NCBI GenBank assembly: GCA_013115135.1 | Contig: JABANP010000115.1 | Span: forward strand, 62,001-126,000 | Length of the DNA: 64,000 nucleotides | Direction of reading: 5' to 3' | Source of the DNA: Perkinsus olseni | Lineage: Eukaryota > Perkinsozoa > Perkinsida > Perkinsidae | Translations under genes and position numbers: made by a program | In this document: positions 1 through 64,000 of the stretch, piece by piece | How positions within the stretch are numbered: the stretch's first letter is position 1 | Layout of the letters: the number at the start of each line of letters is the position of its first letter | The notes under the pieces: generated by a model | What the model was told of the DNA's origin: nothing | What the model saw: the letters and a program-made list of their open reading frames with translations, nothing else | Databases searched by the model: none

Positions 1-1960
1 TCATTCGACTAAGTGTATGGCAGCCATATGACAGGTATGTTCTGGATCAATTAGAAATTATGATCCTATCGTGCTCGTGATGCACCAGCACATATCTCCG
101 TTGAGCCTTCACTATCGCACGAGGTTGGCATGTCGTGCTTGACAGCCACCCAAGTAGCATTTCTACCTTCTCCAACCATTGAGTCCTGCAGTTTTGAGTT
201 CACACAAGTACGCGGCAAAACGGGACTGTACGTGCAAGTTTGACACGTGAGCAGACAAGAATGACATTGAGAATTCAAGAGTGTCTAATGTGATGTCCGT
301 GGACGCAAGTTCGACAGTGAGGGTTGAAGAATGTCACACCCATAATATATCGGGCCCCAAGATTGACACTCTTAAGCTCAACTTTGACAGGCTCATTTTT
401 GTGCTATTCAAGATTGGCTGTATTCCATTCAAGAATGACATTGAACCCTCGAAATTGACAATACGCAAGCGAGTTTGACACTGCAACACAAAGCTTACGC
501 CGCAGTGGGTGCAGAGCCATAATATAATACGTAATACCACTACTGTGAACGTAATATCACCATTCACCTTCTTCCTCACAGCCTTCAGCGTGATACTCGC
601 ATTTTGCTCTACCGCAGCGAGGAGCCTAGCAGTCATTTATTCGACAACTCGGTAGTCGCGAAGCATTCATTGAGGGAGGACAACAAACTCTGACGGCGCG
701 AGATTTGAGCAAGGCATGGTTGAGCATTGAATCATCTCCGCAGTTCCCTGTCACTGAAGCGCCAGTGTCGTCCCGGGTCGATAACCCTGTCAGAGTGTTA
801 GGGTTATTATTAGAGCCGTCAGAGTTCGCCACGCAAACGTATTACGTGCACAAATGAAGTGGATCGATCTCGGCGAGTTGTCTACTGTTGTTGTCCCTTT
901 TCATTTGAGGGCCCAAATCGGCCTATGATGTTCGTCAATCGTTGACTAGCCTCGCTTTCGTTAGGGCTCCTACAAGTACCGCGCAAGTCCACGTCCTCAG
1001 TGTGGATTCCCCACCTCAAACCCTGTGCGAGGCGCAGAAGCCTCTAGGGTATGCATGCCGCGCGGAGCCTGCAGCCTACTGAGCAGGACAGCAAATAGCG
1101 ACGCAGTGTAACTGATAGTGCCAGCGTATAAACCCACACTGTGAGATTATACGATATACTGTGAGTCTCACAGCCTTCGCGATAGACGGTTGGTACACGA
1201 GCCAGAGCCAACCTAGTACGATTCATACAATCCTGGCTGGGGTGAACAATAATCTCAGGTAGTCAACGACTCTTCACTAGCGAGCAGATTCTCGCGTCAC
1301 CGGCTCGCTGTCATGAACGATGCCACCTGTTAATTGGCATTGGTCGATGACCCTGATATATGCGAGCCACCCGGGGTGACTCACCCCTAAGGTGGTATCA
1401 GTGATTGAAGAGAACTTATGCTCTTTCCTCAATGGGCAGCACGTGGGCGCGTTGTTCTATTGCTGTAATGGTCTATAATGGGGTCACTGGGAGACAGCCG
1501 TCTGTCTCTCAGCCTTCTGGAGAATTACTACATAATATGCATTGGTCAACCTCCCACATTGAGAATTTGAGGATTTCGTTCGCTTATCACCGCGCTCCAC
1601 GTGTGAAATGCTTGTTGACATCTTCGCACATATTCTATGGCGAGCATGGGGTTCCTCGTTAGCGACAGTCCTTTGAACGCAAGCGCTCTTTGTTAATGCG
1701 GCTTCGCTTTGTACTTGCGTACGACGATTAGCTGTGCAAGGACTAGTGAATGAGTCACTCAGAATGACTTATTGTGAATCGCCGAGTTTTGGTGTGATGA
1801 TGGGAGCCACTTCTAGAGTTCTGGTCCTTTAACTTTTGGTACCACAGATTGGCTTTCAGACGCCAGTCTTATGAATGACCATTAGACCTCAATCAATGCA
1901 AAACTCTCACCCTGGTGGGTGAGCGCTGGTATATCATTGCCGATGGTCACCTCTCTTAGG
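1..1960. other. No supported gene
   Basis: Only short ORFs are present, without introns, domains or signal peptides that I could trust. The sequence has scattered short inverted repeats and no recognised motif. An 85-codon plus-strand ORF at 1405-1662 is the longest and has no visible feature. Confidence 0.5.
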
Positions 1961-2441
1961 GTATGCTATTGTTATGCTGTCAAGCACCTCCCTAACGGTA
2001 TACTATTGTTATGCTGTCAAGTACCTCCCTAAGGGTATACTATTGTTATGCTGCCCAGCCCCTCCCTAACGGTATACTATTGTTATGCTGTCAAGCACCT
2101 CCCTAACGGTATACTATTGTTATGCTGCCCAGCCCCTCCCTAACGGTATACTATTGTTATGCTGTCAAGTACCTCCCTAAGGGTATACTATTGTTATGCT
2201 GCCCAGCCCCTCCCTAACGGTATACTATTGTTATGCTGTCAAGTACCTCCCTAAGGGTATACTATTGTTATGCTGCCCAGCCCCTCCCTAACGGTATACT
2301 ATTGTTATGCTGCCCAGCCCCTCCCTAACGGTATACTATTGTTATGCTGCCCAGCCCCTCCCTAACGGTATACTATTGTTATGCTGCCCAGCCCCTCCCT
2401 AACGGTATACTATTGTTATGCTGCCCAGCGCCTCCCTAATG
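1961..2441. repeat. 37-bp minisatellite, 13 copies
   Basis: Thirteen head-to-tail copies of a 37-bp unit, each containing ATACTATTGTTATGCTG. The copies differ mainly at two places, CTGTCAAG versus CTGCCCAG and CTAACGG versus CTAAGGG, and variant types alternate. This suggests expansion of blocks of more than one unit. Because 37 is not a multiple of 3 the array cannot keep one reading frame, so it is taken as non-coding. A short inverted repeat (CCCTACAGTAGGG) lies just downstream. Confidence 0.95.
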
Positions 2442-2941
2442 GATGTTCCGCCCTACAGTAGGGCCCCTACTCCCTAGTTAAGATGCGATGGTCCATTAGC
2501 ACTACCACGAGGCCTTTCCGTATGAATGAGTTTGCTCTTGAGGTGATTGACACTCAGGCTGCCTGGGCCAGGCAGTTTACTATTGATCTGAACTTTCTGG
2601 TTCAGGTCAGACAATCCATGGCCGGAGAGGACTCCTCGCGGTTGGTTGTTGCCCCGAAAGGCTGGACTGTGGGATCTGACTGCCTAAGACACAGTCACCC
2701 ATAAGATGGCGGCCGAGCTGATACCCATGGCGAGGATGGGAGTCAGATCAGGCTTGCCGTGCCTTCGACTTGTTTTCTCTGTTATGAAGAGAAGCTCACG
2801 CTGAGCGTGCATGTCATTCAGAATGGTCCTGTGTTTTCATGGAACTTTATGAAGCTGAAGTCATCTGAGTTCAACTGATTCACTGCGCGCATAAGAAATA
2901 GGAGAGTATCTTCTTCAGGCTTATTGTCAATTGGTTTATTC

Positions 2942-4641
2942 ATGTCCACTCGTTCGGTCTTCTTCGCGGCTATCCTGAGCGTAGCTGCCTGCCAGAGAGA
3001 CATTGTGAGTATCCAGCAGAGGAGGTTGCCTTTCCAGAATGGAACCTTGCGCGATGTCTTCACAACTCCTGCAGGTAGGGCTGCTAGTGAGGGCCATACT
3101 GATATCAATTACTTTCACCCTCAGGCACGTTGAAGCATATTCAGACGCTGCAAATCCAAAACGCGGTGGGGCCCCGTTCACAATTCGATGAGATCAGCTC
3201 GATAATTGTGAACTCGGACGGCTCTCAACTTCTCGCCATCAACGATGATGCGTAAGTCTTCTACTGAGAGGGCGGTGGCTTGTGATGGTGGACGCTCAGC
3301 GTTTGGGTTTCACTTATTCTCAGATTATTCTTCACCATTCGTCTGGAGAAGACTTTCGGTGATCAGTTTGATGTGTCCGAAGCAGTCTTATACCCGATGC
3401 GTGATCCTGACGGAGAGAGCATACCGTTTGAACCAAGGGATGGTGAGTGATGACCCAGTACCACAGGCAGTCGCCATTTCTCTGGTGATCGATATACAAT
3501 TTCTAATTTTTCCTACTACTGTTCGCCCGAATTGTTCAACGTTTAGTCTAAATCCAGATAGTATCTGCTACTCGACTAGGGTATACTTCAGGCAATCCCC
3601 GAGGTTTGACCATCGACGGCGCTTATCCAGGTGAAGGAAGAGGAGAGCTGTTCGTCGGCTTCGGTTCGGGAAGGAGGTTGCTCAAGTAAGAGGTGGTCAA
3701 TCGGTCGCAGGCAGAAAGCGAAGAGAGTGTTCGCGACTGGCCTTTGTATGTTCAGGTTCCCCGTCGGAGTTCGCTCACTTACGAGTGCAGAGGTTGACAT
3801 ATCTGTGCTGCTTGAGGAATGCGAAAACGGGCCACGAGCTATAAACAAAATGCGTATTTTGGGCAAGTCAATACCGCCTGAACTGAGTGTCCCGCCGCAG
3901 GTCCGAATCGACTCCGTCCTGGATACCTCCTCATGATCTGCGATGAGCCTACGACCAGTGATCCCAATGTCTACCCTGGGTATGCATATCATGGAGACCG
4001 CCCCACTCGTTTCACGGTGGAGGTAGCCTAACTAACAGTCTTGTATATCGACAGCGCAGCATTAGGCTTCCTCGAAGTGTATATCCGATGGAATGTTTTC
4101 GCTCCTCGCAACTGCTCAAGTTATTCGTTCGAGCTTTCTGTTCTCATTCAGTCTGATGGCGACTTCTTCCCTGCCGACATGGCGGGGCTAAGTAATGGAG
4201 ATGTCATGATACTCTTTAGAACGTGAGTCCCTCGCCCTTTTCACCGCACCAATGACCCGCTTGTCTTCCGATTAGCCCGGACAACACGATGAGGATAGGC
4301 CTCGTCACAGCGAGAGACCTCAGTCTGGCTATGCGTCCTGGCGAAACAGTGGTACCACAAATTATACTCGAAGCTGCTGAAAGCGACGGGTGCGTAAGCT
4401 GTGGTCCGCTGATAAGACTTCAAACGTTAAAGTTCAATGCCATATTTCTCGTTGCCGGTGGTTGTGGTTCATATCTGCGATTGTCGCAACGGGAAGTTAT
4501 TCTGATAGGTTCAACGTCGGCAGACAATCAGGATTGGCTATCCGCGAGGATTCAGACAATCGTGTTTTCGTCTACACTACAAGCGAAAGCCGCTTCACTG
4601 GGCGTCCAACCCTACTTACGGCTTTCGAGTGGATAGCGTAA
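2942..4641 (+). CDS. Multi-exon secreted protein of unknown function
   Basis: I do not recognise this protein. It starts with a plausible signal peptide (MSTRSVFFAAILSVAAC). Exons that I can join in frame are 2942-3074, 3125-3251, 3324-3442, 3592-3685, then about 3711-3792, 3901-3979, 4055-4222, 4276-4389 and 4524-4641, all with GT-AG borders. Introns are about 50-150 nt. The exon at 3711-3792 does not fit the phase of exon 4 (it needs two bases fewer or one more), so a small indel or another splice choice is likely there. The predicted protein is about 330 residues and has no membrane segment after the signal peptide. The multi-exon layout with consistent phases elsewhere argues for a real gene. 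The function is unknown. Confidence 0.6.
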
Positions 4642-5657
4642 AGGCGCCTTCGTCGGTATCCTCACGAGCCTTTCAACTCTTCATTTACCTGCTATGAGCT
4701 TTGTGGTATGTATGAAAGCGTCATGGTATTTTGCACCAGCGATCCCTCAAACGCTGGAACAACCATTCGTTGGAATGCATGATAAAAGCAAGCTTTCAAG
4801 CAGAGTGTAGCTATCCTACTCTCCCTCTTCTTTCTCGCGTGTACGCACCTCACAAGTTCTTTTGCTCTTATTTCATTGTTAACGCCCAGCAGTTTTCAAC
4901 TCACCATCGCTCTGGAAAAACCAGACCACAGTGAAAGATATGTGTTGCGTTCGGTCCAGCCGCTTTGCAGTCGTCGTCTTAATCGTCAATGATCGATGAA
5001 AATTCTCCAGAGTTGGAGGAACAGTTCCCCATTGGAGAACGAGTTCGGAATCGCGGAGGGCGCAACGAGAAAAATCGACTGTCGTGGCGTAAAGCCTCAA
5101 ATTAATCAGCTGAGTCGAGTACTTTGAGTTGATTGACCCAAATTGATTTAACTCAATGTGGATTAGCTAGCCGCGATGTTTCTATCAGTTATTCGGCCCA
5201 CCGGTGAGGCCCCTTCGGGCTTTCCTAAGGGGAGGACAATTGAAACGTGGTTGACCGGGTGGGCGACGAGAGGGTCAGCGCGAGCCGTCTTCGAATTCAA
5301 TCGAGTTCTTCATTGAATACGCGCGGTATTTTACGGCTATGATACGCGGAAGATACCGTCCGGAACCTAGGAGGTGAACTTTTCAATGACGTAGGGGCTC
5401 TACGGTAGAGGATGGGATGGATAGATGTAGCTGGCTGGCCAAGGTAGCTCAGCTCCCGAAGGCTAGTGCCCGTAGCTAGAGTAAAGTCGGTTTCGCTGCC
5501 CACAGCGTGCGCCCCACAACAAAGCTGCTATGGCCCATATGTCCAAGGCTGTTCACGACGGTCTGTCGCAAAAACAGCTGAAGAAGAGCTCAGCTCTTGC
5601 TAAGAACCTCTTAGGGCTGGAGCCGAAAGGAACCACAAGGCGGTGGTCGCTGTCAGA
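4642..5657. other. Intergenic, nothing recognised
   Basis: No exon chain, domain or RNA gene was identified. Short ORFs on both strands look like chance ORFs. Confidence 0.4.
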
Positions 5658-5770
5658 AAGATCCAGTCCAAACTCCGACTCATACCAACTCCTACTAAAT
5701 TATTAATTTAGTACTCCCAATAGATAACCGCTGACTTGAGCGCAATGAGTCGGAGTTTGGACTGGATCTT
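5658..5770. repeat. Foldback element with perfect 26-bp arms
   Basis: The left arm at 5658-5683 (begins AAGATCCAGTCC) and the right arm at 5745-5770 are exact reverse complements over 26 bp, separated by 61 nt of AT-rich sequence. A second, nested hairpin follows directly with 13-bp arms at 5777-5789 and 5807-5819. Perfect arms imply a young insertion or strong constraint on pairing. Confidence 0.85.
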
Positions 5771-6747
5771 CCAGACAGACACTTCCAGTCTTAATTTAAA
5801 ATTAACACTGGAAGTGTCTAACAACGAGTACATTGTATTCGATACAACCCAAGTCCCTCTGCGGACTTACCTTGGGATGCCGCTGAAGAGTCTCCACGTC
5901 GAGGGGTCGGGCTACGAAGGGCGCGATCATTAGCCAAAGTCTGGCGAGCACCGAACAACAAACACCGTAAATTAATCATGAACATCGTTTAAATATCTAC
6001 ACTAGCTTCATTTGTGCGGAAGATGCTCCAATGGCCAATCACACAAACAGATGTCTTCTTCTTCGTGCGAAAGCAAAATTCCTCTACTTCCCGAATTTCA
6101 CGCTCGTCGAAGACGAACCGTCGTCTAGTAAGTCGACCACTGTCGAGAAAAGTGCCGGGCTTGTTGGCGGCTCGACCGACCCGTTAAATAGGGGAGCGGC
6201 TCGGTATTATTTTCGCACTGTGTAGAAATCACGCGAAAGCTGTACGTGGTCTACTTCTGTGAACGTATACTCGACATTGACATTTCAGGCATTGATAAAC
6301 TCAAGAGCTGCTCACGTGAGACGTGCCAAATCTTACGGGTGTATCCTCGGAGTCTTCGGACTTTTGTGTCAAACCTGGCTATGACGCTGTGAATGGCAGC
6401 CTCTCATTCTAACGTGCTCACTGGTCCAGCCCTAAACTGTTCGCGACCGCACAAAGGGACACGGGCTGTGTCACGCGGCATGGCCCGATGGTATGTGCAC
6501 GTAATTAGGTGCTCAACAAAACTCAAGATTTCAGGAATATTCTGGTCTGAGCCAGTCGGTATCCTGACTGAGTCAGACTGACTCAGCGCTGGTCATGTTC
6601 GTGTATCCTCTTTGAGTTAGCGAGTCCCTCAGTATCTGTCGTTGTGAACGACGCTACCTCTGGAAGTACCTCTGCGGTCGGTGGCTCGAGGGAGTTCACT
6701 TATCTGCAGCTAATACTCACTGAGTAGTTCTCAGTAGTTCATACCTC

Positions 6748-8514
6748 ATGAATCTACGCCACCAAACCATTTTCATCCTCACGCACCTGGTCTTCCTCAC
6801 CGAGGGGAGGCATGGAGAGCATAACGGAAGAGTTCGCGAGGAGACGAAGTCGTTGGGGGGGCTCTACGCCGAGGCTATCGCTGAGGGCGGTGACCTTCTT
6901 GTCTATCACGGCGGTGATCTCCCTGATGCTGAAGACGCAGTTGCCAACGCCTTCCGGAAGGCCTTCCCCCAGATTAACATTACGATAGTCGTCGACTACA
7001 GCAAGTACCACGATGCTCGTGTGGACTATCAACTCGAGACGGACACTCTGATTGCCGATATTGTAGCGTTGCAGACTGTCCAGGACTACCCACGTTGGAA
7101 ACGCGAAGGTCAGCTATTGTATTACAAACCAGCCGGCTTCTCAGCGATCTACGACGGCTTCAAGGATGTCAGAGATGGTGCCTGGTTCTCCCATGTGGTG
7201 TATACCTTCAGCTACTTCTACGATACAGAACTGTTGGCAGCGGAGGGGCTTCAGCCCCCTGCAACTGCCAAGGACCTGGCTGACCCTCAATACACCGACC
7301 TCATAGCCTCCTCCTACCCGCACGACGATGACGCTTCTCTGTTCGTCTACACCATTTCCAGACCTACTTAGTAAAACCCCACAGCAATTTAATGAAGCCC
7401 AGAGGAAATTAGTAAAACCCCAAAGCAATTTAATAAAGCCCAGAGGAAATTAGTAAAACCCCAAAGCAATTTGATTTCACGAAAGATCAATTTAGTAGAG
7501 CCCAACAAAATCACTAACAAGTACGGAAAAACTCACAACGTCAGCCTACATTAAGTAAGCCCTCCTTATTCTACAGATCGCGGGTTAAAGTTTAATCGTT
7601 AAGCATTCGAATTGAGCCTCCGACTGTCATGCCTAACATAGCTGAGCAACAAGGATACAATGTTTGGGCGTGATTGAAGCAAAGTTGCAAATTGTATACA
7701 AAGTTGCACAGTAACCTCTTCAACCCCTTTTGGAAGCAACTTCTCACAGTACGGCAGGAGGTACCCTGCCTTCGCTCCACCGCCTCTCCCGCCACTCATG
7801 GGCCGGAGTCCCCGGGCCGGGAGGAGGGGCGATCCGGATGCGTCTCGCGTGCCGACTAAATTGCTTTGGGGTTTTACTAATTTGACCTGGGCTCTATTAA
7901 ATTGCTTTGGGATTTTACTAAGTTGGCCTGGGCTTTATTAAGTTGCTCTGGGGTTTTACTAATTTGCTCTGGGATTTTACTAAGTAGGTCTGGAAATGGT
8001 GTACATGCGCCACGTCTATGATTACGGTTGGGAATGGGCTAGAAGGCTCGCTGCTTTGCGAGTCGAGTTTAAGCGCGGTTCTGATTCTGCGGGAATGGCC
8101 GTGGCAGAGAAGCGCAAGGCCATCGGTTTGGCCGGATCAGCGCCACGCGGGATTGACACGGTGAGGGTCATGATCGGCCCAAACTCGACCTCTGAGTACC
8201 TCACCTGGGCCCAGCATATGGCTATCCTCCGAGAGGCCCCTCATCCAGCTGCTGCCAAGCTCTTCGTCAATTGGATAATCTCATTGGAGGTTCAGACGAC
8301 TCTGCTGGCTGGCTCATCGACTCGCACGGACATCCCCACCCCACCGGGCACTCTGCGCCCATGGCAGATCAGACAGGCTAACTCTCTGTGCTTTCAGACG
8401 TTCATGGAAGACCGGGCCAACATCGAACGTCTCAAGGCTATCTTCGCGCTGCACTTTGGTGAGGTCCGTGGCGAGCCGACCCCTGGTCAACTCGGCCTGT
8501 ACCCCGGCCAGTAG
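6748..8514 (+). CDS. FbpA-like extracellular solute-binding protein, interrupted by an inserted element
   Basis: Two ORF halves (6748-7349 and 8004-8514) form one 370-codon frame when the element at 7350-8001 and one copy of its TA duplication are removed. The N-terminus has a likely signal peptide (MNLRHQTIFILTHLVFLTEG). The body resembles the periplasmic binding protein family of Fe3+ ABC transporters (FbpA type): an early strand 'LLVYHGG', a middle region with 'DGAWFSHVVYTFSYFYDTEL', and a late region with 'AAAKLFVNWIISLEVQ', at the usual length of about 340-370 residues. The family is known from bacteria, where it captures ferric iron or similar ligands. In a eukaryotic parasite this implies acquisition by transfer, and its role here (iron or other solute capture) is inference. 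The coding part contains no other intron. As it stands a TAG occurs about 20 nt inside the element, so the gene is broken unless the element is removed from the RNA or is absent from another allele. Confidence 0.75.
7350..8001. mobile_element. 652-bp TIR element with TA target duplication inside the solute-binding-protein gene
   Basis: The ends are inverted repeats (CACCATTTCCAGACCTACTT at the left, its complement at the right), flanked by TA on both sides (7348-7349 and 8002-8003). Each end holds about 150 bp of subterminal units of roughly 41 bp built on TTAGTAAAACCCC and AGCCCAGAGG, running inward in opposite orientations. No transposase ORF is present, so it is a non-autonomous MITE. The TA duplication fits the Tc1/mariner-IS630 superfamily. 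Removing the element plus one TA restores the host reading frame exactly. A second copy of the left end lies at 47845-47918. Confidence 0.9.
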
Positions 8515-8519
8515 TGCCG

Positions 8520-9830
8520 CATGAGACTGGTCGCGGTTATATTCTCATCAGAATAACCGCTGCCGAGTGGATCTCGTGGCTTCTCCACATGTTCGCCCTT
8601 AACGGGCCGACTACGTCTCCTTTGCCAAGTCCCTTTGTTCGTTCTGGCGGTCTTGTTCCGGCGCGCTCGTTGCATTCGACCGTGACGGTCACGTGTGAAG
8701 TCCCACGATTCCGTCTCTCAGTAGTACTCGATTTCATAAACAAGTGTCATTCGATCGTCAATAGTTGTCCTCTTCTGTCCGAGCTGATGGATTCTCTTGC
8801 ATGAGAAAGATTTCCCTTCAGCGCTCGGCATCTCCTACACGGACGAGTTGGCCTACGGCTGAGTCATCGGCTGCAGGTCAGCCACTCCAATTTTTCCCTC
8901 CATGAACCATGTCGCGTTGTCTCGCCCCCACTGCCATTCGCGGTAGTATACAGTGGTGGAATACCCGTGACGGGTGACCCGTCCACCGAGGTTCATAAAC
9001 CATCTGATAATCGCCGATTATCAGGGATTATATAATCGCGCAAATTTCACCCGTATTGGGTGCAAAACCCCTGCAAAACGCGTATTGCATAAAATAACGC
9101 GAAGTGAGTGATTTTAGACCAGAACGCGAAAAAGGTTGGGATACTAAATATACCGCCATCCGTGACGCGTTGATGTAACGCGTCACAGGCGAGCCACACT
9201 ACAATTACAAAAAGAATCTCGGAAAGTGCGCCTGTCCGAGCTGGGACACTTGAACAAACTGCAGCTCGGAGATCATATACTAGGTCTCCGAACTAGGGAA
9301 ATGCAACTAGGACTCGGAACTCGGAGTGGCTGAGCACTTGAACGGGCTCCAGGTAAGTCTTACCTGCACAATTGAAAATGTAGACGCTAGAAACTGAGCC
9401 GCTGCGTTCCACGGATGCGTTTTGACGCGAAGAGTTGTCGCAACACATCATATCGCGTCTGTCGCGCGGGAAACAGTTCAACACGCAAAACAGGTGAAAC
9501 TCTTGGGTTTAACGATTTCTGCATGAAGCCCTCATGTGCCAATTTCCTGAAGAAATTTTGAAGTTCAAAGATACGAGGGCATCGGTGACTCTAACGAAGC
9601 CACAACGAAGCCTCTAACGAAGACATTTCTAATTCAGCTCCAGAATCGATTCTGAGTTTTACGGTCCCTGAGAGTTCAGCATTCAGCATCGCAGCTGGGC
9701 TCGCCGTGTGTGGCGAGCGCCATATTTCTACGAGTGGCGCTCGCCCAAAAAGCTATGGGCGATCATCGATCCGGATAGGTGGATTCTTCATGCAGGAGTA
9801 AGTGATATTGAATGGAGCTGCGATGATGAA
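8520..9830. other. Intergenic, repeat remnants only
   Basis: No supported gene. The sequence holds short palindromes, for example CTGATAATCGCCGATTATCAG-type symmetry near 9010-9035, and low-complexity A+T tracts. Confidence 0.4.
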
Positions 9831-9837
9831 CAAGTGA

Positions 9838-10445
9838 TTTATCAGCTACTAGAGCTGAAGTACCATGTTGACTAACAGGACCTATTTTTCTGAACGCAGA
9901 ACGAATCTTATGTAGAAGCAGAACAGATACAGAATAAGTTGAGTGAATGCAATGCTGTTGATGATGATGAACTCAATTATCAGCTACTAGAGCTGAAGTA
10001 TCATGTTGACTTCTAGGACCTATTTTTCTGAACACAGCACGAATCTTATGTCGAAGCAAACCAGATAGGGAACAAGTTGAATGAATGAAATGCTGTTGAT
10101 GATGATGAACTTAATTATCAGCTACTAGAGCTGAAGTATCATGTTGACTTCTAGGACCTATTTTTCTGAACACAGCACGAATCTTATGTCGAAGCAAACC
10201 AGATAGGGAACAAGTTGAATGAATGAAATGCTGTTGATGATGATGAACTTAAGTATCAGCTACTAGAGCTGAAGTACCATGTTGACTTCTAGGACCTATT
10301 TTTCTGAACACAGCACGAATCTTATGTCGAAGCAAACCAGATACGGATCAAGTTGACTGAATGCAATGCTGTTGATGATGATGAACTTAATTATCAGCTA
10401 CTAGAGCTGAAGTATCATGTTGACTCCTAGGACCTATTTTTCTGA
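9838..10445. repeat. 138-bp tandem repeat, about 4.4 copies
   Basis: The phrase ATCAGCTACTAGAGCTGAAG recurs at 9841, 9979, 10117, 10255 and 10393, an exact 138-bp spacing. Adjacent units differ by only a few bases. Although 138 is divisible by 3, the unit carries stop codons in the frames examined, so I take it as non-coding. Each unit contains the palindromic core AGCTACTAGAGCT and a (GAT)n run. Confidence 0.95.
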
Positions 10446-10537
10446 TAACAGCCAATGATATTACCAGCATCTGCTGACTTGCCAACTCTCATAGAAGACC
10501 GCAAGAACTGAATTTTTTGACAAGATGAACTGTGGAG

Positions 10538-11230
10538 TGTGTGTGAGTTTATAGTCCAACGCTTACGGTTCCGGCTGCTCAGTTAGACTTGCCAATGTGC
10601 ACAGTTGGAGACTTTCTGTAGCATTGACATTGACATTCATTAGCGTTGAACTGTGGAAGTCCAGCCAAGATTGGTGGCAGTTGAATAAACACTCACATGC
10701 CATCAAAAGACTCATGTGAGTTCGCAGCTCGTTTTTGAAATTGGTATTACGAAGATACGCCAAGGATCGAAACTCACAGAGCCTCAGCCAGGCTTGTTCG
10801 CTCGCTCTACTTCAATCAATGGGATTATTACAATCCTTCTAAGCCACGCTGAGGTTGTCGGACAGCGATTGAAGATGATGAGAAAACGCCAGTGTCCATG
10901 GGCTACTGCAAATTTTTTCCGGCTGAGTCGGGTGTTTCGACGCTCTGCTCTCTGAGTAAAACTCCCATCCGTAAACTAGCTTGAATCGTCTCTTGTGTTG
11001 TAAGTGCTAATAACAGCGTCAACCGGGCTCGCGCAGGCCGACGAAAGCACGCGGAGGTTTTCCGAGTATCAGACTAGAACGATCACTAGTAGCATCTAAT
11101 TTAGTTCCACCTTCTTCGACTCCGTCTGATTGCACTGCATGTCAACGCTAAAGAAAGTCTCCGACTGAGCACATCGGCAAGAGTCCTAAGCCGGAAGCGT
11201 AAGCGTTGGACTGTAAACTCACACACAGAC
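10538..11230. mobile_element. Foldback/MITE-like element with inverted arms of about 100 bp
   Basis: The left arm at about 10538-10640 and the right arm at about 11140-11230 are inverted copies at roughly 80 percent identity. Shared blocks include GTGTGAGTTTA(T/C)AGTCCAACGC, a block around GCCAATGTGC versus GCCGATGTGC, and GGAGACTTTCT. There is no transposase ORF inside. Target duplications could not be set with confidence because the termini are GT/AC-rich. Confidence 0.75.
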
Positions 11231-11443
11231 CTTCTTCGGTATAGTCTACTACTCGTTGAAGTGTCTTGATGTTGTTTTCTGCAGCCACCGAACTCCCAAC
11301 TACAACGATGCTGAGCTGTTGATGACGGTATCTCTTGTAGAGCAGTTTTTACGGCGACCTATTGTCCTTTATGTTTGCGCTTCACTTGGAAACTGGGCCG
11401 TGCTGAAGTGCGGTAGTATCCTTTGCAGTGCGTGACATTTCGG

Positions 11444-11533
11444 TATGCAAATCGCGAAAATTGACGTATTCGAGTAACGAGTCGAAACTTCTAAGGAGAG
11501 CGGAGAACTACGTCAATTTTCGCTATTTGCATA
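11444..11533. repeat. Hairpin element, 25-bp arms
   Basis: TATGCAAATCGCGAAAATTG at 11444 is the inverted copy, with one base difference, of sequence ending at 11533 (CAATTTTCGCTATTTGCATA). The loop is about 40 nt. Confidence 0.8.
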
Positions 11534-12560
11534 TCACAATGGCACGCAATGGACAGGGTATATGGATACTATTAGTGCTCGCTGAGCTGGTATTTAACAG
11601 CAGTCATGAGAGCAGTTCAAACGGTTTCCTACTGTCGTGTATGTTTGCTTTTTACTTGGAAAAACTGTGTCGCGGGAAAGGGTGGTGCTGCGGTGCAGTT
11701 ATATCATTTACATGGTGATCTAGATACTGGTAGTGCTCTATGAGCTGACAGCGTATATTCACAGCTTGCGATTATCGGTTGTCTATGACTGTAGGAGACT
11801 CTAGTTAATTTGACTGTTATGAAATCATCTCTTCCCAAGGGAGGCGAGGGAGAGCCTGACGACGATGTCGATGATGATCATCACGCTGACGGTGAGAGAA
11901 GGAGAATCAGGTTCAATAATAATGTTGGGTAATGGGGGGGATATCACTTGTGGTCGTGTTGCTGTTTTTTATTATACCGGAGAAACCGTATTTCGATATC
12001 GATAGAAGCTTCCTTATGCATCGTGCTGTACATGGTTCAATCGCCACGTCTCTCAGCTCAAAGGCCACCGGCTGTCACCACGTGCTTGGATATCATATCA
12101 TCGGTAGTTCACTCGCGCGTTTCTTACTGTCGCCGTCTTTGTAATGCGTATCATTTAGTTTGTTGCAAGCAATGGTGAACCCTGAGACGGACGCTGTGCA
12201 GCTATCACGCCCGGTTTCTCATAGTCGGTAATTTCCTCGGAGATCTGGTGTCTAAAAATTATTGTTCCCCTCGTAAATTGGTGGTAATTTCCTATAAAGG
12301 ATGTTTTTATAGATTTTTCAAGAATCAAATAGTAATTACCGTCTACGAGTTAATTGTTGGGAAAGTTATTGCACTGAAATGGTACCCTGGGCGTGAAGTT
12401 GGAGATTGTTAATCATAATTATCCGGGATATTAGTAATCGCTACGATTGAGGTTAAATCGACCCTCGACGATTGTACGATCATGCAACGATTATTAACGC
12501 AAATTGTCGGCATTAACATGAACAGACAATATCCGCTAAGTTACCATAAGCGCGATCATC

Positions 12561-14085
12561 ATGTGCTCACCAGATTTGTCATCATCTAGCTCTTCATCAC
12601 TGGAACTCGTTTTCAGGGCAGCAGGAGCAGCGGACGATGGCCACAACGAGGTTCCATCGGTGGTTCCCGCCTCGCAGCAGCCTACCAGACCAGCGTTAGT
12701 TGCGGTACCTGATCACATCCGGAATGCCGGTAAAAGAATAAGATTTGACGAAGCAGTTATTGCGGAGCATGATCTGGAGAGGTACTATGGACTGCATTTT
12801 ACGAGTCTGCTGGGTATCTTCTGTCGAAAGCGGAGGAAAATATGTTGAATTTATTTGTAGTGATTGCGATCAGCTGCCTTACGAGAATTCGTTCCATTTT
12901 GCTGATATAACCACATCGAGGGATCGATCCGGGGACCTTTCGATTACTTCAGAGGCACTCGTATGACCATCGACGAGCCCGATACGCCCTTCGTTCGCAC
13001 GCCCTTGAGCAGCGGTGAGTCGAGCGAGGATTCTTCCTCCACGCATGGCGGCCGTGGTGCCCATATTCGGATGGGAGAAGTCTCAAGAGAAGCTCGCCTT
13101 CAGAACTTAGCCAACGTAATCACGGGGGGGTATAGAGAAGCGTAATCCCGCAATTTTCGCTCATTTTGTTTATTTTTTGCGTAGCGTGTGGAACGTGATG
13201 TTTCATCTTCCTTGGTTCTTCATTCCGGAGTGTTAAGATTTAGCGCTTAGCTTCATCGGCGTGTTGCGCTCATTTCCGTGACTGGTTTAACGCGCAGGGA
13301 AATCACGTGGCCGATGAAGACGAAGGTGATGCCGACGGGGGGGCTGCCAGTTTGAGGATAGACTTTTCGACGGCTACGGCTGATGAGGCGGAGGAATTGG
13401 AGAAAGCTCGGAAGGCTCGGGAGTTTCATGAGAAACGCAGACGGCATTATAACGAGATGCAGGTCATACGGGGGCCTCGCTTGATGGTGAATGAGCGGAG
13501 TGTCTAGTGATTTCCCATGAGAATTCGCTGAGGACCCCTCGGTGAGGGGGTTCACCATTGGCTCAGTATGGTCGACTGTAGCATCAAGATTCCGGAAAAA
13601 TTTGTCTAGCGGCGTGTGTGTGAACAGCTATTAGCTAGCAAACCAGAGGCATGTCGCGGGCGTTGCGCGGTTTTTATGCTTTTCTCCGAGAATTGTTGGT
13701 CATCGTATCGTCTCCATGGAATTCTGCGAGGAATTGATTCGCTTGACTTGGCGGCAGTAGTGTTAGCCTTTGAAGCTGCATTTTATATCGGTCACGGCCG
13801 TAATAGAGAAGACTACCCGCTTGTGGTGAATGGTTGTGCTGTTTCTGACCTACTTATCATAGCCCAGAACGCATCTTGCGAAAAAAGTATAATAATTTCA
13901 TGAAATTGTGGAGAAATTGTAGGGGCGCATTTTTTTCTTTTCCTGCTCTGCAGATGGTGCGCGCGTTGCGGGAGCAAGGGCGTTTGGAGGCCTCTGAAGA
14001 GGAGGACGATCAGACTGAGCCGTCCAATGGTGCTGGGAGGGATCAGACTATGGAGAACTGTCGGCATCTCGGCAATCCGTGTTGA
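12561..14085 (+). CDS. Protein phosphatase inhibitor-2 (IPP-2 / PPP1R2 family)
   Basis: Inhibitor-2 binds and regulates protein phosphatase 1. Exons: 12561-12781, 12953-13129, 13298-13486 and 13954-14085, giving a protein of about 205 residues, the usual size. Family marks are IRFDEAVIAEHDLERG, then IDEPDTPFVRTP (equivalent of the IDEPsTPy segment with the GSK3-type phosphothreonine), an acidic stretch, and the basic HYNEM segment (RRRHYNEMQVIR) that matches the KLHYNE PP1-docking helix. A poly-Ser start precedes the domain. The exon 2/3 junction is out of phase and sits at a run of seven G (13124-13130), which suggests a homopolymer length error. Intron 1 (12782-12952) carries a reverse-oriented tRNA B-box-like core. 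Regulation by phosphorylation at the conserved threonine is family knowledge. Confidence 0.85.
12782..12952 (-). repeat. Intron with reverse tRNA-like core in inhibitor-2 gene
   Basis: GGGATCGATCC at 12920-12930 reads GGATCGATCCC on the minus strand within GGTCCCCGGATCGATCCC, one base off the B-box consensus. It lies about 20 nt from the acceptor. Confidence 0.5.
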
Positions 14086-14089
14086 TTTG

Positions 14090-17000
14090 CGGTCGTGGTA
14101 TATGTAGTGATAGTTTCACTGTTATGGAACGATATTGTTGTTGCTCAGTAGAATCTGGGGAGAATTTCGTGGCGCGCGGTCGGGTGAAATATGCATGGCT
14201 TGCGAACTGGTTATGATTGGCTCTTTGTAGAGGTTCTCGACTGCTGTCGCATGCGGGGTGACTGGTCTGCGACATCGGGGTGCGACGATATTCTCGCGAG
14301 ATCGCGAATGAACTACGAATTCGTCCGAGGGAAATTCACTCGTAATTGAGATCATTCTGGTGAGCTTCGGAGCTTGTGGTCGCATGCCATGCGACGCATG
14401 GATCGGAGCTCGTCTGAGTTCGAACTGAATCGGTGACGCTGTCGAAGTGGCGTCCGAAGACTCGATTCTGAGCAGGCAAACATCCAAACAGTGTAGAGGG
14501 TTGGGTGCTGGAGGGCAGAGACTAGCTCCGCCTGGCGAGTGTGAATTTCTCGGTGGCCAATGCGTTCCTCATGTAACGGGTGGAACTCCAATTCAGTTGA
14601 GAGAGTGTTTTTCAGGTGTGTAATCCTTGCCATTGTCAGCTTCCTAAGTCTTTGCTATCTTCCCCTCGACATTGGAGTGGTGGCCCACGTCGGGCAGCTC
14701 GGCCGTAGGTGAGATGTCACCCTCGAAAATTCCTTCGTATGGATTTTCGTTGAATGGAGCATCTCAGAGCTCCTCAGTTGGTTATAGTAGCCTAGCAGTC
14801 ACTGGCAGCTGTTACCAAGGGGATTGCAGCGAGACACTTGATTCATGTATGAAAACCTCACCTTTCTGCCAGGTGAAGCGATCCGGTGGTGAGACCGGAG
14901 GTAGGGACTCCTCCCTACTAGGGAGATTTAAGAGGTCGCAGCAGTTTACTAACCATCATTCCCGTACCAGTGAGGAATTTCAGACGGTGCTCGTGGAAAT
15001 ACTAACAAAAACCATTTTCCACGCCTTGCAGTTGATAGGGCTGATCATGGGGATGCGCGTTCATCGAAGAAATTTCCCGACTCTTGTACTGCATCCGAGG
15101 GAGACAGAGTCATAGTGCCTTAGGCACGATCTTTACCAGTAGTAAATTACCACCAAAGGTCCGCGGAGGAGCTGGAGGCTCATGGCTGATACCTCTTAAG
15201 CGGCCCGACCGACCCACTGCATGGGTACCCCGGTCGGGCCCTATCTCGGAGTCTGGTGTTGAGACTGCTTAGCAGCGACCTCCGAGGTCTACTGACTTAG
15301 TAACTCACGCCCTGACGGGTCTTCAGCAATGCGCACAGGAGAAAGTCGAAGCCACATGGCTAGGTCAGGATATGTGATTGAGATCGGTACCGCTTCTTCG
15401 CGGAACATGCGAGAAGAGCAGGGTGGCTGAAAATTTGAAAATTTTCTTCTTTTTTTCCGAAATTTTCCGAAAATTTCGAAGTTTTTGCGGCTCCATTATT
15501 TCTTTCCAAATGTAAATCTCGCTCGCCCAATAATATGCGCCCCGTAACATTGGTGAGTAATTGCGATCTGCAGACAGGTTCAGCGATAGTAAGTGGTTCA
15601 TCCGGATAGCGCTGAACATATGCCGTATGTTCAGCATACCATGTCGAGCTTTCGGATGAGTGCCCAGTGGTAGGAACGCTGCCTTAGACCACTGTATGAT
15701 CGCGATCAATGTTACGTGAGAAACGGTGTCAGAGGTTGCCATGCCCAGCTTGCAGCTTCGTGCGAGGAACACCTAGCCGTTGTAACAACGGCGTTGTTGC
15801 TGCTACTCCTGCTGCGGGCAAGAGCTCCCCAACGCAAATCAATGGGAAGCTCATACCCGTCACGCGAGCGAGGCGCATTAGCTTTGCGGCGAAGCAATCT
15901 GAGGACTGGAATCAGGGATGGCCACCCAAGAGGAGAAAATGATCATCGACTCCCTGCTGTCCATGCTGAGAAGCTCTGTGCAGAGACGGTAGGGTTGGAC
16001 GATGAAATTTAATCTCTCCCTGCGCCTCCTATGGCACAGTACAGAGTCCGTACCGCTCCAGAGTATAATATACTCTATATAATATAGTCAGTATATACGG
16101 AATGTCAGATACGTCGTAGAATCGGGGGCCCTCGAAATTCAGTGACCGGATCTGGGTCCCTGACCCGGTCACCGAATTCCGATGGATGCACTTTGACACG
16201 GTATTACGGTTCTGAATGAAGCTGCTACGTTACTGTGTTGTTGTGAAGATGCTGCCGTGAAGGTCTTACCGAGCTATAGGTTATAACATTTAGCGCGCTG
16301 CGCTGGTAGTCCCGCGCCTTGCCCTGTGAACTTCACAGTGTGAAGTGCACAGAGTGCAGTCGAGTGACACTTTAGCTCAATTGCTCACATTATACTAATA
16401 TGAATAACCCGAATATGTTCAGTGAGCGCCCAACGCAACGCTGACGACGGAGTCTGGCGCGCAATAAAATTCTTGACCACCCTCAGTCAGCCTGGCGGTC
16501 CGCCGGAGGCGGACCTTGCGCAAAATTTTATTCTTTTCATTATTTTCCCATTTTTTCCTATTTTTTTCCTAATTTTCCACTATTTTTCTTTTACTCCTTC
16601 CGGAAATTTCTCGAAGGAAAGAGTCGATTTTCTATCTTTCCGTCAGCCACCCTGGAGAAGAGAGCTATGCTAATCCTCTTAGAGACGAGACTACGCACGG
16701 TGAGGCATTTCCTACTGCCTCCAGTACGACTCTTGACTCGAGATATAGAAACCGCCCGGACTGCCATATAGCGGGAATCGCAGAGCAACCAGTGTAATCC
16801 TCACCCAATACGAACAGTTCGGACTCCCTTTGAGTAACACTCCTCGGAACTTGTTGCCACCTCTCGAGGCGTGGTTCTGTGAGCTGTGGGTGATGGCTCC
16901 TCTCCCGGCCCCTTGTTTGCATGTACCACGTACACTGTATGAAATGTTCCACGAATGATGAAGATCGTTGAAGATCGATCCACGATGTTAACTATAGGGG

Positions 17001-17600
17001 AAGGTAGCAAGCCATATAATCGTAACCCGATCACGTTGGAGCCAACTAATCTCCACGGGAATAACCGTTTGTCACTATCATCTCACCTTTCAACTTTTGT
17101 GATCCATCCACTGTCGATGATCCCCACATCGATTTTGAACGACTCTTGTACTGCTGGGAGCGTTTAGGCACTTGGTCTGCGGCCGAGAGGACCGGAGATC
17201 AGCTTCGGTAACTCGCATGGGCCTTTTTGACAAGTTTCCTGTCTGTGATGCGGAGCGGTTGCACGCATGTCCCGACTCGGGGCCCCCGAGTGGTTGCACG
17301 CGTGGCCTGAGTGAGCCCATGACCATCCAACGCAATAGGTTCTCACGGAATGAGGTAGCTAGCACAACTCCCATGACACAGCCTCACGACCTGCAGTGCC
17401 TTGTGCCATGGACTGCGTCGGGACTTCATGATATGCCAGTGCGTTTTGGAACCTAAACACCTAGCCTATGGTCGTTACTGTGTTTTCGGTACAGTGCATG
17501 AGGTCCTGAGTCAGGACTCCTGACAGGACCGTCCTGTAGTGGCTGAGGATCGTTCGCAGGTAGACAATGAGTTGTCAGGACCCTTCTCCTCAGCTCTGGT
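14090..17600. other. Long stretch without a confirmed gene
   Basis: A 147-codon ORF at 14672-15115 has no recognisable domain and runs through hairpin-rich sequence, so I do not call it. The region includes a palindrome around 16135-16180 (two GGTCACcGAATT-type arms), AT-rich sequence at 16060-16100, and T/C-rich tracts at 15430-15490 and 16520-16600. Confidence 0.35.
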
Positions 17601-17630
17601 TAATCCCTAAGCACGGTTTCCTCACAATCC

Positions 17631-18089
17631 ATGATTTCCGTGATCCTCGTCATCGGAGTCCTCATCAGCGTCAATGATGCGTATTTGCCGGACGGCAACT
17701 TTGCGGGGAGGGTTAAGTCTCCCTACCTCTCCGTCGATTGTACCTTCGTCCCTCGTTCTGGCGTCTCCTCCGTGCACATGGTGGTCGGATGTGATGAGGA
17801 AAAACCCGCAGCTGTAGGACGTTTCGAGATCAAGCCGGCGACCTATCAGCCCAACCAATACGTGATCACGAGTGTCAAGAACCCGAGTTACATGAGTATG
17901 ATTGCTGAACTGCAAAGCTTATGTCCGCGGCGTGGATTCCTGAGGGACGATTTCGCGAGGTTCGAGAGGATCAAGGGAAAGACTGTCCAAGCAGATGATT
18001 ATCGTGTATATTATGCCAGGGACACAAAGTCGGTTCTCCTAACGAGACTTACTAATACCTCTGATCCGGGTCAGCGGGGTCGTGAATGA
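17631..18089 (+). CDS. Small secreted protein, unknown
   Basis: A single-exon ORF of 152 residues starts with a hydrophobic leader ending near residue 17 (MISVILVIGVLISVNDAYL). After the leader it is soluble, with several Cys (VDCTF, VVGCD, SLCPRR) that could form disulfides. It has no transmembrane segment or domain I recognise. The good leader and length support a real small secreted protein, as is common in alveolate parasites. No neighbour gives functional context. Confidence 0.5.
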   Translation: MISVILVIGVLISVNDAYLPDGNFAGRVKSPYLSVDCTFVPRSGVSSVHMVVGCDEEKPAAVGRFEIKPATYQPNQYVITSVKNPSYMSMIAELQSLCPRRGFLRDDFARFERIKGKTVQADDYRVYYARDTKSVLLTRLTNTSDPGQRGRE

Positions 18090-18801
18090 ACCGTCATGAG
18101 GTAGAGCGGAGAGGTTGAAGGTCGTCCCAGTGCTGTAATGATTTCGATTATTCTGATCTCAGATCAGTGATCTGGCGATTGTCACGTATTCCAGGAAGTC
18201 GATCTTATTAGGATACGCTCGAATGATATCTCGTGATTGAGGCAGTCACTGCCTGGCAGTACATCCCTTCTTTGTTCGCATACTTATTAATAATAGGTAT
18301 TTATTAGTATTAAAAATGATAGTAATAATAATAAGTTATTATTAGACTCATTGAGGAGTGGAGGATCGAGGACTCGTCTGTGACGCGATCATACCTGAAT
18401 CGTGATGTTTGCTCTGAAGCCCGTGTTGTGCGGCACAACTTGTGCCGCACTGCTTCGTCAGTCCTACGCTGTGATACTCACGTATTTCATGGTCTCTTAT
18501 TTTTTCTATTTCGTCAATATCTCTCCGACAGGGAGGATATTCTTATCGCAGATGAAACTGTCGAATTGCACGAAGGTCAGTCATCGATAGCGATTCCCGG
18601 AGACTCTTGCGGGCAGAGAGCCCTGTCGCAACGATTCTTACTATTGTTCAGTGTCACTGACACTGAATCAGTGTCCCCGGTGTAACTTTTGTTGGTTAGT
18701 ATCGGCAACGCATGAACGGGAACTACGGGCGACGGCATCGCCATCGATACTACTCATGTTGCTGTCATTTCTACCGCTGTTTCCGCCCCATCTGCTGCTG
18801 A

Positions 18802-21800
18802 ATGGATGAACTTCAGTCGAGTAGTTCTGTTTCACTGATGTCTGTGCCCAGTCATTTATATGCAGCCAGCAGTACTCCCGTGACGATGCCAAGCCGGCCG
18901 GCGCAGACCTCCTCGGGGACACCGACGCCTATGGATGTTAAAAGGATGGCGGAAGAGGTAAAAACTGGACGGAGGAGTTGTTCTTAACATATATAAATTG
19001 TGCTCAGAAAAGTCTGTAGGATTAGAGTTCTTGGGGCACGTGTAACATGAGGAGTGTCTAGTTTGACGAACTTGTCGAAGGAGGGCCCGAAGATTCATGC
19101 GCAGCTCCGAGCGACCACGAGAAAATTCACGAGAATTGAATTTATTCGCGATGCGGTAAGACTCGCAATGAAGAGTTTTGATGCCGAGTCTTTCCGCAGT
19201 CTCGATTCCAGAGCCGCTCGAGAATAGGGAGGGCGGTTGGTGACCAACCGTTGGTCAAAAATGCGACCAAAATGTGCCTAAAAATTTTATATTGTAATTA
19301 GAGCGGTAGATACCGTTTTATTTTACTGATCATCGGAGATCCATCGTGTTCAGAAACCTTCGAGGGACACTTTCATCACTGTTGGTCGCACTTTCTGACA
19401 CCTCTAGCTTCCTCAGGCGATGCTATCTTCCACCTCTCCTGAGCTGCGTCCTTCTAGAGATCCCTCCCTTGGTGAAGCGACAGACGGGAAACAAACATCC
19501 CTCGGTTTGTCGCTGTTCCGGAAGCAAGGGTAGGTTGGTACCATTCAATCTTAGGATTGCGTCGGTCTCATTGGCTTGTTTTCGCTGAATGCGTACATTA
19601 AGGGTGATGCTGGCGAGACCGCTTTCGGATAGCTAGTGGACCGTTGAATCTTGGATGGTTCTGAAATTATTGGTTGAGTTGTTAGATCGAACCGAAATGT
19701 CGGCTCTCGGGTTTGAACCGAAGCCGATTCAAGCGGTTCTGAGGTTCTCGGCGACGAGTCATGGTGCGTTAGGTATCTGCTGAAGCAAAGTAGTGCTTAC
19801 TTCACTCAGTGGTTGGAGAGGTAAGACTTCGCACCCGAGGAACGGTTTAACGCGCAGGGCTCCCAATAATGTAGGAAATTTTACGTGGAATAATTCTGAG
19901 TGTTGTGCGAAGTTGTGTGCGCTCGGTACATCTCGTGAGAACATTGGTCATGAGAGAGCGACAGTGATATTACTCATGCGGTATGCTGTCATACCTCATC
20001 ACCGTGGTACAAAAAATGAACAGAGCTGTGCTGAGACCGGCAATGAGGGGCATCTATGGGGCCCATAGTATGGGCCACAGACTGTGGCCATTGAGCTGTT
20101 AGTACCGACGTCTTACATATACTGTTCTACATATACTCATATACATGAACGTCGCACGGACGGATGCACTTCATAGTCGCCAGATAGTTGCTGCATCTAA
20201 GGTGCAGCTAAGGTGAAGAATGGATCATTCTTCCCATTCCCGATGCATTCTTCCCCATTGAAACAAGCCCCCCAAATTTTTTTTCGCGCGCATATCCACC
20301 CGTATTCCATGCTCCCTCAAGTCAAACCATTGGAATGAAGCACCCGAATACCCGGGAAGAATCTCAACCATTCTTCCAGGGAATATTGAGCATTCTTTCT
20401 TCCCGGGAATTTCCGGAATTCCCGGTAAGAAAGAATAGCATTCTTCCCCTCTGGGCCACCCTGAGCGCCAGCAAACGTTGGGTCGAGTTTCAACTGAGAG
20501 ATGGAAAGCAAATTCTCAGCATCAAGAGTCTCAAGTATTCAGGGAAGAAGTTGGTGATGGGGAAAGCGCGAGTAGAGAGCCAAGATGGGGTATGGCCTAT
20601 GTTGTTCAGTGTCTCGTATGCGCAGGCACAAGTTTAACTCAAGAAGCCGATACAGCTTATGGAAAAACCGCCCGAACTCGGTCTCATCGATGAGAGCTGC
20701 CAGGCTCGAGAGAGAGAAGTTGAAGCTGTACCTTGCTCAACCTCGACGTTCCACTAGTAAAAAGCAGTCATATCGAAGGGAGTCGTGGATCGGGGACCTC
20801 AGCCAGTTCATGCATAGTGCATCATGCACTCCAGTGGTCATTGGAGCGATCGCAGAGTTCTGCCTGCGCGAATGCTCCCTCTCAGTCTAGTCGAATTGCG
20901 AATCTGTCCTTATTGCGGAAAGCCGGAAACTCGTGGGAAGAACGACCATGTCTACACCACCCGAGCTTGGAAACATGGGGAGTTTCCGGAGGCGCCGAAG
21001 GATCGGAGCAACAGCGCTAGATCGGGAGCAGTGGCTGCAAAGCCTGGCACGAAAGACCGGAGAGAGCACGCGGCCGAGCGGCTCTGTTCTCTAGGCGACA
21101 CTACTGAAGGTGGTCACTTCGGAAGCAAATAGAGGTGCAGGGTATGTGGAATGGCGTAAAGTACTACTTTACTAGTACCTACTTTTAAAGTAGGAAAGAC
21201 GGAAACATTGGTCATAGCTTCACTGGGCGAGGCCAGACTTTCTGCCCTTTCGGAGATCCCGTCGAGGTTCTGTGTGGAGAATTTCGGTCGTCATCAGAAA
21301 AGTTGTGATGTCTGCCGTGTGCCAAGGGGCTGTCGCACCTCGAGCTGTCGAGCGGAGAGGTCTTTACCGAGGATTGAACGAGAATGGGCGGTCCTTGCTG
21401 CGGAAGTCGCATAATTTCTTCCTGAAAGTTGTATCAGCTGAGATATTGTCGACTCTCACAGGCCTCTCGGAGGCGCTTTCGTGGCTATGGAAGTGGGGAA
21501 GTGAAATTGACTGCTCAATATGCTGAACGGCCCTCTGAACTCTGAGAAGTCCCAAGTGATGCTGTTACAGCATTGCTGTATACACCCCTCTGGAAGAGGG
21601 GTCGTCTTCCAGCAAGATAACAGGGATCGAGAAGCGCGCGGAGTGGACAGCCATGTTCGTTCTGAACGATTTGAACGAATCGTCCAACAGTCCAGGGTAG
21701 AGCTTCAATACCAATTCATACTGTCGACATCATTATTGATAGCAAGCATTCGCTTTGGCAATGTCTGCTCAACGGGCGTCCACAGTTTCTCGCGTAGTTT

Positions 21801-22376
21801 GAAAAGTGTGGTATTGGTATCGCGGGGGAGGTTCACTTATGCCGATCATTCCCGTCAGCGAATCTGATGCCTCATTGTTGTTTGACTTGTTTGGATTCTT
21901 TTAATTGAAAAAACGATGAATTTTTTCGTCTGAGGCTCAGACTCTGAGCCTGGTGCATGTGCTCCTCTCAGGTATGTCACTCTAGAAGGGCCGATGCTGA
22001 AGATATTCACAACAGCGGCGCATCACCAACCTCGTCAGAGCGTCTTTCTGGGAAGAGTTGCAGTGGAAGGGATGTGGACGGCGAAAGAAAATGAAGAAGT
22101 GAAGTTCATCCGCTGGGCTGTCGTCGAGGTTTGGGAAATAAACCATTTGCGGTGGATGTTTGTAATGGCTTTTCTCCGAAGTCTGACGAATCGATGGAAA
22201 TAACGAATCCTTTACCAGTTCATTATGCCCCTTTGACGCTGCTGCTTGGCGCGCCCCTGGTCAGTTTTCTCTGCTTCATGCGACAACGTTCGGCTCGACG
22301 CAGAAATCGTGTTAATCTCACTAGCACATTGAGGGCAGAAATGCATCAATGGAACTCTCGACGACGGCTTTGAACT
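18802..22376 (+). CDS. Unresolved multi-exon gene(s)
   Basis: Likely exons are 18802-18957 (MDELQSSSSVSLMS..., Ser/Pro-rich), 19417-19528 (Ser-rich), one near 20895-21130 containing LRICPYCGKPETRGK (a CxxC pair typical of zinc binding), and 22131-22373, which ends in a hydrophobic segment (APLTLLLGAPLVSFLCFM) and a basic tail, suggesting a tail-anchored membrane protein. I cannot join these in one frame and they may belong to two genes. The 37-nt intron at 19821-19857 ends with the same GGTTTAACGCGCAG as intron 2 of the inhibitor-2 gene. Confidence 0.3.
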
Positions 22377-22512
22377 GTGAACTCGCAGTGTGTATCTCGC
22401 ACACAGTTGCTTCATCTCTTCTCATCGTTTCTCTGCGTAATCCACCACCATGAACTCGACATGAAGAGAAGTGAGTTGTCCCTCCAGCGTGTAACTTCCG
22501 TACTCTTTCCAG

Positions 22513-25500
22513 GACGGCTATGGCGAAGTGTGGTCCTTCGTCATCCGATGGCCGCCACCAGTCCGAGGGCACTCTGATGATGGTGAGAGGGGTGGGGATC
22601 ATGGCAGCTCATTGGACTCGGTCCATTTCCCTTTTGTTTGGATTTTGGAAATATTGAGTTGATATTTCTCAAATAATTTGAGAAATATTAATTACTACTG
22701 TTGAGTCGAATCTATACTGAACTTTCGCCCGCGATATTGAAAACACAGGTGAAATCCGCATTTCAGATTTCAACATCGCGATTCTCGCGATTTTCACTTT
22801 TCTCAGTTTTCGTGAAACTCCATCGAATCAATAGTTTTGTAACTCTTTGATTAATTCGATTTTGAGTTTTCGATTTCCACTTCTTCTGCTCAGGCTTAGC
22901 ATCATCGGAGCCCATCTCGTGGCCAGCTCCGTCAGAGTAGGAGTTCCTGCACATTGGCAGCTATGATGAGCAGGAGTGCGAGGAGTGGTTCCGGGCAGTC
23001 AAGCAGGCGATCATTTCTGTAGACAGAACGTAGGCCCCTTCAACCATCACCGTCTTTGCGTATGTGGGTTAAACTAACGGTTAATTTTCCGAAACGTTAA
23101 CCGGGTTAATGGTACTACGCCGGTATTGGCTCTCACCGATGTGCGCAGTTTTTGTGAGGCTTTTTGAAGATATCGGTGGAGGGAAATTATTGGATGGTTT
23201 TATCAGGAGGCTTTCTTCGGAGTATTTGCTATTCATCTTACATTCTTAATTAGTAATAACTTTTTTTACATTTCTGCGAAAATGGGATACTTCAATATTG
23301 AAATGGTTTTTGAATGAGTTATACATTTTTACTTGTCGATCCTTGTTGACCCTTGTCTTTGTCAGATACCGTATTCAGTATCAGTACAGACAGCGGCGTC
23401 TGTCGTCGAGCGATGGACAGAGTTATGAGGCAACAGCGAACAGCGAGAGTCAGCTCGAAAAGGTATCTTTTTCGCATCCTGGGAGAATACGAAATAACTT
23501 GATATCCAGATTCGTAGCGTTTTTACCAGATCGACTGAAGAGCAAATATCCCGCTGCCCTGAAAGACGTTGAAAGGCTGGATGCGTCGGGAGCCAGTGTT
23601 TGCTGGTCACGGATGTCAGATCGCTGTAAGCTCTGTCGTCTTAAGGAGACTGTACCACACTTTCGTTTATTCACATAAAGTGATAGACGGACGCACAGAG
23701 TCTATCAATACGAGTTGCAATAGCATCAAGGAAATGTGAAAAAAATGTGGTAAATTTCGGGATTATTTTTATGTGAACTTTTTTCTTGGCCTGCGCTTTT
23801 TACTGCTCGGCGTTGGAAGCGTGTGCGGCATGTCTACTGTAGTTGTGTTATTGTCTACTTTGCCGTCAGGTGAATAAATCGTCACGCGCCACGAAATTCC
23901 GTCTGGTTCAACTGTTCGACGGTTTTGACAGCGATAGTGTTTGGCGAGAGATGAAGGAGGGTTCCTTCGGCAGTTGGCTGTCGAGGGTTGACGGATGCTG
24001 CTTTCAGCCCATCACGACGATTGCGACTGATGAAGGTGAGTTGGACGCCCGGTGTTGCTATTGAGCGATTTTACCTTTTTTCTATCAGAATTAGATTTGA
24101 TAGCGTACTTGAGCGTCTGTGGGAAATATCAATCACACTCGTAGTATATCCATACTATAAAAATACGTATCTAGGATCATCACGCCTTATTAATTTTGGG
24201 AGATTATGACAAACGAAAATGATAGCAAGAAATTTAGTATCAATAAAAATTTTTTTTTGGATTATCGTGGCAGTTGAAATAGTCATCGAGAATTGAGAAA
24301 ATTATGGTAAGACTGAATCGTTACCGACTTTTATCATCTGGCGCTGATAGATTGTTGGAAAAACGGTGTGAAAAGTTGTTTTTGAATTTTTATTTACTTC
24401 TTCTCCACAGGAAATTCTTCATCAGGATTTCATCCGCTGGTCGCTGTGTAAATTGTTGTCGGTTGAACCGACTTGGTCCTGGGAATCGAACCAGGGATCT
24501 CCGGGAGTAGATATTTCTGCAGATACGACAGTCACGACAGACTATGCTTGCTTGTTCGTCGAGGAGGAGCGCCTCTCTCGATTGAGAGTCCGTGCTGATC
24601 TGATTCGAGCGCTGATCGACAGTAAAAAGCAGATGGTGGCGACGACCTCAGGAGAATCTTTCGAGGGTTTGGGCAGACGAGTGAGTAGAGAAGGGAGGGA
24701 GAAAAATATCGCTAGGAAAAAGGAGGGAAAATTTTCCGTCAAATTTAAGTTTTTTTTGTTTCCTTCGAGACTGAGTGCAATCGCTTTGGCTTGCCGATTG
24801 AACCGACTCTTGATCTGCTTCGTCTGCATATATATACTGATGGTTTTAACGAAATATTTTCTGCGTCTTTTGAGAAAATTTTCCCGAAAACTCGGAAAAG
24901 TGTAGTCTGTGTGATGCGCGTAAAATTTGGACGAAAATTAGAACTTTCGTGCTGACTCTGTGTTAAGCTGTGTTAACTGTGAGGATTTTTTTCCGATATT
25001 TTTTCTTTTTTTGTGATCAGGTTGAAATGGATTATATCTTCTGGTCGGTCGAACCTCTGCCGAATGGACGCGGCAGCTCGGTGACTTGTGTCGTGAGCAT
25101 CGCTCCGCCTGAAAAACAGAAAGATATTTTGGTCCAGCGATTCATGAAATATCTTTCGCCGAATCTTCGCTATGCGCAGGGAGTCGTATCTAAGATATTT
25201 GGCGGTAAGAAGAGGTGCGGCAAATCGATCACGTGATCGATTTTGTCAGGGCGATATAATCGTTCGGGGAATCCTGTTCACGATCTGTGGTTTCGTCATA
25301 TTTGGAAACTCGAAGATTTCCTCAACAGCACCGTGAAGAAAGGCGATTTTGAGTCTGGCAGAAACGGTGAGCGAAAGTGTAAAATTTCCGGAAAAATTGG
25401 CATTTTTTTATCTTCTTGGGGAAATTTTATGGCGCAGCGAATGTTTTTTTGAGGGCGTGATGATTTTTAAGAGCACTTCAAGGATCGTCTCCTATGCGTT

Positions 25501-27311
25501 GAATTCATCGAACCCCTAATAATTCTTTATTTTTTTGTTATTTTCTTGAATATCTTGGGCGAGATATTTCTCTCGATCGACCAAAATTTGTAAACTTCGT
25601 GGTATCGAACTGATTTTCCCTCAAGTTTTTGGGCGATCAGATCCTCGCATTTTCGATTATGATTTGACCGGCGGCTGTCGTCGTGCCATCAAATCAGGTG
25701 GGAGGGGAGTATCTTAGGTTGAAGCTGGTCTGTGATGGAACATGGTCCTTGTTAGGCGATAAGATATCCGGAACAGATAAGGACGAGAGGGTGCACGAAA
25801 TGTATAATTTTCTCGGAAATTTTCCGGAAAAACTTCGGGATTTTTCCTCAGGCTCGCTCGCATTGAAAAAACGGCCGCTGAGACCGGCCAAGTTTGCCCG
25901 ACCGAGTCGGACTGCCGACGCTTCCTTACGGCATCGGAATGGCAGGTGGACGCGGCGTTTACGAAATTGCGAGGTAGAGCAAGATTGCAAGTTTTCGATC
26001 GCAAGGGGGGAAATGTTCGGATGGGGAATTTTAGTTGTTAATTCTATGAAAAGAAAAACGAAGGAATTTGTGGAAAAGCAGAGTTAACGGGAAAGTTTCT
26101 TTTTCCTTTCATTAACTTATCGATTAATCTGGGACGGATCGGACGCCTTGTTATTTAGTGATTATATCGTACCATTTCGGCTCGTCTACAATCGATCGCG
26201 TGATCGATTCATCTCCACAGATTCTCTAGCTTGGCGACTTACTACTTTCGGCATCGGCCACCCGCCTCGCGGAATTGATCCTGATTCAATTTCGGCGGAG
26301 CGACGCAAAGGCGCGATTTACCTCCGCGGGCGAGACAAATTGGGAAGGCCAATGTTGGTCTTCCGAGCGCGGTTGCATGAACCAAGACAAATCGATCAAC
26401 AAGAGTATGGGTTATGGTCATAATCGATCGTCAGGGCGCGCGCTTTTTGCATCAGGTTCGAAAGGTATCTAGTGTATTGTGTGGAAAGATGCGTATCGAA
26501 AGTTGTTGATGATGGTTCGAAGGAGGAAACGCAGCAGCTGATTGTTCTGGCGAACATGTCTGGGTGCGGATACAATAATTTCGATGTAAGGCGATTTTCG
26601 ACGGAATTTTACGATTCGGAAATTTCTGTGAAGGATCGTCTGTAAAGACGTTCACGAGGCTGATCTCAGCAGGGAATTCATTATGGGAAGGCAGTATCTT
26701 TATAATGGAGTTTCGCCCGTGATACGTCAAAGGCCGTTTTCGCTTAGCGGAAATCGCGATCGGAGATGAGGCCAAATCACTTGGCGCAGCACACATACGT
26801 GAATTTACGATGTTTTTTCATATTGCGGGTGGCAGTTTTCCCACCCGAATTTGACAGTGGAAAAAATCGCATTTTTGAGGGGCTCGAGTGTGTGATTATT
26901 CTATGAGTTCTTCGATTTCAGGTACCCTCGACAAGATCGGTTGTGAGGTTGTTGGCCGATCGTTATCCTGAACGTATTGGGTCGATCTTGGTTACCAACT
27001 TGAACTGGGCTGGAAAGCAGTTTTGGAATATTGTAATGAAATCGATCACGTGATCGATATTATCGGCCTTGTCAGATTCGATCGTCTTTGTCTGAGCAAA
27101 CAATTTCGAAGATTCATTTGGTCCCTCGAGAAGACCCGGTGGAGTATCTTAGCCGGTTCATCGACCCTCGCAATGTACCTGCATTTTGTGGTGGTATCGA
27201 CACTTATGTGTAGGATGCCGGGATCGAACCTGTGCGGGTTTGATGTCTTCGTTTAGGTACAGTATCGAAAATGATGACCTATTTTCTGATGACGAAGAGG
27301 GCATCGAATAA
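22513..27311 (+). CDS. PH plus CRAL-TRIO (SEC14-type) lipid-binding protein
   Basis: The 3' half is a clear CRAL-TRIO domain that binds and transfers lipids such as phosphatidylinositol. Exons: about 25852-25975 (DCRRFLTASEWQVDAAFTKL, the CRAL-TRIO N-helix), 26221-26404 (GRDKLGRPMLVFRARL), 26456-26585 (VLANMSGCGYNNFD), 26922-27032 (LLADRYPERIGSILVTNL), 27076-27209 (YLSRFIDPRNVPAFCGG) and 27257-27311 (acidic tail, stop). The 5' exons 22513-22582 and 22941-23029 (YDEQECEEWFRAVKQAI) match the end of a PH domain. Between them, exons near 23387-23630, 23870-24038, 24520-24672, 25021-25204, 25250-25366 and 25641-25697 encode a middle region with FWSVEPLPNGRGSS and FMKYLSPNLRYAQ, which might be a START-like domain (weak). 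Some junction phases fail, and a TAG at 22938-22940 lies in frame unless it is an acceptor. The true start is not found. Introns are 43-52 nt near the 3' end. Confidence 0.75.
24448..24515 (-). repeat. Reverse-oriented tRNA-like sequence in a probable intron
   Basis: On the minus strand it contains GGTTCGATTCC (24482-24492 on plus as GGAATCGAACC) inside CCCTGGTTCGATTCCCAGG, with flanking sequence that could be an acceptor stem remnant. Intron borders here are not certain. Confidence 0.6.
25205..25249. repeat. 45-nt intron carrying ATCGATCACGTGATCGAT
   Basis: A perfect 20-bp palindrome (25223-25242) sits just before TTGTCAG. The same palindrome occurs in the intron at 27033-27075, also followed by TTGTCAG, and close variants lie at 26190-26209 and 27386-27403. 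Confidence 0.8.
27210..27256 (-). repeat. Reverse-oriented tRNA-like introner in the SEC14-type gene
   Basis: A 47-nt intron with GGGATCGAACC at 27220-27230, which on the minus strand reads CAGGTTCGATCCCGGCATCC, a convincing T-arm/acceptor-like string. Exons join in frame (phase 2) across it. Confidence 0.75.
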
Positions 27312-27869
27312 AATTCAATGCCATATTATTGGAATTTTGGTGTTCAAATATTCTATAGTATTCCATCGGTTTTTTCCGGTTGTTGATCGATCGCGTGATC
27401 GATTTGTGTTATGATCCGGGTGGAGATACGAGGGTCGGGAAACACAGGCTAGTTGTAATATTTTCCTCGTTATTTTCCGTGAAAATTGGAGGATTTCGAT
27501 GGACGGTAACCATGAAAAGAAAGGTCGTTCGCATGAGTAGAATCGTGATACCTCCTCAGTGCAACAGGGAAAAATCAAGGAAATTTTATTAGTTTTGGTT
27601 CTCTGAGCGAGCTAGATCATTCGACGCTTCCGGGCTCTCACCGTTAGTCCCGGTATTCTTCGGTATTCTACTCCCGATGTAGAGGGGAGGAGCTAAGACG
27701 GGTTTAGTGAGCACAGACAGTAGCGGTCAGGAAGAGGGTAGTGCGAACCTTCCCTTGAGAATTGGGTCTGAAAGTAATGTGATTATCGTATTCCCAATGT
27801 TATTTTCTTTCGTACCGTAAATTGACGAACTCCTGTTGCCACGCTCAGTTGTTGTTGGTCTTGAATACC

Positions 27870-30800
27870 ATGGATCTAACAGCTCGTACAGAACACCTCT
27901 TGACGAGAGTGCTCAGGGTCACGCTGGACCCTAAGGCGGCGGCCACACATAAGGATCTCGACTTGGTTACGGTGGAGGGAACGGCCGGGCCTATCAGGGT
28001 CGATATCGTAATGCTTTGGAAGAGGGATCGGAGGGGAAATCGATCGGTTGTTTTTTTGCGGGAAAATGCAGTACTTTGATTCGTAATTTTGCAGAAAATT
28101 CGCCCTCTGTATTCCCGGCAATTCTTTCACTAATAATTTTGCTCCTGGTTTTCTACGAGTTCACATTAGAAACTATCTGTCATGATTTGATGCACAGGCT
28201 GGGGCTCCCCACCTTGGGGGCGCGCTGGTTCCTGGTAATTTCTGAATTTTGTCTTTTCTCTGGGAGTCGGGTATGCGGGAAAATTTTCCAGCTTTTCCTG
28301 GTATGACCCGATATTGGCATGGATCAATAAACCGAATATTGGTTCGACTAAAACGAGCAAATTTGACTGAAATACCCAAAATTATCGAAAAGTTTGCTCA
28401 GCGTTTCCCGCTTTTTTCCGAGACTTTCCGGGCAAGCCCTGGTCAGAGCGGCGATAGTCTGTTATCAGTGGTCATCAGAGTTCGCTTCTATGGAGGCGAC
28501 GGAAGCATCGATTAAGAAAAATGCAAGGAGGGTTTTCGTCGGAGAACGGTGTTCAAAATGGGAAGAGATGCATCTTATGCGCGCGTCATGGCCGGATACT
28601 CTGTGATCTCATTTTTCGTTTCAGCTCGACGAAGTTTTCGTGGCTCGATTGAGCCAGCTGAACACCCTTGGAGCCCAGCTGTCGTACATGGTGGAAGTTT
28701 ATAACAGGATCGAAGACGAGGCTAACCGATCTTATCGCGGGGATTTACAGGATAAAATACACGAGGCGGTGGTAATGAGGGATTGTGGTGGAATCTTGCA
28801 ACCTTGCAATTCCTCAACGTATATATGTGGGATGGAATGGAAAGATTTCTAATGAAAATGTAGTAAATATCTGCACCTAAGTTTTAGCAGATATTTTGCT
28901 CGAGGGCCACGGAATTCATCGCATGTTGAATCCTTTTCGGTGTTCTTGTTGATATCCTACAGGTCCCCGGTTCGATTCCTGGTGACTGTATTTTATCCTC
29001 AGATCAAACCTCTGCGGGAGTGCCATATAAGATACCTGTCGATGGTGTTGCAATGTCCGGAGCTTTTCGGAAGGCCGTCGGCGGAGCTCTATGCTAGCGG
29101 AGCGGAGCTTGCTGAATTTGTAATAGCTGGGCTTCATGGATTCAGGCCGGAGGGCTCGCTCACCACTCATCGCGGAAAGGTGTTCAATCGTTGAATTTCG
29201 CGATGTTTCCGAAAGGAGTGGTATGGTAACACAACGGTTTAATACTGCTTCTTTCACTATGAAATCGATCTCCGATACTATTCGGTACATCTCCCTGAGA
29301 TTCTCCGCATAACAACCTCTGTAGAGAGTATCCCATAGCAGCAGCCTAGGAGTTAGCCAACATGTTGTGGGGGTTGTTCTTACTCGTCCCGGGTCGCTTC
29401 TTTGAAGTGATGATAGAGCTCGACGAACTTTTTCCCGCGTTTTTCCGGACCCCTCATTTCGATCACGTACGGCGACTTCGCGTAGAGTAACGCCGATGAG
29501 TTGTGAATGTACGGAAAAAATGGGTTTGGAATGTTCGTGAAAATGTGGCGTATCTTAGGTTAACTTCGGCCACATGCCGATGCCACTGTTGGTGAAGTTA
29601 GTGACTGAGATCAACGATAGTGGCGGATCTGAGGTGATATTGGGAGGTGGGGGAACTGTGGGAAGTCGGACGAACTCGATGTCGGTGTTGGAATTTTCGA
29701 TTACGGATTGGTATGCAGACATTTTTTTGCTAACAAAAATTTTAGAATTATTCAAAAATACTGTGAACCATCTATCCAGAAACCAGCGTACGAGCCATCC
29801 TCCAGAGGATGAATTATACACTGGATAATGGATGGTTTTTCTTTCGTACTAGACAACGCCGCGACAGCACCATCACTGGTGCTGATGCGTTTTCTCGCAC
29901 CGGTGACTGGGGCAGACGCTGGAGGAAAGCTCGTCGGGTTGGAGCGGATAATTTTATATTGCCGGTTTGATAAAAGTTTGGTGGCCTTTTTCCGAAATCA
30001 CACTGATGCTTTGTTGGTTTTTTTGTGAGGGACTGGCGGCCGTGTTGCTTCCTCGCGGTGACTCCGGGTCTCGCCCGGAAGATTCGTTCTGGGATCTTGA
30101 CGGGGAAAGATCAGAACTTGTCAGGTTCTATCGCCATTAATTTTGCCAGTAATAGGGAGCTGGACAAATAAAATCATCCAGGATCGCGGCCATGGATTGC
30201 ACCAGTGTGGAGCGGTAGGTGAGGGTGCACGGGGAAAATCATGAGAGAGTTGTGTTAGGGGCCTGAGGCAGCTAAGCTGGCTATGCTGATGAAGCAGCAG
30301 AAGGTTATTGCAGAGTTAGTTGTAAGTTGAGCTATTTTGTATCTTGCGTGGGTGACCTGAAGATACTTTCAGACATCGTTGCCTGTTTGGTACACGGAGC
30401 CCCCGCCAGCGCCGAGGATGCCGAATGATCGGAGGCCTCCGCAGAATAAAAATGCGTGAGTCGGAGCTGAGGAGTCGAATCCTCTTTTGCGTATACTTGT
30501 ACGTCAGGTTTCATCTACAGACTACTACTATTCTAGGGAAGATGCTCTCGCCAAGCGCGATTGACCACAACTTGCTCGATCCTCAGGAGGTAGTTAATGC
30601 TGTGATTCGGGGGAAATGTGGTATCGTGAAGTGCGAGCATGCGTGGAGATGTATGGTCTTTTTAGTTACCCAAGTCGGTGAAGAGGCAGAATTTTAATAT
30701 CTCGCGAATGTCCCTTGCCGGCCTGGGACAAATGATCAACACGGTAAGCTATTCCAGAGGTGGAGGCTTTCGGCAAAATGGTAAAGCAGAAAATTTCGAA

Positions 30801-33800
30801 AATTCTGGGCGGAGAATCGCCTGTAAGCCTAGTGCCCAACGATTCAGAGTCTGAATTTCAGACCTCTCAGATCCATGATGCATGCCCGCGCTGAGTGATT
30901 GGGTATGGCTGAAGGCTGTCACTTGAACTCTTCGTCTCCATCGATGCGGGCTCCCGTCTCGCTGGCTCGGTAGTTGAGCTCGCTTCCTCTCCTTGCCGAC
31001 TGAGCGATCGAGCTGTGGCTGAGCCAGACTGGCTTTGGAGGGCGGGTTTGACCCTCCGGGTCATGACTTCCTACTAGGATGGGTCTATCTTCCTGGGACT
31101 CCTGGTTCAGATGGGATAACATCAAATTAAGACAGGATTGTAGAACCATCAAGGTGTGCCAATGCGCGCGACCGCACGCGCGAATGCACGAAGAGCGCAT
31201 TACTATACGCTCGCCCTATCCGGCTGTAACGGTTGGACTCCTCGGGCTGTGAGTGTCTGTCAAATGGAAGCAATGGTAGAACAGTATAAGGTCACTGCCA
31301 CTATCATTGTTTTTGTGATGAACTACCACTTATCAAGATGTGGTTGAGGTACATTGCTAGTCCGATCAGGGCTTATCAAAAGAAGCACCTCTCTTCAATG
31401 GGGCGTATAATACTAGTATTCCTGCAGCGACTTCCCGACACATTTTGAGCCTGAAAGTTCTCAGTGTGTCAGGGCTGGACAGCTTGTGTTTTTCCGACCG
31501 GAGGAAACACCCGATATATCGATTAGCCGTTTCATCGCCTGTACTGTTGTTGTAACGAGGATAATTTCACCCGATTCTGCATTACTAACATTGAAGGCCA
31601 TTCATACTCTTTTCCAGGTGCGTGCTCAGCAGACGGCTGTCATAGACCAGACACTGCTGATCATCCAGCCGGCTCTCAGGGCGAATCAGAAAACTAGGAT
31701 GAAGGTTGGTAAAGGGTATGGTCGATCTCGGGAGCTCTGGTGGCGAGAATCTCATGAGACCCAGTATTGACGGGACTCTTGTATTCACGCACGCAATAGT
31801 TCGGTCCCGCATAATATGAAGGGTTATCCTTCTTTTCAAAGTTTCAAAAGTTTTCTTGAAGTTTTCCTTCGAGGATATACCCAGAATAATGGCAGGTATT
31901 GAGAGCAAAAAGACACACCGGGTTTCGAATCGCCCTCACGGGGTCTGATATCTCCCGCTTTTTCTCAAAAATTTTTGCCTCCCCGACTATGCCGGTCTTC
32001 CCTGGTGGTGAGGAGTTTCTCCTCCCACGGCATCGATTTTGGGTTTCTGTGGCGAACTGCGGAAAAATATTTTTCCCCCTTTTGCCCTCCAGGTGCTGCT
32101 CTGGCTAGCCTCAGCGCTCACCAACTCAGCTCAGCGTGCGACCATGGGCTGGCAGAATCAGAACTCTCCCAATGGCGCTGCCTTGGCGGACCAGCTTCAG
32201 GATGCTACTAGCCAACTACGTGAGTCTCGAGAATTCTCTTCTGGAGAGTGTCGTGCGCGAGTGGGAATTCTCCGTCTCTGGGAAGAGTAGGGGAAGGGAC
32301 CTTTTTGAAGGTCGAGGCTTCTGCTGGTAATTCAACCATTCGCATCGCCGCTGGCATCTCGCAATGAAGCGAGTAACGCTTGTTAGAATTTTCGACTTGA
32401 CTGTTCTGACGACGACTTCATATCCGTAATCATAATCGAAATGCACGAACCTTGAAACCATCTTCATTATCACGAATCTTGGTGATTATTACGGTATCGA
32501 GATTCACACGGTGATGCATGATATGATTGTTCATGCAGCGATTCGTTATGCGGTCGCCTTCCCTCGCTTTTATCATTTGTAATATCGTTGGCATCTCGCG
32601 GCGCTGCGACTAACTCTTGATAGAACTTCGGGCTCGGCTATTCTGATGGCGGCTTCGCTGTATATTGGTATGATGATTCATCATGAATCATGAATACCAT
32701 TGATTGATATTCATGATGGTATTCATCAAGAATACCATCATGGATAATTCGTGAATCATAGGTGGCATGTGTGGACCTCGAAACCATCTTCATCAACGTG
32801 AAATATGTCAATTACCACGGTATGAAGATTCTCACAGTGTGTCGCGATTTGCACGCATGGCCGCGCCGCGGGACGAGGAGAGTGAGCCATTGTTTTTGTG
32901 TTCAGATGGTAACCTCGAGCGTTTTCGTCTCTTGTCTCAAGGGATGCTGACCAAGATCAAAGGCGTAGGTTGAAGCGTGCAGAAGACGGGTAGAAAGATT
33001 CCCCCTGCTTCCAGGTCGTGTCTACTGGGTGCGGTCTCAACACGGCTTGGGTTATATTTGAGCTGTGCCTGCCCATCAAGCTGGAACAGAGCGCTGAGAT
33101 CGATTGCAGCATGATGATCTCGGAGAATCCTGAGGTTAAGACGGTAAGATGCGGAGTAGGTCGGATAAATCGCCCTTCCTTGGACCTGACTTGACCCTCT
33201 ATGCTCCATTCTGGAAGTATCAATGAGGATTTCTAAGTGATACTTTTAGAATGCTTCAATTTTCTCATTGAGAAGATTGCATATGATGCCGCAGTTGATT
33301 CGTTCATCTCAGATTATGGGTATCTTGCAAGAAGAGGCAAAGATGGGCGACTCAGACACCATTGCGAAGATTCCTCGACCGGACCCTCACCGCGCCACGA
33401 AATTCGTATCTCAGGTCGGTCATGGTGTTCGGAAAATTTCATTCGCGCGTTCTTTCATACGGACTCTCGTACAGTTCGCCGTGATATGGATTCGGTTTCA
33501 CTCCGACGCTGGGAAGTCCAGTCTGCATGGATGGGTCGAAATTAACGTTCTTAGAGGTTGTAGCTGTGTTTGTAGCATAAAATTTAGATATTCTGGGAAG
33601 CCGTCCAAGCTCTGCATATCTTTGTTTGTCCGGCGTTGAAAGAAGCAGAAACGATGTTAACGGCGGCGTCAGTGTTCCACCAGAAGCAGAAAATGGATCG
33701 TAAGCGACTTCTATGTGAATTTCGTGGCGCGCGAGAATTGTGCTTCTTCTCAGTTATGGCTGACGGATACGCTGAGTACCATTGTTACGACTCCGTAGTG

Positions 33801-36730
33801 GACTCTCCGAGGTAAGCGGGTGATCTTGCACCCTTGCTAGATCTTGCATTTCCTCAAATGTTTATGCTAGGTTCGTGGATTCCCTGGCTCACTGCATCAA
33901 CCTTATGATGTCGCTGTTCCTGGTGAAGGTCATCCCGGATGATACACCGGACAAAACGAAGCCGGCTGCGAGTGAGCGACTTCGGTGGCTTCGGACGATT
34001 CTCGACGTATCTTTGTTCAAGCGTGCTTGGGACAGAAATGGCTAGTTCGTGCTGAACTAACAGCTTGAGCTGTGACCATTTTTGTGATTGTGGCTTATTC
34101 TGGTTTGTTAAAACCACTGCGTTCGGTGATGTTTTTTCATTCGTTTTTTGGTGTCTCAATCGTGTATCACAATCGAGACCTCAATCGATCTCAATCGATG
34201 CGAGACCTTATCGTCGATCAGTGCTGCCAAACGCGAGCGCTCTTCGATGCTCGGTGACGTACTCACGGTGACGTAACGTCACTGACGTTGGAGCAATACG
34301 CACACTCGCGAAGACCGGGGTGGATCTGAGGTTCAGCGTAGCCGTCGGGTCTCGATCCATCAAGTGCGGCCTGCATTGGCATATCTGTAGATGAGAAATT
34401 TCGAACTGAACATGATACGTGGAAACGTGAGGTCGAAGCCTCGGGAGATTCAAGATGAAACTTTGTCACTTGACTCGCGCGATCGAGCCGCAATGCTGAG
34501 AGACACACTATTGATGGCAGTTGTAGTTTCGAGCGTTACAGGCGAGCTAGATAACAGATGCGCTTGACGGAGTGAAGTGAGTTGCCAAAACCGAGTCGGC
34601 AGAACCGACCACATGCGCGCGCGAAGCGCGCCCCCAAGAATATTTTCAAATTTCTCAGTATTTTTTATTTCATTCGACTCCATTCTTTTATGATATGCGG
34701 TATGAGGCCCCAGGCCGCGAAATTTCAATCTTCAGCCCCCGAAAACGAAGAAAACATCAGAAACGCAACATCAGCCACGATGCTTCAAACCCAAACTTGC
34801 GAGCTTCGCTCAATGAAGCTCGCAGAGAATGGCATCACTCCTATACGTAACGCTTCCAACCACTAGATTAGTGGCTGACGAGCGGTAATTATGATTCAAA
34901 ATTCATAATTTATGAATCAAAATTTATGATCAGCGATGATCATAGGCTTCTCGAGAAGTATCGAGGATGCTTCTAATTACTACACGTTTAGCTCCGCCGA
35001 GTTTCGACTGAGGATACCAAAGGCCCATTGCAAGCAGTATATGAGTATGGGCCATCAGACCATCAGCACTCCGCATGCCATGTGCAAAGAAGCCGCTAAC
35101 GTCATCTTGTAAGATCGGGTGAGATGATCCACTGTGGGTATTTATATTGATATTATAGTTTATACCCCATGTTAACTATAACCTTACAGACACATATATA
35201 TAGGTTTCTACACAATATTACCTAGAATATTTCTAAGAAATGCTTTCTCATAAGAAATGCATTGCATCTTCACCAGTACTGCGTGTATTGCCGTTTTTTG
35301 CGCAGGGGAAACGGTGAAAATCGAGATGTGAAACGCGAAATGTGTTTTTTCACAAGTGCTTTAAATTCCATTAACATGTTAGATCAATTTATTTATTAAT
35401 TTTGAGTATGATACCATGATAAACGTTTGATAATTTTTTCTGACACCTCTAGTTCTTCAGGTGGTGCTGGAGCAGATGCTCACATCATGCCTTGACCCAT
35501 GCATCGATCGTCTGGTCGGTCCCAAGTGTCTCGAGCTAAAGGGGAAGAGCTATGACTTCAACGAGTAGGTTGCAGTCGCTCTGGTAGCATAAATATTTAA
35601 CAATAATCAGGTACAATTTCGACCCGAAGGATTTGCTTAGAAAGCTGGCTGAAATGTAGGTCCCGGGTTCGATCCCTTGCAGGTGTATTTCATTTTGTAT
35701 CAGGTACGTCTACTTGGCGCGCGGCGGAGGAACAGAGAAGATCAGTCGTATTGTCGCTGATGACCAGCAACGCAACGCAACGCCTATTACCGGGGCATTA
35801 CACGCCTATTGGCGTATCGCCCCTACCACGACCAATGCACTCACGGGCAGTAACCAGTGGCAGCATCATGATGATGCCATCATCCCTCAACCCCAAAAAT
35901 ATGCAGTACGCACAGTGAAACATGATCGAAACGCTAAAGCAAAAGTGGCGAGGGGAACGAGGGAATACAGCTACTAGTCCACAACTACAGTGTAATCGAC
36001 TATGAGTATCAGGCAATATAGTCGGGCAGCAATGTAGCCAATACACAACCCGGACAGTACCACAGTCATGGTAGTAATCGTAGCGGCAAATCGACGGCGT
36101 AGAGACGAGAAGGGGGCATAGATAGATGGAAAGTGGGGAGGAGGGAATTTTTACCGCCACTCAGTCACCACCCGTTGGGTGATCGTCGAGTTCGGTATAG
36201 TCGGTCTAGCTTCGCATACTCCGAATGAGTATCACCCCCACGCCACGTTGAGGCGCTAGACCATATGGGAGTGATGACCAGCGATACTACAGTCCACAGA
36301 CTTTCAACAAGGTGGCGCAAAATCTTGCGCACCTTGGTCAATCTTGCATTTTCTCAGGCCGTTACCATACTGAGGCGGGAACGGTTGCTAGTTGGCGATG
36401 AGTTCAATGAGTTCGAAGCGTTCGTGAAGCACCTGAACGACACTGCGTCCAAACGTGAGGAGGCGATGGACAACGTTGAGGTACTCAGCCGACAACAATC
36501 TGCTTCGCTCCGCCTATCGTAACTAGATACCCGATAACTATCTCGACCCGATCATGGCTGAGGTGATGATCGATCCGGTGAGGCTGCCGGGCTCCGGTCA
36601 GATCATGGACAGGAAGCATACTTGGGTGTTTCAAACACCCAAGTATAAAACAGCTTGGTATCAGGCGTTGTTAACTCTCCGCGAGAATTCTGTCTTCAGT
36701 AATAATGCTAGTGAGGCCCACTTCAACTGA
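27870..36730 (+). CDS. Ubiquitin conjugation factor E4 (UBE4/UFD2), apparently disrupted
   Basis: E4 enzymes extend ubiquitin chains with a UFD2 core and a C-terminal U-box. Exon 27870-27998 (LLTRVLRVTLDP) matches the N-terminal start. Further exons are near 28625-28770, 29003-29184, 31618-31704, 32093-32219 (VLLWLASALTN), 32906-32964, 33015-33143 (LNTAWVIFELCLPIK), 33295-33414 (RATKFVSQ), 33588-33699 (IFWEAVQALHIFVCPAL), 33754-33811 and 33871-34046. After a gap come 35461-35564 (DRLVGPKCLELKGKSYDF), 35611-35655 (FDPKDLLRKLAEM), 35704 to about 35770, 36358-36480 and 36527-36730. The last exon begins a U-box (NYLDPIMAEVMIDPVRLPGS) but leaves the family after 'IMDRK' at a palindrome. Core segments expected between 34046 and 35461 are not found, so the copy is probably broken or rearranged. 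Joined exons from 31618 to 34046 keep phase well. Confidence 0.8.
28961..29002 (+). repeat. tRNA-like introner tail in UBE4
   Basis: The 3' part of an intron: GGTTCGATTCC at 28969-28979, then TGGTGACTGTATTTTATCCT and CAG. This is an exact B-box consensus with the same tail as the two introns above. Confidence 0.8.
34050..35460. other. Repeat-filled gap inside the UBE4 locus
   Basis: About 1.4 kb where the second half of the UFD2 core should be encoded. Instead there are palindromes (GTCTCAATCGTGTATCACAA and its partner near 34150-34175, AT-rich dyads near 34890-34945) and no ORF resembling the family. Confidence 0.5.
35656..35703 (+). repeat. tRNA-like introner in UBE4
   Basis: A 48-nt intron that is little more than GTAGGTCCC, GGTTCGATCCC (35666-35676), TTGCAGGTGTATTTCATTTT and GTATCAG. 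Splicing it joins the FDPKDLLRKLAEM and YVYLARGG codons in frame (phase 2). Confidence 0.85.
36618..36646. repeat. Perfect palindrome at the U-box truncation point
   Basis: CTTGGGTGTTT and AAACACCCAAG flank a single C. It begins directly after the codons for the conserved U-box 'IMDRK', where homology to the family stops. Confidence 0.85.
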
Positions 36731-36753
36731 GAAACAGATGAGCGTATCCAGCT
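36699..36753. repeat. Dispersed 55-bp repeat, copy A
   Basis: This sequence (GTAATAATGCTAGTGAGGCC... to ...GTATCCAGCT) is repeated at 47779-47833 with only a few differences. The terminal codons of the truncated UBE4 frame, including its stop, come from it. Confidence 0.85.
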
Positions 36754-37080
36754 AGAGGACTAGAGGTTCTTACATCGTTCCAGAATTGGCATGCAGTCAT
36801 CTTTTATGAATCTCAGATATTCAATCTCTCGACTTCCTTGCTTGTAACCGAGCGGTGTCTTGTAGTCCCGGCGGCACGACACGAGCTGCTACTTGACCAG
36901 AGAACAGCCCCACGTAGCGGTATGGTAGCGAGGTGACCGTCCCTTGTACTGGAGCTCTGCTGCACGACAACACATGCGGTAATGGCTCGCCCGGGTTGCC
37001 CTTGAAAGACGTGCAATAGCAGCGATGCAGCTTTTTTCCGTTTAGCGGCTAAACTTGAACTAAACTTTAACTTGAACTAA

Positions 37081-37105
37081 AGAATGGCTAAACTTTAGCC
37101 ATTCT
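37081..37105. repeat. Perfect 12-bp-arm palindrome
   Basis: AGAATGGCTAAA, one base, then TTTAGCCATTCT. It sits in a region of repeated CTAAACTT and CTTGAACTAAA units (37046-37095). Confidence 0.85.
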
Positions 37106-37367
37106 CGTAATCTTTTTCTGCGCATTCGCAAGAGCGTTTCGAATTACTCTCTTCTCAATGTCAGGTACACTTGCTTCAGTCCGAAGGACAGAACTCGTAT
37201 ACTCACTGAGTATTACTCAGAATGGGAGCAAAATGCTGGGTTACCCAGCCTGGGTATGGGACTCCTTTAATGGGAGTGTTGCCATCTCGCCTCGGGACTC
37301 TGGTGGCGAGCGTTCGCCGAGTACCAGGGGCTTAGGCGGTGTTGCTTCTCGGTTGTTGCTCCTACGC

Positions 37368-37470
37368 AACGCAAGGCGAGAAGGAGTGTAAAGTCTTCTA
37401 CCTAGTTCTATTCGGGGGGGGGGGCGGGAGTATTAGCTATGCACAGGACGATCGGCGCATAATGAGTAAC
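37368..37470. repeat. Dispersed repeat, copy A
   Basis: Shares CAACGCAAGGCGAGAAGGAG-type sequence and GACGATCGGCGCATAATG with 52177-52285 in the same order and similar spacing. A G-run of 11 or more lies inside this copy. Confidence 0.75.
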
Positions 37471-38827
37471 AGGCGGGGTGCATTGCAGAAGAGGGGACTT
37501 CGGGCGTAGCTGCGCCCAACACCGATTCAGTATCGCAGTTCAAAGAACCTTGGACATTAGGGCCTTGCAGAGCATGCGGATAGGACTTGTGTAATCATAC
37601 ACTATATGATCATGAAGTCTAGTCGGGTTGTCCGCTGCATACTCTTGGGCCTCCTCTACTCCCTCCTCGACGCGAAGGATCATCCTTCAAGGATTCACCG
37701 GTTCTCTGGAGATGCGGCTACCTCGGTAAACGCGGTGACCAGATATCACCTGGCAGATATCAACCGCGTAGTGGTAACTGCGAAAGACCACTTGCAAATA
37801 CTTCGTTTTCGCGGTCACCACAGAGCGGTTATCGCGCTCAACCCCGGTTACCGACAAACGCGGCAGCTTGTTTGTCACACAATATTACAGTATACCACTA
37901 CTGTAATATTGGACGGACAGGGATAGCTGTCCCAACACAGGGACAGGCTACCACTAGTAGCGGTCAACTACGTTGTTTCAATCGCTGGTAAACGCACACT
38001 CAGAGGGCTGTCAACATTTGCAATGCATCACTCGAGTACCCTGTCTTTCGCGATCCCTCTGCAACACGAACTCTGGGTATGAGCGGACACTAGCCCACAG
38101 TCGGCCAGTCAGAGAATTTGTCTGAATTGGCCGCATAACTGCGAATTTGTACGTCTTCGCCTTGGCGGGATAGGTGTGAGTTTCGCCTAGTGATTCGGGT
38201 TCACGTTTGAGTGAGTGTGAGCCTATCAGCATGACAGGGAACGCACGTGTTCGCTTGGACGAACCTACGTACAGTGAGCAAGGGCGCACAAAGAGCGAGG
38301 TGTCTACGCAGCAGCCATGGAGGTTTGTTGTCGCTATAGTTCACGAGTATCGTAGAGACCTCCTGACCGAATGAGATACAGTAGTTCGATCGACTTCGCG
38401 CTGGCGGGCCAACTGCAGGACGTGCAGTGCACGTAGAGTGAATGCACATGCTCCTGGCTCAGAAGCCAAGACATGAGTCCTGATGCAGAATCACAGCGTC
38501 TCAGAGTCCCGATTCGACCTCGGCTCCGTGCAACTTCACGGCCTGAAGTTGAGGACTTTCTGTGCGGGGTGAAGCGGTGTCACCGTCTGTACGCAGCGCA
38601 CGAGCCCCTGTCACCAGATGCACGCGTGCACTCCCATCTCTGCACTATGAAGATGTGTGCGACGAGTTGATGGCGAGTCAGGCTGCCTGCCAGACTGGCA
38701 GTCTGGATGATTAATTGCTATAGTTTCTTGCACTGCAGTGGTTGATAGGCCTCGGCTGATACAGACTGAGGTGGCCGGATTGAGTAGCTAGGGTGCCTTT
38801 CACTTTTCTGTGGGACTGTTTGTAGCA

Positions 38828-40318
38828 ATGACAGAATCTTCCCCTCTCGCGAGGTATCGCACCGAGGCCCTGGCGAGTCCTCAACCACTACATGGCGATG
38901 GTCGGCTACGAGGCTGCCCTCTATCTACCATCATGGTGGATCGCTCTTTCCTTCGTGACTGCGACAGCCGAAGTGATGCGTTCGAGGCCTCGGTGCCAGT
39001 CGATTCCATTGACTTTTTCTTGAGCCACTCTTGGTCTGCTAGTGGTTTTTGGAAACAATTGACTATTTATATCTGCTTTAGCACCTCTTCCACTTGCAAA
39101 CTCATGTTTGTGTCATCTGTAATAGGAGCATATTTATTTTTCTCTCACGGTGTTACGGGGACGCCCTTCAAGCTCCTTGTACTTGGTGTTGGTGGTGTAT
39201 CTTTTCTCATTGGCCTCTTCGTTATTCCACTTCTTAAGCATCGCAATACAATGGTATTCCTCGACAAATGCTGCATATCACAGAAGGACCCGGTTGCCAA
39301 GAAATACGGTATATCGAAGCTGGCCGACTATCTCCGAGTATCAAATAAGCTCTTAATTCTCTGGTCTCCCGATTATCTTGATCGTCTTTGGTGTGTTTAC
39401 GAGCTGGCCGTCTTCCTCCAGAAGCATGACGAAAAAGATGTGGTTTTGGTCAATCTGAACCACATCAAGCTCTGTGTGTCATTTATGCTTCTGCAGCTTC
39501 TCATTATCCTCACGCTGTGCCTCCAGCTGTACTATAAGTCATTGCAGAACGTCTATATCGGATATCTCTCGGGACTGGTGACAAGTCTCTTAATAGGACG
39601 CGAAACCTTCACTTGCAGCAAAGAATGGCAAAAGTTCTGTTCTAGAGTGAGGCGTTTCAACGTTCGCGAAGCTAAGTGCACATCCTCGGCGGACTACTAC
39701 ACCCTGAAGCAGCTCATTACCGATATGTACGGCTCAGAGGCGAAATTCGCGGCGGTCGTGAGGTGTCTGTGGTTGGGTGGAGGCAAAGAGAAGCGGTTTC
39801 CCACTTGGCTGTTCTCTGGGGCTTCCTTGAGAATTATGTGTGCACCTTACATTCCCCTCATCGTGGCGTGTGCTGTGGACTCTATCATCAGCACAACCAT
39901 AGGGCTGGCGTCGCCTATGGTGCCGACTTATTCTCAGGGTGAAGCCCCTTGGGTACCACCGAGCAGAACACTCGCGATACTCTGGGCAGCACGTCTTTCC
40001 ATCTTTCCAACAACAATGATGTGCCTTCGTGCTCCTTTCATGCTACTCGTTGGACACGAATTGGCGACACGTTGGGGCTCTCAAAAAGTTGGCGAATGGC
40101 GCCTGGTTGTAGCCTTTGCAATGTGCTTTGGCGCGTACAACCTTCTAACCCAGCTTGTGTGCGGTTTGCGGATGTTTCATCACCCCCTCAGCACAGCCAC
40201 ACTGAAGGGATTTACGGATGAGGCGCTTCTCTGGGTGAGCGGCTTTGTTGCTCTAACTGTCGTATCGTTTCTTTTACGACGATCATATGCATATCACCTT
40301 CCGAAGGATTTGTCTTAA
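38828..40318 (+). CDS. TIR-like multipass membrane protein
   Basis: A single exon of 496 residues. I chose the ATG at 38828; in-frame GTG at 38810 is upstream. Residues 59-69 (DSIDFFLSHSW) and 141-150 (TMVFLDKCCI) and 174-197 (KLLILWSPDYLDRLWCVYEL) form a split TIR-like fold. WCVYEL at 188-193 aligns with the WCLxEL motif of plant TIR domains, whose Glu is catalytic for NAD cleavage (E192 here). Hydrophobic segments lie at about 77-106, 112-136 (between the two TIR strands), 216-237, 243-257, and several more after residue 340. This arrangement, a TIR-like core with an inserted membrane hairpin, is common in dinoflagellate and perkinsid predicted proteins with no assigned role. A signalling or NAD-related function is inference. 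It lies alone in repeat-rich DNA and has no intron, unlike the housekeeping genes. Confidence 0.8.
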   Translation: MTESSPLARYRTEALASPQPLHGDGRLRGCPLSTIMVDRSFLRDCDSRSDAFEASVPVDSIDFFLSHSWSASGFWKQLTIYICFSTSSTCKLMFVSSVIGAYLFFSHGVTGTPFKLLVLGVGGVSFLIGLFVIPLLKHRNTMVFLDKCCISQKDPVAKKYGISKLADYLRVSNKLLILWSPDYLDRLWCVYELAVFLQKHDEKDVVLVNLNHIKLCVSFMLLQLLIILTLCLQLYYKSLQNVYIGYLSGLVTSLLIGRETFTCSKEWQKFCSRVRRFNVREAKCTSSADYYTLKQLITDMYGSEAKFAAVVRCLWLGGGKEKRFPTWLFSGASLRIMCAPYIPLIVACAVDSIISTTIGLASPMVPTYSQGEAPWVPPSRTLAILWAARLSIFPTTMMCLRAPFMLLVGHELATRWGSQKVGEWRLVVAFAMCFGAYNLLTQLVCGLRMFHHPLSTATLKGFTDEALLWVSGFVALTVVSFLLRRSYAYHLPKDLS

Positions 40319-40515
40319 ATTTTTCCTGTACATCTCAACTCGACCGATCAGGAAAGTTCCGAGTTCTCATGAGTGGCGAAAACCTTTCTCTGGCTTGCGA
40401 GTATCTCGCAACCACGCAGCATCGGAGTCCGATGAGCACAATATCCGATGATCGGATATTGTATGACGATTTGTCATTGACGAATTGCACGGACCAACTG
40501 GCGAACGGCACACAA

Positions 40516-40700
40516 TCTCGGAAGATTCCCGAGAAATTTTCTGTAGAGATCTCCCAACAAAAGGTCGTGGAAACTGATTTTCGCGCCGCCGCGAGTTCCA
40601 TCACTCTCGATCTCAAGAAAATTCGAGCGCTGGAGACTTCCTATTTTTTACTCCTGCTTCGCGTCGGTTGAGAGGTTAGGTTCACGCTGTTGGCTGAAGC
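40516..40700. repeat. Dispersed repeat R1, copy A
   Basis: Matches 48678-48822 plus 49204-49290 from TCTCGGAAGAT through GAGAAATTTTC, AACTGATTTTCGCGC, GAGCGCT and CTGCTTCGCGTCG to GAGGTTAG. This copy is uninterrupted and so gives the empty-site state for the insertion in copy B. Confidence 0.85.
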
Positions 40701-40701
40701 G

Positions 40702-43700
40702 CATCGGTCGTCACACAAGCGCTGTCTTCGTGGATACGAGCAGATATTGCGCTGAAGCGTGATCGATATATTGAGCTACACGCTCATCGATCATTGAACA
40801 GATGATCTGTCACTGTGACAGTGTGACACTGTCAGTGTCACAGATCGTCTATGGCAGCCTGCCATTGGCAGGTGATGCAGATCCCAGAGGCTGAAAGTAG
40901 TCCGCTCTGCTGGGGACACAGACTATACGCTAGTCTCTCACTAATAGACAGTCGGACGAGCCAACAAGGCTAATAAGACAGGCTAGCCTAGCTCGGCAAT
41001 AGACCTTAGTTTCGCTTTATCGGCGTCGCTCTCGTTACCAGAAACCCGGGATCATTTCGGCGGAATGGCATTCCGGCGGAGTGCATTGCACTATCGCGGA
41101 AGAACAGTCCTCTTCCCAGCGAAGCATCTAGCCTTAAGTACATGTCCTCGAAGGTGAGTATCTGGAAAGCAAACTAGAAGTGCGACACTTGTATCGGCTG
41201 CGCCCCAAAACCATGATCCACAGTACCCCGGATTACAGTAATCTGACTGCCTCGCTACCGCTATTGAACCTATGCCCCGACTGGAAGGCACGCTTCGTAG
41301 AAGCATTCAGCGGTTCACAGAGATTATTATAGAGAAGGACTGTATTTAGGCGCCTCCGAGGATCACCACATACCTAAACGTTACTAGGGAGCTGGAAATA
41401 CTCGCACACATTGACCGGAACAGTGTTGTCAGACAACAACCGAAAGTAACCGTGATATATTTATCATTCCTCAGCCATCAGTATGGCACCAACAGAAGCT
41501 GAACAGTTCTGTAGAGATGATACGTCGTTTTATCGAGAAGAGTTCAAACTTAGCGGCTCTTGAGATGCTGTCACAGCATTGCTGTGTAACACGGCGGGTG
41601 TGTTAGTAGTAACACCCGCACTGGTTGACTCAACAACACCTGGGATGGACTTAGGATTGAGTATAAATTATACTGTATAATGGGAATTAAAGCTTCTTCT
41701 TCTATCCATTTCAGCCGATGGGCTGCAACCGTTTCATGCAGCGAATGATGGGCGGGCGAGATTCGTGCGTGCGCGCGAACAGGGTGACAGCTTCGCCATA
41801 GCTACTCGAAGACTTCGAGTCGAAGTAGGCGACTGCGTCATGTCACCGTGACATTGTCACGAGACGACCATATATTCTCGACAGTCTGAGTTTTGGGTTC
41901 GGCATGGTCTGCCAATGGCTCCAGCCGTTGGAGTCCAGCGTATCGCATCGTTTCACTCGCGCTTAAGTGTTCGACCGTGGTGGCACGAACGGCTCCGTTG
42001 GTCTGAAGTTCAGACTCTGAACTCATTCTGCGCTTTGCACTCGCGTACATGAGCATGCGTGGTAGGTTACGCTTTTGATTATCCAATGTATGGCCTTATT
42101 GCTCAGCTCCTCTCAAGGGTGGTTCTACTATGCTTCGGGACCTGTCTCGTACATCCACGCTATACTGAATTAATCTCGGTCTTATGCCATAACCAAGACG
42201 AATCTTGTCGCATAAGTTGTGCGGCATAAAAGCTGTCTTCTGAGGAGACTCCTGTCGTAGCGTGCATGTGCGTGTAGACCCTGAGCTCTTGGGGGAGCCA
42301 AACGTGTAGTATTATAGTACTTCATACAGAACCACAGATTAGTCATTCCTGGGAGGTGCAGTTTTGGGAGGCAGCCGTTACGGGTGCCCTTCCACGAGAG
42401 ATCTTGGGGAAGGTAAACCCGGGCAGTAAGTTTTGAGTTCTCTTTCTTTCGTTCGTTTTACACGAATCGTTTATATATTCCCAAAATGGATCGGCGCCCA
42501 CGGGAATGGAAAAGACATGATTGGCGCGAGTAAGAACGAGCCGGACATCTCGGAGAATGGAATCTCTTCTGAAGTTCCATCTTTCTTGGGTACTCCGGCG
42601 GAGTAACTCCGTCCATGAAGGTCGTAACCGCTTCACACGATAGTGATTCCCACATGAAAAGCGGAAAGACGCAAGTGGATGAGGCAGCTAGCATGGGGGT
42701 ATACAGCGGGGTGACTTAGCCAGTACCGAGTAACCGCATAGGGGGAGTCTCCCTATACGTCCCCCTGGGGGACGTACGGGTGGGACAGGTTCGATATCCA
42801 CTTAGTACGGGAGAATCCGGTCACCCCCGCCGTTGGCCCGGGGGCAAGAACCAAGAAACGAGATTCTGTTCTTGCGTTTTTGCAAGTTTCCAATAGCAAG
42901 TATCGAATACTTGGACTGTGGTGTTTCGTAATTTACGGATTATAAAGACGCAAGATTAGAACGGCGAGCTTCCAGGTCATATCGGGTGATGAGGCCGAGC
43001 AGTGCTTGGTCTCAGGTTGCATCGCACTGGACCAATGCGACCAGTGCCACTAGTCGAGGCATTTGAAAAAGACAGATTGTGGCTCACAGAGTTTTAAGAT
43101 ACAGTGCGATACGCCCAATGCGAGGATGCGGATGCATTCTGCAAGAACCGCGATTACTGTGAGACTCATATTATGAGTCTCATAATGCGGATTAGAGTTG
43201 TGAGCACGTCTCTTCTCTCTGCACATTTGTGAACCCGAAGGAGTCCTTCGGAAGGACTTAGGAGTAACGAGGAGAATTTTTTCCATATTTTTCAATTGTT
43301 GCCATATTTTTCTCTATTTTTCCATTTTTCCATTTTTCCATCTCCCCCACGATTCTTTCCATCGGCGGCCCCCCCTGGCTGGTGAGCACTTCTGCGGCAG
43401 AAGTGCTCACCACCTATCGATAGGCTCTTCTCCTTTCACTTCCCAGGGTCTTGGAATATCAACAGTTTCTCCAATTTCATCACCCTGGTCATTCATGAAC
43501 CTAGTCTCCGAAGAAGAAATCCCACATCGGTAGAGATCCATGTAGAGTTGAATGCGAGAGTATGTAGCACCCGCTGCCACTTTTTCTTCGACGTTAGCTG
43601 CAGTTGCTGACAGGAGGCTGGTTTAGACCAGCGGACCGCGTGGGCCCGTTCCATTCGCGACGGAGCCACCCAGCAGGAGCACACATTCTACAACTGTACT

Positions 43701-46700
43701 GTGCGAGAGTCAGCGCTGGAGTTCATCCCCACATGATCTAGACACTTTATATCAGGTGGAATAGACAGTCTAGAATATAATATTCTAGTTGGCTAGCATC
43801 TCCATCCACATGGCTGATACTTGAATAGGTGCTGCCACTGGCAGTCTGCCAGTACCGTACTGGCCGTTCACTTCCCGAAGGATTTAGAAATTGAGAGATC
43901 TAGTATTTGTCACCTCACAAGCTACTTATATAAGGTACTTCACGGCCCCTTACAGCTTCTAAGTTACAAGCTCTCACGTAATCTAATAATGGACGTCATG
44001 CCTTGACAGTCACGGGCATGTTCTCGATATCAGCCGGTAAGAGCCATCCCGTTGTCGAAATAATAGGATTGTGAAATACACAATGTGTATGTTGCTCAGG
44101 TATAGATCCTTAAAGCGAGGCTCGACAATGGCACAGGTTGGCCGATCCAAATCTGAGAACTGATCTCCAACACCCTCTCTGTGTCTGGTCTGCCGAAGAT
44201 CAGCACAGAACATTTGGAAGACTCCCGGACTCCTCAGGGATCATCCCTGAGAGCAGAATGAAAAACCGCATGCATACACGCTGTTTATAAACTTCACGCT
44301 TCACCCGAGAATGAGACATCTGTCCTAAGACTTTTCCGGCCTACTGCGTTTACAGCTTGTGTCTGTATGACTCGCAACAGCGATTATTTTGTTTTTCCGT
44401 TCGATGAACAATCTACCATATTACGGTAGATGCCAGAATACAAAGGAAAAGGGAATCAATGGGAGGCTCCCATTGGGAGTCAAGCCTATTAAATGCCGTT
44501 GTACCTCCCACAAACGATAATACTGTATGTGGGTTGAGGCCACGATCCACACCCTATTGAACTGATCCAGTCGTAGCAGACCACGTTTGTACTTCAAATG
44601 TAGCAAGTGCCCTTTAGTCGCGATATGACGCCATTTATTGCTCCCGTCGCTCTGTAGCTCTCTGCAGACATGACAATACCATGGGACAGGAGGCCCAGTC
44701 GATTGACGCCGTCAATCGACCGTCAATTTGACGGGGCATTTGGACGATAACGAAACACTGACGGAAAATCATCTTACTCATCACTGTCTCAAATATTCAT
44801 AGGTGATAACGATATCAACCGCCTCAAATGCAACCTTCGCAGCCTACGCCGAATGTGCACAGGGAGTACCGTCCCCCGGGGACGTTCGGCGTCAAGTCAT
44901 CATCGGCAACACTCGACGCCGTCGAATGTTGCCGATGATCGGCAACACTTTCGTTGATTATAGGCCCGGCAACTTTCGTTCATACGGCAACTTTCGTTGA
45001 TGGTTCTGATGACTCATATAGTCATCCGTCGAGTCGACGGATGAGTGAGGGCTATTCTGTCGTCACTTTCGATTTTGCCATTGCTGGCCACTGGCCCCGC
45101 ACGCCACGATCAGGTACCAGCGCCTTGGCACCTGATTTTGCGTGATCGTAATTTTGCGCTACAACAAAGCACCTTGACTCCTGTTGTCAATTATGGTAAC
45201 CACAATAGACAACAGGTGAGCTCACGTGCTTGGGTCTGTCGGACCGCTGACGACCGAACCTTGAGGCTCCTACCATGACTTGTGTCAGATCATCTCCACT
45301 GGAGAATTTGATTTTCCAGCTCTTCAAGGTCTGCAAGCAGTAGCAGGACGTGCTCTTACCTCTCTTTTCGTCCTCCTCGCGTTTCTCGACGTATTTCTTA
45401 ACTTGACGAGAACACACAGCGAGTCCAGATACTATCTGGCAGGTAGTATTATTGCTTTTGTGACAAAAGTCTTGTCTGCCGACCACCGCGAGAGATACAT
45501 ACCTCCGGACAGGAGGCTCCTGCTGACTTCTTTTGGTTCGAGCTACTAAGATACAAGAATTGAAACACGCGTAAGGGATATGTGAATGACATGCTCTCAC
45601 CAGTTTACTTTGCCATGAAGGCAATGCCTTCCCAGGTGCTCAGTTTTCCACGCCGCTCTTTCAGACGCCTGAAGATATCTGAAGAGAGCGATCAGGAAGG
45701 AGATTCTTTTTTTCCACGGTGTGATTTACGGGAACCGACCACGGAATCCGTGGCACGGACCGGCCGGCCGATCCACGCGGATGGTCACCTCAATTTTCTC
45801 AAGCTCAACCTTTCTCTCATCCGAAGGTTTAAGCCAGTAAATTACTGGCTTAAGTTAAGCCGCTTAACACACATGGTCTGGCACTGCCAGACTGGCAGTA
45901 ATACTGCCAGACCATGTGCAGGATCCTGGGTCCGGAATCACGACTCTTTCCGAAATCAGTTTCACCTATTAAGTATCATGTCTTAGACTTCTGGTTCCAA
46001 CGCAGTCGAATGACTCGATTCGAATGTCCAACGAGCACCTCCTCTTACATCTCATCGAGTCGGTAAACTCCCTGTCGGAGTCTCCATCAGGGAAATGCAA
46101 CCAGGTTCAAAACTGCATTGGAACTTCTCGGGAGGGTAGAGGCCATCTACCTTGAAGGAAACCCTGACAAGGATTCGGTTAAGGCCCTTAACTTAAGGGT
46201 GTTTCACTAAGCTATCATCCCTTAGTGAAACAGGTATGTCTACCGGGTTTAACCCGGCGGGTTACCTTAGTGATATCAGAATCATTCTGCATCCCAGGTG
46301 CTACCATCATCAGGGCCGCTGCTGTGGACTGAGTTTACTATTCTCTGCACGCCCTCAGTGAGCTTTAACACCGGCCCATTGAAACGCTTTATCAAGCTCC
46401 GCGTTTATCCTTTCAATGAAGAGGGTGAGTTTCTCGTCCAGAGAGTCTCTGGCAGAGAGTCCATCTCGGTGTGACCGTCTCTGTGAGACACACGTGGGGG
46501 CTCAACGTGTAGCCCTGCATCATTCACGCAGGGCTACACGGTTTGACCAGTACACTCCGTCAACGTAGTTCACAAGGTATTTCTAGACCTCCACATGTAC
46601 CGGTATGTGGCGAAAGGCAGATGAGATGTCGGACTCTTATGAATGCGCTCTACGGACCTGTAGAGCGGCTCAACAAATCGTGCGGCTCCCCGTCGTTTCT

Positions 46701-47300
46701 TTCTTACCGCTTTCTTGCGTTGGGCGAACTTCCACTGAAGGATAACTATCTCCTGAAATATCACGCACTTACATAACGCCATGCAGTTTGCGACAGGGCG
46801 AGGATTACCTTCGACTTCCTGCGACCTTCTCGGATTAAGACGTAATATGAAGTATCGTCGTTGACGGATTAAGACGTCACGGCTTTAACATCGATGATAT
46901 ATTTCTATGAAGTTTCTCGTGCCTGATAGGATTCATTATACTGAGAACTGTATTCTTTAGCTTGTGTCGTACCTGGTTCCAGGCTTATAGTGGTTACTCA
47001 AGTTGATGTAAGTAGCAGTCGTATTGAAGAATGTACACAAATATTCCAAGCCGTTCACTACCATCAAATTGAAGGGGCTGCATAATATTACGCACAGAAG
47101 TAACTCACCATCGACAGGCTCCACATTAAACATACGGCATGCTTATTGATTGTCTTGCCACTCATATTCTTATGGGTGAGTGCCAACTGTTAGAGTGACA
47201 ACTGGTACATGCTACGGTTCGTACAGACCCTACGAGTAGAATCTACTCTTAGACTACGAGTCGTAGTACAGGTCATGTACATGTCATGATGTCGACATGA
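40702..47300. other. Long gene-poor, palindrome-rich region
   Basis: No supported gene in about 6.6 kb. Strong hairpins include 43381-43411 (15-bp arms, GGTGAGCACTTCTGC), about 42757-42776 (ACGTCCCCCTGGGGGACGT), about 45830-45851 (AAGCCAGTAAATTACTGGCTT), about 45882-45926 (arms ACATGGTCTGGCA), about 46211-46241 (GTTTCACTAAG arms) and 46506-46541 (GTGTAGCCCTGC arms). T-rich tracts lie at 43275-43345. Confidence 0.6.
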
Positions 47301-47778
47301 CATGCTCAGGTGGTACGGGTAGATCCCTCACCTTTCCTTGGCCGCTTCCTTCATAGCGGCTACGACATAGCCTCCCCCAGCGCTCCGCTCACCGGCATGT
47401 CATCGAAAAATACTTCGACCCGTGACGCTGTCCGAAATGAAGTCATCTCAGTCGCTTCCAGCTTGCGGCGTAGGTTGTTCAAAGGTATCGAGGTCGACGC
47501 GGCCTCGGCGAAGTCCTTCTGGGATTCAGCGTTGTAGAATGTCTAACAAAGATTTTCATGGCTCTATGGATTGGCAGCTCCCAATCTGATGAAGAGTACG
47601 AGACAAATTTTTCGTCTAGCCTCCAAAATCAGTCCTACACTCTCCAGATGGGCCCTTGAGAAAGATCCGCCAGTACGTTCTGGATGGACCGCCATTCTTC
47701 CATTACGAACTTCAAGTTGTTGGACACTGCGTCCGCGGGGTTGTCGTCGTTCCACCCTCCACGCGAATTGTGTCACCG

Positions 47779-47833
47779 GTAATAACGCTAGTGAGGCCCA
47801 CTTCATCTGAGAAACAGATGAGCGTATCCAGCT
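47779..47833. repeat. Dispersed 55-bp repeat, copy B
   Basis: Near-identical to 36699-36753. It is followed within 11 bp by a second copy of the TA-flanked MITE end. Confidence 0.85.
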
Positions 47834-47844
47834 GTAGTACTATA

Positions 47845-47918
47845 CACCATTTCCAGACCTACTTAGTAAAACCCCAGAGCAATTTAATAAAGCCCAGAGC
47901 AAATTAGCAAAACCCCAT
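47845..47918. mobile_element. Truncated copy of the TA-flanked MITE (left end only)
   Basis: Starts CACCATTTCCAGACCTACTT after TA (47843-47844) and continues with the same TTAGTAAAACCCC / AGCCCAGAG units as the element at 7350-8001, then stops abruptly before 47920. No right end was found nearby. Confidence 0.85.
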
Positions 47919-48677
47919 ATAGGCTATATGTATGCCATACATTGTATGGGGGTGGAGGATATCATCATCACATTAGCGAGTTGAGACATCAGCAAATTGG
48001 CGGTAGGGTCGCGATGGGTGGATGCAATTGGCGGATAAAGAAGTCATTTTAGCGGCAGGCCTCAAATAAGGAATTCAATTCCGTGAATAAGGCGCACAAT
48101 TTTCGCTGATAAGGACATCAATTTCGGGGGGTCGACTTTAGCCACACCGGAAATTTTCCCGCTGTGATTCGTAGATTGATACAACTGCGCGACAGTGCAT
48201 GACAGTATCACTGTCGTGTGTCTCGTTTTGCCGCTTACTACGCAAAACTTTCGCTCCTCGCGCGAACCTCGCCTACGACTGAATTGACCTCGCCCGTACC
48301 ACTAGAGCCCATACTACCAATCCCCGACCTCACAGAAGATGATTGACGACAGTCAACGCCACAGCAAAGTATGCTTCATTTAACCAACTTCAGCGTACGA
48401 TATACTGTACAGTTAACTTAACTGAGTTAAGATACTCTCACTGGCTCTGCCCATGCTCAACGATAAACCGGCTTCTCCCCCTAACGCTTATTGTGATCTT
48501 CGAGGCCGCATCGGCTGCGTTTGGTACTCTCCATGAGGTGGAGATGAAACACGTCTTGAGGGTGGCCAAGGTTGATTTGAGGTAAAAGATCATCGAACTG
48601 ACATTTCGATCTCGTGTACGTAGATCGGCGAGTTCGCCGTTTGCCGTCCGTTACCATATTTCCCATGGCGGTTGGAG

Positions 48678-49290
48678 TCTCGGAAGATGCCCGAGAAATT
48701 TTCCGGAGAGATCTCCTCCTCCCCCAACAAAGAGGGAGTCGAAAGTTTCCACTGGGAACTGATTTTCGCGCGACCGCAATTTCCCCCAACCCCGATCTTG
48801 AAAATATTTGAGCGCTAGGGACTAGACATGGGCAAAATTCCCGGCCCGCCCGCTGCCCGGGAAGCAGCGGGTGAGTTTTTAAGATTTCCCCGCCGCCCGC
48901 TGTCTAATGCCGGGTTACCCGCTGGCAGCGATCCGCTGCCCTGTCCCGCCCCGCATCCCGTGGACCGCCCGCTGGTCCCCGGGATCGTGGAAGATGATGG
49001 TGTTGCCTTGCTGCTGCCTCGTGACACAAAAAAATCCATTAGCGGTGCACGCATAGCGTGAAAAACGCGCCAACTCTTGGTCAGCCTGCTTCGGGTGCCC
49101 GGCATCCCGGCGGAGGAGCGGGCGGGCCGGGCGGGGAGAGTCTGTCCTGGATAGCGGGCCGGACGGGCCGGGGACGCCAAAACTCGCGCGGGGCCCATGT
49201 CTACTGGGGACTTCCCGGCAGGAAGTTCCCGGACAGCAACTCTCTATTTCTCACGCCTGCTTCGCGTCGATTGGGAGGTTAGATTTAGCC
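48678..49290. repeat. Dispersed repeat R1, copy B, interrupted by a MITE
   Basis: The two halves, 48678-48822 and 49204-49290, match 40516-40700. The 381-bp element described separately separates them. Confidence 0.8.
48823..49203. mobile_element. GC-rich hAT-like MITE, 381 bp
   Basis: Termini are TAGACATGGGC and its inverted copy GCCCATGTCTA. Flanks are CTAGGGAC (48815-48822) and CTGGGGAC (49204-49211), an 8-bp direct repeat with one mismatch. Eight-base duplications and TAG...GGGC ends fit the hAT superfamily. The interior is strongly GC-rich compared with its surroundings and has no transposase. The uninterrupted copy of the host repeat at 40516-40700 supports insertion. Confidence 0.8.
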
Positions 49291-49915
49291 ACGCTAGTAA
49301 GACAGACCCTCACACCGTCTTGATTGAAGTCATGACTCGAGCCCAAGAGCCCGGTTCTTGGGAGACCGTGGCAGGGTGAACAGAGCTCGCTGTGACTGCT
49401 GTAGCAGCGGCGATTCACTGTAGTACAATAGCTGTGCAGGTGGCAGATACCATTGACAGTCCACCGGCTTGACAATCCCGAACGTTTCCACCGTATGAAA
49501 ATGGGCCTGCTGTGACCATGGGTAATGGAGGCAATACCCCCCATAGCATGCCTCGAGGCTGTAGCGGCTGTCCACCCTGCTTCCCGCCTTGGGGGACAAC
49601 CTGCGGACACCGGGTCACGGGGTCTCATATGCCCCCCTTCTACGAATTATTAGAGCATACCAATTTCTTGGCCGTTTCAGGAAATTGCCTGGGGCTAGCG
49701 AATTTCGAAATACCTTCATTATATATGCGTTCCTTCGTAAGTGATAACCCTAAAGACTGAGTTTCAGGATATGAGCTTCAGTAGTTTCCGATAATCGGAA
49801 AAATTGGTATATTCTATTATTCTTATTCTTAGTATTCGTTTGGTAACGAATACTACAAAACGTAATTCGATGGGCCCCACGTGAGGTTTCTGTATCAGCG
49901 TCTTTTACACGTGCG

Positions 49916-50711
49916 ATGGCTACCCTCGCTAACTTCATTCTCGGTACGGTACCGATTCTGATCTCGGCAATGTCCCTGCGAGCTGCCTCCCAGCTGGGAG
50001 AGATGGTGAGCGTTTACCGCCTTCTGACAAATATGGGCTCCTCTACTTGAACTCTAGCGGCTCCTCACAGAATCGATCGGCGTTGGTCGATGGGGAAAAT
50101 CGCCGGCAGCTGAATTTTTCTGTCTCACAGTTGTACCTTTCCTCAGGTGGCAGAATCAGCACGCGAGGTCTCAGTGCTGGGGAACCTGTCCCATGCGTCT
50201 TGTAAAAATAAAAACGAGTCCATGGAGATCCACGTCTCCCGGTTTCCTGAATATACGCTAATGGAAGCGGAAACCAATCGGGCGACAGGTGTCCGCGTCC
50301 GAGTCCAATATTTGTGAGATCCCTCAGCAGTTCCGTTACGGGTCGTAGCCATGCATGATTGATGATCGATGTTTCAGTTCCTACGAGAATGGTAATTGGA
50401 GATTCATCTTCCAGCCTGACTATGACGACAGTGGTCTCGGATCGGAGCTGAACGAACAGGGCTCGGCGGACCGCATGAAAATGCTTTTTAACCATGTGAA
50501 CCCTTTCGACGAGATCTTGCCTTGGATAGCGAAACATGTTCTTGTGCGGCACAAAGTTAGCGGAGAGATTTGCAACTTGATAGCCGACTTTATCGAAGCA
50601 AACGCTCGCCCTGGCTTCGACGATCATCAGTCTGATGAAAGTTGGATTTACTTTTTCTTGCTGTCTGTAAAAGATGAGATTTATGATCTGATTATCGAGT
50701 ATTTAGCCTAG
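49916..50711 (+). CDS. Small secreted protein, paralogue A
   Basis: Exons 49916-50005, 50147-50313 and 50378-50711 join in phase to 196 residues. A signal peptide is likely (MATLANFILGTVPILISAMS). It aligns along its length with the gene at 52374-53125: ATGVRVRVQYF / ATGVRIWAKYF, then NWRFIFQPDYDD / DWRIAIDPDYND, then HVNPFDEILPWIAKHVLVRH / HVNAFSELLPWIVNNNVLAH. The second intron sits at the same codon and phase in both genes, and the last exons are both 334 nt. The first intron (50006-50146) is absent from the paralogue. I know no named family. A secreted, lineage-specific role is inference. Confidence 0.8.
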
Positions 50712-51108
50712 TTTGTATGCCCTTTGGAAGATTAGTTCATTATGCTTTGCTGCCGTTCATGTTGCTGATGTTGAACCCCGATTGTTGTGTTAGAATCTAA
50801 CAGTTAGATGCGCCCTGAAAATCCTGCTGATTGGCCTTGGTCTTGGGAGACATAGTTGACACAACAGTGAATAGCTTTTGAGTGATTCGATCTAAAGAAA
50901 CATAGCAAGACTCCTAGCCTAGGAGTCCTAGGCTAGCTAAACGTCAATCTGTAGAACATGAATTGCGTGCTGATGTCTTAAGAGAAAGCGTACACTGCTG
51001 CACGCTACCTCCAGACGAGTTAATGCTTGGAAGCGGCAGTGGTGTGAGTGACTCATGGCTGGCGGCCATTGGCTGTCCAGTAACTGGACTCCCGACTGGA
51101 GTCTGGAC

Positions 51109-51153
51109 ATCCTCTCGGCAAAACTGGAGTCTCCAGTTTTGCGGAGAGGATGT
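51109..51153. repeat. Near-perfect 22-bp-arm palindrome
   Basis: CATCCTCTCGGCAAAACTGG... pairs with ...CCAGTTTTGCGGAGAGGATG with one mismatch and a 1-nt centre. Confidence 0.85.
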
Positions 51154-51395
51154 GCTTGAATTTACTGACTCCTGCGACCCAAGCCTGGGTTAGATCATTC
51201 AACCCAGGGTTGAGTCGGAGATGGCAACGCTGTAGCGGTCTAAGACCGCCGGTCTTCTTGCCGCGGGATGCCAACCCTTGGCTGTTTCGGAGATTGCTGT
51301 TGTACTCCAACGCGACCCCTAATCTTTGTGCGGCCCAGAGAGCGTAGATAGTTGACTGAGTTCGTATTACGAACTTCGTGAGCTGCGTGAATCTA

Positions 51396-51448
51396 GTCGC
51401 AATTGGGAGCCCGATTGAGGTAACCTCAATCGGGCTCCCAATTGCGAC
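51396..51448. repeat. Perfect 26-bp-arm palindrome
   Basis: Left arm 51396-51421 (begins GTCGCAATTGGGAGCCC), single A centre at 51422, right arm 51423-51448. All 26 pairs match. A sequence this symmetric would extrude or form a strong RNA hairpin. Confidence 0.95.
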
Positions 51449-52176
51449 CTCAATGAGGTTGGCAATGAGCGAAACGCACGAGGCCAGCCGGCTTCAGTGC
51501 CAGAGAGATGCTTAAAACATGTGGTTCTGGGTCTCGAACCACGAAGTTCCACCGCGTTGTATTGGGCCTACATTTTTGCGGCGAGGCTTCTAGACATTTT
51601 GCTGAGCTAGCGAAGTCACGGAAGCTACGCGCTCGAGAATGAAATTTTGCCCAGCATTGGAACGTCCTGGGCATGCTATCCATGCTTGGACTGCTCTGCG
51701 CTTCGCGCTATCGCAAAACGCGAAGCATATTCCGGGGAGGGCCCTTCCCATTCGATCCTCGCCTCGCGTACACTGATAGTGACCCTCCCTGTTCAACTCA
51801 TGCGTTGGGAACGCGCCATGAGTGGGTAGGTACCTCCGCCACTAGAGCAACCAGTGGCTGTTCGTGGTTGTCGTGCGCTGCGTATACAGTCTCATTACCC
51901 AGCCGTAGTGCCTTGCACGAACTCACAGTTCCGCAGCGGAACTTCCGCTGACTTGCAACCTTGATTATCTTTCGAGCGCGCCGCGGTCCGCACGACGTTA
52001 CCGTTTCCTGTCGTCGTGCTTCCGACATAGGTCATGGGCAGTTACAACTGTTAAGCGAGCAACCTTGCTTTCGGAAATTGCGTACAATATTGGGAAGCGG
52101 GCTGAACACGGAATGCCGTACCAGGGCGATGATCGATGAGATGCCAGCCCGAGCTTCCAAAGCGGCCTACCTGTTC

Positions 52177-52285
52177 CAACGCAAGACGGGAAGGAGCGTA
52201 AAGGTTATCTACTTCTCCTTCTAAGCTTACTCTCTCGAGGGGCTATGCACGAATAGACAAGACGATCGGCGCATAATGGACAACA
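52177..52285. repeat. Dispersed repeat, copy B
   Basis: Partner of 37368-37470, with the same two blocks in order. It ends about 90 bp before the start of the gene at 52374. Confidence 0.75.
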
Positions 52286-52373
52286 CGCATCAGCTCGAAG
52301 GAGTAGCTGGAAGAAGCCCCGTCAATTCCAATTGAAAGAATTCGAATGATTTCAGCATAGTCCTCTCTGCACA

Positions 52374-53125
52374 ATGGTCGCCTCCAGCCGTTCCATCCTA
52401 CTGATGATGGCTCTTACGGCGGCGGTGGGCCTCCAGTCCGCCGCTCAAGGCGAGGTAACGTCACTCGTATCCTCAACAACCGAGCATGCTGCCGTACCAT
52501 CTCAGATCACACCATCAGCTGATCGTGTCAGTGTGGTTCAGCACTTCCACAATCCAAGCTGCAAGATCCATTATGATTCCATCGACGTTTACGTTGCCAA
52601 GTCCGTCCTCCCCCCACACGCCACTATACCGGGATATCAGTCCATCGAAGCCGTTACAAATTCAGCCACCGGAGTCCGCATCTGGGCCAAATATTTGTAG
52701 TGCCGATTCGGCACTGCCGAACAGCAGCTTCGCCATCAGCCCAGTTTTCATCCACTTCACGGTCTCTTCTGCTCATTCTCGTATTCCTCAGTTACTACGA
52801 TACTGACGATTGGAGGATTGCCATTGACCCCGACTACAACGACCGCAGAGATTCCGCGGCGCTTGACGTGATTGCTTCGAAGGAGGAAATCGATTCACTT
52901 TTCTATCATGTCAACGCTTTCTCTGAACTGTTACCTTGGATCGTCAACAACAATGTTCTCGCCCATGGTGTGAATGATGAGACTTGCGCCGCCATAGCCG
53001 AACAGATCGAGAGAAATCCTCCCTTCGAATGGGAGAACGATACTGAAGGGAACTGGATTCAGGATTTTCTGGTGGCCCGGGTGCCTCAAGTTCTACGGCT
53101 GATTCCGGAATATTCTACCCAGTGA
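52374..53125 (+). CDS. Small secreted protein, paralogue B
   Basis: Exons 52374-52696 and 52792-53125 join in phase to 218 residues, with a signal peptide (MVASSRSILLMMALTAAVGLQS). The intron border is KYF-YYDTDDWR. It is a tandem paralogue of 49916-50711 and lies about 1.7 kb downstream on the same strand. The N-terminal third differs most from its paralogue (a Ser/Thr-rich stretch around residues 28-50); the C-terminal exon is conserved in length (334 nt). The acidic DPDYND-type segment could bind a metal, but no known loop motif is present. Function unknown. Confidence 0.8.
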
Positions 53126-53129
53126 TCAT

Positions 53130-54270
53130 CTTTTCTTCACGAAATGCTTCGACGCTGTTTTCATGTGCGATGTTTGTGGCAAGGAGGAAGATACTATTGT
53201 GCACAATAAATCTTTCATCAATCGGTGTGGTGACATGGCAAGAGGGCATCGGTGATAACATGAGTGAAGTACTCCAAATGAAAGTTACAGTTCATTGCCT
53301 TCGCGTGCCAAACCTCGACTCGAACACAAGACACCACAGGATTGGGCTATCATCTTGAATCAGCGGCTCGATTGAGCAGATATACAGCAATATCCATATA
53401 CAACCGCCGACCAAGCACGACAGGGCACTATGCCGATATACAACAATGAACCGTGTCATCCTACCGTGTCATCCTGTGCCATTTACGTCACCTTTGTAGA
53501 TCACTCATCCGTAGACTGTAATCCCCCTTCAACTGCCTTGCTCAGGAATGAGTCGCGACGCTCGCTTTTGCTTCCCTTGTTTTTTCGCAAACCATACAAC
53601 TGTCGGCTGCGACTCATTATTTCCTGCGGCAGTTCACCACATAAAGCCGTTTGAAGAGCATGAGAGTGACTCGCAGCGAGTCCGAGGCTCGGCCTACCTG
53701 AGCGCTGCTGTCTGCTCAATAAACTCGCCTACACTAATCCTTCTTGAAACAAGATACACCGGTGCTAGTCTAACTAAGCCGGTTTTCGGAGTTGGACTTG
53801 AACTCACACACACTCGAGCGCGAGACTGCCGATATACGGTATTTCCATTTCTGAAGCACGCATCAATATTATTAACCTTCTCTTCACGCGATCGTGCGAA
53901 GTAACAATAATACGAAATGTTGTTAACCGTGCTGACAGGGGTAGCGGAACCTTTGCCTGTGTAAGTTTGAAGTCCAATACCGACTATACGACTCAGTTAG
54001 ACAAACACCGATGTCCCTTCTTATTGGGTATCAGTTCGCTCCTGTATCACATTTCCGTTCACCTTCGTTTGCCTGAGAATGATTACTAACCTTGCATGTA
54101 GCTCGGAAGCTCGCATGTAAGCTTCCGCTTACACTAACCCACATCGAACACAAATTTGGTTTGTTCCTCCCGAGAGTGAAAAGTTGAATACCCATAAGAC
54201 TTCATACTATCATCACATTGCATGTTATGCAAGTAGCTAGTCAAATAAGGACTTAATTATAACCACTTAA
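53130..54270. other. Intergenic; possible tRNA-like fragments
   Basis: No gene supported. Two reverse-oriented T-arm-like strings occur: CTCGACTCGAACACAAGA near 53314-53332 and GTTGGACTTGAACTCACA near 53789-53806. Neither forms a full tRNA. Confidence 0.35.
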
Positions 54271-54271
54271 T

Positions 54272-56197
54272 TTAGAACGAACATCGTCGCTTTTCACTCG
54301 ACTCTTCCTCATCCTCCGCCAAAGAGATGACGGTGTTCATCGGCTGATGTCCGCTGGTCACCGGTCTCGCCTCGTTAAGATCTCCTCTCGTCCCTTGTAT
54401 GTTGTCCGGCATATTCTCGGCCTCCTTCGCCGCAGTGTCGTCATCTTCTTCCACTATCGTTGGCACCCTCATCGGAGTTGCATAACGGGAGTGGCTACCC
54501 CCGGGATGAGACATCCTCGAGAGATTCGGAGAAGTGCCAGATTTGGGTCCCATTATCTGACACGAACACCCTGGACATCATCACGCATCGAGCGTCGCTA
54601 CAGTAATTTGGTCGAGGCCGTAGTTGCGACGCTTCCCCGGCGAGGCTTGATGGCTGCCTGGCGCCATCACCACGCTCATCGGCACTTCACCAACGATCTG
54701 GTCACGGACTCTCCTCACCTTGAAAACGACCATACGCCGCTTACATCAGCTCAGACGCCTTACCCTGACCATATCGCTGCCAGGCACTGGTTCGCTGAGA
54801 ACCTCCAGCTGCTCTCCGGCCTCCACACGAATCTCCTTATTCGACGCCGGCACGTGCAGCGACGATGCCTGGAAAATGTGCAGACGAGCTGACCGCGAGG
54901 ACCGCCTCCTACCACGGCGATCGGTGGTCGAGCGTCGGGCAGTCCTCTCATCGTTTCGCCGCCTTGCGTGATCGCTCCCAGTGCATGCCCACCTATGAAG
55001 GGATCCGAAACTGATGGGAAAAATGCACCTACCAGGCTGGACCGAAGTGATGTTCGGATCCTCAGTTTCGGGGATGGTGACACCGACAGCGTAGATGCTG
55101 ACGTAAGACGACGGGAACCTTCCAGCCTGATCGGAAAAAAACGTCCTCTTACAAAGAGAGCAGTTGTAAAAATGACGGTGATATTGCAAGTACTCCGATA
55201 AGATATGATCATAACAATCACGCGCTATAATATGCGGCAAAAAGCATCCCACGCGAACAGAAAATTCAAAAATTCGAGTGAGGATAAAATAAAAACGGTG
55301 GCAAGTCGCGGAAGAGCTCCGTTCACCAGCATGAAGCTCTCTCACCTCTCCACGTGAATTCCTGCCAGACCACCAAAGACCGGTGTCCTCTGAGGAAATA
55401 CGTCTGTCGACTTCAACTGCAGAAAGCGGCACTCACGAGTAACGAAAATAACATCTCCGCGTTCGAAGGAAAGTTCTCCATCTCTTTGGCCGACAAATGA
55501 AGAAGTCGCTCGGTACTCCGTAAACTGGTCTTTGCCGTTAGCACTAAAATCATCAGGCCCTCCAGCCACTTCCTCATCGTACTGAGCCTCGAGGACAAGA
55601 TACGCCGACTGTAGGGCAGGGTAGCAGAGAAGGCATTGGTCACGATGGCTGATGACGGGCTGGTAGTCGGCTGGGAACCAGGCTGGACGAGGGGCTGTGG
55701 GGCCCGACTGACACGCCATCTGCGAGAAATAATAGCGAGAAACCTTCTTCGAGTTCAAATCACCACAGCCTCGTCAACAGCGGCTCTGTAATCCAGCGGT
55801 AGCCTGGAGAGCTCGTCGGTCATTCGTCGATCCATCTTCCGCTGGAGGGACGCAAGCTCGGCGACAAAATGGGAGATCGCGTCAAAGTGTATCTGCAAGG
55901 AGACCGTTCGAACGTATCCTTTGCAGGGAGGCATACGGCATGACGACGTTTTAGCATCTCGACCTCCTCGGCGACATCCCGGGCAGACCGATTGCTGTCC
56001 TGCTGCACCTTCTGGAGACGCTCGAAGACCTGATACCGGCCTCACAGGCAACTGCGCTCGATGCGTGTGGGCCGTACCCGTTGACGCTCCATCTGAACAC
56101 GCTGGCCAGAGGTCTCGTAGAGCTGCTGGAGACGATCTCTCAGTCGAGCCAACTCCTGCTGATGGCGCTTGAAGACGGCCTCGGCCTTACGCACAGC
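54272..56197 (-). CDS. BAR domain plus two SH3 domains (endophilin/amphiphysin-like), 5' end open
   Basis: Proteins of this kind bend membranes and recruit partners during endocytosis. On the minus strand, exons 56197-56078, 56029-55937 and 55892-55764 encode a coiled, charged BAR-type helix region (AVRKAEAVFKRHQQELARLR, VEMLKRRHA, LPLDYRAAVDEAV). Exons 55719-55437, 55389-55346 and 55126-55033 form a complete SH3 domain: YRATSSFVGQRDGELSFERG, DTGLWWSGRNSRGE, AGRFPSSYVSIYAV, with the WW and PSSYV marks of the ligand groove. A second SH3-like unit follows (EIRVEAGEQLEVLSEPVPGS, then IVGEVPMSVV) near 54880-54620. The final exon from about 54560 to 54272 is acidic and low-complexity. The first exons, upstream of 56197, could not be placed. 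It is transcribed divergently from the prohibitin gene. Confidence 0.8.
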
Positions 56198-56766
56198 CTG
56201 ATAAAAGTACGTACACCGCTGAGCACCACTATGTGTATGAAGGGAAAGAAGCGATCGATTACCTTAAAAGAGGTCTCAGTTTAACGCATGTAAGATGGAA
56301 TGACCACGAATAACGAAGTCCTCATCAAAAATTGAGAATAAAAATCATGCAGCACCGAGAGCGTAGAGAAGTGAACTCTAGGAGACTACCACTCACACTG
56401 GGAACAACGGGAAACACGAACGAATGTAGGCACTGAACTGATATTGCGGTAACACACGATGGAATTCGGTGAGGGGGAAGCTCACGCCGTGGCAAGAATG
56501 CATGTCCCGATGACGTTTTATAGAAAACGCGTCGATCATCTGGGCGCGCGCTTTTCGCGTGGATCTCGCACCGAGCACGGTTGTATTGACCTTCAAAACC
56601 CAGAGCTAGAGTACACTTATCCTGATGATTATAAGCGCCCCCAGGATTGAACTTGTTGTGCGAAAGCCAATTTTGGAAACCGTACTTGAAGCTGAGGAGT
56701 TGCAGCAGTCTATTGAACTCCGGGAGAGTATTTTAAATTCAGCTTTGGTTCTTAAAGTCGCCGGAG

Positions 56767-58598
56767 ATGTCGCAAAAGTTCACCGAAGCGTTCTCGAAGT
56801 TTGGCCCGCAGTTGGCGAAGGTCATCACGGTTGGAAGTGTCGGGATTGGCGGCTCGGTCTGGGCCTTCAAGAACTGTCTTTTTAATGGTAATAATTTGGG
56901 GCGAGAAGATCTTAGGTTGATCCGTGGAAGATGCAGAATAGGTCAAGTTCCGTGCGATACCGATATCTCGCATTCAGTCGATGCTGGACATCGAGCCATC
57001 AAGTTCTCCAGGATCGGCGGTTTGAAGGAGGATCTTTACACTGAAGGCACTCACGTGATGGTCCCTTTGGTTTGAACGACCCATCACCTTCGACATCCGA
57101 ACCAAGCCGAGAACTCTGGTAAGGTCGAACGAAGAAAAAGATTCCTTTGACGAGGATATAGTTTTCATATAATTCATGATTTTTTCAATCAATAATTTAT
57201 CGAGGAAGATTAAATTCCGTTGTAGGTGTCTCTTGACCGGCTCGAAGGACCTCCAGATGGTCAGCATCTCTCCGAACACTTTGCCGTCCCCGCGAGGATC
57301 GGTTGCCGGCTATTTACCGCTATGTCGGTACTCGACTATGATGAGAAGGTAATAACATCATCATTATTACTTCATTACTTCCCTACCCTTACCCTCATCA
57401 TCATCCTTGTTATCATCATCATCATCATCATTATCGTTACCCGTCGTCATCATCATCACTCAGTCCGTTATTTGCCAGGTGCTGCCCTCCATCATCAATG
57501 AGGTTTTTGAAGTCTGTTGTCGCCCAGTTTAACGCGTCCGAGCTCGTCACTCAGCGAGAGGTGAAGTCTCCGGCTGTCGTTTTATTTTTCCAACTTTTCT
57601 TTTTTTTGCCATCGTAGGTCGTCTCGCGTCGTATCCGCCAGGAGCTGGTTGAACGTGCTCGTGAATTCAATCTGATTCTGGATGATGTCGCCATTGTTGA
57701 CCTGGCCTTCTCTCCCGAGTAAGAGGCGTGGGAGTATCTTTGCGTATCCAAAGGTTGACCCGTGCTAGATACGCAGGAGCTGTCGAGCAGAAGCAGGTGG
57801 CCCAGCAGCAGGCTGAGAAGGCGAAGTACCAAGTATTGAAGGCTCAGGAGATGAAGAAGAATATCATCATCAAGGCTCAAGGTGAGATACTCACGCTTGT
57901 CCGGTCGGCTTCATAGGGAAAGCTGTTAGCGGTCTCGCCATCGATTTTTGCCCGTTTCATTTCTGTGGACTTTTTTATGATTTTTGTGCCAACTGCTTCT
58001 AGTCCGGCGATCGAAAGCGGAGTGGAGATGTTGCTACTATGGCTACATTGATTTTTGGCAGTTTTGGTTTCCTTGAAATTACTCCCTGTGGACCAGTAAT
58101 TTTTCTCGATAACTGCCTTCACGCTTGCAATTCTTGGTGATTCGAAGATGATAGCCATACTAGAATATCTTATTTTTCATAATAATGTAGATACCAGTAC
58201 ATAATACCGTAAATAATATACCGATAATAGGTATTAGGTTACTGATATGGGATCTGCGATTTTCTCCAGCCCGGTGTTTAGCCGGAGCGAACGCAATTCC
58301 TGAAGCTTTTGAACTTTCGTGAAGGTTCAGCCGGGCTCTCTCAGGTGAGATGGAATCGGCCAAGATGATCGGTTCGGCCATCCAGAACAACCCGGGCTTC
58401 GTGGAACTGAGAAAAAAATAGATGCTGCCAAGGAGATCGCCCATCACATGGCCGTCAGCCGAAATAAGATGGTAATTTTTTGGCGCACAGGAAAGGATTC
58501 TTTTCACGCTTCCTGATTCACAGGTGCTGAACTCGGATTCGTTGCTGTTGAATTTGATGAGCAGTGGTAATGAGAGGTTGGCCATTGAGAAGGCATAG
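56767..58598 (+). CDS. Prohibitin (PHB2-like), with several frame breaks
   Basis: Prohibitins form a ring scaffold in the mitochondrial inner membrane. Exons: 56767-56887 ([18 protein letters not shown], hydrophobic anchor), 56978-57118, 57226-57348, 57479-57560, 57618-57718, 57754-57881, 58345-58471 and 58524-58598. Conserved marks are [67 protein letters not shown] and NPGFVELR. The [12 protein letters not shown] segment favours PHB2. The frame breaks at about 57066 (an extra T before TGG), 57235, 57278, 57331, and in the A7 run at 58411-58417. Introns include a 35-nt one (57719-57753) and one with an (ATC)n microsatellite (57349-57478). A pseudogene, sequence error or frameshifting are all possible. 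Confidence 0.85.
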
Positions 58599-59077
58599 AG
58601 GCAGTGATTGACGGATGAGGGAGCATTGGTACCAGCAAAACCGTTTCAAGTATGTTTCGAAGTTGTGGAGCTAGTAGGAGTTGTTCCAGTGGTTGGCATC
58701 GCTCGGGGGGAGGTTAGCTTGATGAAAGCGGCGAAATGGAGTTTGTGGTGCGATCTCCTACTGTGACTGAAGCTTTAACTGCATCAGCGGTCATGCAAAA
58801 GCCCTTCGGCGACCAGTGCGCGACCTAGTATCAGTTTGCAGGCTGGGGCGATCGACTGAGATGGGGATACTCTGTTTTCGGACCTCCATACCGGTGTCGC
58901 TCCTATCAGTGGCGGTTGTTGCTGCTGGTGGATCAAGCTATAGCGCTTGGCCTTCGCAGCGAGTCTTTAGAGCTGCGCTCCGAGGTCTTTTCACGTTGGC
59001 GCGTTTGGTGCTGAGCGTTGGACGATCGTGCAATATCTCATTCTCATCAACAGTCTCCGTAGGGTTGCTTTCGCAGC

Positions 59078-61853
59078 ATGTCTAACATCTACGTAGCGGA
59101 GCCTCCCACCAAAGGCAAGGTGGTACTGCACACCACCCATGGGCCGATATCGATAGCGTTGTGGTCCAAGGGAGTGCCCGAAGACTACCAGGAACTTTGT
59201 CCAGCTGGTAAGACGTCTTGGGAATTTCGCTTTCACTGTTGTACTTTCTTTATGATCGGCTGCTACAGGGGAAGGGGTTGGTGGCGGCCAGTGGCTGCGA
59301 TGACTTGCCCTTGGTATGTAGAAGAGGTAGAACGTAGTTGAAGCGAAAATGAGAAACAACGCAACGCGTCCGGCCAGTTAGCTTCTCTGAACACTTATCC
59401 TGGAACGTCCCCGAACAGTAGTGACGACTCGGGTTACCCGAGATCAGTTGATCAGGCGGGATGGGGCGAGCGGGTTGATGGGGCGAGCTGATCAGTTTTT
59501 CCGGGATAAGGGCGACCGTCGATACTTAACTTCGTAATAGACTTCTGACGGCTAGGATGGAGTACCGCCTACAGGCTTCTCCCTGTCTCAACTTATAGGG
59601 CTTGTTATAGAGTCGGTCTGTTCTCTGATGTCGATCGGTTGCATATCCGGCCGACTCGCCGTAAATTGGAAGAGTTTTCACTTCTGCTGGTCCTTCCGGT
59701 CGTTGGGCACGCGGCTGCGACGGGGTCTTCCGGTCAAGCGCTAGGCGGAGCGAAGCTCTTCTTTGCAGGCTCTGGAGGACTACTACAACGGCACGGTCTT
59801 CCACCGCATCATCAAGGACTTCCTCATACAAGGCGGAGATCGGACCAACACCGGTTTGGGCTGCGATTCCATCTATGGCGAGCCTTATCCGAACGAATTC
59901 CATTCACGTTTAAAGTAGCATATTTCGACCGGCGGATGGGTCGTATCTTTCCGTATCCTGACAGGTTTCGATATCGTGGTTTGGTGGGCGTCGCGAGCGC
60001 TGGAGTCGCTGAGAAGGGCGGGGCGTCGACGAACGGCTCGCAGTTCTTCATAACAATGGGAAGAGATGATAGCTTTAATAATAAGTAGGTATCTTAGGTG
60101 GAAGCTGGGCGTTGACGGAATCCCTGGTGGTAGGTATACGTTGTTTGGCAAGGTTGTTGATGATACGGTATATAATCTGGATAGGATATCGCAGGCGAAT
60201 GTCGATACGAACGACTTCCCGACTGACGACCCGCCGCCCCACATCATCCGAGCTGAAGTCGTAGTACTGGGAATCTTCCGGAATGTATCGAACTCGGATC
60301 GACCTCGGGTTCTCCCGGCGGCGATGGGAGTCCGGGCCCGATCACGTACACGATTGAACCGCTGCGTTGCAATATCTCATTATAGAGGATGTAGTAGTAG
60401 AACTTAGGTGAATCGGCCTTTTAGTGAGTGCATACGGCCGGCATGGCTAGGCCAGTCGGTCGTTTTCGTGGCTTCGTTTCGACAGGGTAAAACAAACTCG
60501 TAGGTTTCGTCGATTATTATTAAGTGAGCGATAAGCAGCGCATGTTGGTCCCTTCAATACCACACCATTCGCACTTCCTGGCGAGTTGTCCAACGCTCGA
60601 ACCGTGGGTGGAAGATAGGCGAAATCTCTCCGAGGGAGATACGAAAGTTAGCGAGAATAATTATCTAGCGACTAGTGAGCGTCTGTGATGTTATGTCGAT
60701 TTCGCATGGGGAAATCTGTGGTTGCCCGCCTTCGACCTGGGATACGCAACTGGGATTTACCTTGGTGGTCGGTTAGGTTGAGAATCCCTTCACGGATATC
60801 ATTCCGAGGGACATCTATCGGCAAGTGGTCGACCATGCTGAAGAGGAGAGGGACAATAGGAGAAAGGAGAAGATAGAAGTGTCCAATAAGAAGGGACTGC
60901 TGAGCTTCGAGGATGAAGAGAGTAGTAGTAGCGAAAGCGAAGACGACGAGGAGTGGTAAGCGGAAGGTTGTGGGTTCAATTCCTGGGTGCGGTATTTTTA
61001 CTCTTATCCTCCTGCAGGAAACGAGAAACGCATAGCTGTTAAAGTGAAGAGTGCTCACGATGGTGGAGATGCCTCGCTGTTGGCCGAAACAGCTAAGTCG
61101 GGGGATGCGGCCGACGCGGTCCAGAAGGAAGTTCTTCGAAGGCGGCAGCAAAGGCGAGCTAAGATGCTTCAGAAGGTGGTGAGGATGTCCTTGGCGTGGG
61201 GGGCTCGGTACTCCGAGGACAGCGAATTTCGATCTCGTTCACAGATCTTCTTTGAGCTGTTTTTGCAATTTTGGGATTGGCTGATGTGCAAGGAATTTTT
61301 TGTAGCGGGGGTTGAGCGAAATTATCGGCGCGAAGATTCTCGGAGAGATTCAGTGGAAGTTGTTCGCTGTCCGCTCAGTCCCGAGGCGTCCAAGATCTTG
61401 ATGATAGCGGTGAGGAGTCGGAAGGCTCCGAGTATGGCGATCGGGAACGAGCTGAGAAACTTGGTAATAGGCGGAAGGGAGGTATTTTTTCGGATGGGTA
61501 TCTTAGGTATTCTTCCGAGTGAGGCTAAGGCTATGCGGGAGAGTGAGCTTGAACGGCAACGGCAGATCGAAAAGATGCGCCAAAAGATTCGGGTAGGGGC
61601 TCCACGACTTTATTTATACCCTATCGAAGTCTCAACTCCAAAACCGTGTTGGGCGATGAGGATCGAAAATTATTCGGATTTTTTTGATAAAAATGCACGC
61701 TCCTTATGCAGCCTTGTGAAGTGCTCGTCATTGAAAGCGGGTTCGGGTTTTTGGTTCAAGTGTTTTGCTTTTCAGCAAGTTAACCGAGTTGAGGATACGT
61801 CTAAGAAGGAGACGAAGGGGCCGATGGGGATAGCTGATCGAGCGAATAAGTAA
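59078..61853 (+). CDS. Spliceosome-associated cyclophilin CWC27
   Basis: CWC27 is a cyclophilin-type peptidyl-prolyl isomerase of the activated spliceosome. Exons: 59078-59207, 59769-59914, 59965-60085, 60135-60260, 60783-60955, 61018 to about 61178, 61379-61463, 61507-61592 and 61776-61853. It starts [20 protein letters not shown], the family's typical opening. The catalytic fold shows [18 protein letters not shown] and [11 protein letters not shown]. The tail has [37 protein letters not shown] and a coiled [13 protein letters not shown], all in family order. One extra base after CCC near 59180 shifts the frame, and the 60955/61018 junction is one base out of phase. Introns are short (49, 50, 62 and 43 nt); that at 60956-61017 is tRNA-like. 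Confidence 0.9.
60956..61017 (+). repeat. tRNA-like introner in CWC27
   Basis: A 62-nt intron bounded by GTAAG and CAG. It contains GGTTCAATTCC at 60973-60983, a Pol III B-box-like core, followed by TGGGTGCGGTATTTTTACTC and a TATCC...CAG end. It shares this layout with the introns ending at 29002 and 35703. Confidence 0.8.
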
Positions 61854-61859
61854 TGATCG

Positions 61860-62230
61860 AGGGAGTACTTGGAGCCTATCAGCAGCACTCAGTAGCCATA
61901 CTCAATTACAGCCTTACCCTTCACTAGTGCTCACCTTCCTGGGAGGGGGAAGGGTGGGGAGACACATAAGAGTCTTGTGATGTGATAGACACAAGGGCTG
62001 TCCGAAAGGTTGGCATAGCTCTCCTATGATCCGGTGACCTTGGTGACTTCCGTACTGGCGCGTTCTGGCTGAATTGATTGATTGGTGGAACCAGTGGCCG
62101 GCTCTACTCTAGCAAGCATAATATAGTCCAATACTTGCTCTATGGCTCTAGTTTACTAATTTCAGCTATACTCTCACTTTAGCAAGAGCATAGTCAGAGC
62201 GGTGGTGTTGGCCAGAGCTATACAGATGGA
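61860..62230. other. Intergenic
   Basis: No ORF or motif supported. Possibly the 3' UTR of CWC27 and the promoter of the next gene. Confidence 0.4.
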
Positions 62231-62234
62231 AGTG

Positions 62235-63243
62235 TCGTGATGGGGTTTCGTGCTTTGAAGGTACAAACGGCGAGAAAAGCGTGGCAAGAAGGCTTATCAG
62301 GAGCTGGATGTGTTCATGCACGAGGAAGCGTCCAAGGCGCATGAGAGGGAGGAAGGTTGGGCCATGGTCAATATGTTGATAAGAGATACCCTTTTGTTTC
62401 AGAGGGGCCTGAGGTGGTGAATGGTGAGAGCTCGACCTCAGCCCGGGCGGCTACTGAGGATACCGAGATAACGGCGGAGCCAGAGCACTCTAGCTGAAAC
62501 CATGCAGGTAGTAGTTCTGATGGTGCCAGGATTGGGTTGGTTGTCGGGAGCGTCGAGGGCTTGAAACTCCTCTCCCGTTGTATGATGACGCGTGCCGAAA
62601 CTCAGAAGTGGGGCTCAACTTCCGCGTGTGTCCGATTAGCCGCAGTCTGCGCAAGACTTCAAGTTATGAGCCACAACCATGGTGAGATGCTGTCTCTGTT
62701 GTCAGTTTGCATTTTGGGGAGGATACGGGCGCGCTGGGTGCAGATGGTGATGCCTTCGGCGGCGCGGACTGGCTTCATGGACGAGATACGTCGGCGCACA
62801 GCAAAAGGATTGAAGTTTGCTATTGACAGCACGAGAGCGTAATAATCCGCGCTATTTTGCTTATATGATGGTTTGAGGGTATCTTGAGCTTGAGCGTGAA
62901 TGATACAGGTGGGTCGGATAGACAACCACACTCGTTAAATGGAAATCTTGTAGGTGCCAGCTAGAGCGTAAAAATGTCTGTCTCTGCTTAGCTTATGTGA
63001 TGGTCTGTCGGTATCTTGACCTTGAGCGTGAAAGATACGAATTAGGTCGGTTGTGTTGTGATCTTCCGTTTTTGTAGGTATCAGCTTGACGAGGAGCGTG
63101 CACAGAAAGTGCTGGAGGTGTACGACCCGCTGGACCCCAATGCTGGACCCCCAAAGGAGCGTCGAGAAGAGAACAGACCGAAGAGGCCTCGACGAGACGA
63201 TGATGATGAACGGAACGATCGTCATCACAGGCATCATCGTTAA
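62235..63243 (+). CDS. Charged, probably nuclear protein, unidentified
   Basis: Exons are not fully joined. Candidate pieces are 62255 to about 62360 (YKRREKRGKKAYQELDVFMH, then EEASKAHERE), about 62707-62792 (acidic, FGGADWLHGRDT) and 63079-63243 (YQLDEERAQKVLEVYDPLDP, then an Arg/Asp/His-rich tail ending DRHHRHHR). The RRE-rich and RD/RH tail resembles splicing-related proteins, but I cannot name the family. Two copies of a GTATCTTGA(C/G)CTTGAGCG hairpin lie in the intron region 62870-63040. Confidence 0.35.
62862..63055. repeat. Tandem pair of hairpin-bearing units in an intron
   Basis: Two related blocks about 120 bp apart: TTATATGATGGTTTGAGGGT followed by ATCTTGAGCTTGAGCGTGAA, and TTATGTGATGGTCTGTCGGT followed by ATCTTGACCTTGAGCGTGAA. 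GTATCTT pairs with AAGATAC in the second copy. Confidence 0.7.
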
Positions 63244-63664
63244 CGTGGTTTCTAAGTGGAGATGGGCTGCGTTACATCAATCCAGCAGGATTTCTCGGGG
63301 TTGCTTTACGAAGTGGTGTCACCGGGAAGATGCCCATTTTTTGGGTTTCTTGGGAAGGTAGTGTAGTTGGCAGGACGATATGGTCGAGGTCCTCTCAGTC
63401 GGTCGGCCGATAATCATAGTAATGATAGCGGGTAGTTCCCACTGGGGTTCTTCAGTTGTGATGGTGTCTTGCAACCCCGAGGAAGATCCCCCGACCTTTG
63501 TGTATGATGGTGATGCTGAAGAGCTGTCTCTGTTGGGTAGTGCTGAGGACTCTGGAGGGATCGACAAGATCGTCGTCGATGAATTCAGAGTGGGTAGAGT
63601 CTGGTGGAAAAAAAGCTGTGCAGAGCTGATGTAAAATCTTTTTAGCTGTGAATATTTTTCCTAT

Positions 63665-64000
63665 AGTAGCCGATCAGCGGTATCTGAAGAGCGCGAACTC
63701 CTTCTCTTACCTGGGGCGGCGTACGTTGATATTATACGGGAACTCTACTCGTGGTGGCCTATTGATGCTTTGCGATCTGCTTGTGCCGAATCGTGACGCC
63801 ACTGCTGGTTGTTTTGCCCGTCATAGTGCTGTCACTGCTGCAGTTACGGGGGCTTCATCATAGTTCGGCATGCGTATCCTCGCATGCAGCAAAAGACTAC
63901 TGCGAGAAAGTGCCGCATTCTTCGCACTGGACGACGAGGAGAAGGCGGGCATTGCCGGCGGCGCTGGTATGCGGAAGATCAAAGGGCGTCCTGTTGGGTG
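63665..64000 (+). CDS. Possible 2-oxoglutarate-dependent dioxygenase, N-terminal part
   Basis: Open at the window edge. One exon near 63693-63800 reads AAYVDIIRELYSWWPIDALR. Another, near 63862-64000, reads LLRESAAFFALDDEEKAGIA, close to the helix-FFALP-EEK pattern at the start of the DIOX_N domain of isopenicillin N synthase-like dioxygenases. The catalytic HxD...H triad would lie beyond the window, so the assignment is tentative. An exon with NPEEDPPTFVYDGDAEELSL at about 63472-63596 may be its start or a separate gene. Confidence 0.35.

Follow-up and report, generated by a model that had tools for sequence, protein, structure and literature searches.

The genome of the shellfish parasite Perkinsus olseni probably harbours an introner-like family of tRNA-3'-end origin, which would have spread through the genome and often have arrived as new short introns. 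Its unit is an element of about 33 nt corresponding to tRNA positions 44-73, that is the variable loop, the T arm, the 7-nt acceptor strand and A73, followed by a T-run. In searches covering the assembly (61.5 Mb, 968 contigs), AGGTCCCNGGTTCRANTCC exhibits 2504 copies with at most two mismatches versus 18 for the reversed sequence. A genome-wide excess of the T-arm motif noted in a previous sequence-only reading was likewise found (944 + 891 exact copies versus 73 + 82 reversed). Another copy-number comparison in this analysis gave 207 versus 0.

The tRNA-like origin proposed in that reading is borne out by the aligned copies, which follow the tRNA numbering from 44 to 73 with exactly seven acceptor bases, A73 and the T-run. 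This register is observed in 82 copies and also in 62 copies not chosen on AGGTCCC, on which the analysis was redone because the loci L067-L086 had been chosen on this motif as well. The conserved stretch begins near position 44 and runs through position 73 and the TTT; on either side of it the copies are near random. CCA follows the element in none of the 62 copies. The shared tail described earlier (GTG, GTATTT, CAG) is present, and corresponds to tRNA positions 72-73 plus the T-run. The majority sequence of the copies gives a perfect 5-bp T stem. No covariation of the T-stem pairs was found among the copies; the stem is not maintained, and selection on its structure was rejected. Conservation along the element is uneven, with positions 51 and 66-67 near random and positions 44-50 conserved at 61-69%; that of the T-loop core is not measurable, since the copy sets were chosen on it. 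A single source whose copies merely decayed would not give this unevenness. The nearest-neighbour similarity of the copies is barely above that of column shuffles (23.6 versus 22.9 of 30). The possibility of many further copies in advanced decay was rejected, as the profile matches in C1 exceed those in Markov shuffles by a steady 13-14 or so throughout scores 8-14.

The window (the whole 64-kb stretch of DNA analysed) was scanned with a held-out profile of 34 columns, built from 70 training copies, none of which came from the window or from C1:1-200000. The six T-arm sites previously claimed all score at least 14, and none of the controls does. At this threshold the window exhibits seven matches, versus 0 in the reversed sequence and 0 in 20 Markov shuffles. 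Exact GGTTCGANTCC occurs twice (24482 on the minus strand, 28969 on the plus strand) with a shuffle mean of 0.15, and none of 100 shuffles reaches two. When up to two mismatches are allowed, the window exhibits no enrichment of the bare 11-mer (53 versus 61.9 expected), so that the claim depends on the longer element. The sites and their introns are:

60964-60997, plus strand: T-arm element, sense, in the CWC27 (cyclophilin) gene; held-out score 31.8.
60925-61017, plus strand: CWC27 intron (93 nt) with this element, as given by the gene finder.
35656-35703, plus strand: intron (48 nt) of a UBE4/Ufd2-type gene, with a sense element at 35657-35690; held-out score 34.4.
28772-29002, plus strand: intron (231 nt) of the UBE4 gene, as given by the gene finder, with a sense element at its 3' end (28960-28993); score 37.3.
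27210-27256, plus strand: intron (47 nt) of a SEC14/CRAL-TRIO gene, with an antisense element at 27206-27239 (minus strand).
24468-24501, minus strand: element in antisense to its gene, in an intron of uncertain limits; held-out score 24.0.
12906-12939, minus strand: element with one change within the T loop (GGATCGATCCC), antisense in the intron 12782-12952 (171 nt); score 21.3.
19695-19728, minus strand: seventh element-like site, absent from the earlier list and labelled exon by the gene finder; score 21.0.
51516-51549, minus strand: weaker match, with a held-out score of only 10.8.

The gene models are from our own gene finder, which in effect considers GT donors only. Its rows agree with the earlier observation that the element occurs in both orientations, and three of the proposed introns (35656-35703, 27210-27256 and 12782-12952) are reproduced exactly, the last as a gene-model prediction. 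The junction of the intron 35656-35703 lies at residue 61, within an Ufd2P_core match (15-83, E-value = 1.7e-18). In the SEC14/CRAL-TRIO gene the CRAL_TRIO match (E-value = 6.3e-35) stops about 4 residues ahead of the 27210-27256 junction; the element there has the lowest held-out score of the seven (14.9), and the profile match reaches 4 nt past the intron boundary. The limits first given for the CWC27 intron (60956-61017) had to be abandoned, as they break the reading frame in a hand translation. In the gene model the cyclophilin domain lies upstream of the intron 60925-61017, and the scanned peptide excluded that intron. The UBE4 intron ending at 29002 runs from 28772 and measures 231 nt, so that the element is not most of it; a Pfam scan of the peptide spliced across it gave no match. 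Of the putative intron 24448-24515, the element stands but the end does not (AG at 24522, CAG); in the gene model it is part of a longer intron, 24119-24522, and the limits are unsure.

After removal of tRNA genes, the predicted introns (103 kb) contain 10 core matches and the exons (137 kb) contain 2 (p = 0.006). A first profile, trained in part on copies from C1 and the window, gave 15 intron versus 3 exon matches (p = 0.0006), and the scan redone with held-out training gave 15 versus 2. Rows removed ahead of the counts were five ARAGORN tRNA genes, three loci read by eye as tRNA genes (L096, L097, L106) and the segmental duplicates L099 and L104. Two tRNA loci, L016 and L018, remain in the lists of 23 sense and 15 antisense rows, and C1:134502 appears in both lists. 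For L067-L106 the gene finder was given just 171 nt, so that the 16-19 of 35 "inter" labels carry little weight. Element introns recur at many positions across unrelated genes, and a phosphatase gene (L007) and a TPP-enzyme gene (L025) contain three each.

That these segments are real introns is supported by domain continuity and by annotated proteins (P0001, P0122 and P0123). Ten of the 19 tested element introns, once spliced out, fall inside Pfam domains; one of the ten, in a kinase, adjoins a long insert. The kinesin of the assembly is identical to the P. olseni kinesin (100% over 147 aa), and the annotated kinesins of P. olseni and P. marinus are continuous through the P-loop across the element-intron site. 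For eIF4E, both annotated P. olseni records join the exons exactly; the limits of the first eIF4E intron are unsure, P0122 being upstream of the junction in a different frame from the gene model. The annotated records, those of P. marinus and the second P. olseni record included, show the splice at the protein level only. The ten domain-internal introns have a median length of 51 nt (range 47-68 nt), of which the element makes up 27-33 nt; the other sequence amounts to 15-23 nt in nine of them and 35 nt in one. In L006, 27 of the 33 nt of the element are within the intron, which ends in the acceptor strand, so that the remaining bases would belong to the exon. The idea that the element entered together with its splice sites is supported in part: these lie near the element ends, but outside the conserved block.

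SINEs derived from tRNAs are characterized by an A box and a B box, a conserved body, a 3' tail and Pol III transcription. The Perkinsus element shares with them the B box and a T-run of Pol III type, but it is only about 33 nt long and lacks a clear A box, body or TSD. Its earlier description as a SINE remnant is not supported by these comparisons. No clear A box was found upstream of the element (6.22 versus 6.11, sd 0.08, in shuffles, and 5.95 downstream), and the search for a body or 3' tail revealed no conservation past about +26. Without a clear A box or column conservation, a full tRNA or SINE parent upstream was rejected. Direct repeats at the element ends exhibit no excess (4.92 versus 4.88 in mismatched ends, a test blind to TSDs below about 6 nt); those of at least 7 nt occur in 4 of 62 copies versus 5.4%. 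TSD-based transposition was rejected accordingly. Inverted repeats at the ends are not in excess either (4.80 versus 4.94). No tRNA-gene cloverleaf was found either: the window contains 0 tRNA genes and 0 Rfam gathering matches, and at E-value ≤ 5 seven loci gave no tRNA-family match, only three T-arm matches to the tmRNA model.

Paralogs were compared at four element-intron sites, the counts resting on the best candidates scored. Among the matches listed, the kinesin site is uninterrupted in 11 of 11 other loci, the eIF4E site in 4 of 4 paralogs, and the two phosphatase sites in 3 of 4 and 6 of 7, the latter count including the near-identical loci pair C135/C255. That nearly all listed paralogs are intronless at the four sites points to intron gain. 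The paralogs being old, the comparison indicates gain or repeated loss and gives no date. Locus tags of two series, FOZ60 and FOZ62, suggest that P. olseni has been assembled more than once, so that intron presence/absence should be testable at once.

There is some chance, clearly smaller than for gain, that tRNA-derived fragments entered existing introns and that selection for introns of about 50 nt trimmed the remainder. The tandem paralogs L020 and L022, which have a common intron position with different contents, would fit an older intron that was either invaded or replaced. Under a flat length prior, 18 of the 38 element introns predicted are longer than 80 nt when tRNA genes are left aside (21 of 41 when they are counted), as one would expect if elements had simply inserted into introns. 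Such an origin accords poorly with the small amount of other sequence in nine of the ten domain-internal introns, and with the paralogs that lack the intron.

It is rather improbable that the motif is held in place by function, either as a TFIIIC/B-box-like site in the DNA or as a signal for splicing, instead of being a spread element. The uneven conservation without clear subfamilies would suit this, as would other short repeated cores that are also intronic in both orientations, one of them frequent in predicted exons as well (14 of 32). However, a splicing signal is not expected to act in both orientations, a B-box site has no need of the acceptor length, A73 and T-run, and there is no covariation in the T stem. 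That the matches are due to chance or to ordinary tRNA genes is very unlikely. ARAGORN identifies 5 of 52 sites as tRNA genes, three more were recognized by eye among 40 loci, the window has no excess of the bare 11-mer with up to two mismatches, and 74 of 85 matches are one multicopy tRNA-like array sequence of AGGTCCC type, fitting the two-mismatch pattern behind the count of 2504. Against this stand the 19-mer excess itself and the window free of tRNA genes and Rfam gathering matches; the motif counts and the held-out profile scans refute this explanation.

According to the favoured reading, gain of new introns, a tRNA or tRNA-like gene would have supplied, with its 3' third, an element of about 33 nt that was dispersed to several thousand places in both orientations. 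In a good part of the cases its arrival in a coding sequence would have created a very short GT-AG intron. The element, which has a T-run, may be transcribed by Pol III. The copies may derive from Pol III or tRNA-gene RNA or DNA, possibly brought in by a host reverse transcriptase; the assembly exhibits 150 scored RVT_1 matches. In sense copies the T-run would become the pyrimidine tract before AG, with a nearby GT as donor, whereas in antisense copies chance GT and AG beside the element ends would be used. More tentatively, these introns may begin as exonic copies of tRNA-transcript 3' ends, which would comprise T arm, acceptor strand and U-run trailer but no CCA, the tRNA terminator being reused as polypyrimidine tract, possibly as one case of a wider building of introns from many small cores.

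Introners described by Gozashti et al. (2022, PMC9860276) resemble this family as many similar short introns in unrelated genes of an aquatic protist. That study favours DNA transposition with TSD/TIR, and its main text makes no mention of tRNA, SINE or Perkinsus. Its all-against-all BLAST (E-value 1e-5) would probably miss a degenerate 33-nt core. The introner elements of Amoebophrya (PMC7789003) are likewise repeated introns of a parasitic alveolate, with inverted repeats, direct repeats of 3-5 nt and mostly non-canonical splice sites; in contrast, the Perkinsus element exhibits GT-AG models, no inverted-repeat excess and a tRNA-like core. The introners of Micromonas and the introner-like elements of fungi (PMC3443670) are also introns multiplied by copying. 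They are described as co-linear with transcription, unlike the Perkinsus element with its two orientations, the fungal ones are thought to move as RNA, and the words "tRNA" and "SINE" are absent from the main text.

The source of new introns is an old open question, and most of the introners known so far are attributed to DNA transposons (PMC9860276). A family with its core in tRNA numbering as far as the discriminator base would connect the gain of introns with tRNA genes or pieces of them, and suggests tRNA 3'-end fragments as an unexpected raw material for new introns.

The sequence-only reading had pointed to T-arm / B-box sequence in short introns of four genes. In the window the exact 11-mer of the T-loop core is in excess (2 matches vs 0.15 expected), while with up to two mismatches no excess is seen; within the window, the bare 11-mer is weak evidence for the family. 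Across the assembly (61,483,535 bases in 968 contigs, with the window at C19:62001-126000), the 11-mer is in clear excess: 944 + 891 exact matches against 73 + 82 for the reversed pattern, which is strong evidence. The 19-mer AGGTCCCNGGTTCRANTCC exhibits 119 + 88 exact matches genome-wide (0 reversed) and 1328 + 1176 with up to two mismatches (10 + 8 reversed). Since, by our comparison, a single multicopy tRNA-like array sequence, accounting for 74 of the 85 AGGTCCC-type matches, also fits the 2-mismatch pattern, about 2400 matches are left. The copy number is estimated as about 6000 by a crude per-site model, and about 4000 by extrapolation from 18 sites in 264 kb matching the first profile, which was trained on copies including those of contig C1 and the window.

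We aligned 82 copies anchored on the core (positions 52-62 in tRNA numbering, the selection criterion), and repeated the alignment with 62 copies not chosen by AGGTCCC. In the latter, A44 G45 G46 T47 C48 C49 C50 are conserved at 61-69%. In both alignments position 51 is mixed, positions 66-67 are near random and 68-71 weak. On the 3' side of the core, C63, R64 and S65 (60 of 62 copies) are conserved, as are C72 and A73, followed by T at about 60% at each of three positions. Conservation fades 5' of position 42-44 and beyond +26. The majority sequence folds into a T arm whose 5-bp stem is fully paired; no covariation was detected among the stem pairs of the 62 copies (p = 0.89, 0.28, 0.44). A boxes are not clearly enriched 5' of the element (6.22 vs 6.11 shuffled, sd 0.08; 5.95 downstream). 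None of the 62 copies has CCA after position 73, which suggests a gene or an unprocessed 3' end as the source, and not a mature tRNA. Sixteen tRNA genes of the Arg-TCT, Ile-TAT and Thr-TGT types lack AGGTCCC; the multicopy array sequence GCGAGAGGTCCCGAGTTCAATTCTCGG contains it and, judged by consensus, may resemble tRNA-Pro. Tandem arrays of tRNA-like genes lie on contigs C818, C853, C601, C412 and C778, in parts regularly spaced by about 155-190 nt.

A self-trained gene finder was applied to C1:1-200000, the window and 25 loci of 3 kb; its predicted intron lengths peak at 45-55 nt. Across the unbiased 264 kb, predicted introns of every length class hold core matches (7 in short, 1 in medium and 4 in long ones); exons hold 2, and the labelled intergenic territory, which is small (24 kb), holds none. 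Without two tRNA genes, introns hold 10 matches vs 2 in exons (p = 0.006). The corresponding counts are 15 vs 3 (p = 0.0006) for the first profile, and 15 vs 2 for a profile trained outside the window and C1:1-200000 (score ≥14, tRNA genes removed). Both orientations, as claimed from the sequence, occur among element introns of 45-68 nt.

Real introns carry this dispersed core, which resembles a tRNA 3' end. In 10 of 19 element introns tested against Pfam, the junction lies inside a domain match above the domain's cut-off:

kinesin, one intron
Ufd2P_core, one intron
IF4E, one intron
Metallophos, two introns
TPP_enzyme_C, two introns
Cation_efflux, one intron
Response_reg, one intron (31.0 bits vs cut-off 30.2)
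Pkinase, one intron, beside a long insert

The HATPase match is under the cut-off; the SEC14 intron and the first eIF4E and phosphatase introns lie outside the domain match. No Pfam match was obtained for five (UBE4 N-terminal part, the ankyrin-like locus L080, L025:2560, C1:71833 and L019). The C1 kinesin is 100% identical to a P. olseni record over 147 aa, and the P-loop is uninterrupted in proteins P0001 (P. olseni) and P0002 (P. marinus). Two P. olseni records matching the eIF4E peptide, P0122 and P0123, both join the exons exactly. The single record obtained for SEC14 covers 45% of the query and does not extend to the junction. By the gene-finder models, the phosphatase gene at L007 and the TPP-enzyme gene at L025 have three T-arm introns each.

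Exon depletion alone cannot tell intron creation from ordinary insertion. Among the matches listed, all 11 other kinesin loci align across the P-loop site with no room for an intron, as do all 4 other eIF4E loci; 3 of 4 and 6 of 7 loci lack the intron at the two phosphatase sites, one locus on C87 being ambiguous. Beyond the 33-nt element, the ten domain-internal introns contain only 15-23 nt (nine) or 35 nt (one), and in three of them 1-6 nt of the element extend past the intron end. This paralog absence and scarcity of extra sequence favour gain of the intron together with the element. Against it count the long element introns (18 of 38 exceed 80 nt under a flat length prior) and the tandem paralogs L020 and L022, separated by about 8.5 kb on C4, which share an intron at the same codon with different core families, a T arm in one and TTCGCTCCGC in the other. 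Among the matches listed, searches for further L020/L022 paralogs and for cation-efflux paralogs returned the L022 locus itself and the own locus only, respectively.

Other cores recur in introns. A second core, TGCTTCGCTCCGCC, occurs in both orientations, also at C1 and the fetched loci; its sites in the window are:

36481-36526
25081-25179
59699-59768

It is found in 16 introns of ≤160 nt vs 0.7 expected in the analysed sequence, and 14 of its 32 sites are labelled exon. Genome-wide, GCTTCGCTCCGCC has 2636 matches with up to one mismatch vs 94 reversed. In C1, the window and the fetched loci, predicted introns hold 15 of 17 sites of the short repeated core GATACCACTC and 16 of 20 of CGCGCGCCACGAAATT. 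A GAGTATCTTAGGTTGAAGC-like core, in some cases followed by AAGATAC (hairpin-like), is mostly in predicted introns, and a GCGCCACGAAATT core lies within a local tandem repeat of about 36 nt at L026 877-976.

Among the open-access titles and abstract starts listed for introners since 2021, introners with tRNA, SINE, Perkinsus or transposable elements, tRNA-derived or retroposon intron gain, Perkinsus introns or short interspersed elements, and dinoflagellate SINEs, none described introners derived from tRNA. The element may be copied via RNA or DNA, possibly by a host reverse transcriptase, and its T-run would act as the pyrimidine tract of the intron. The RVT_1 reverse transcriptase gave 150 scored matches. 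In a nearest-copy comparison the copies hardly form subfamilies. Few subfamilies, with random positions 51 and 66-67 vs conserved 44-50, would fit an origin from numerous sources, or from long-lived ones held only at promoter-like positions.
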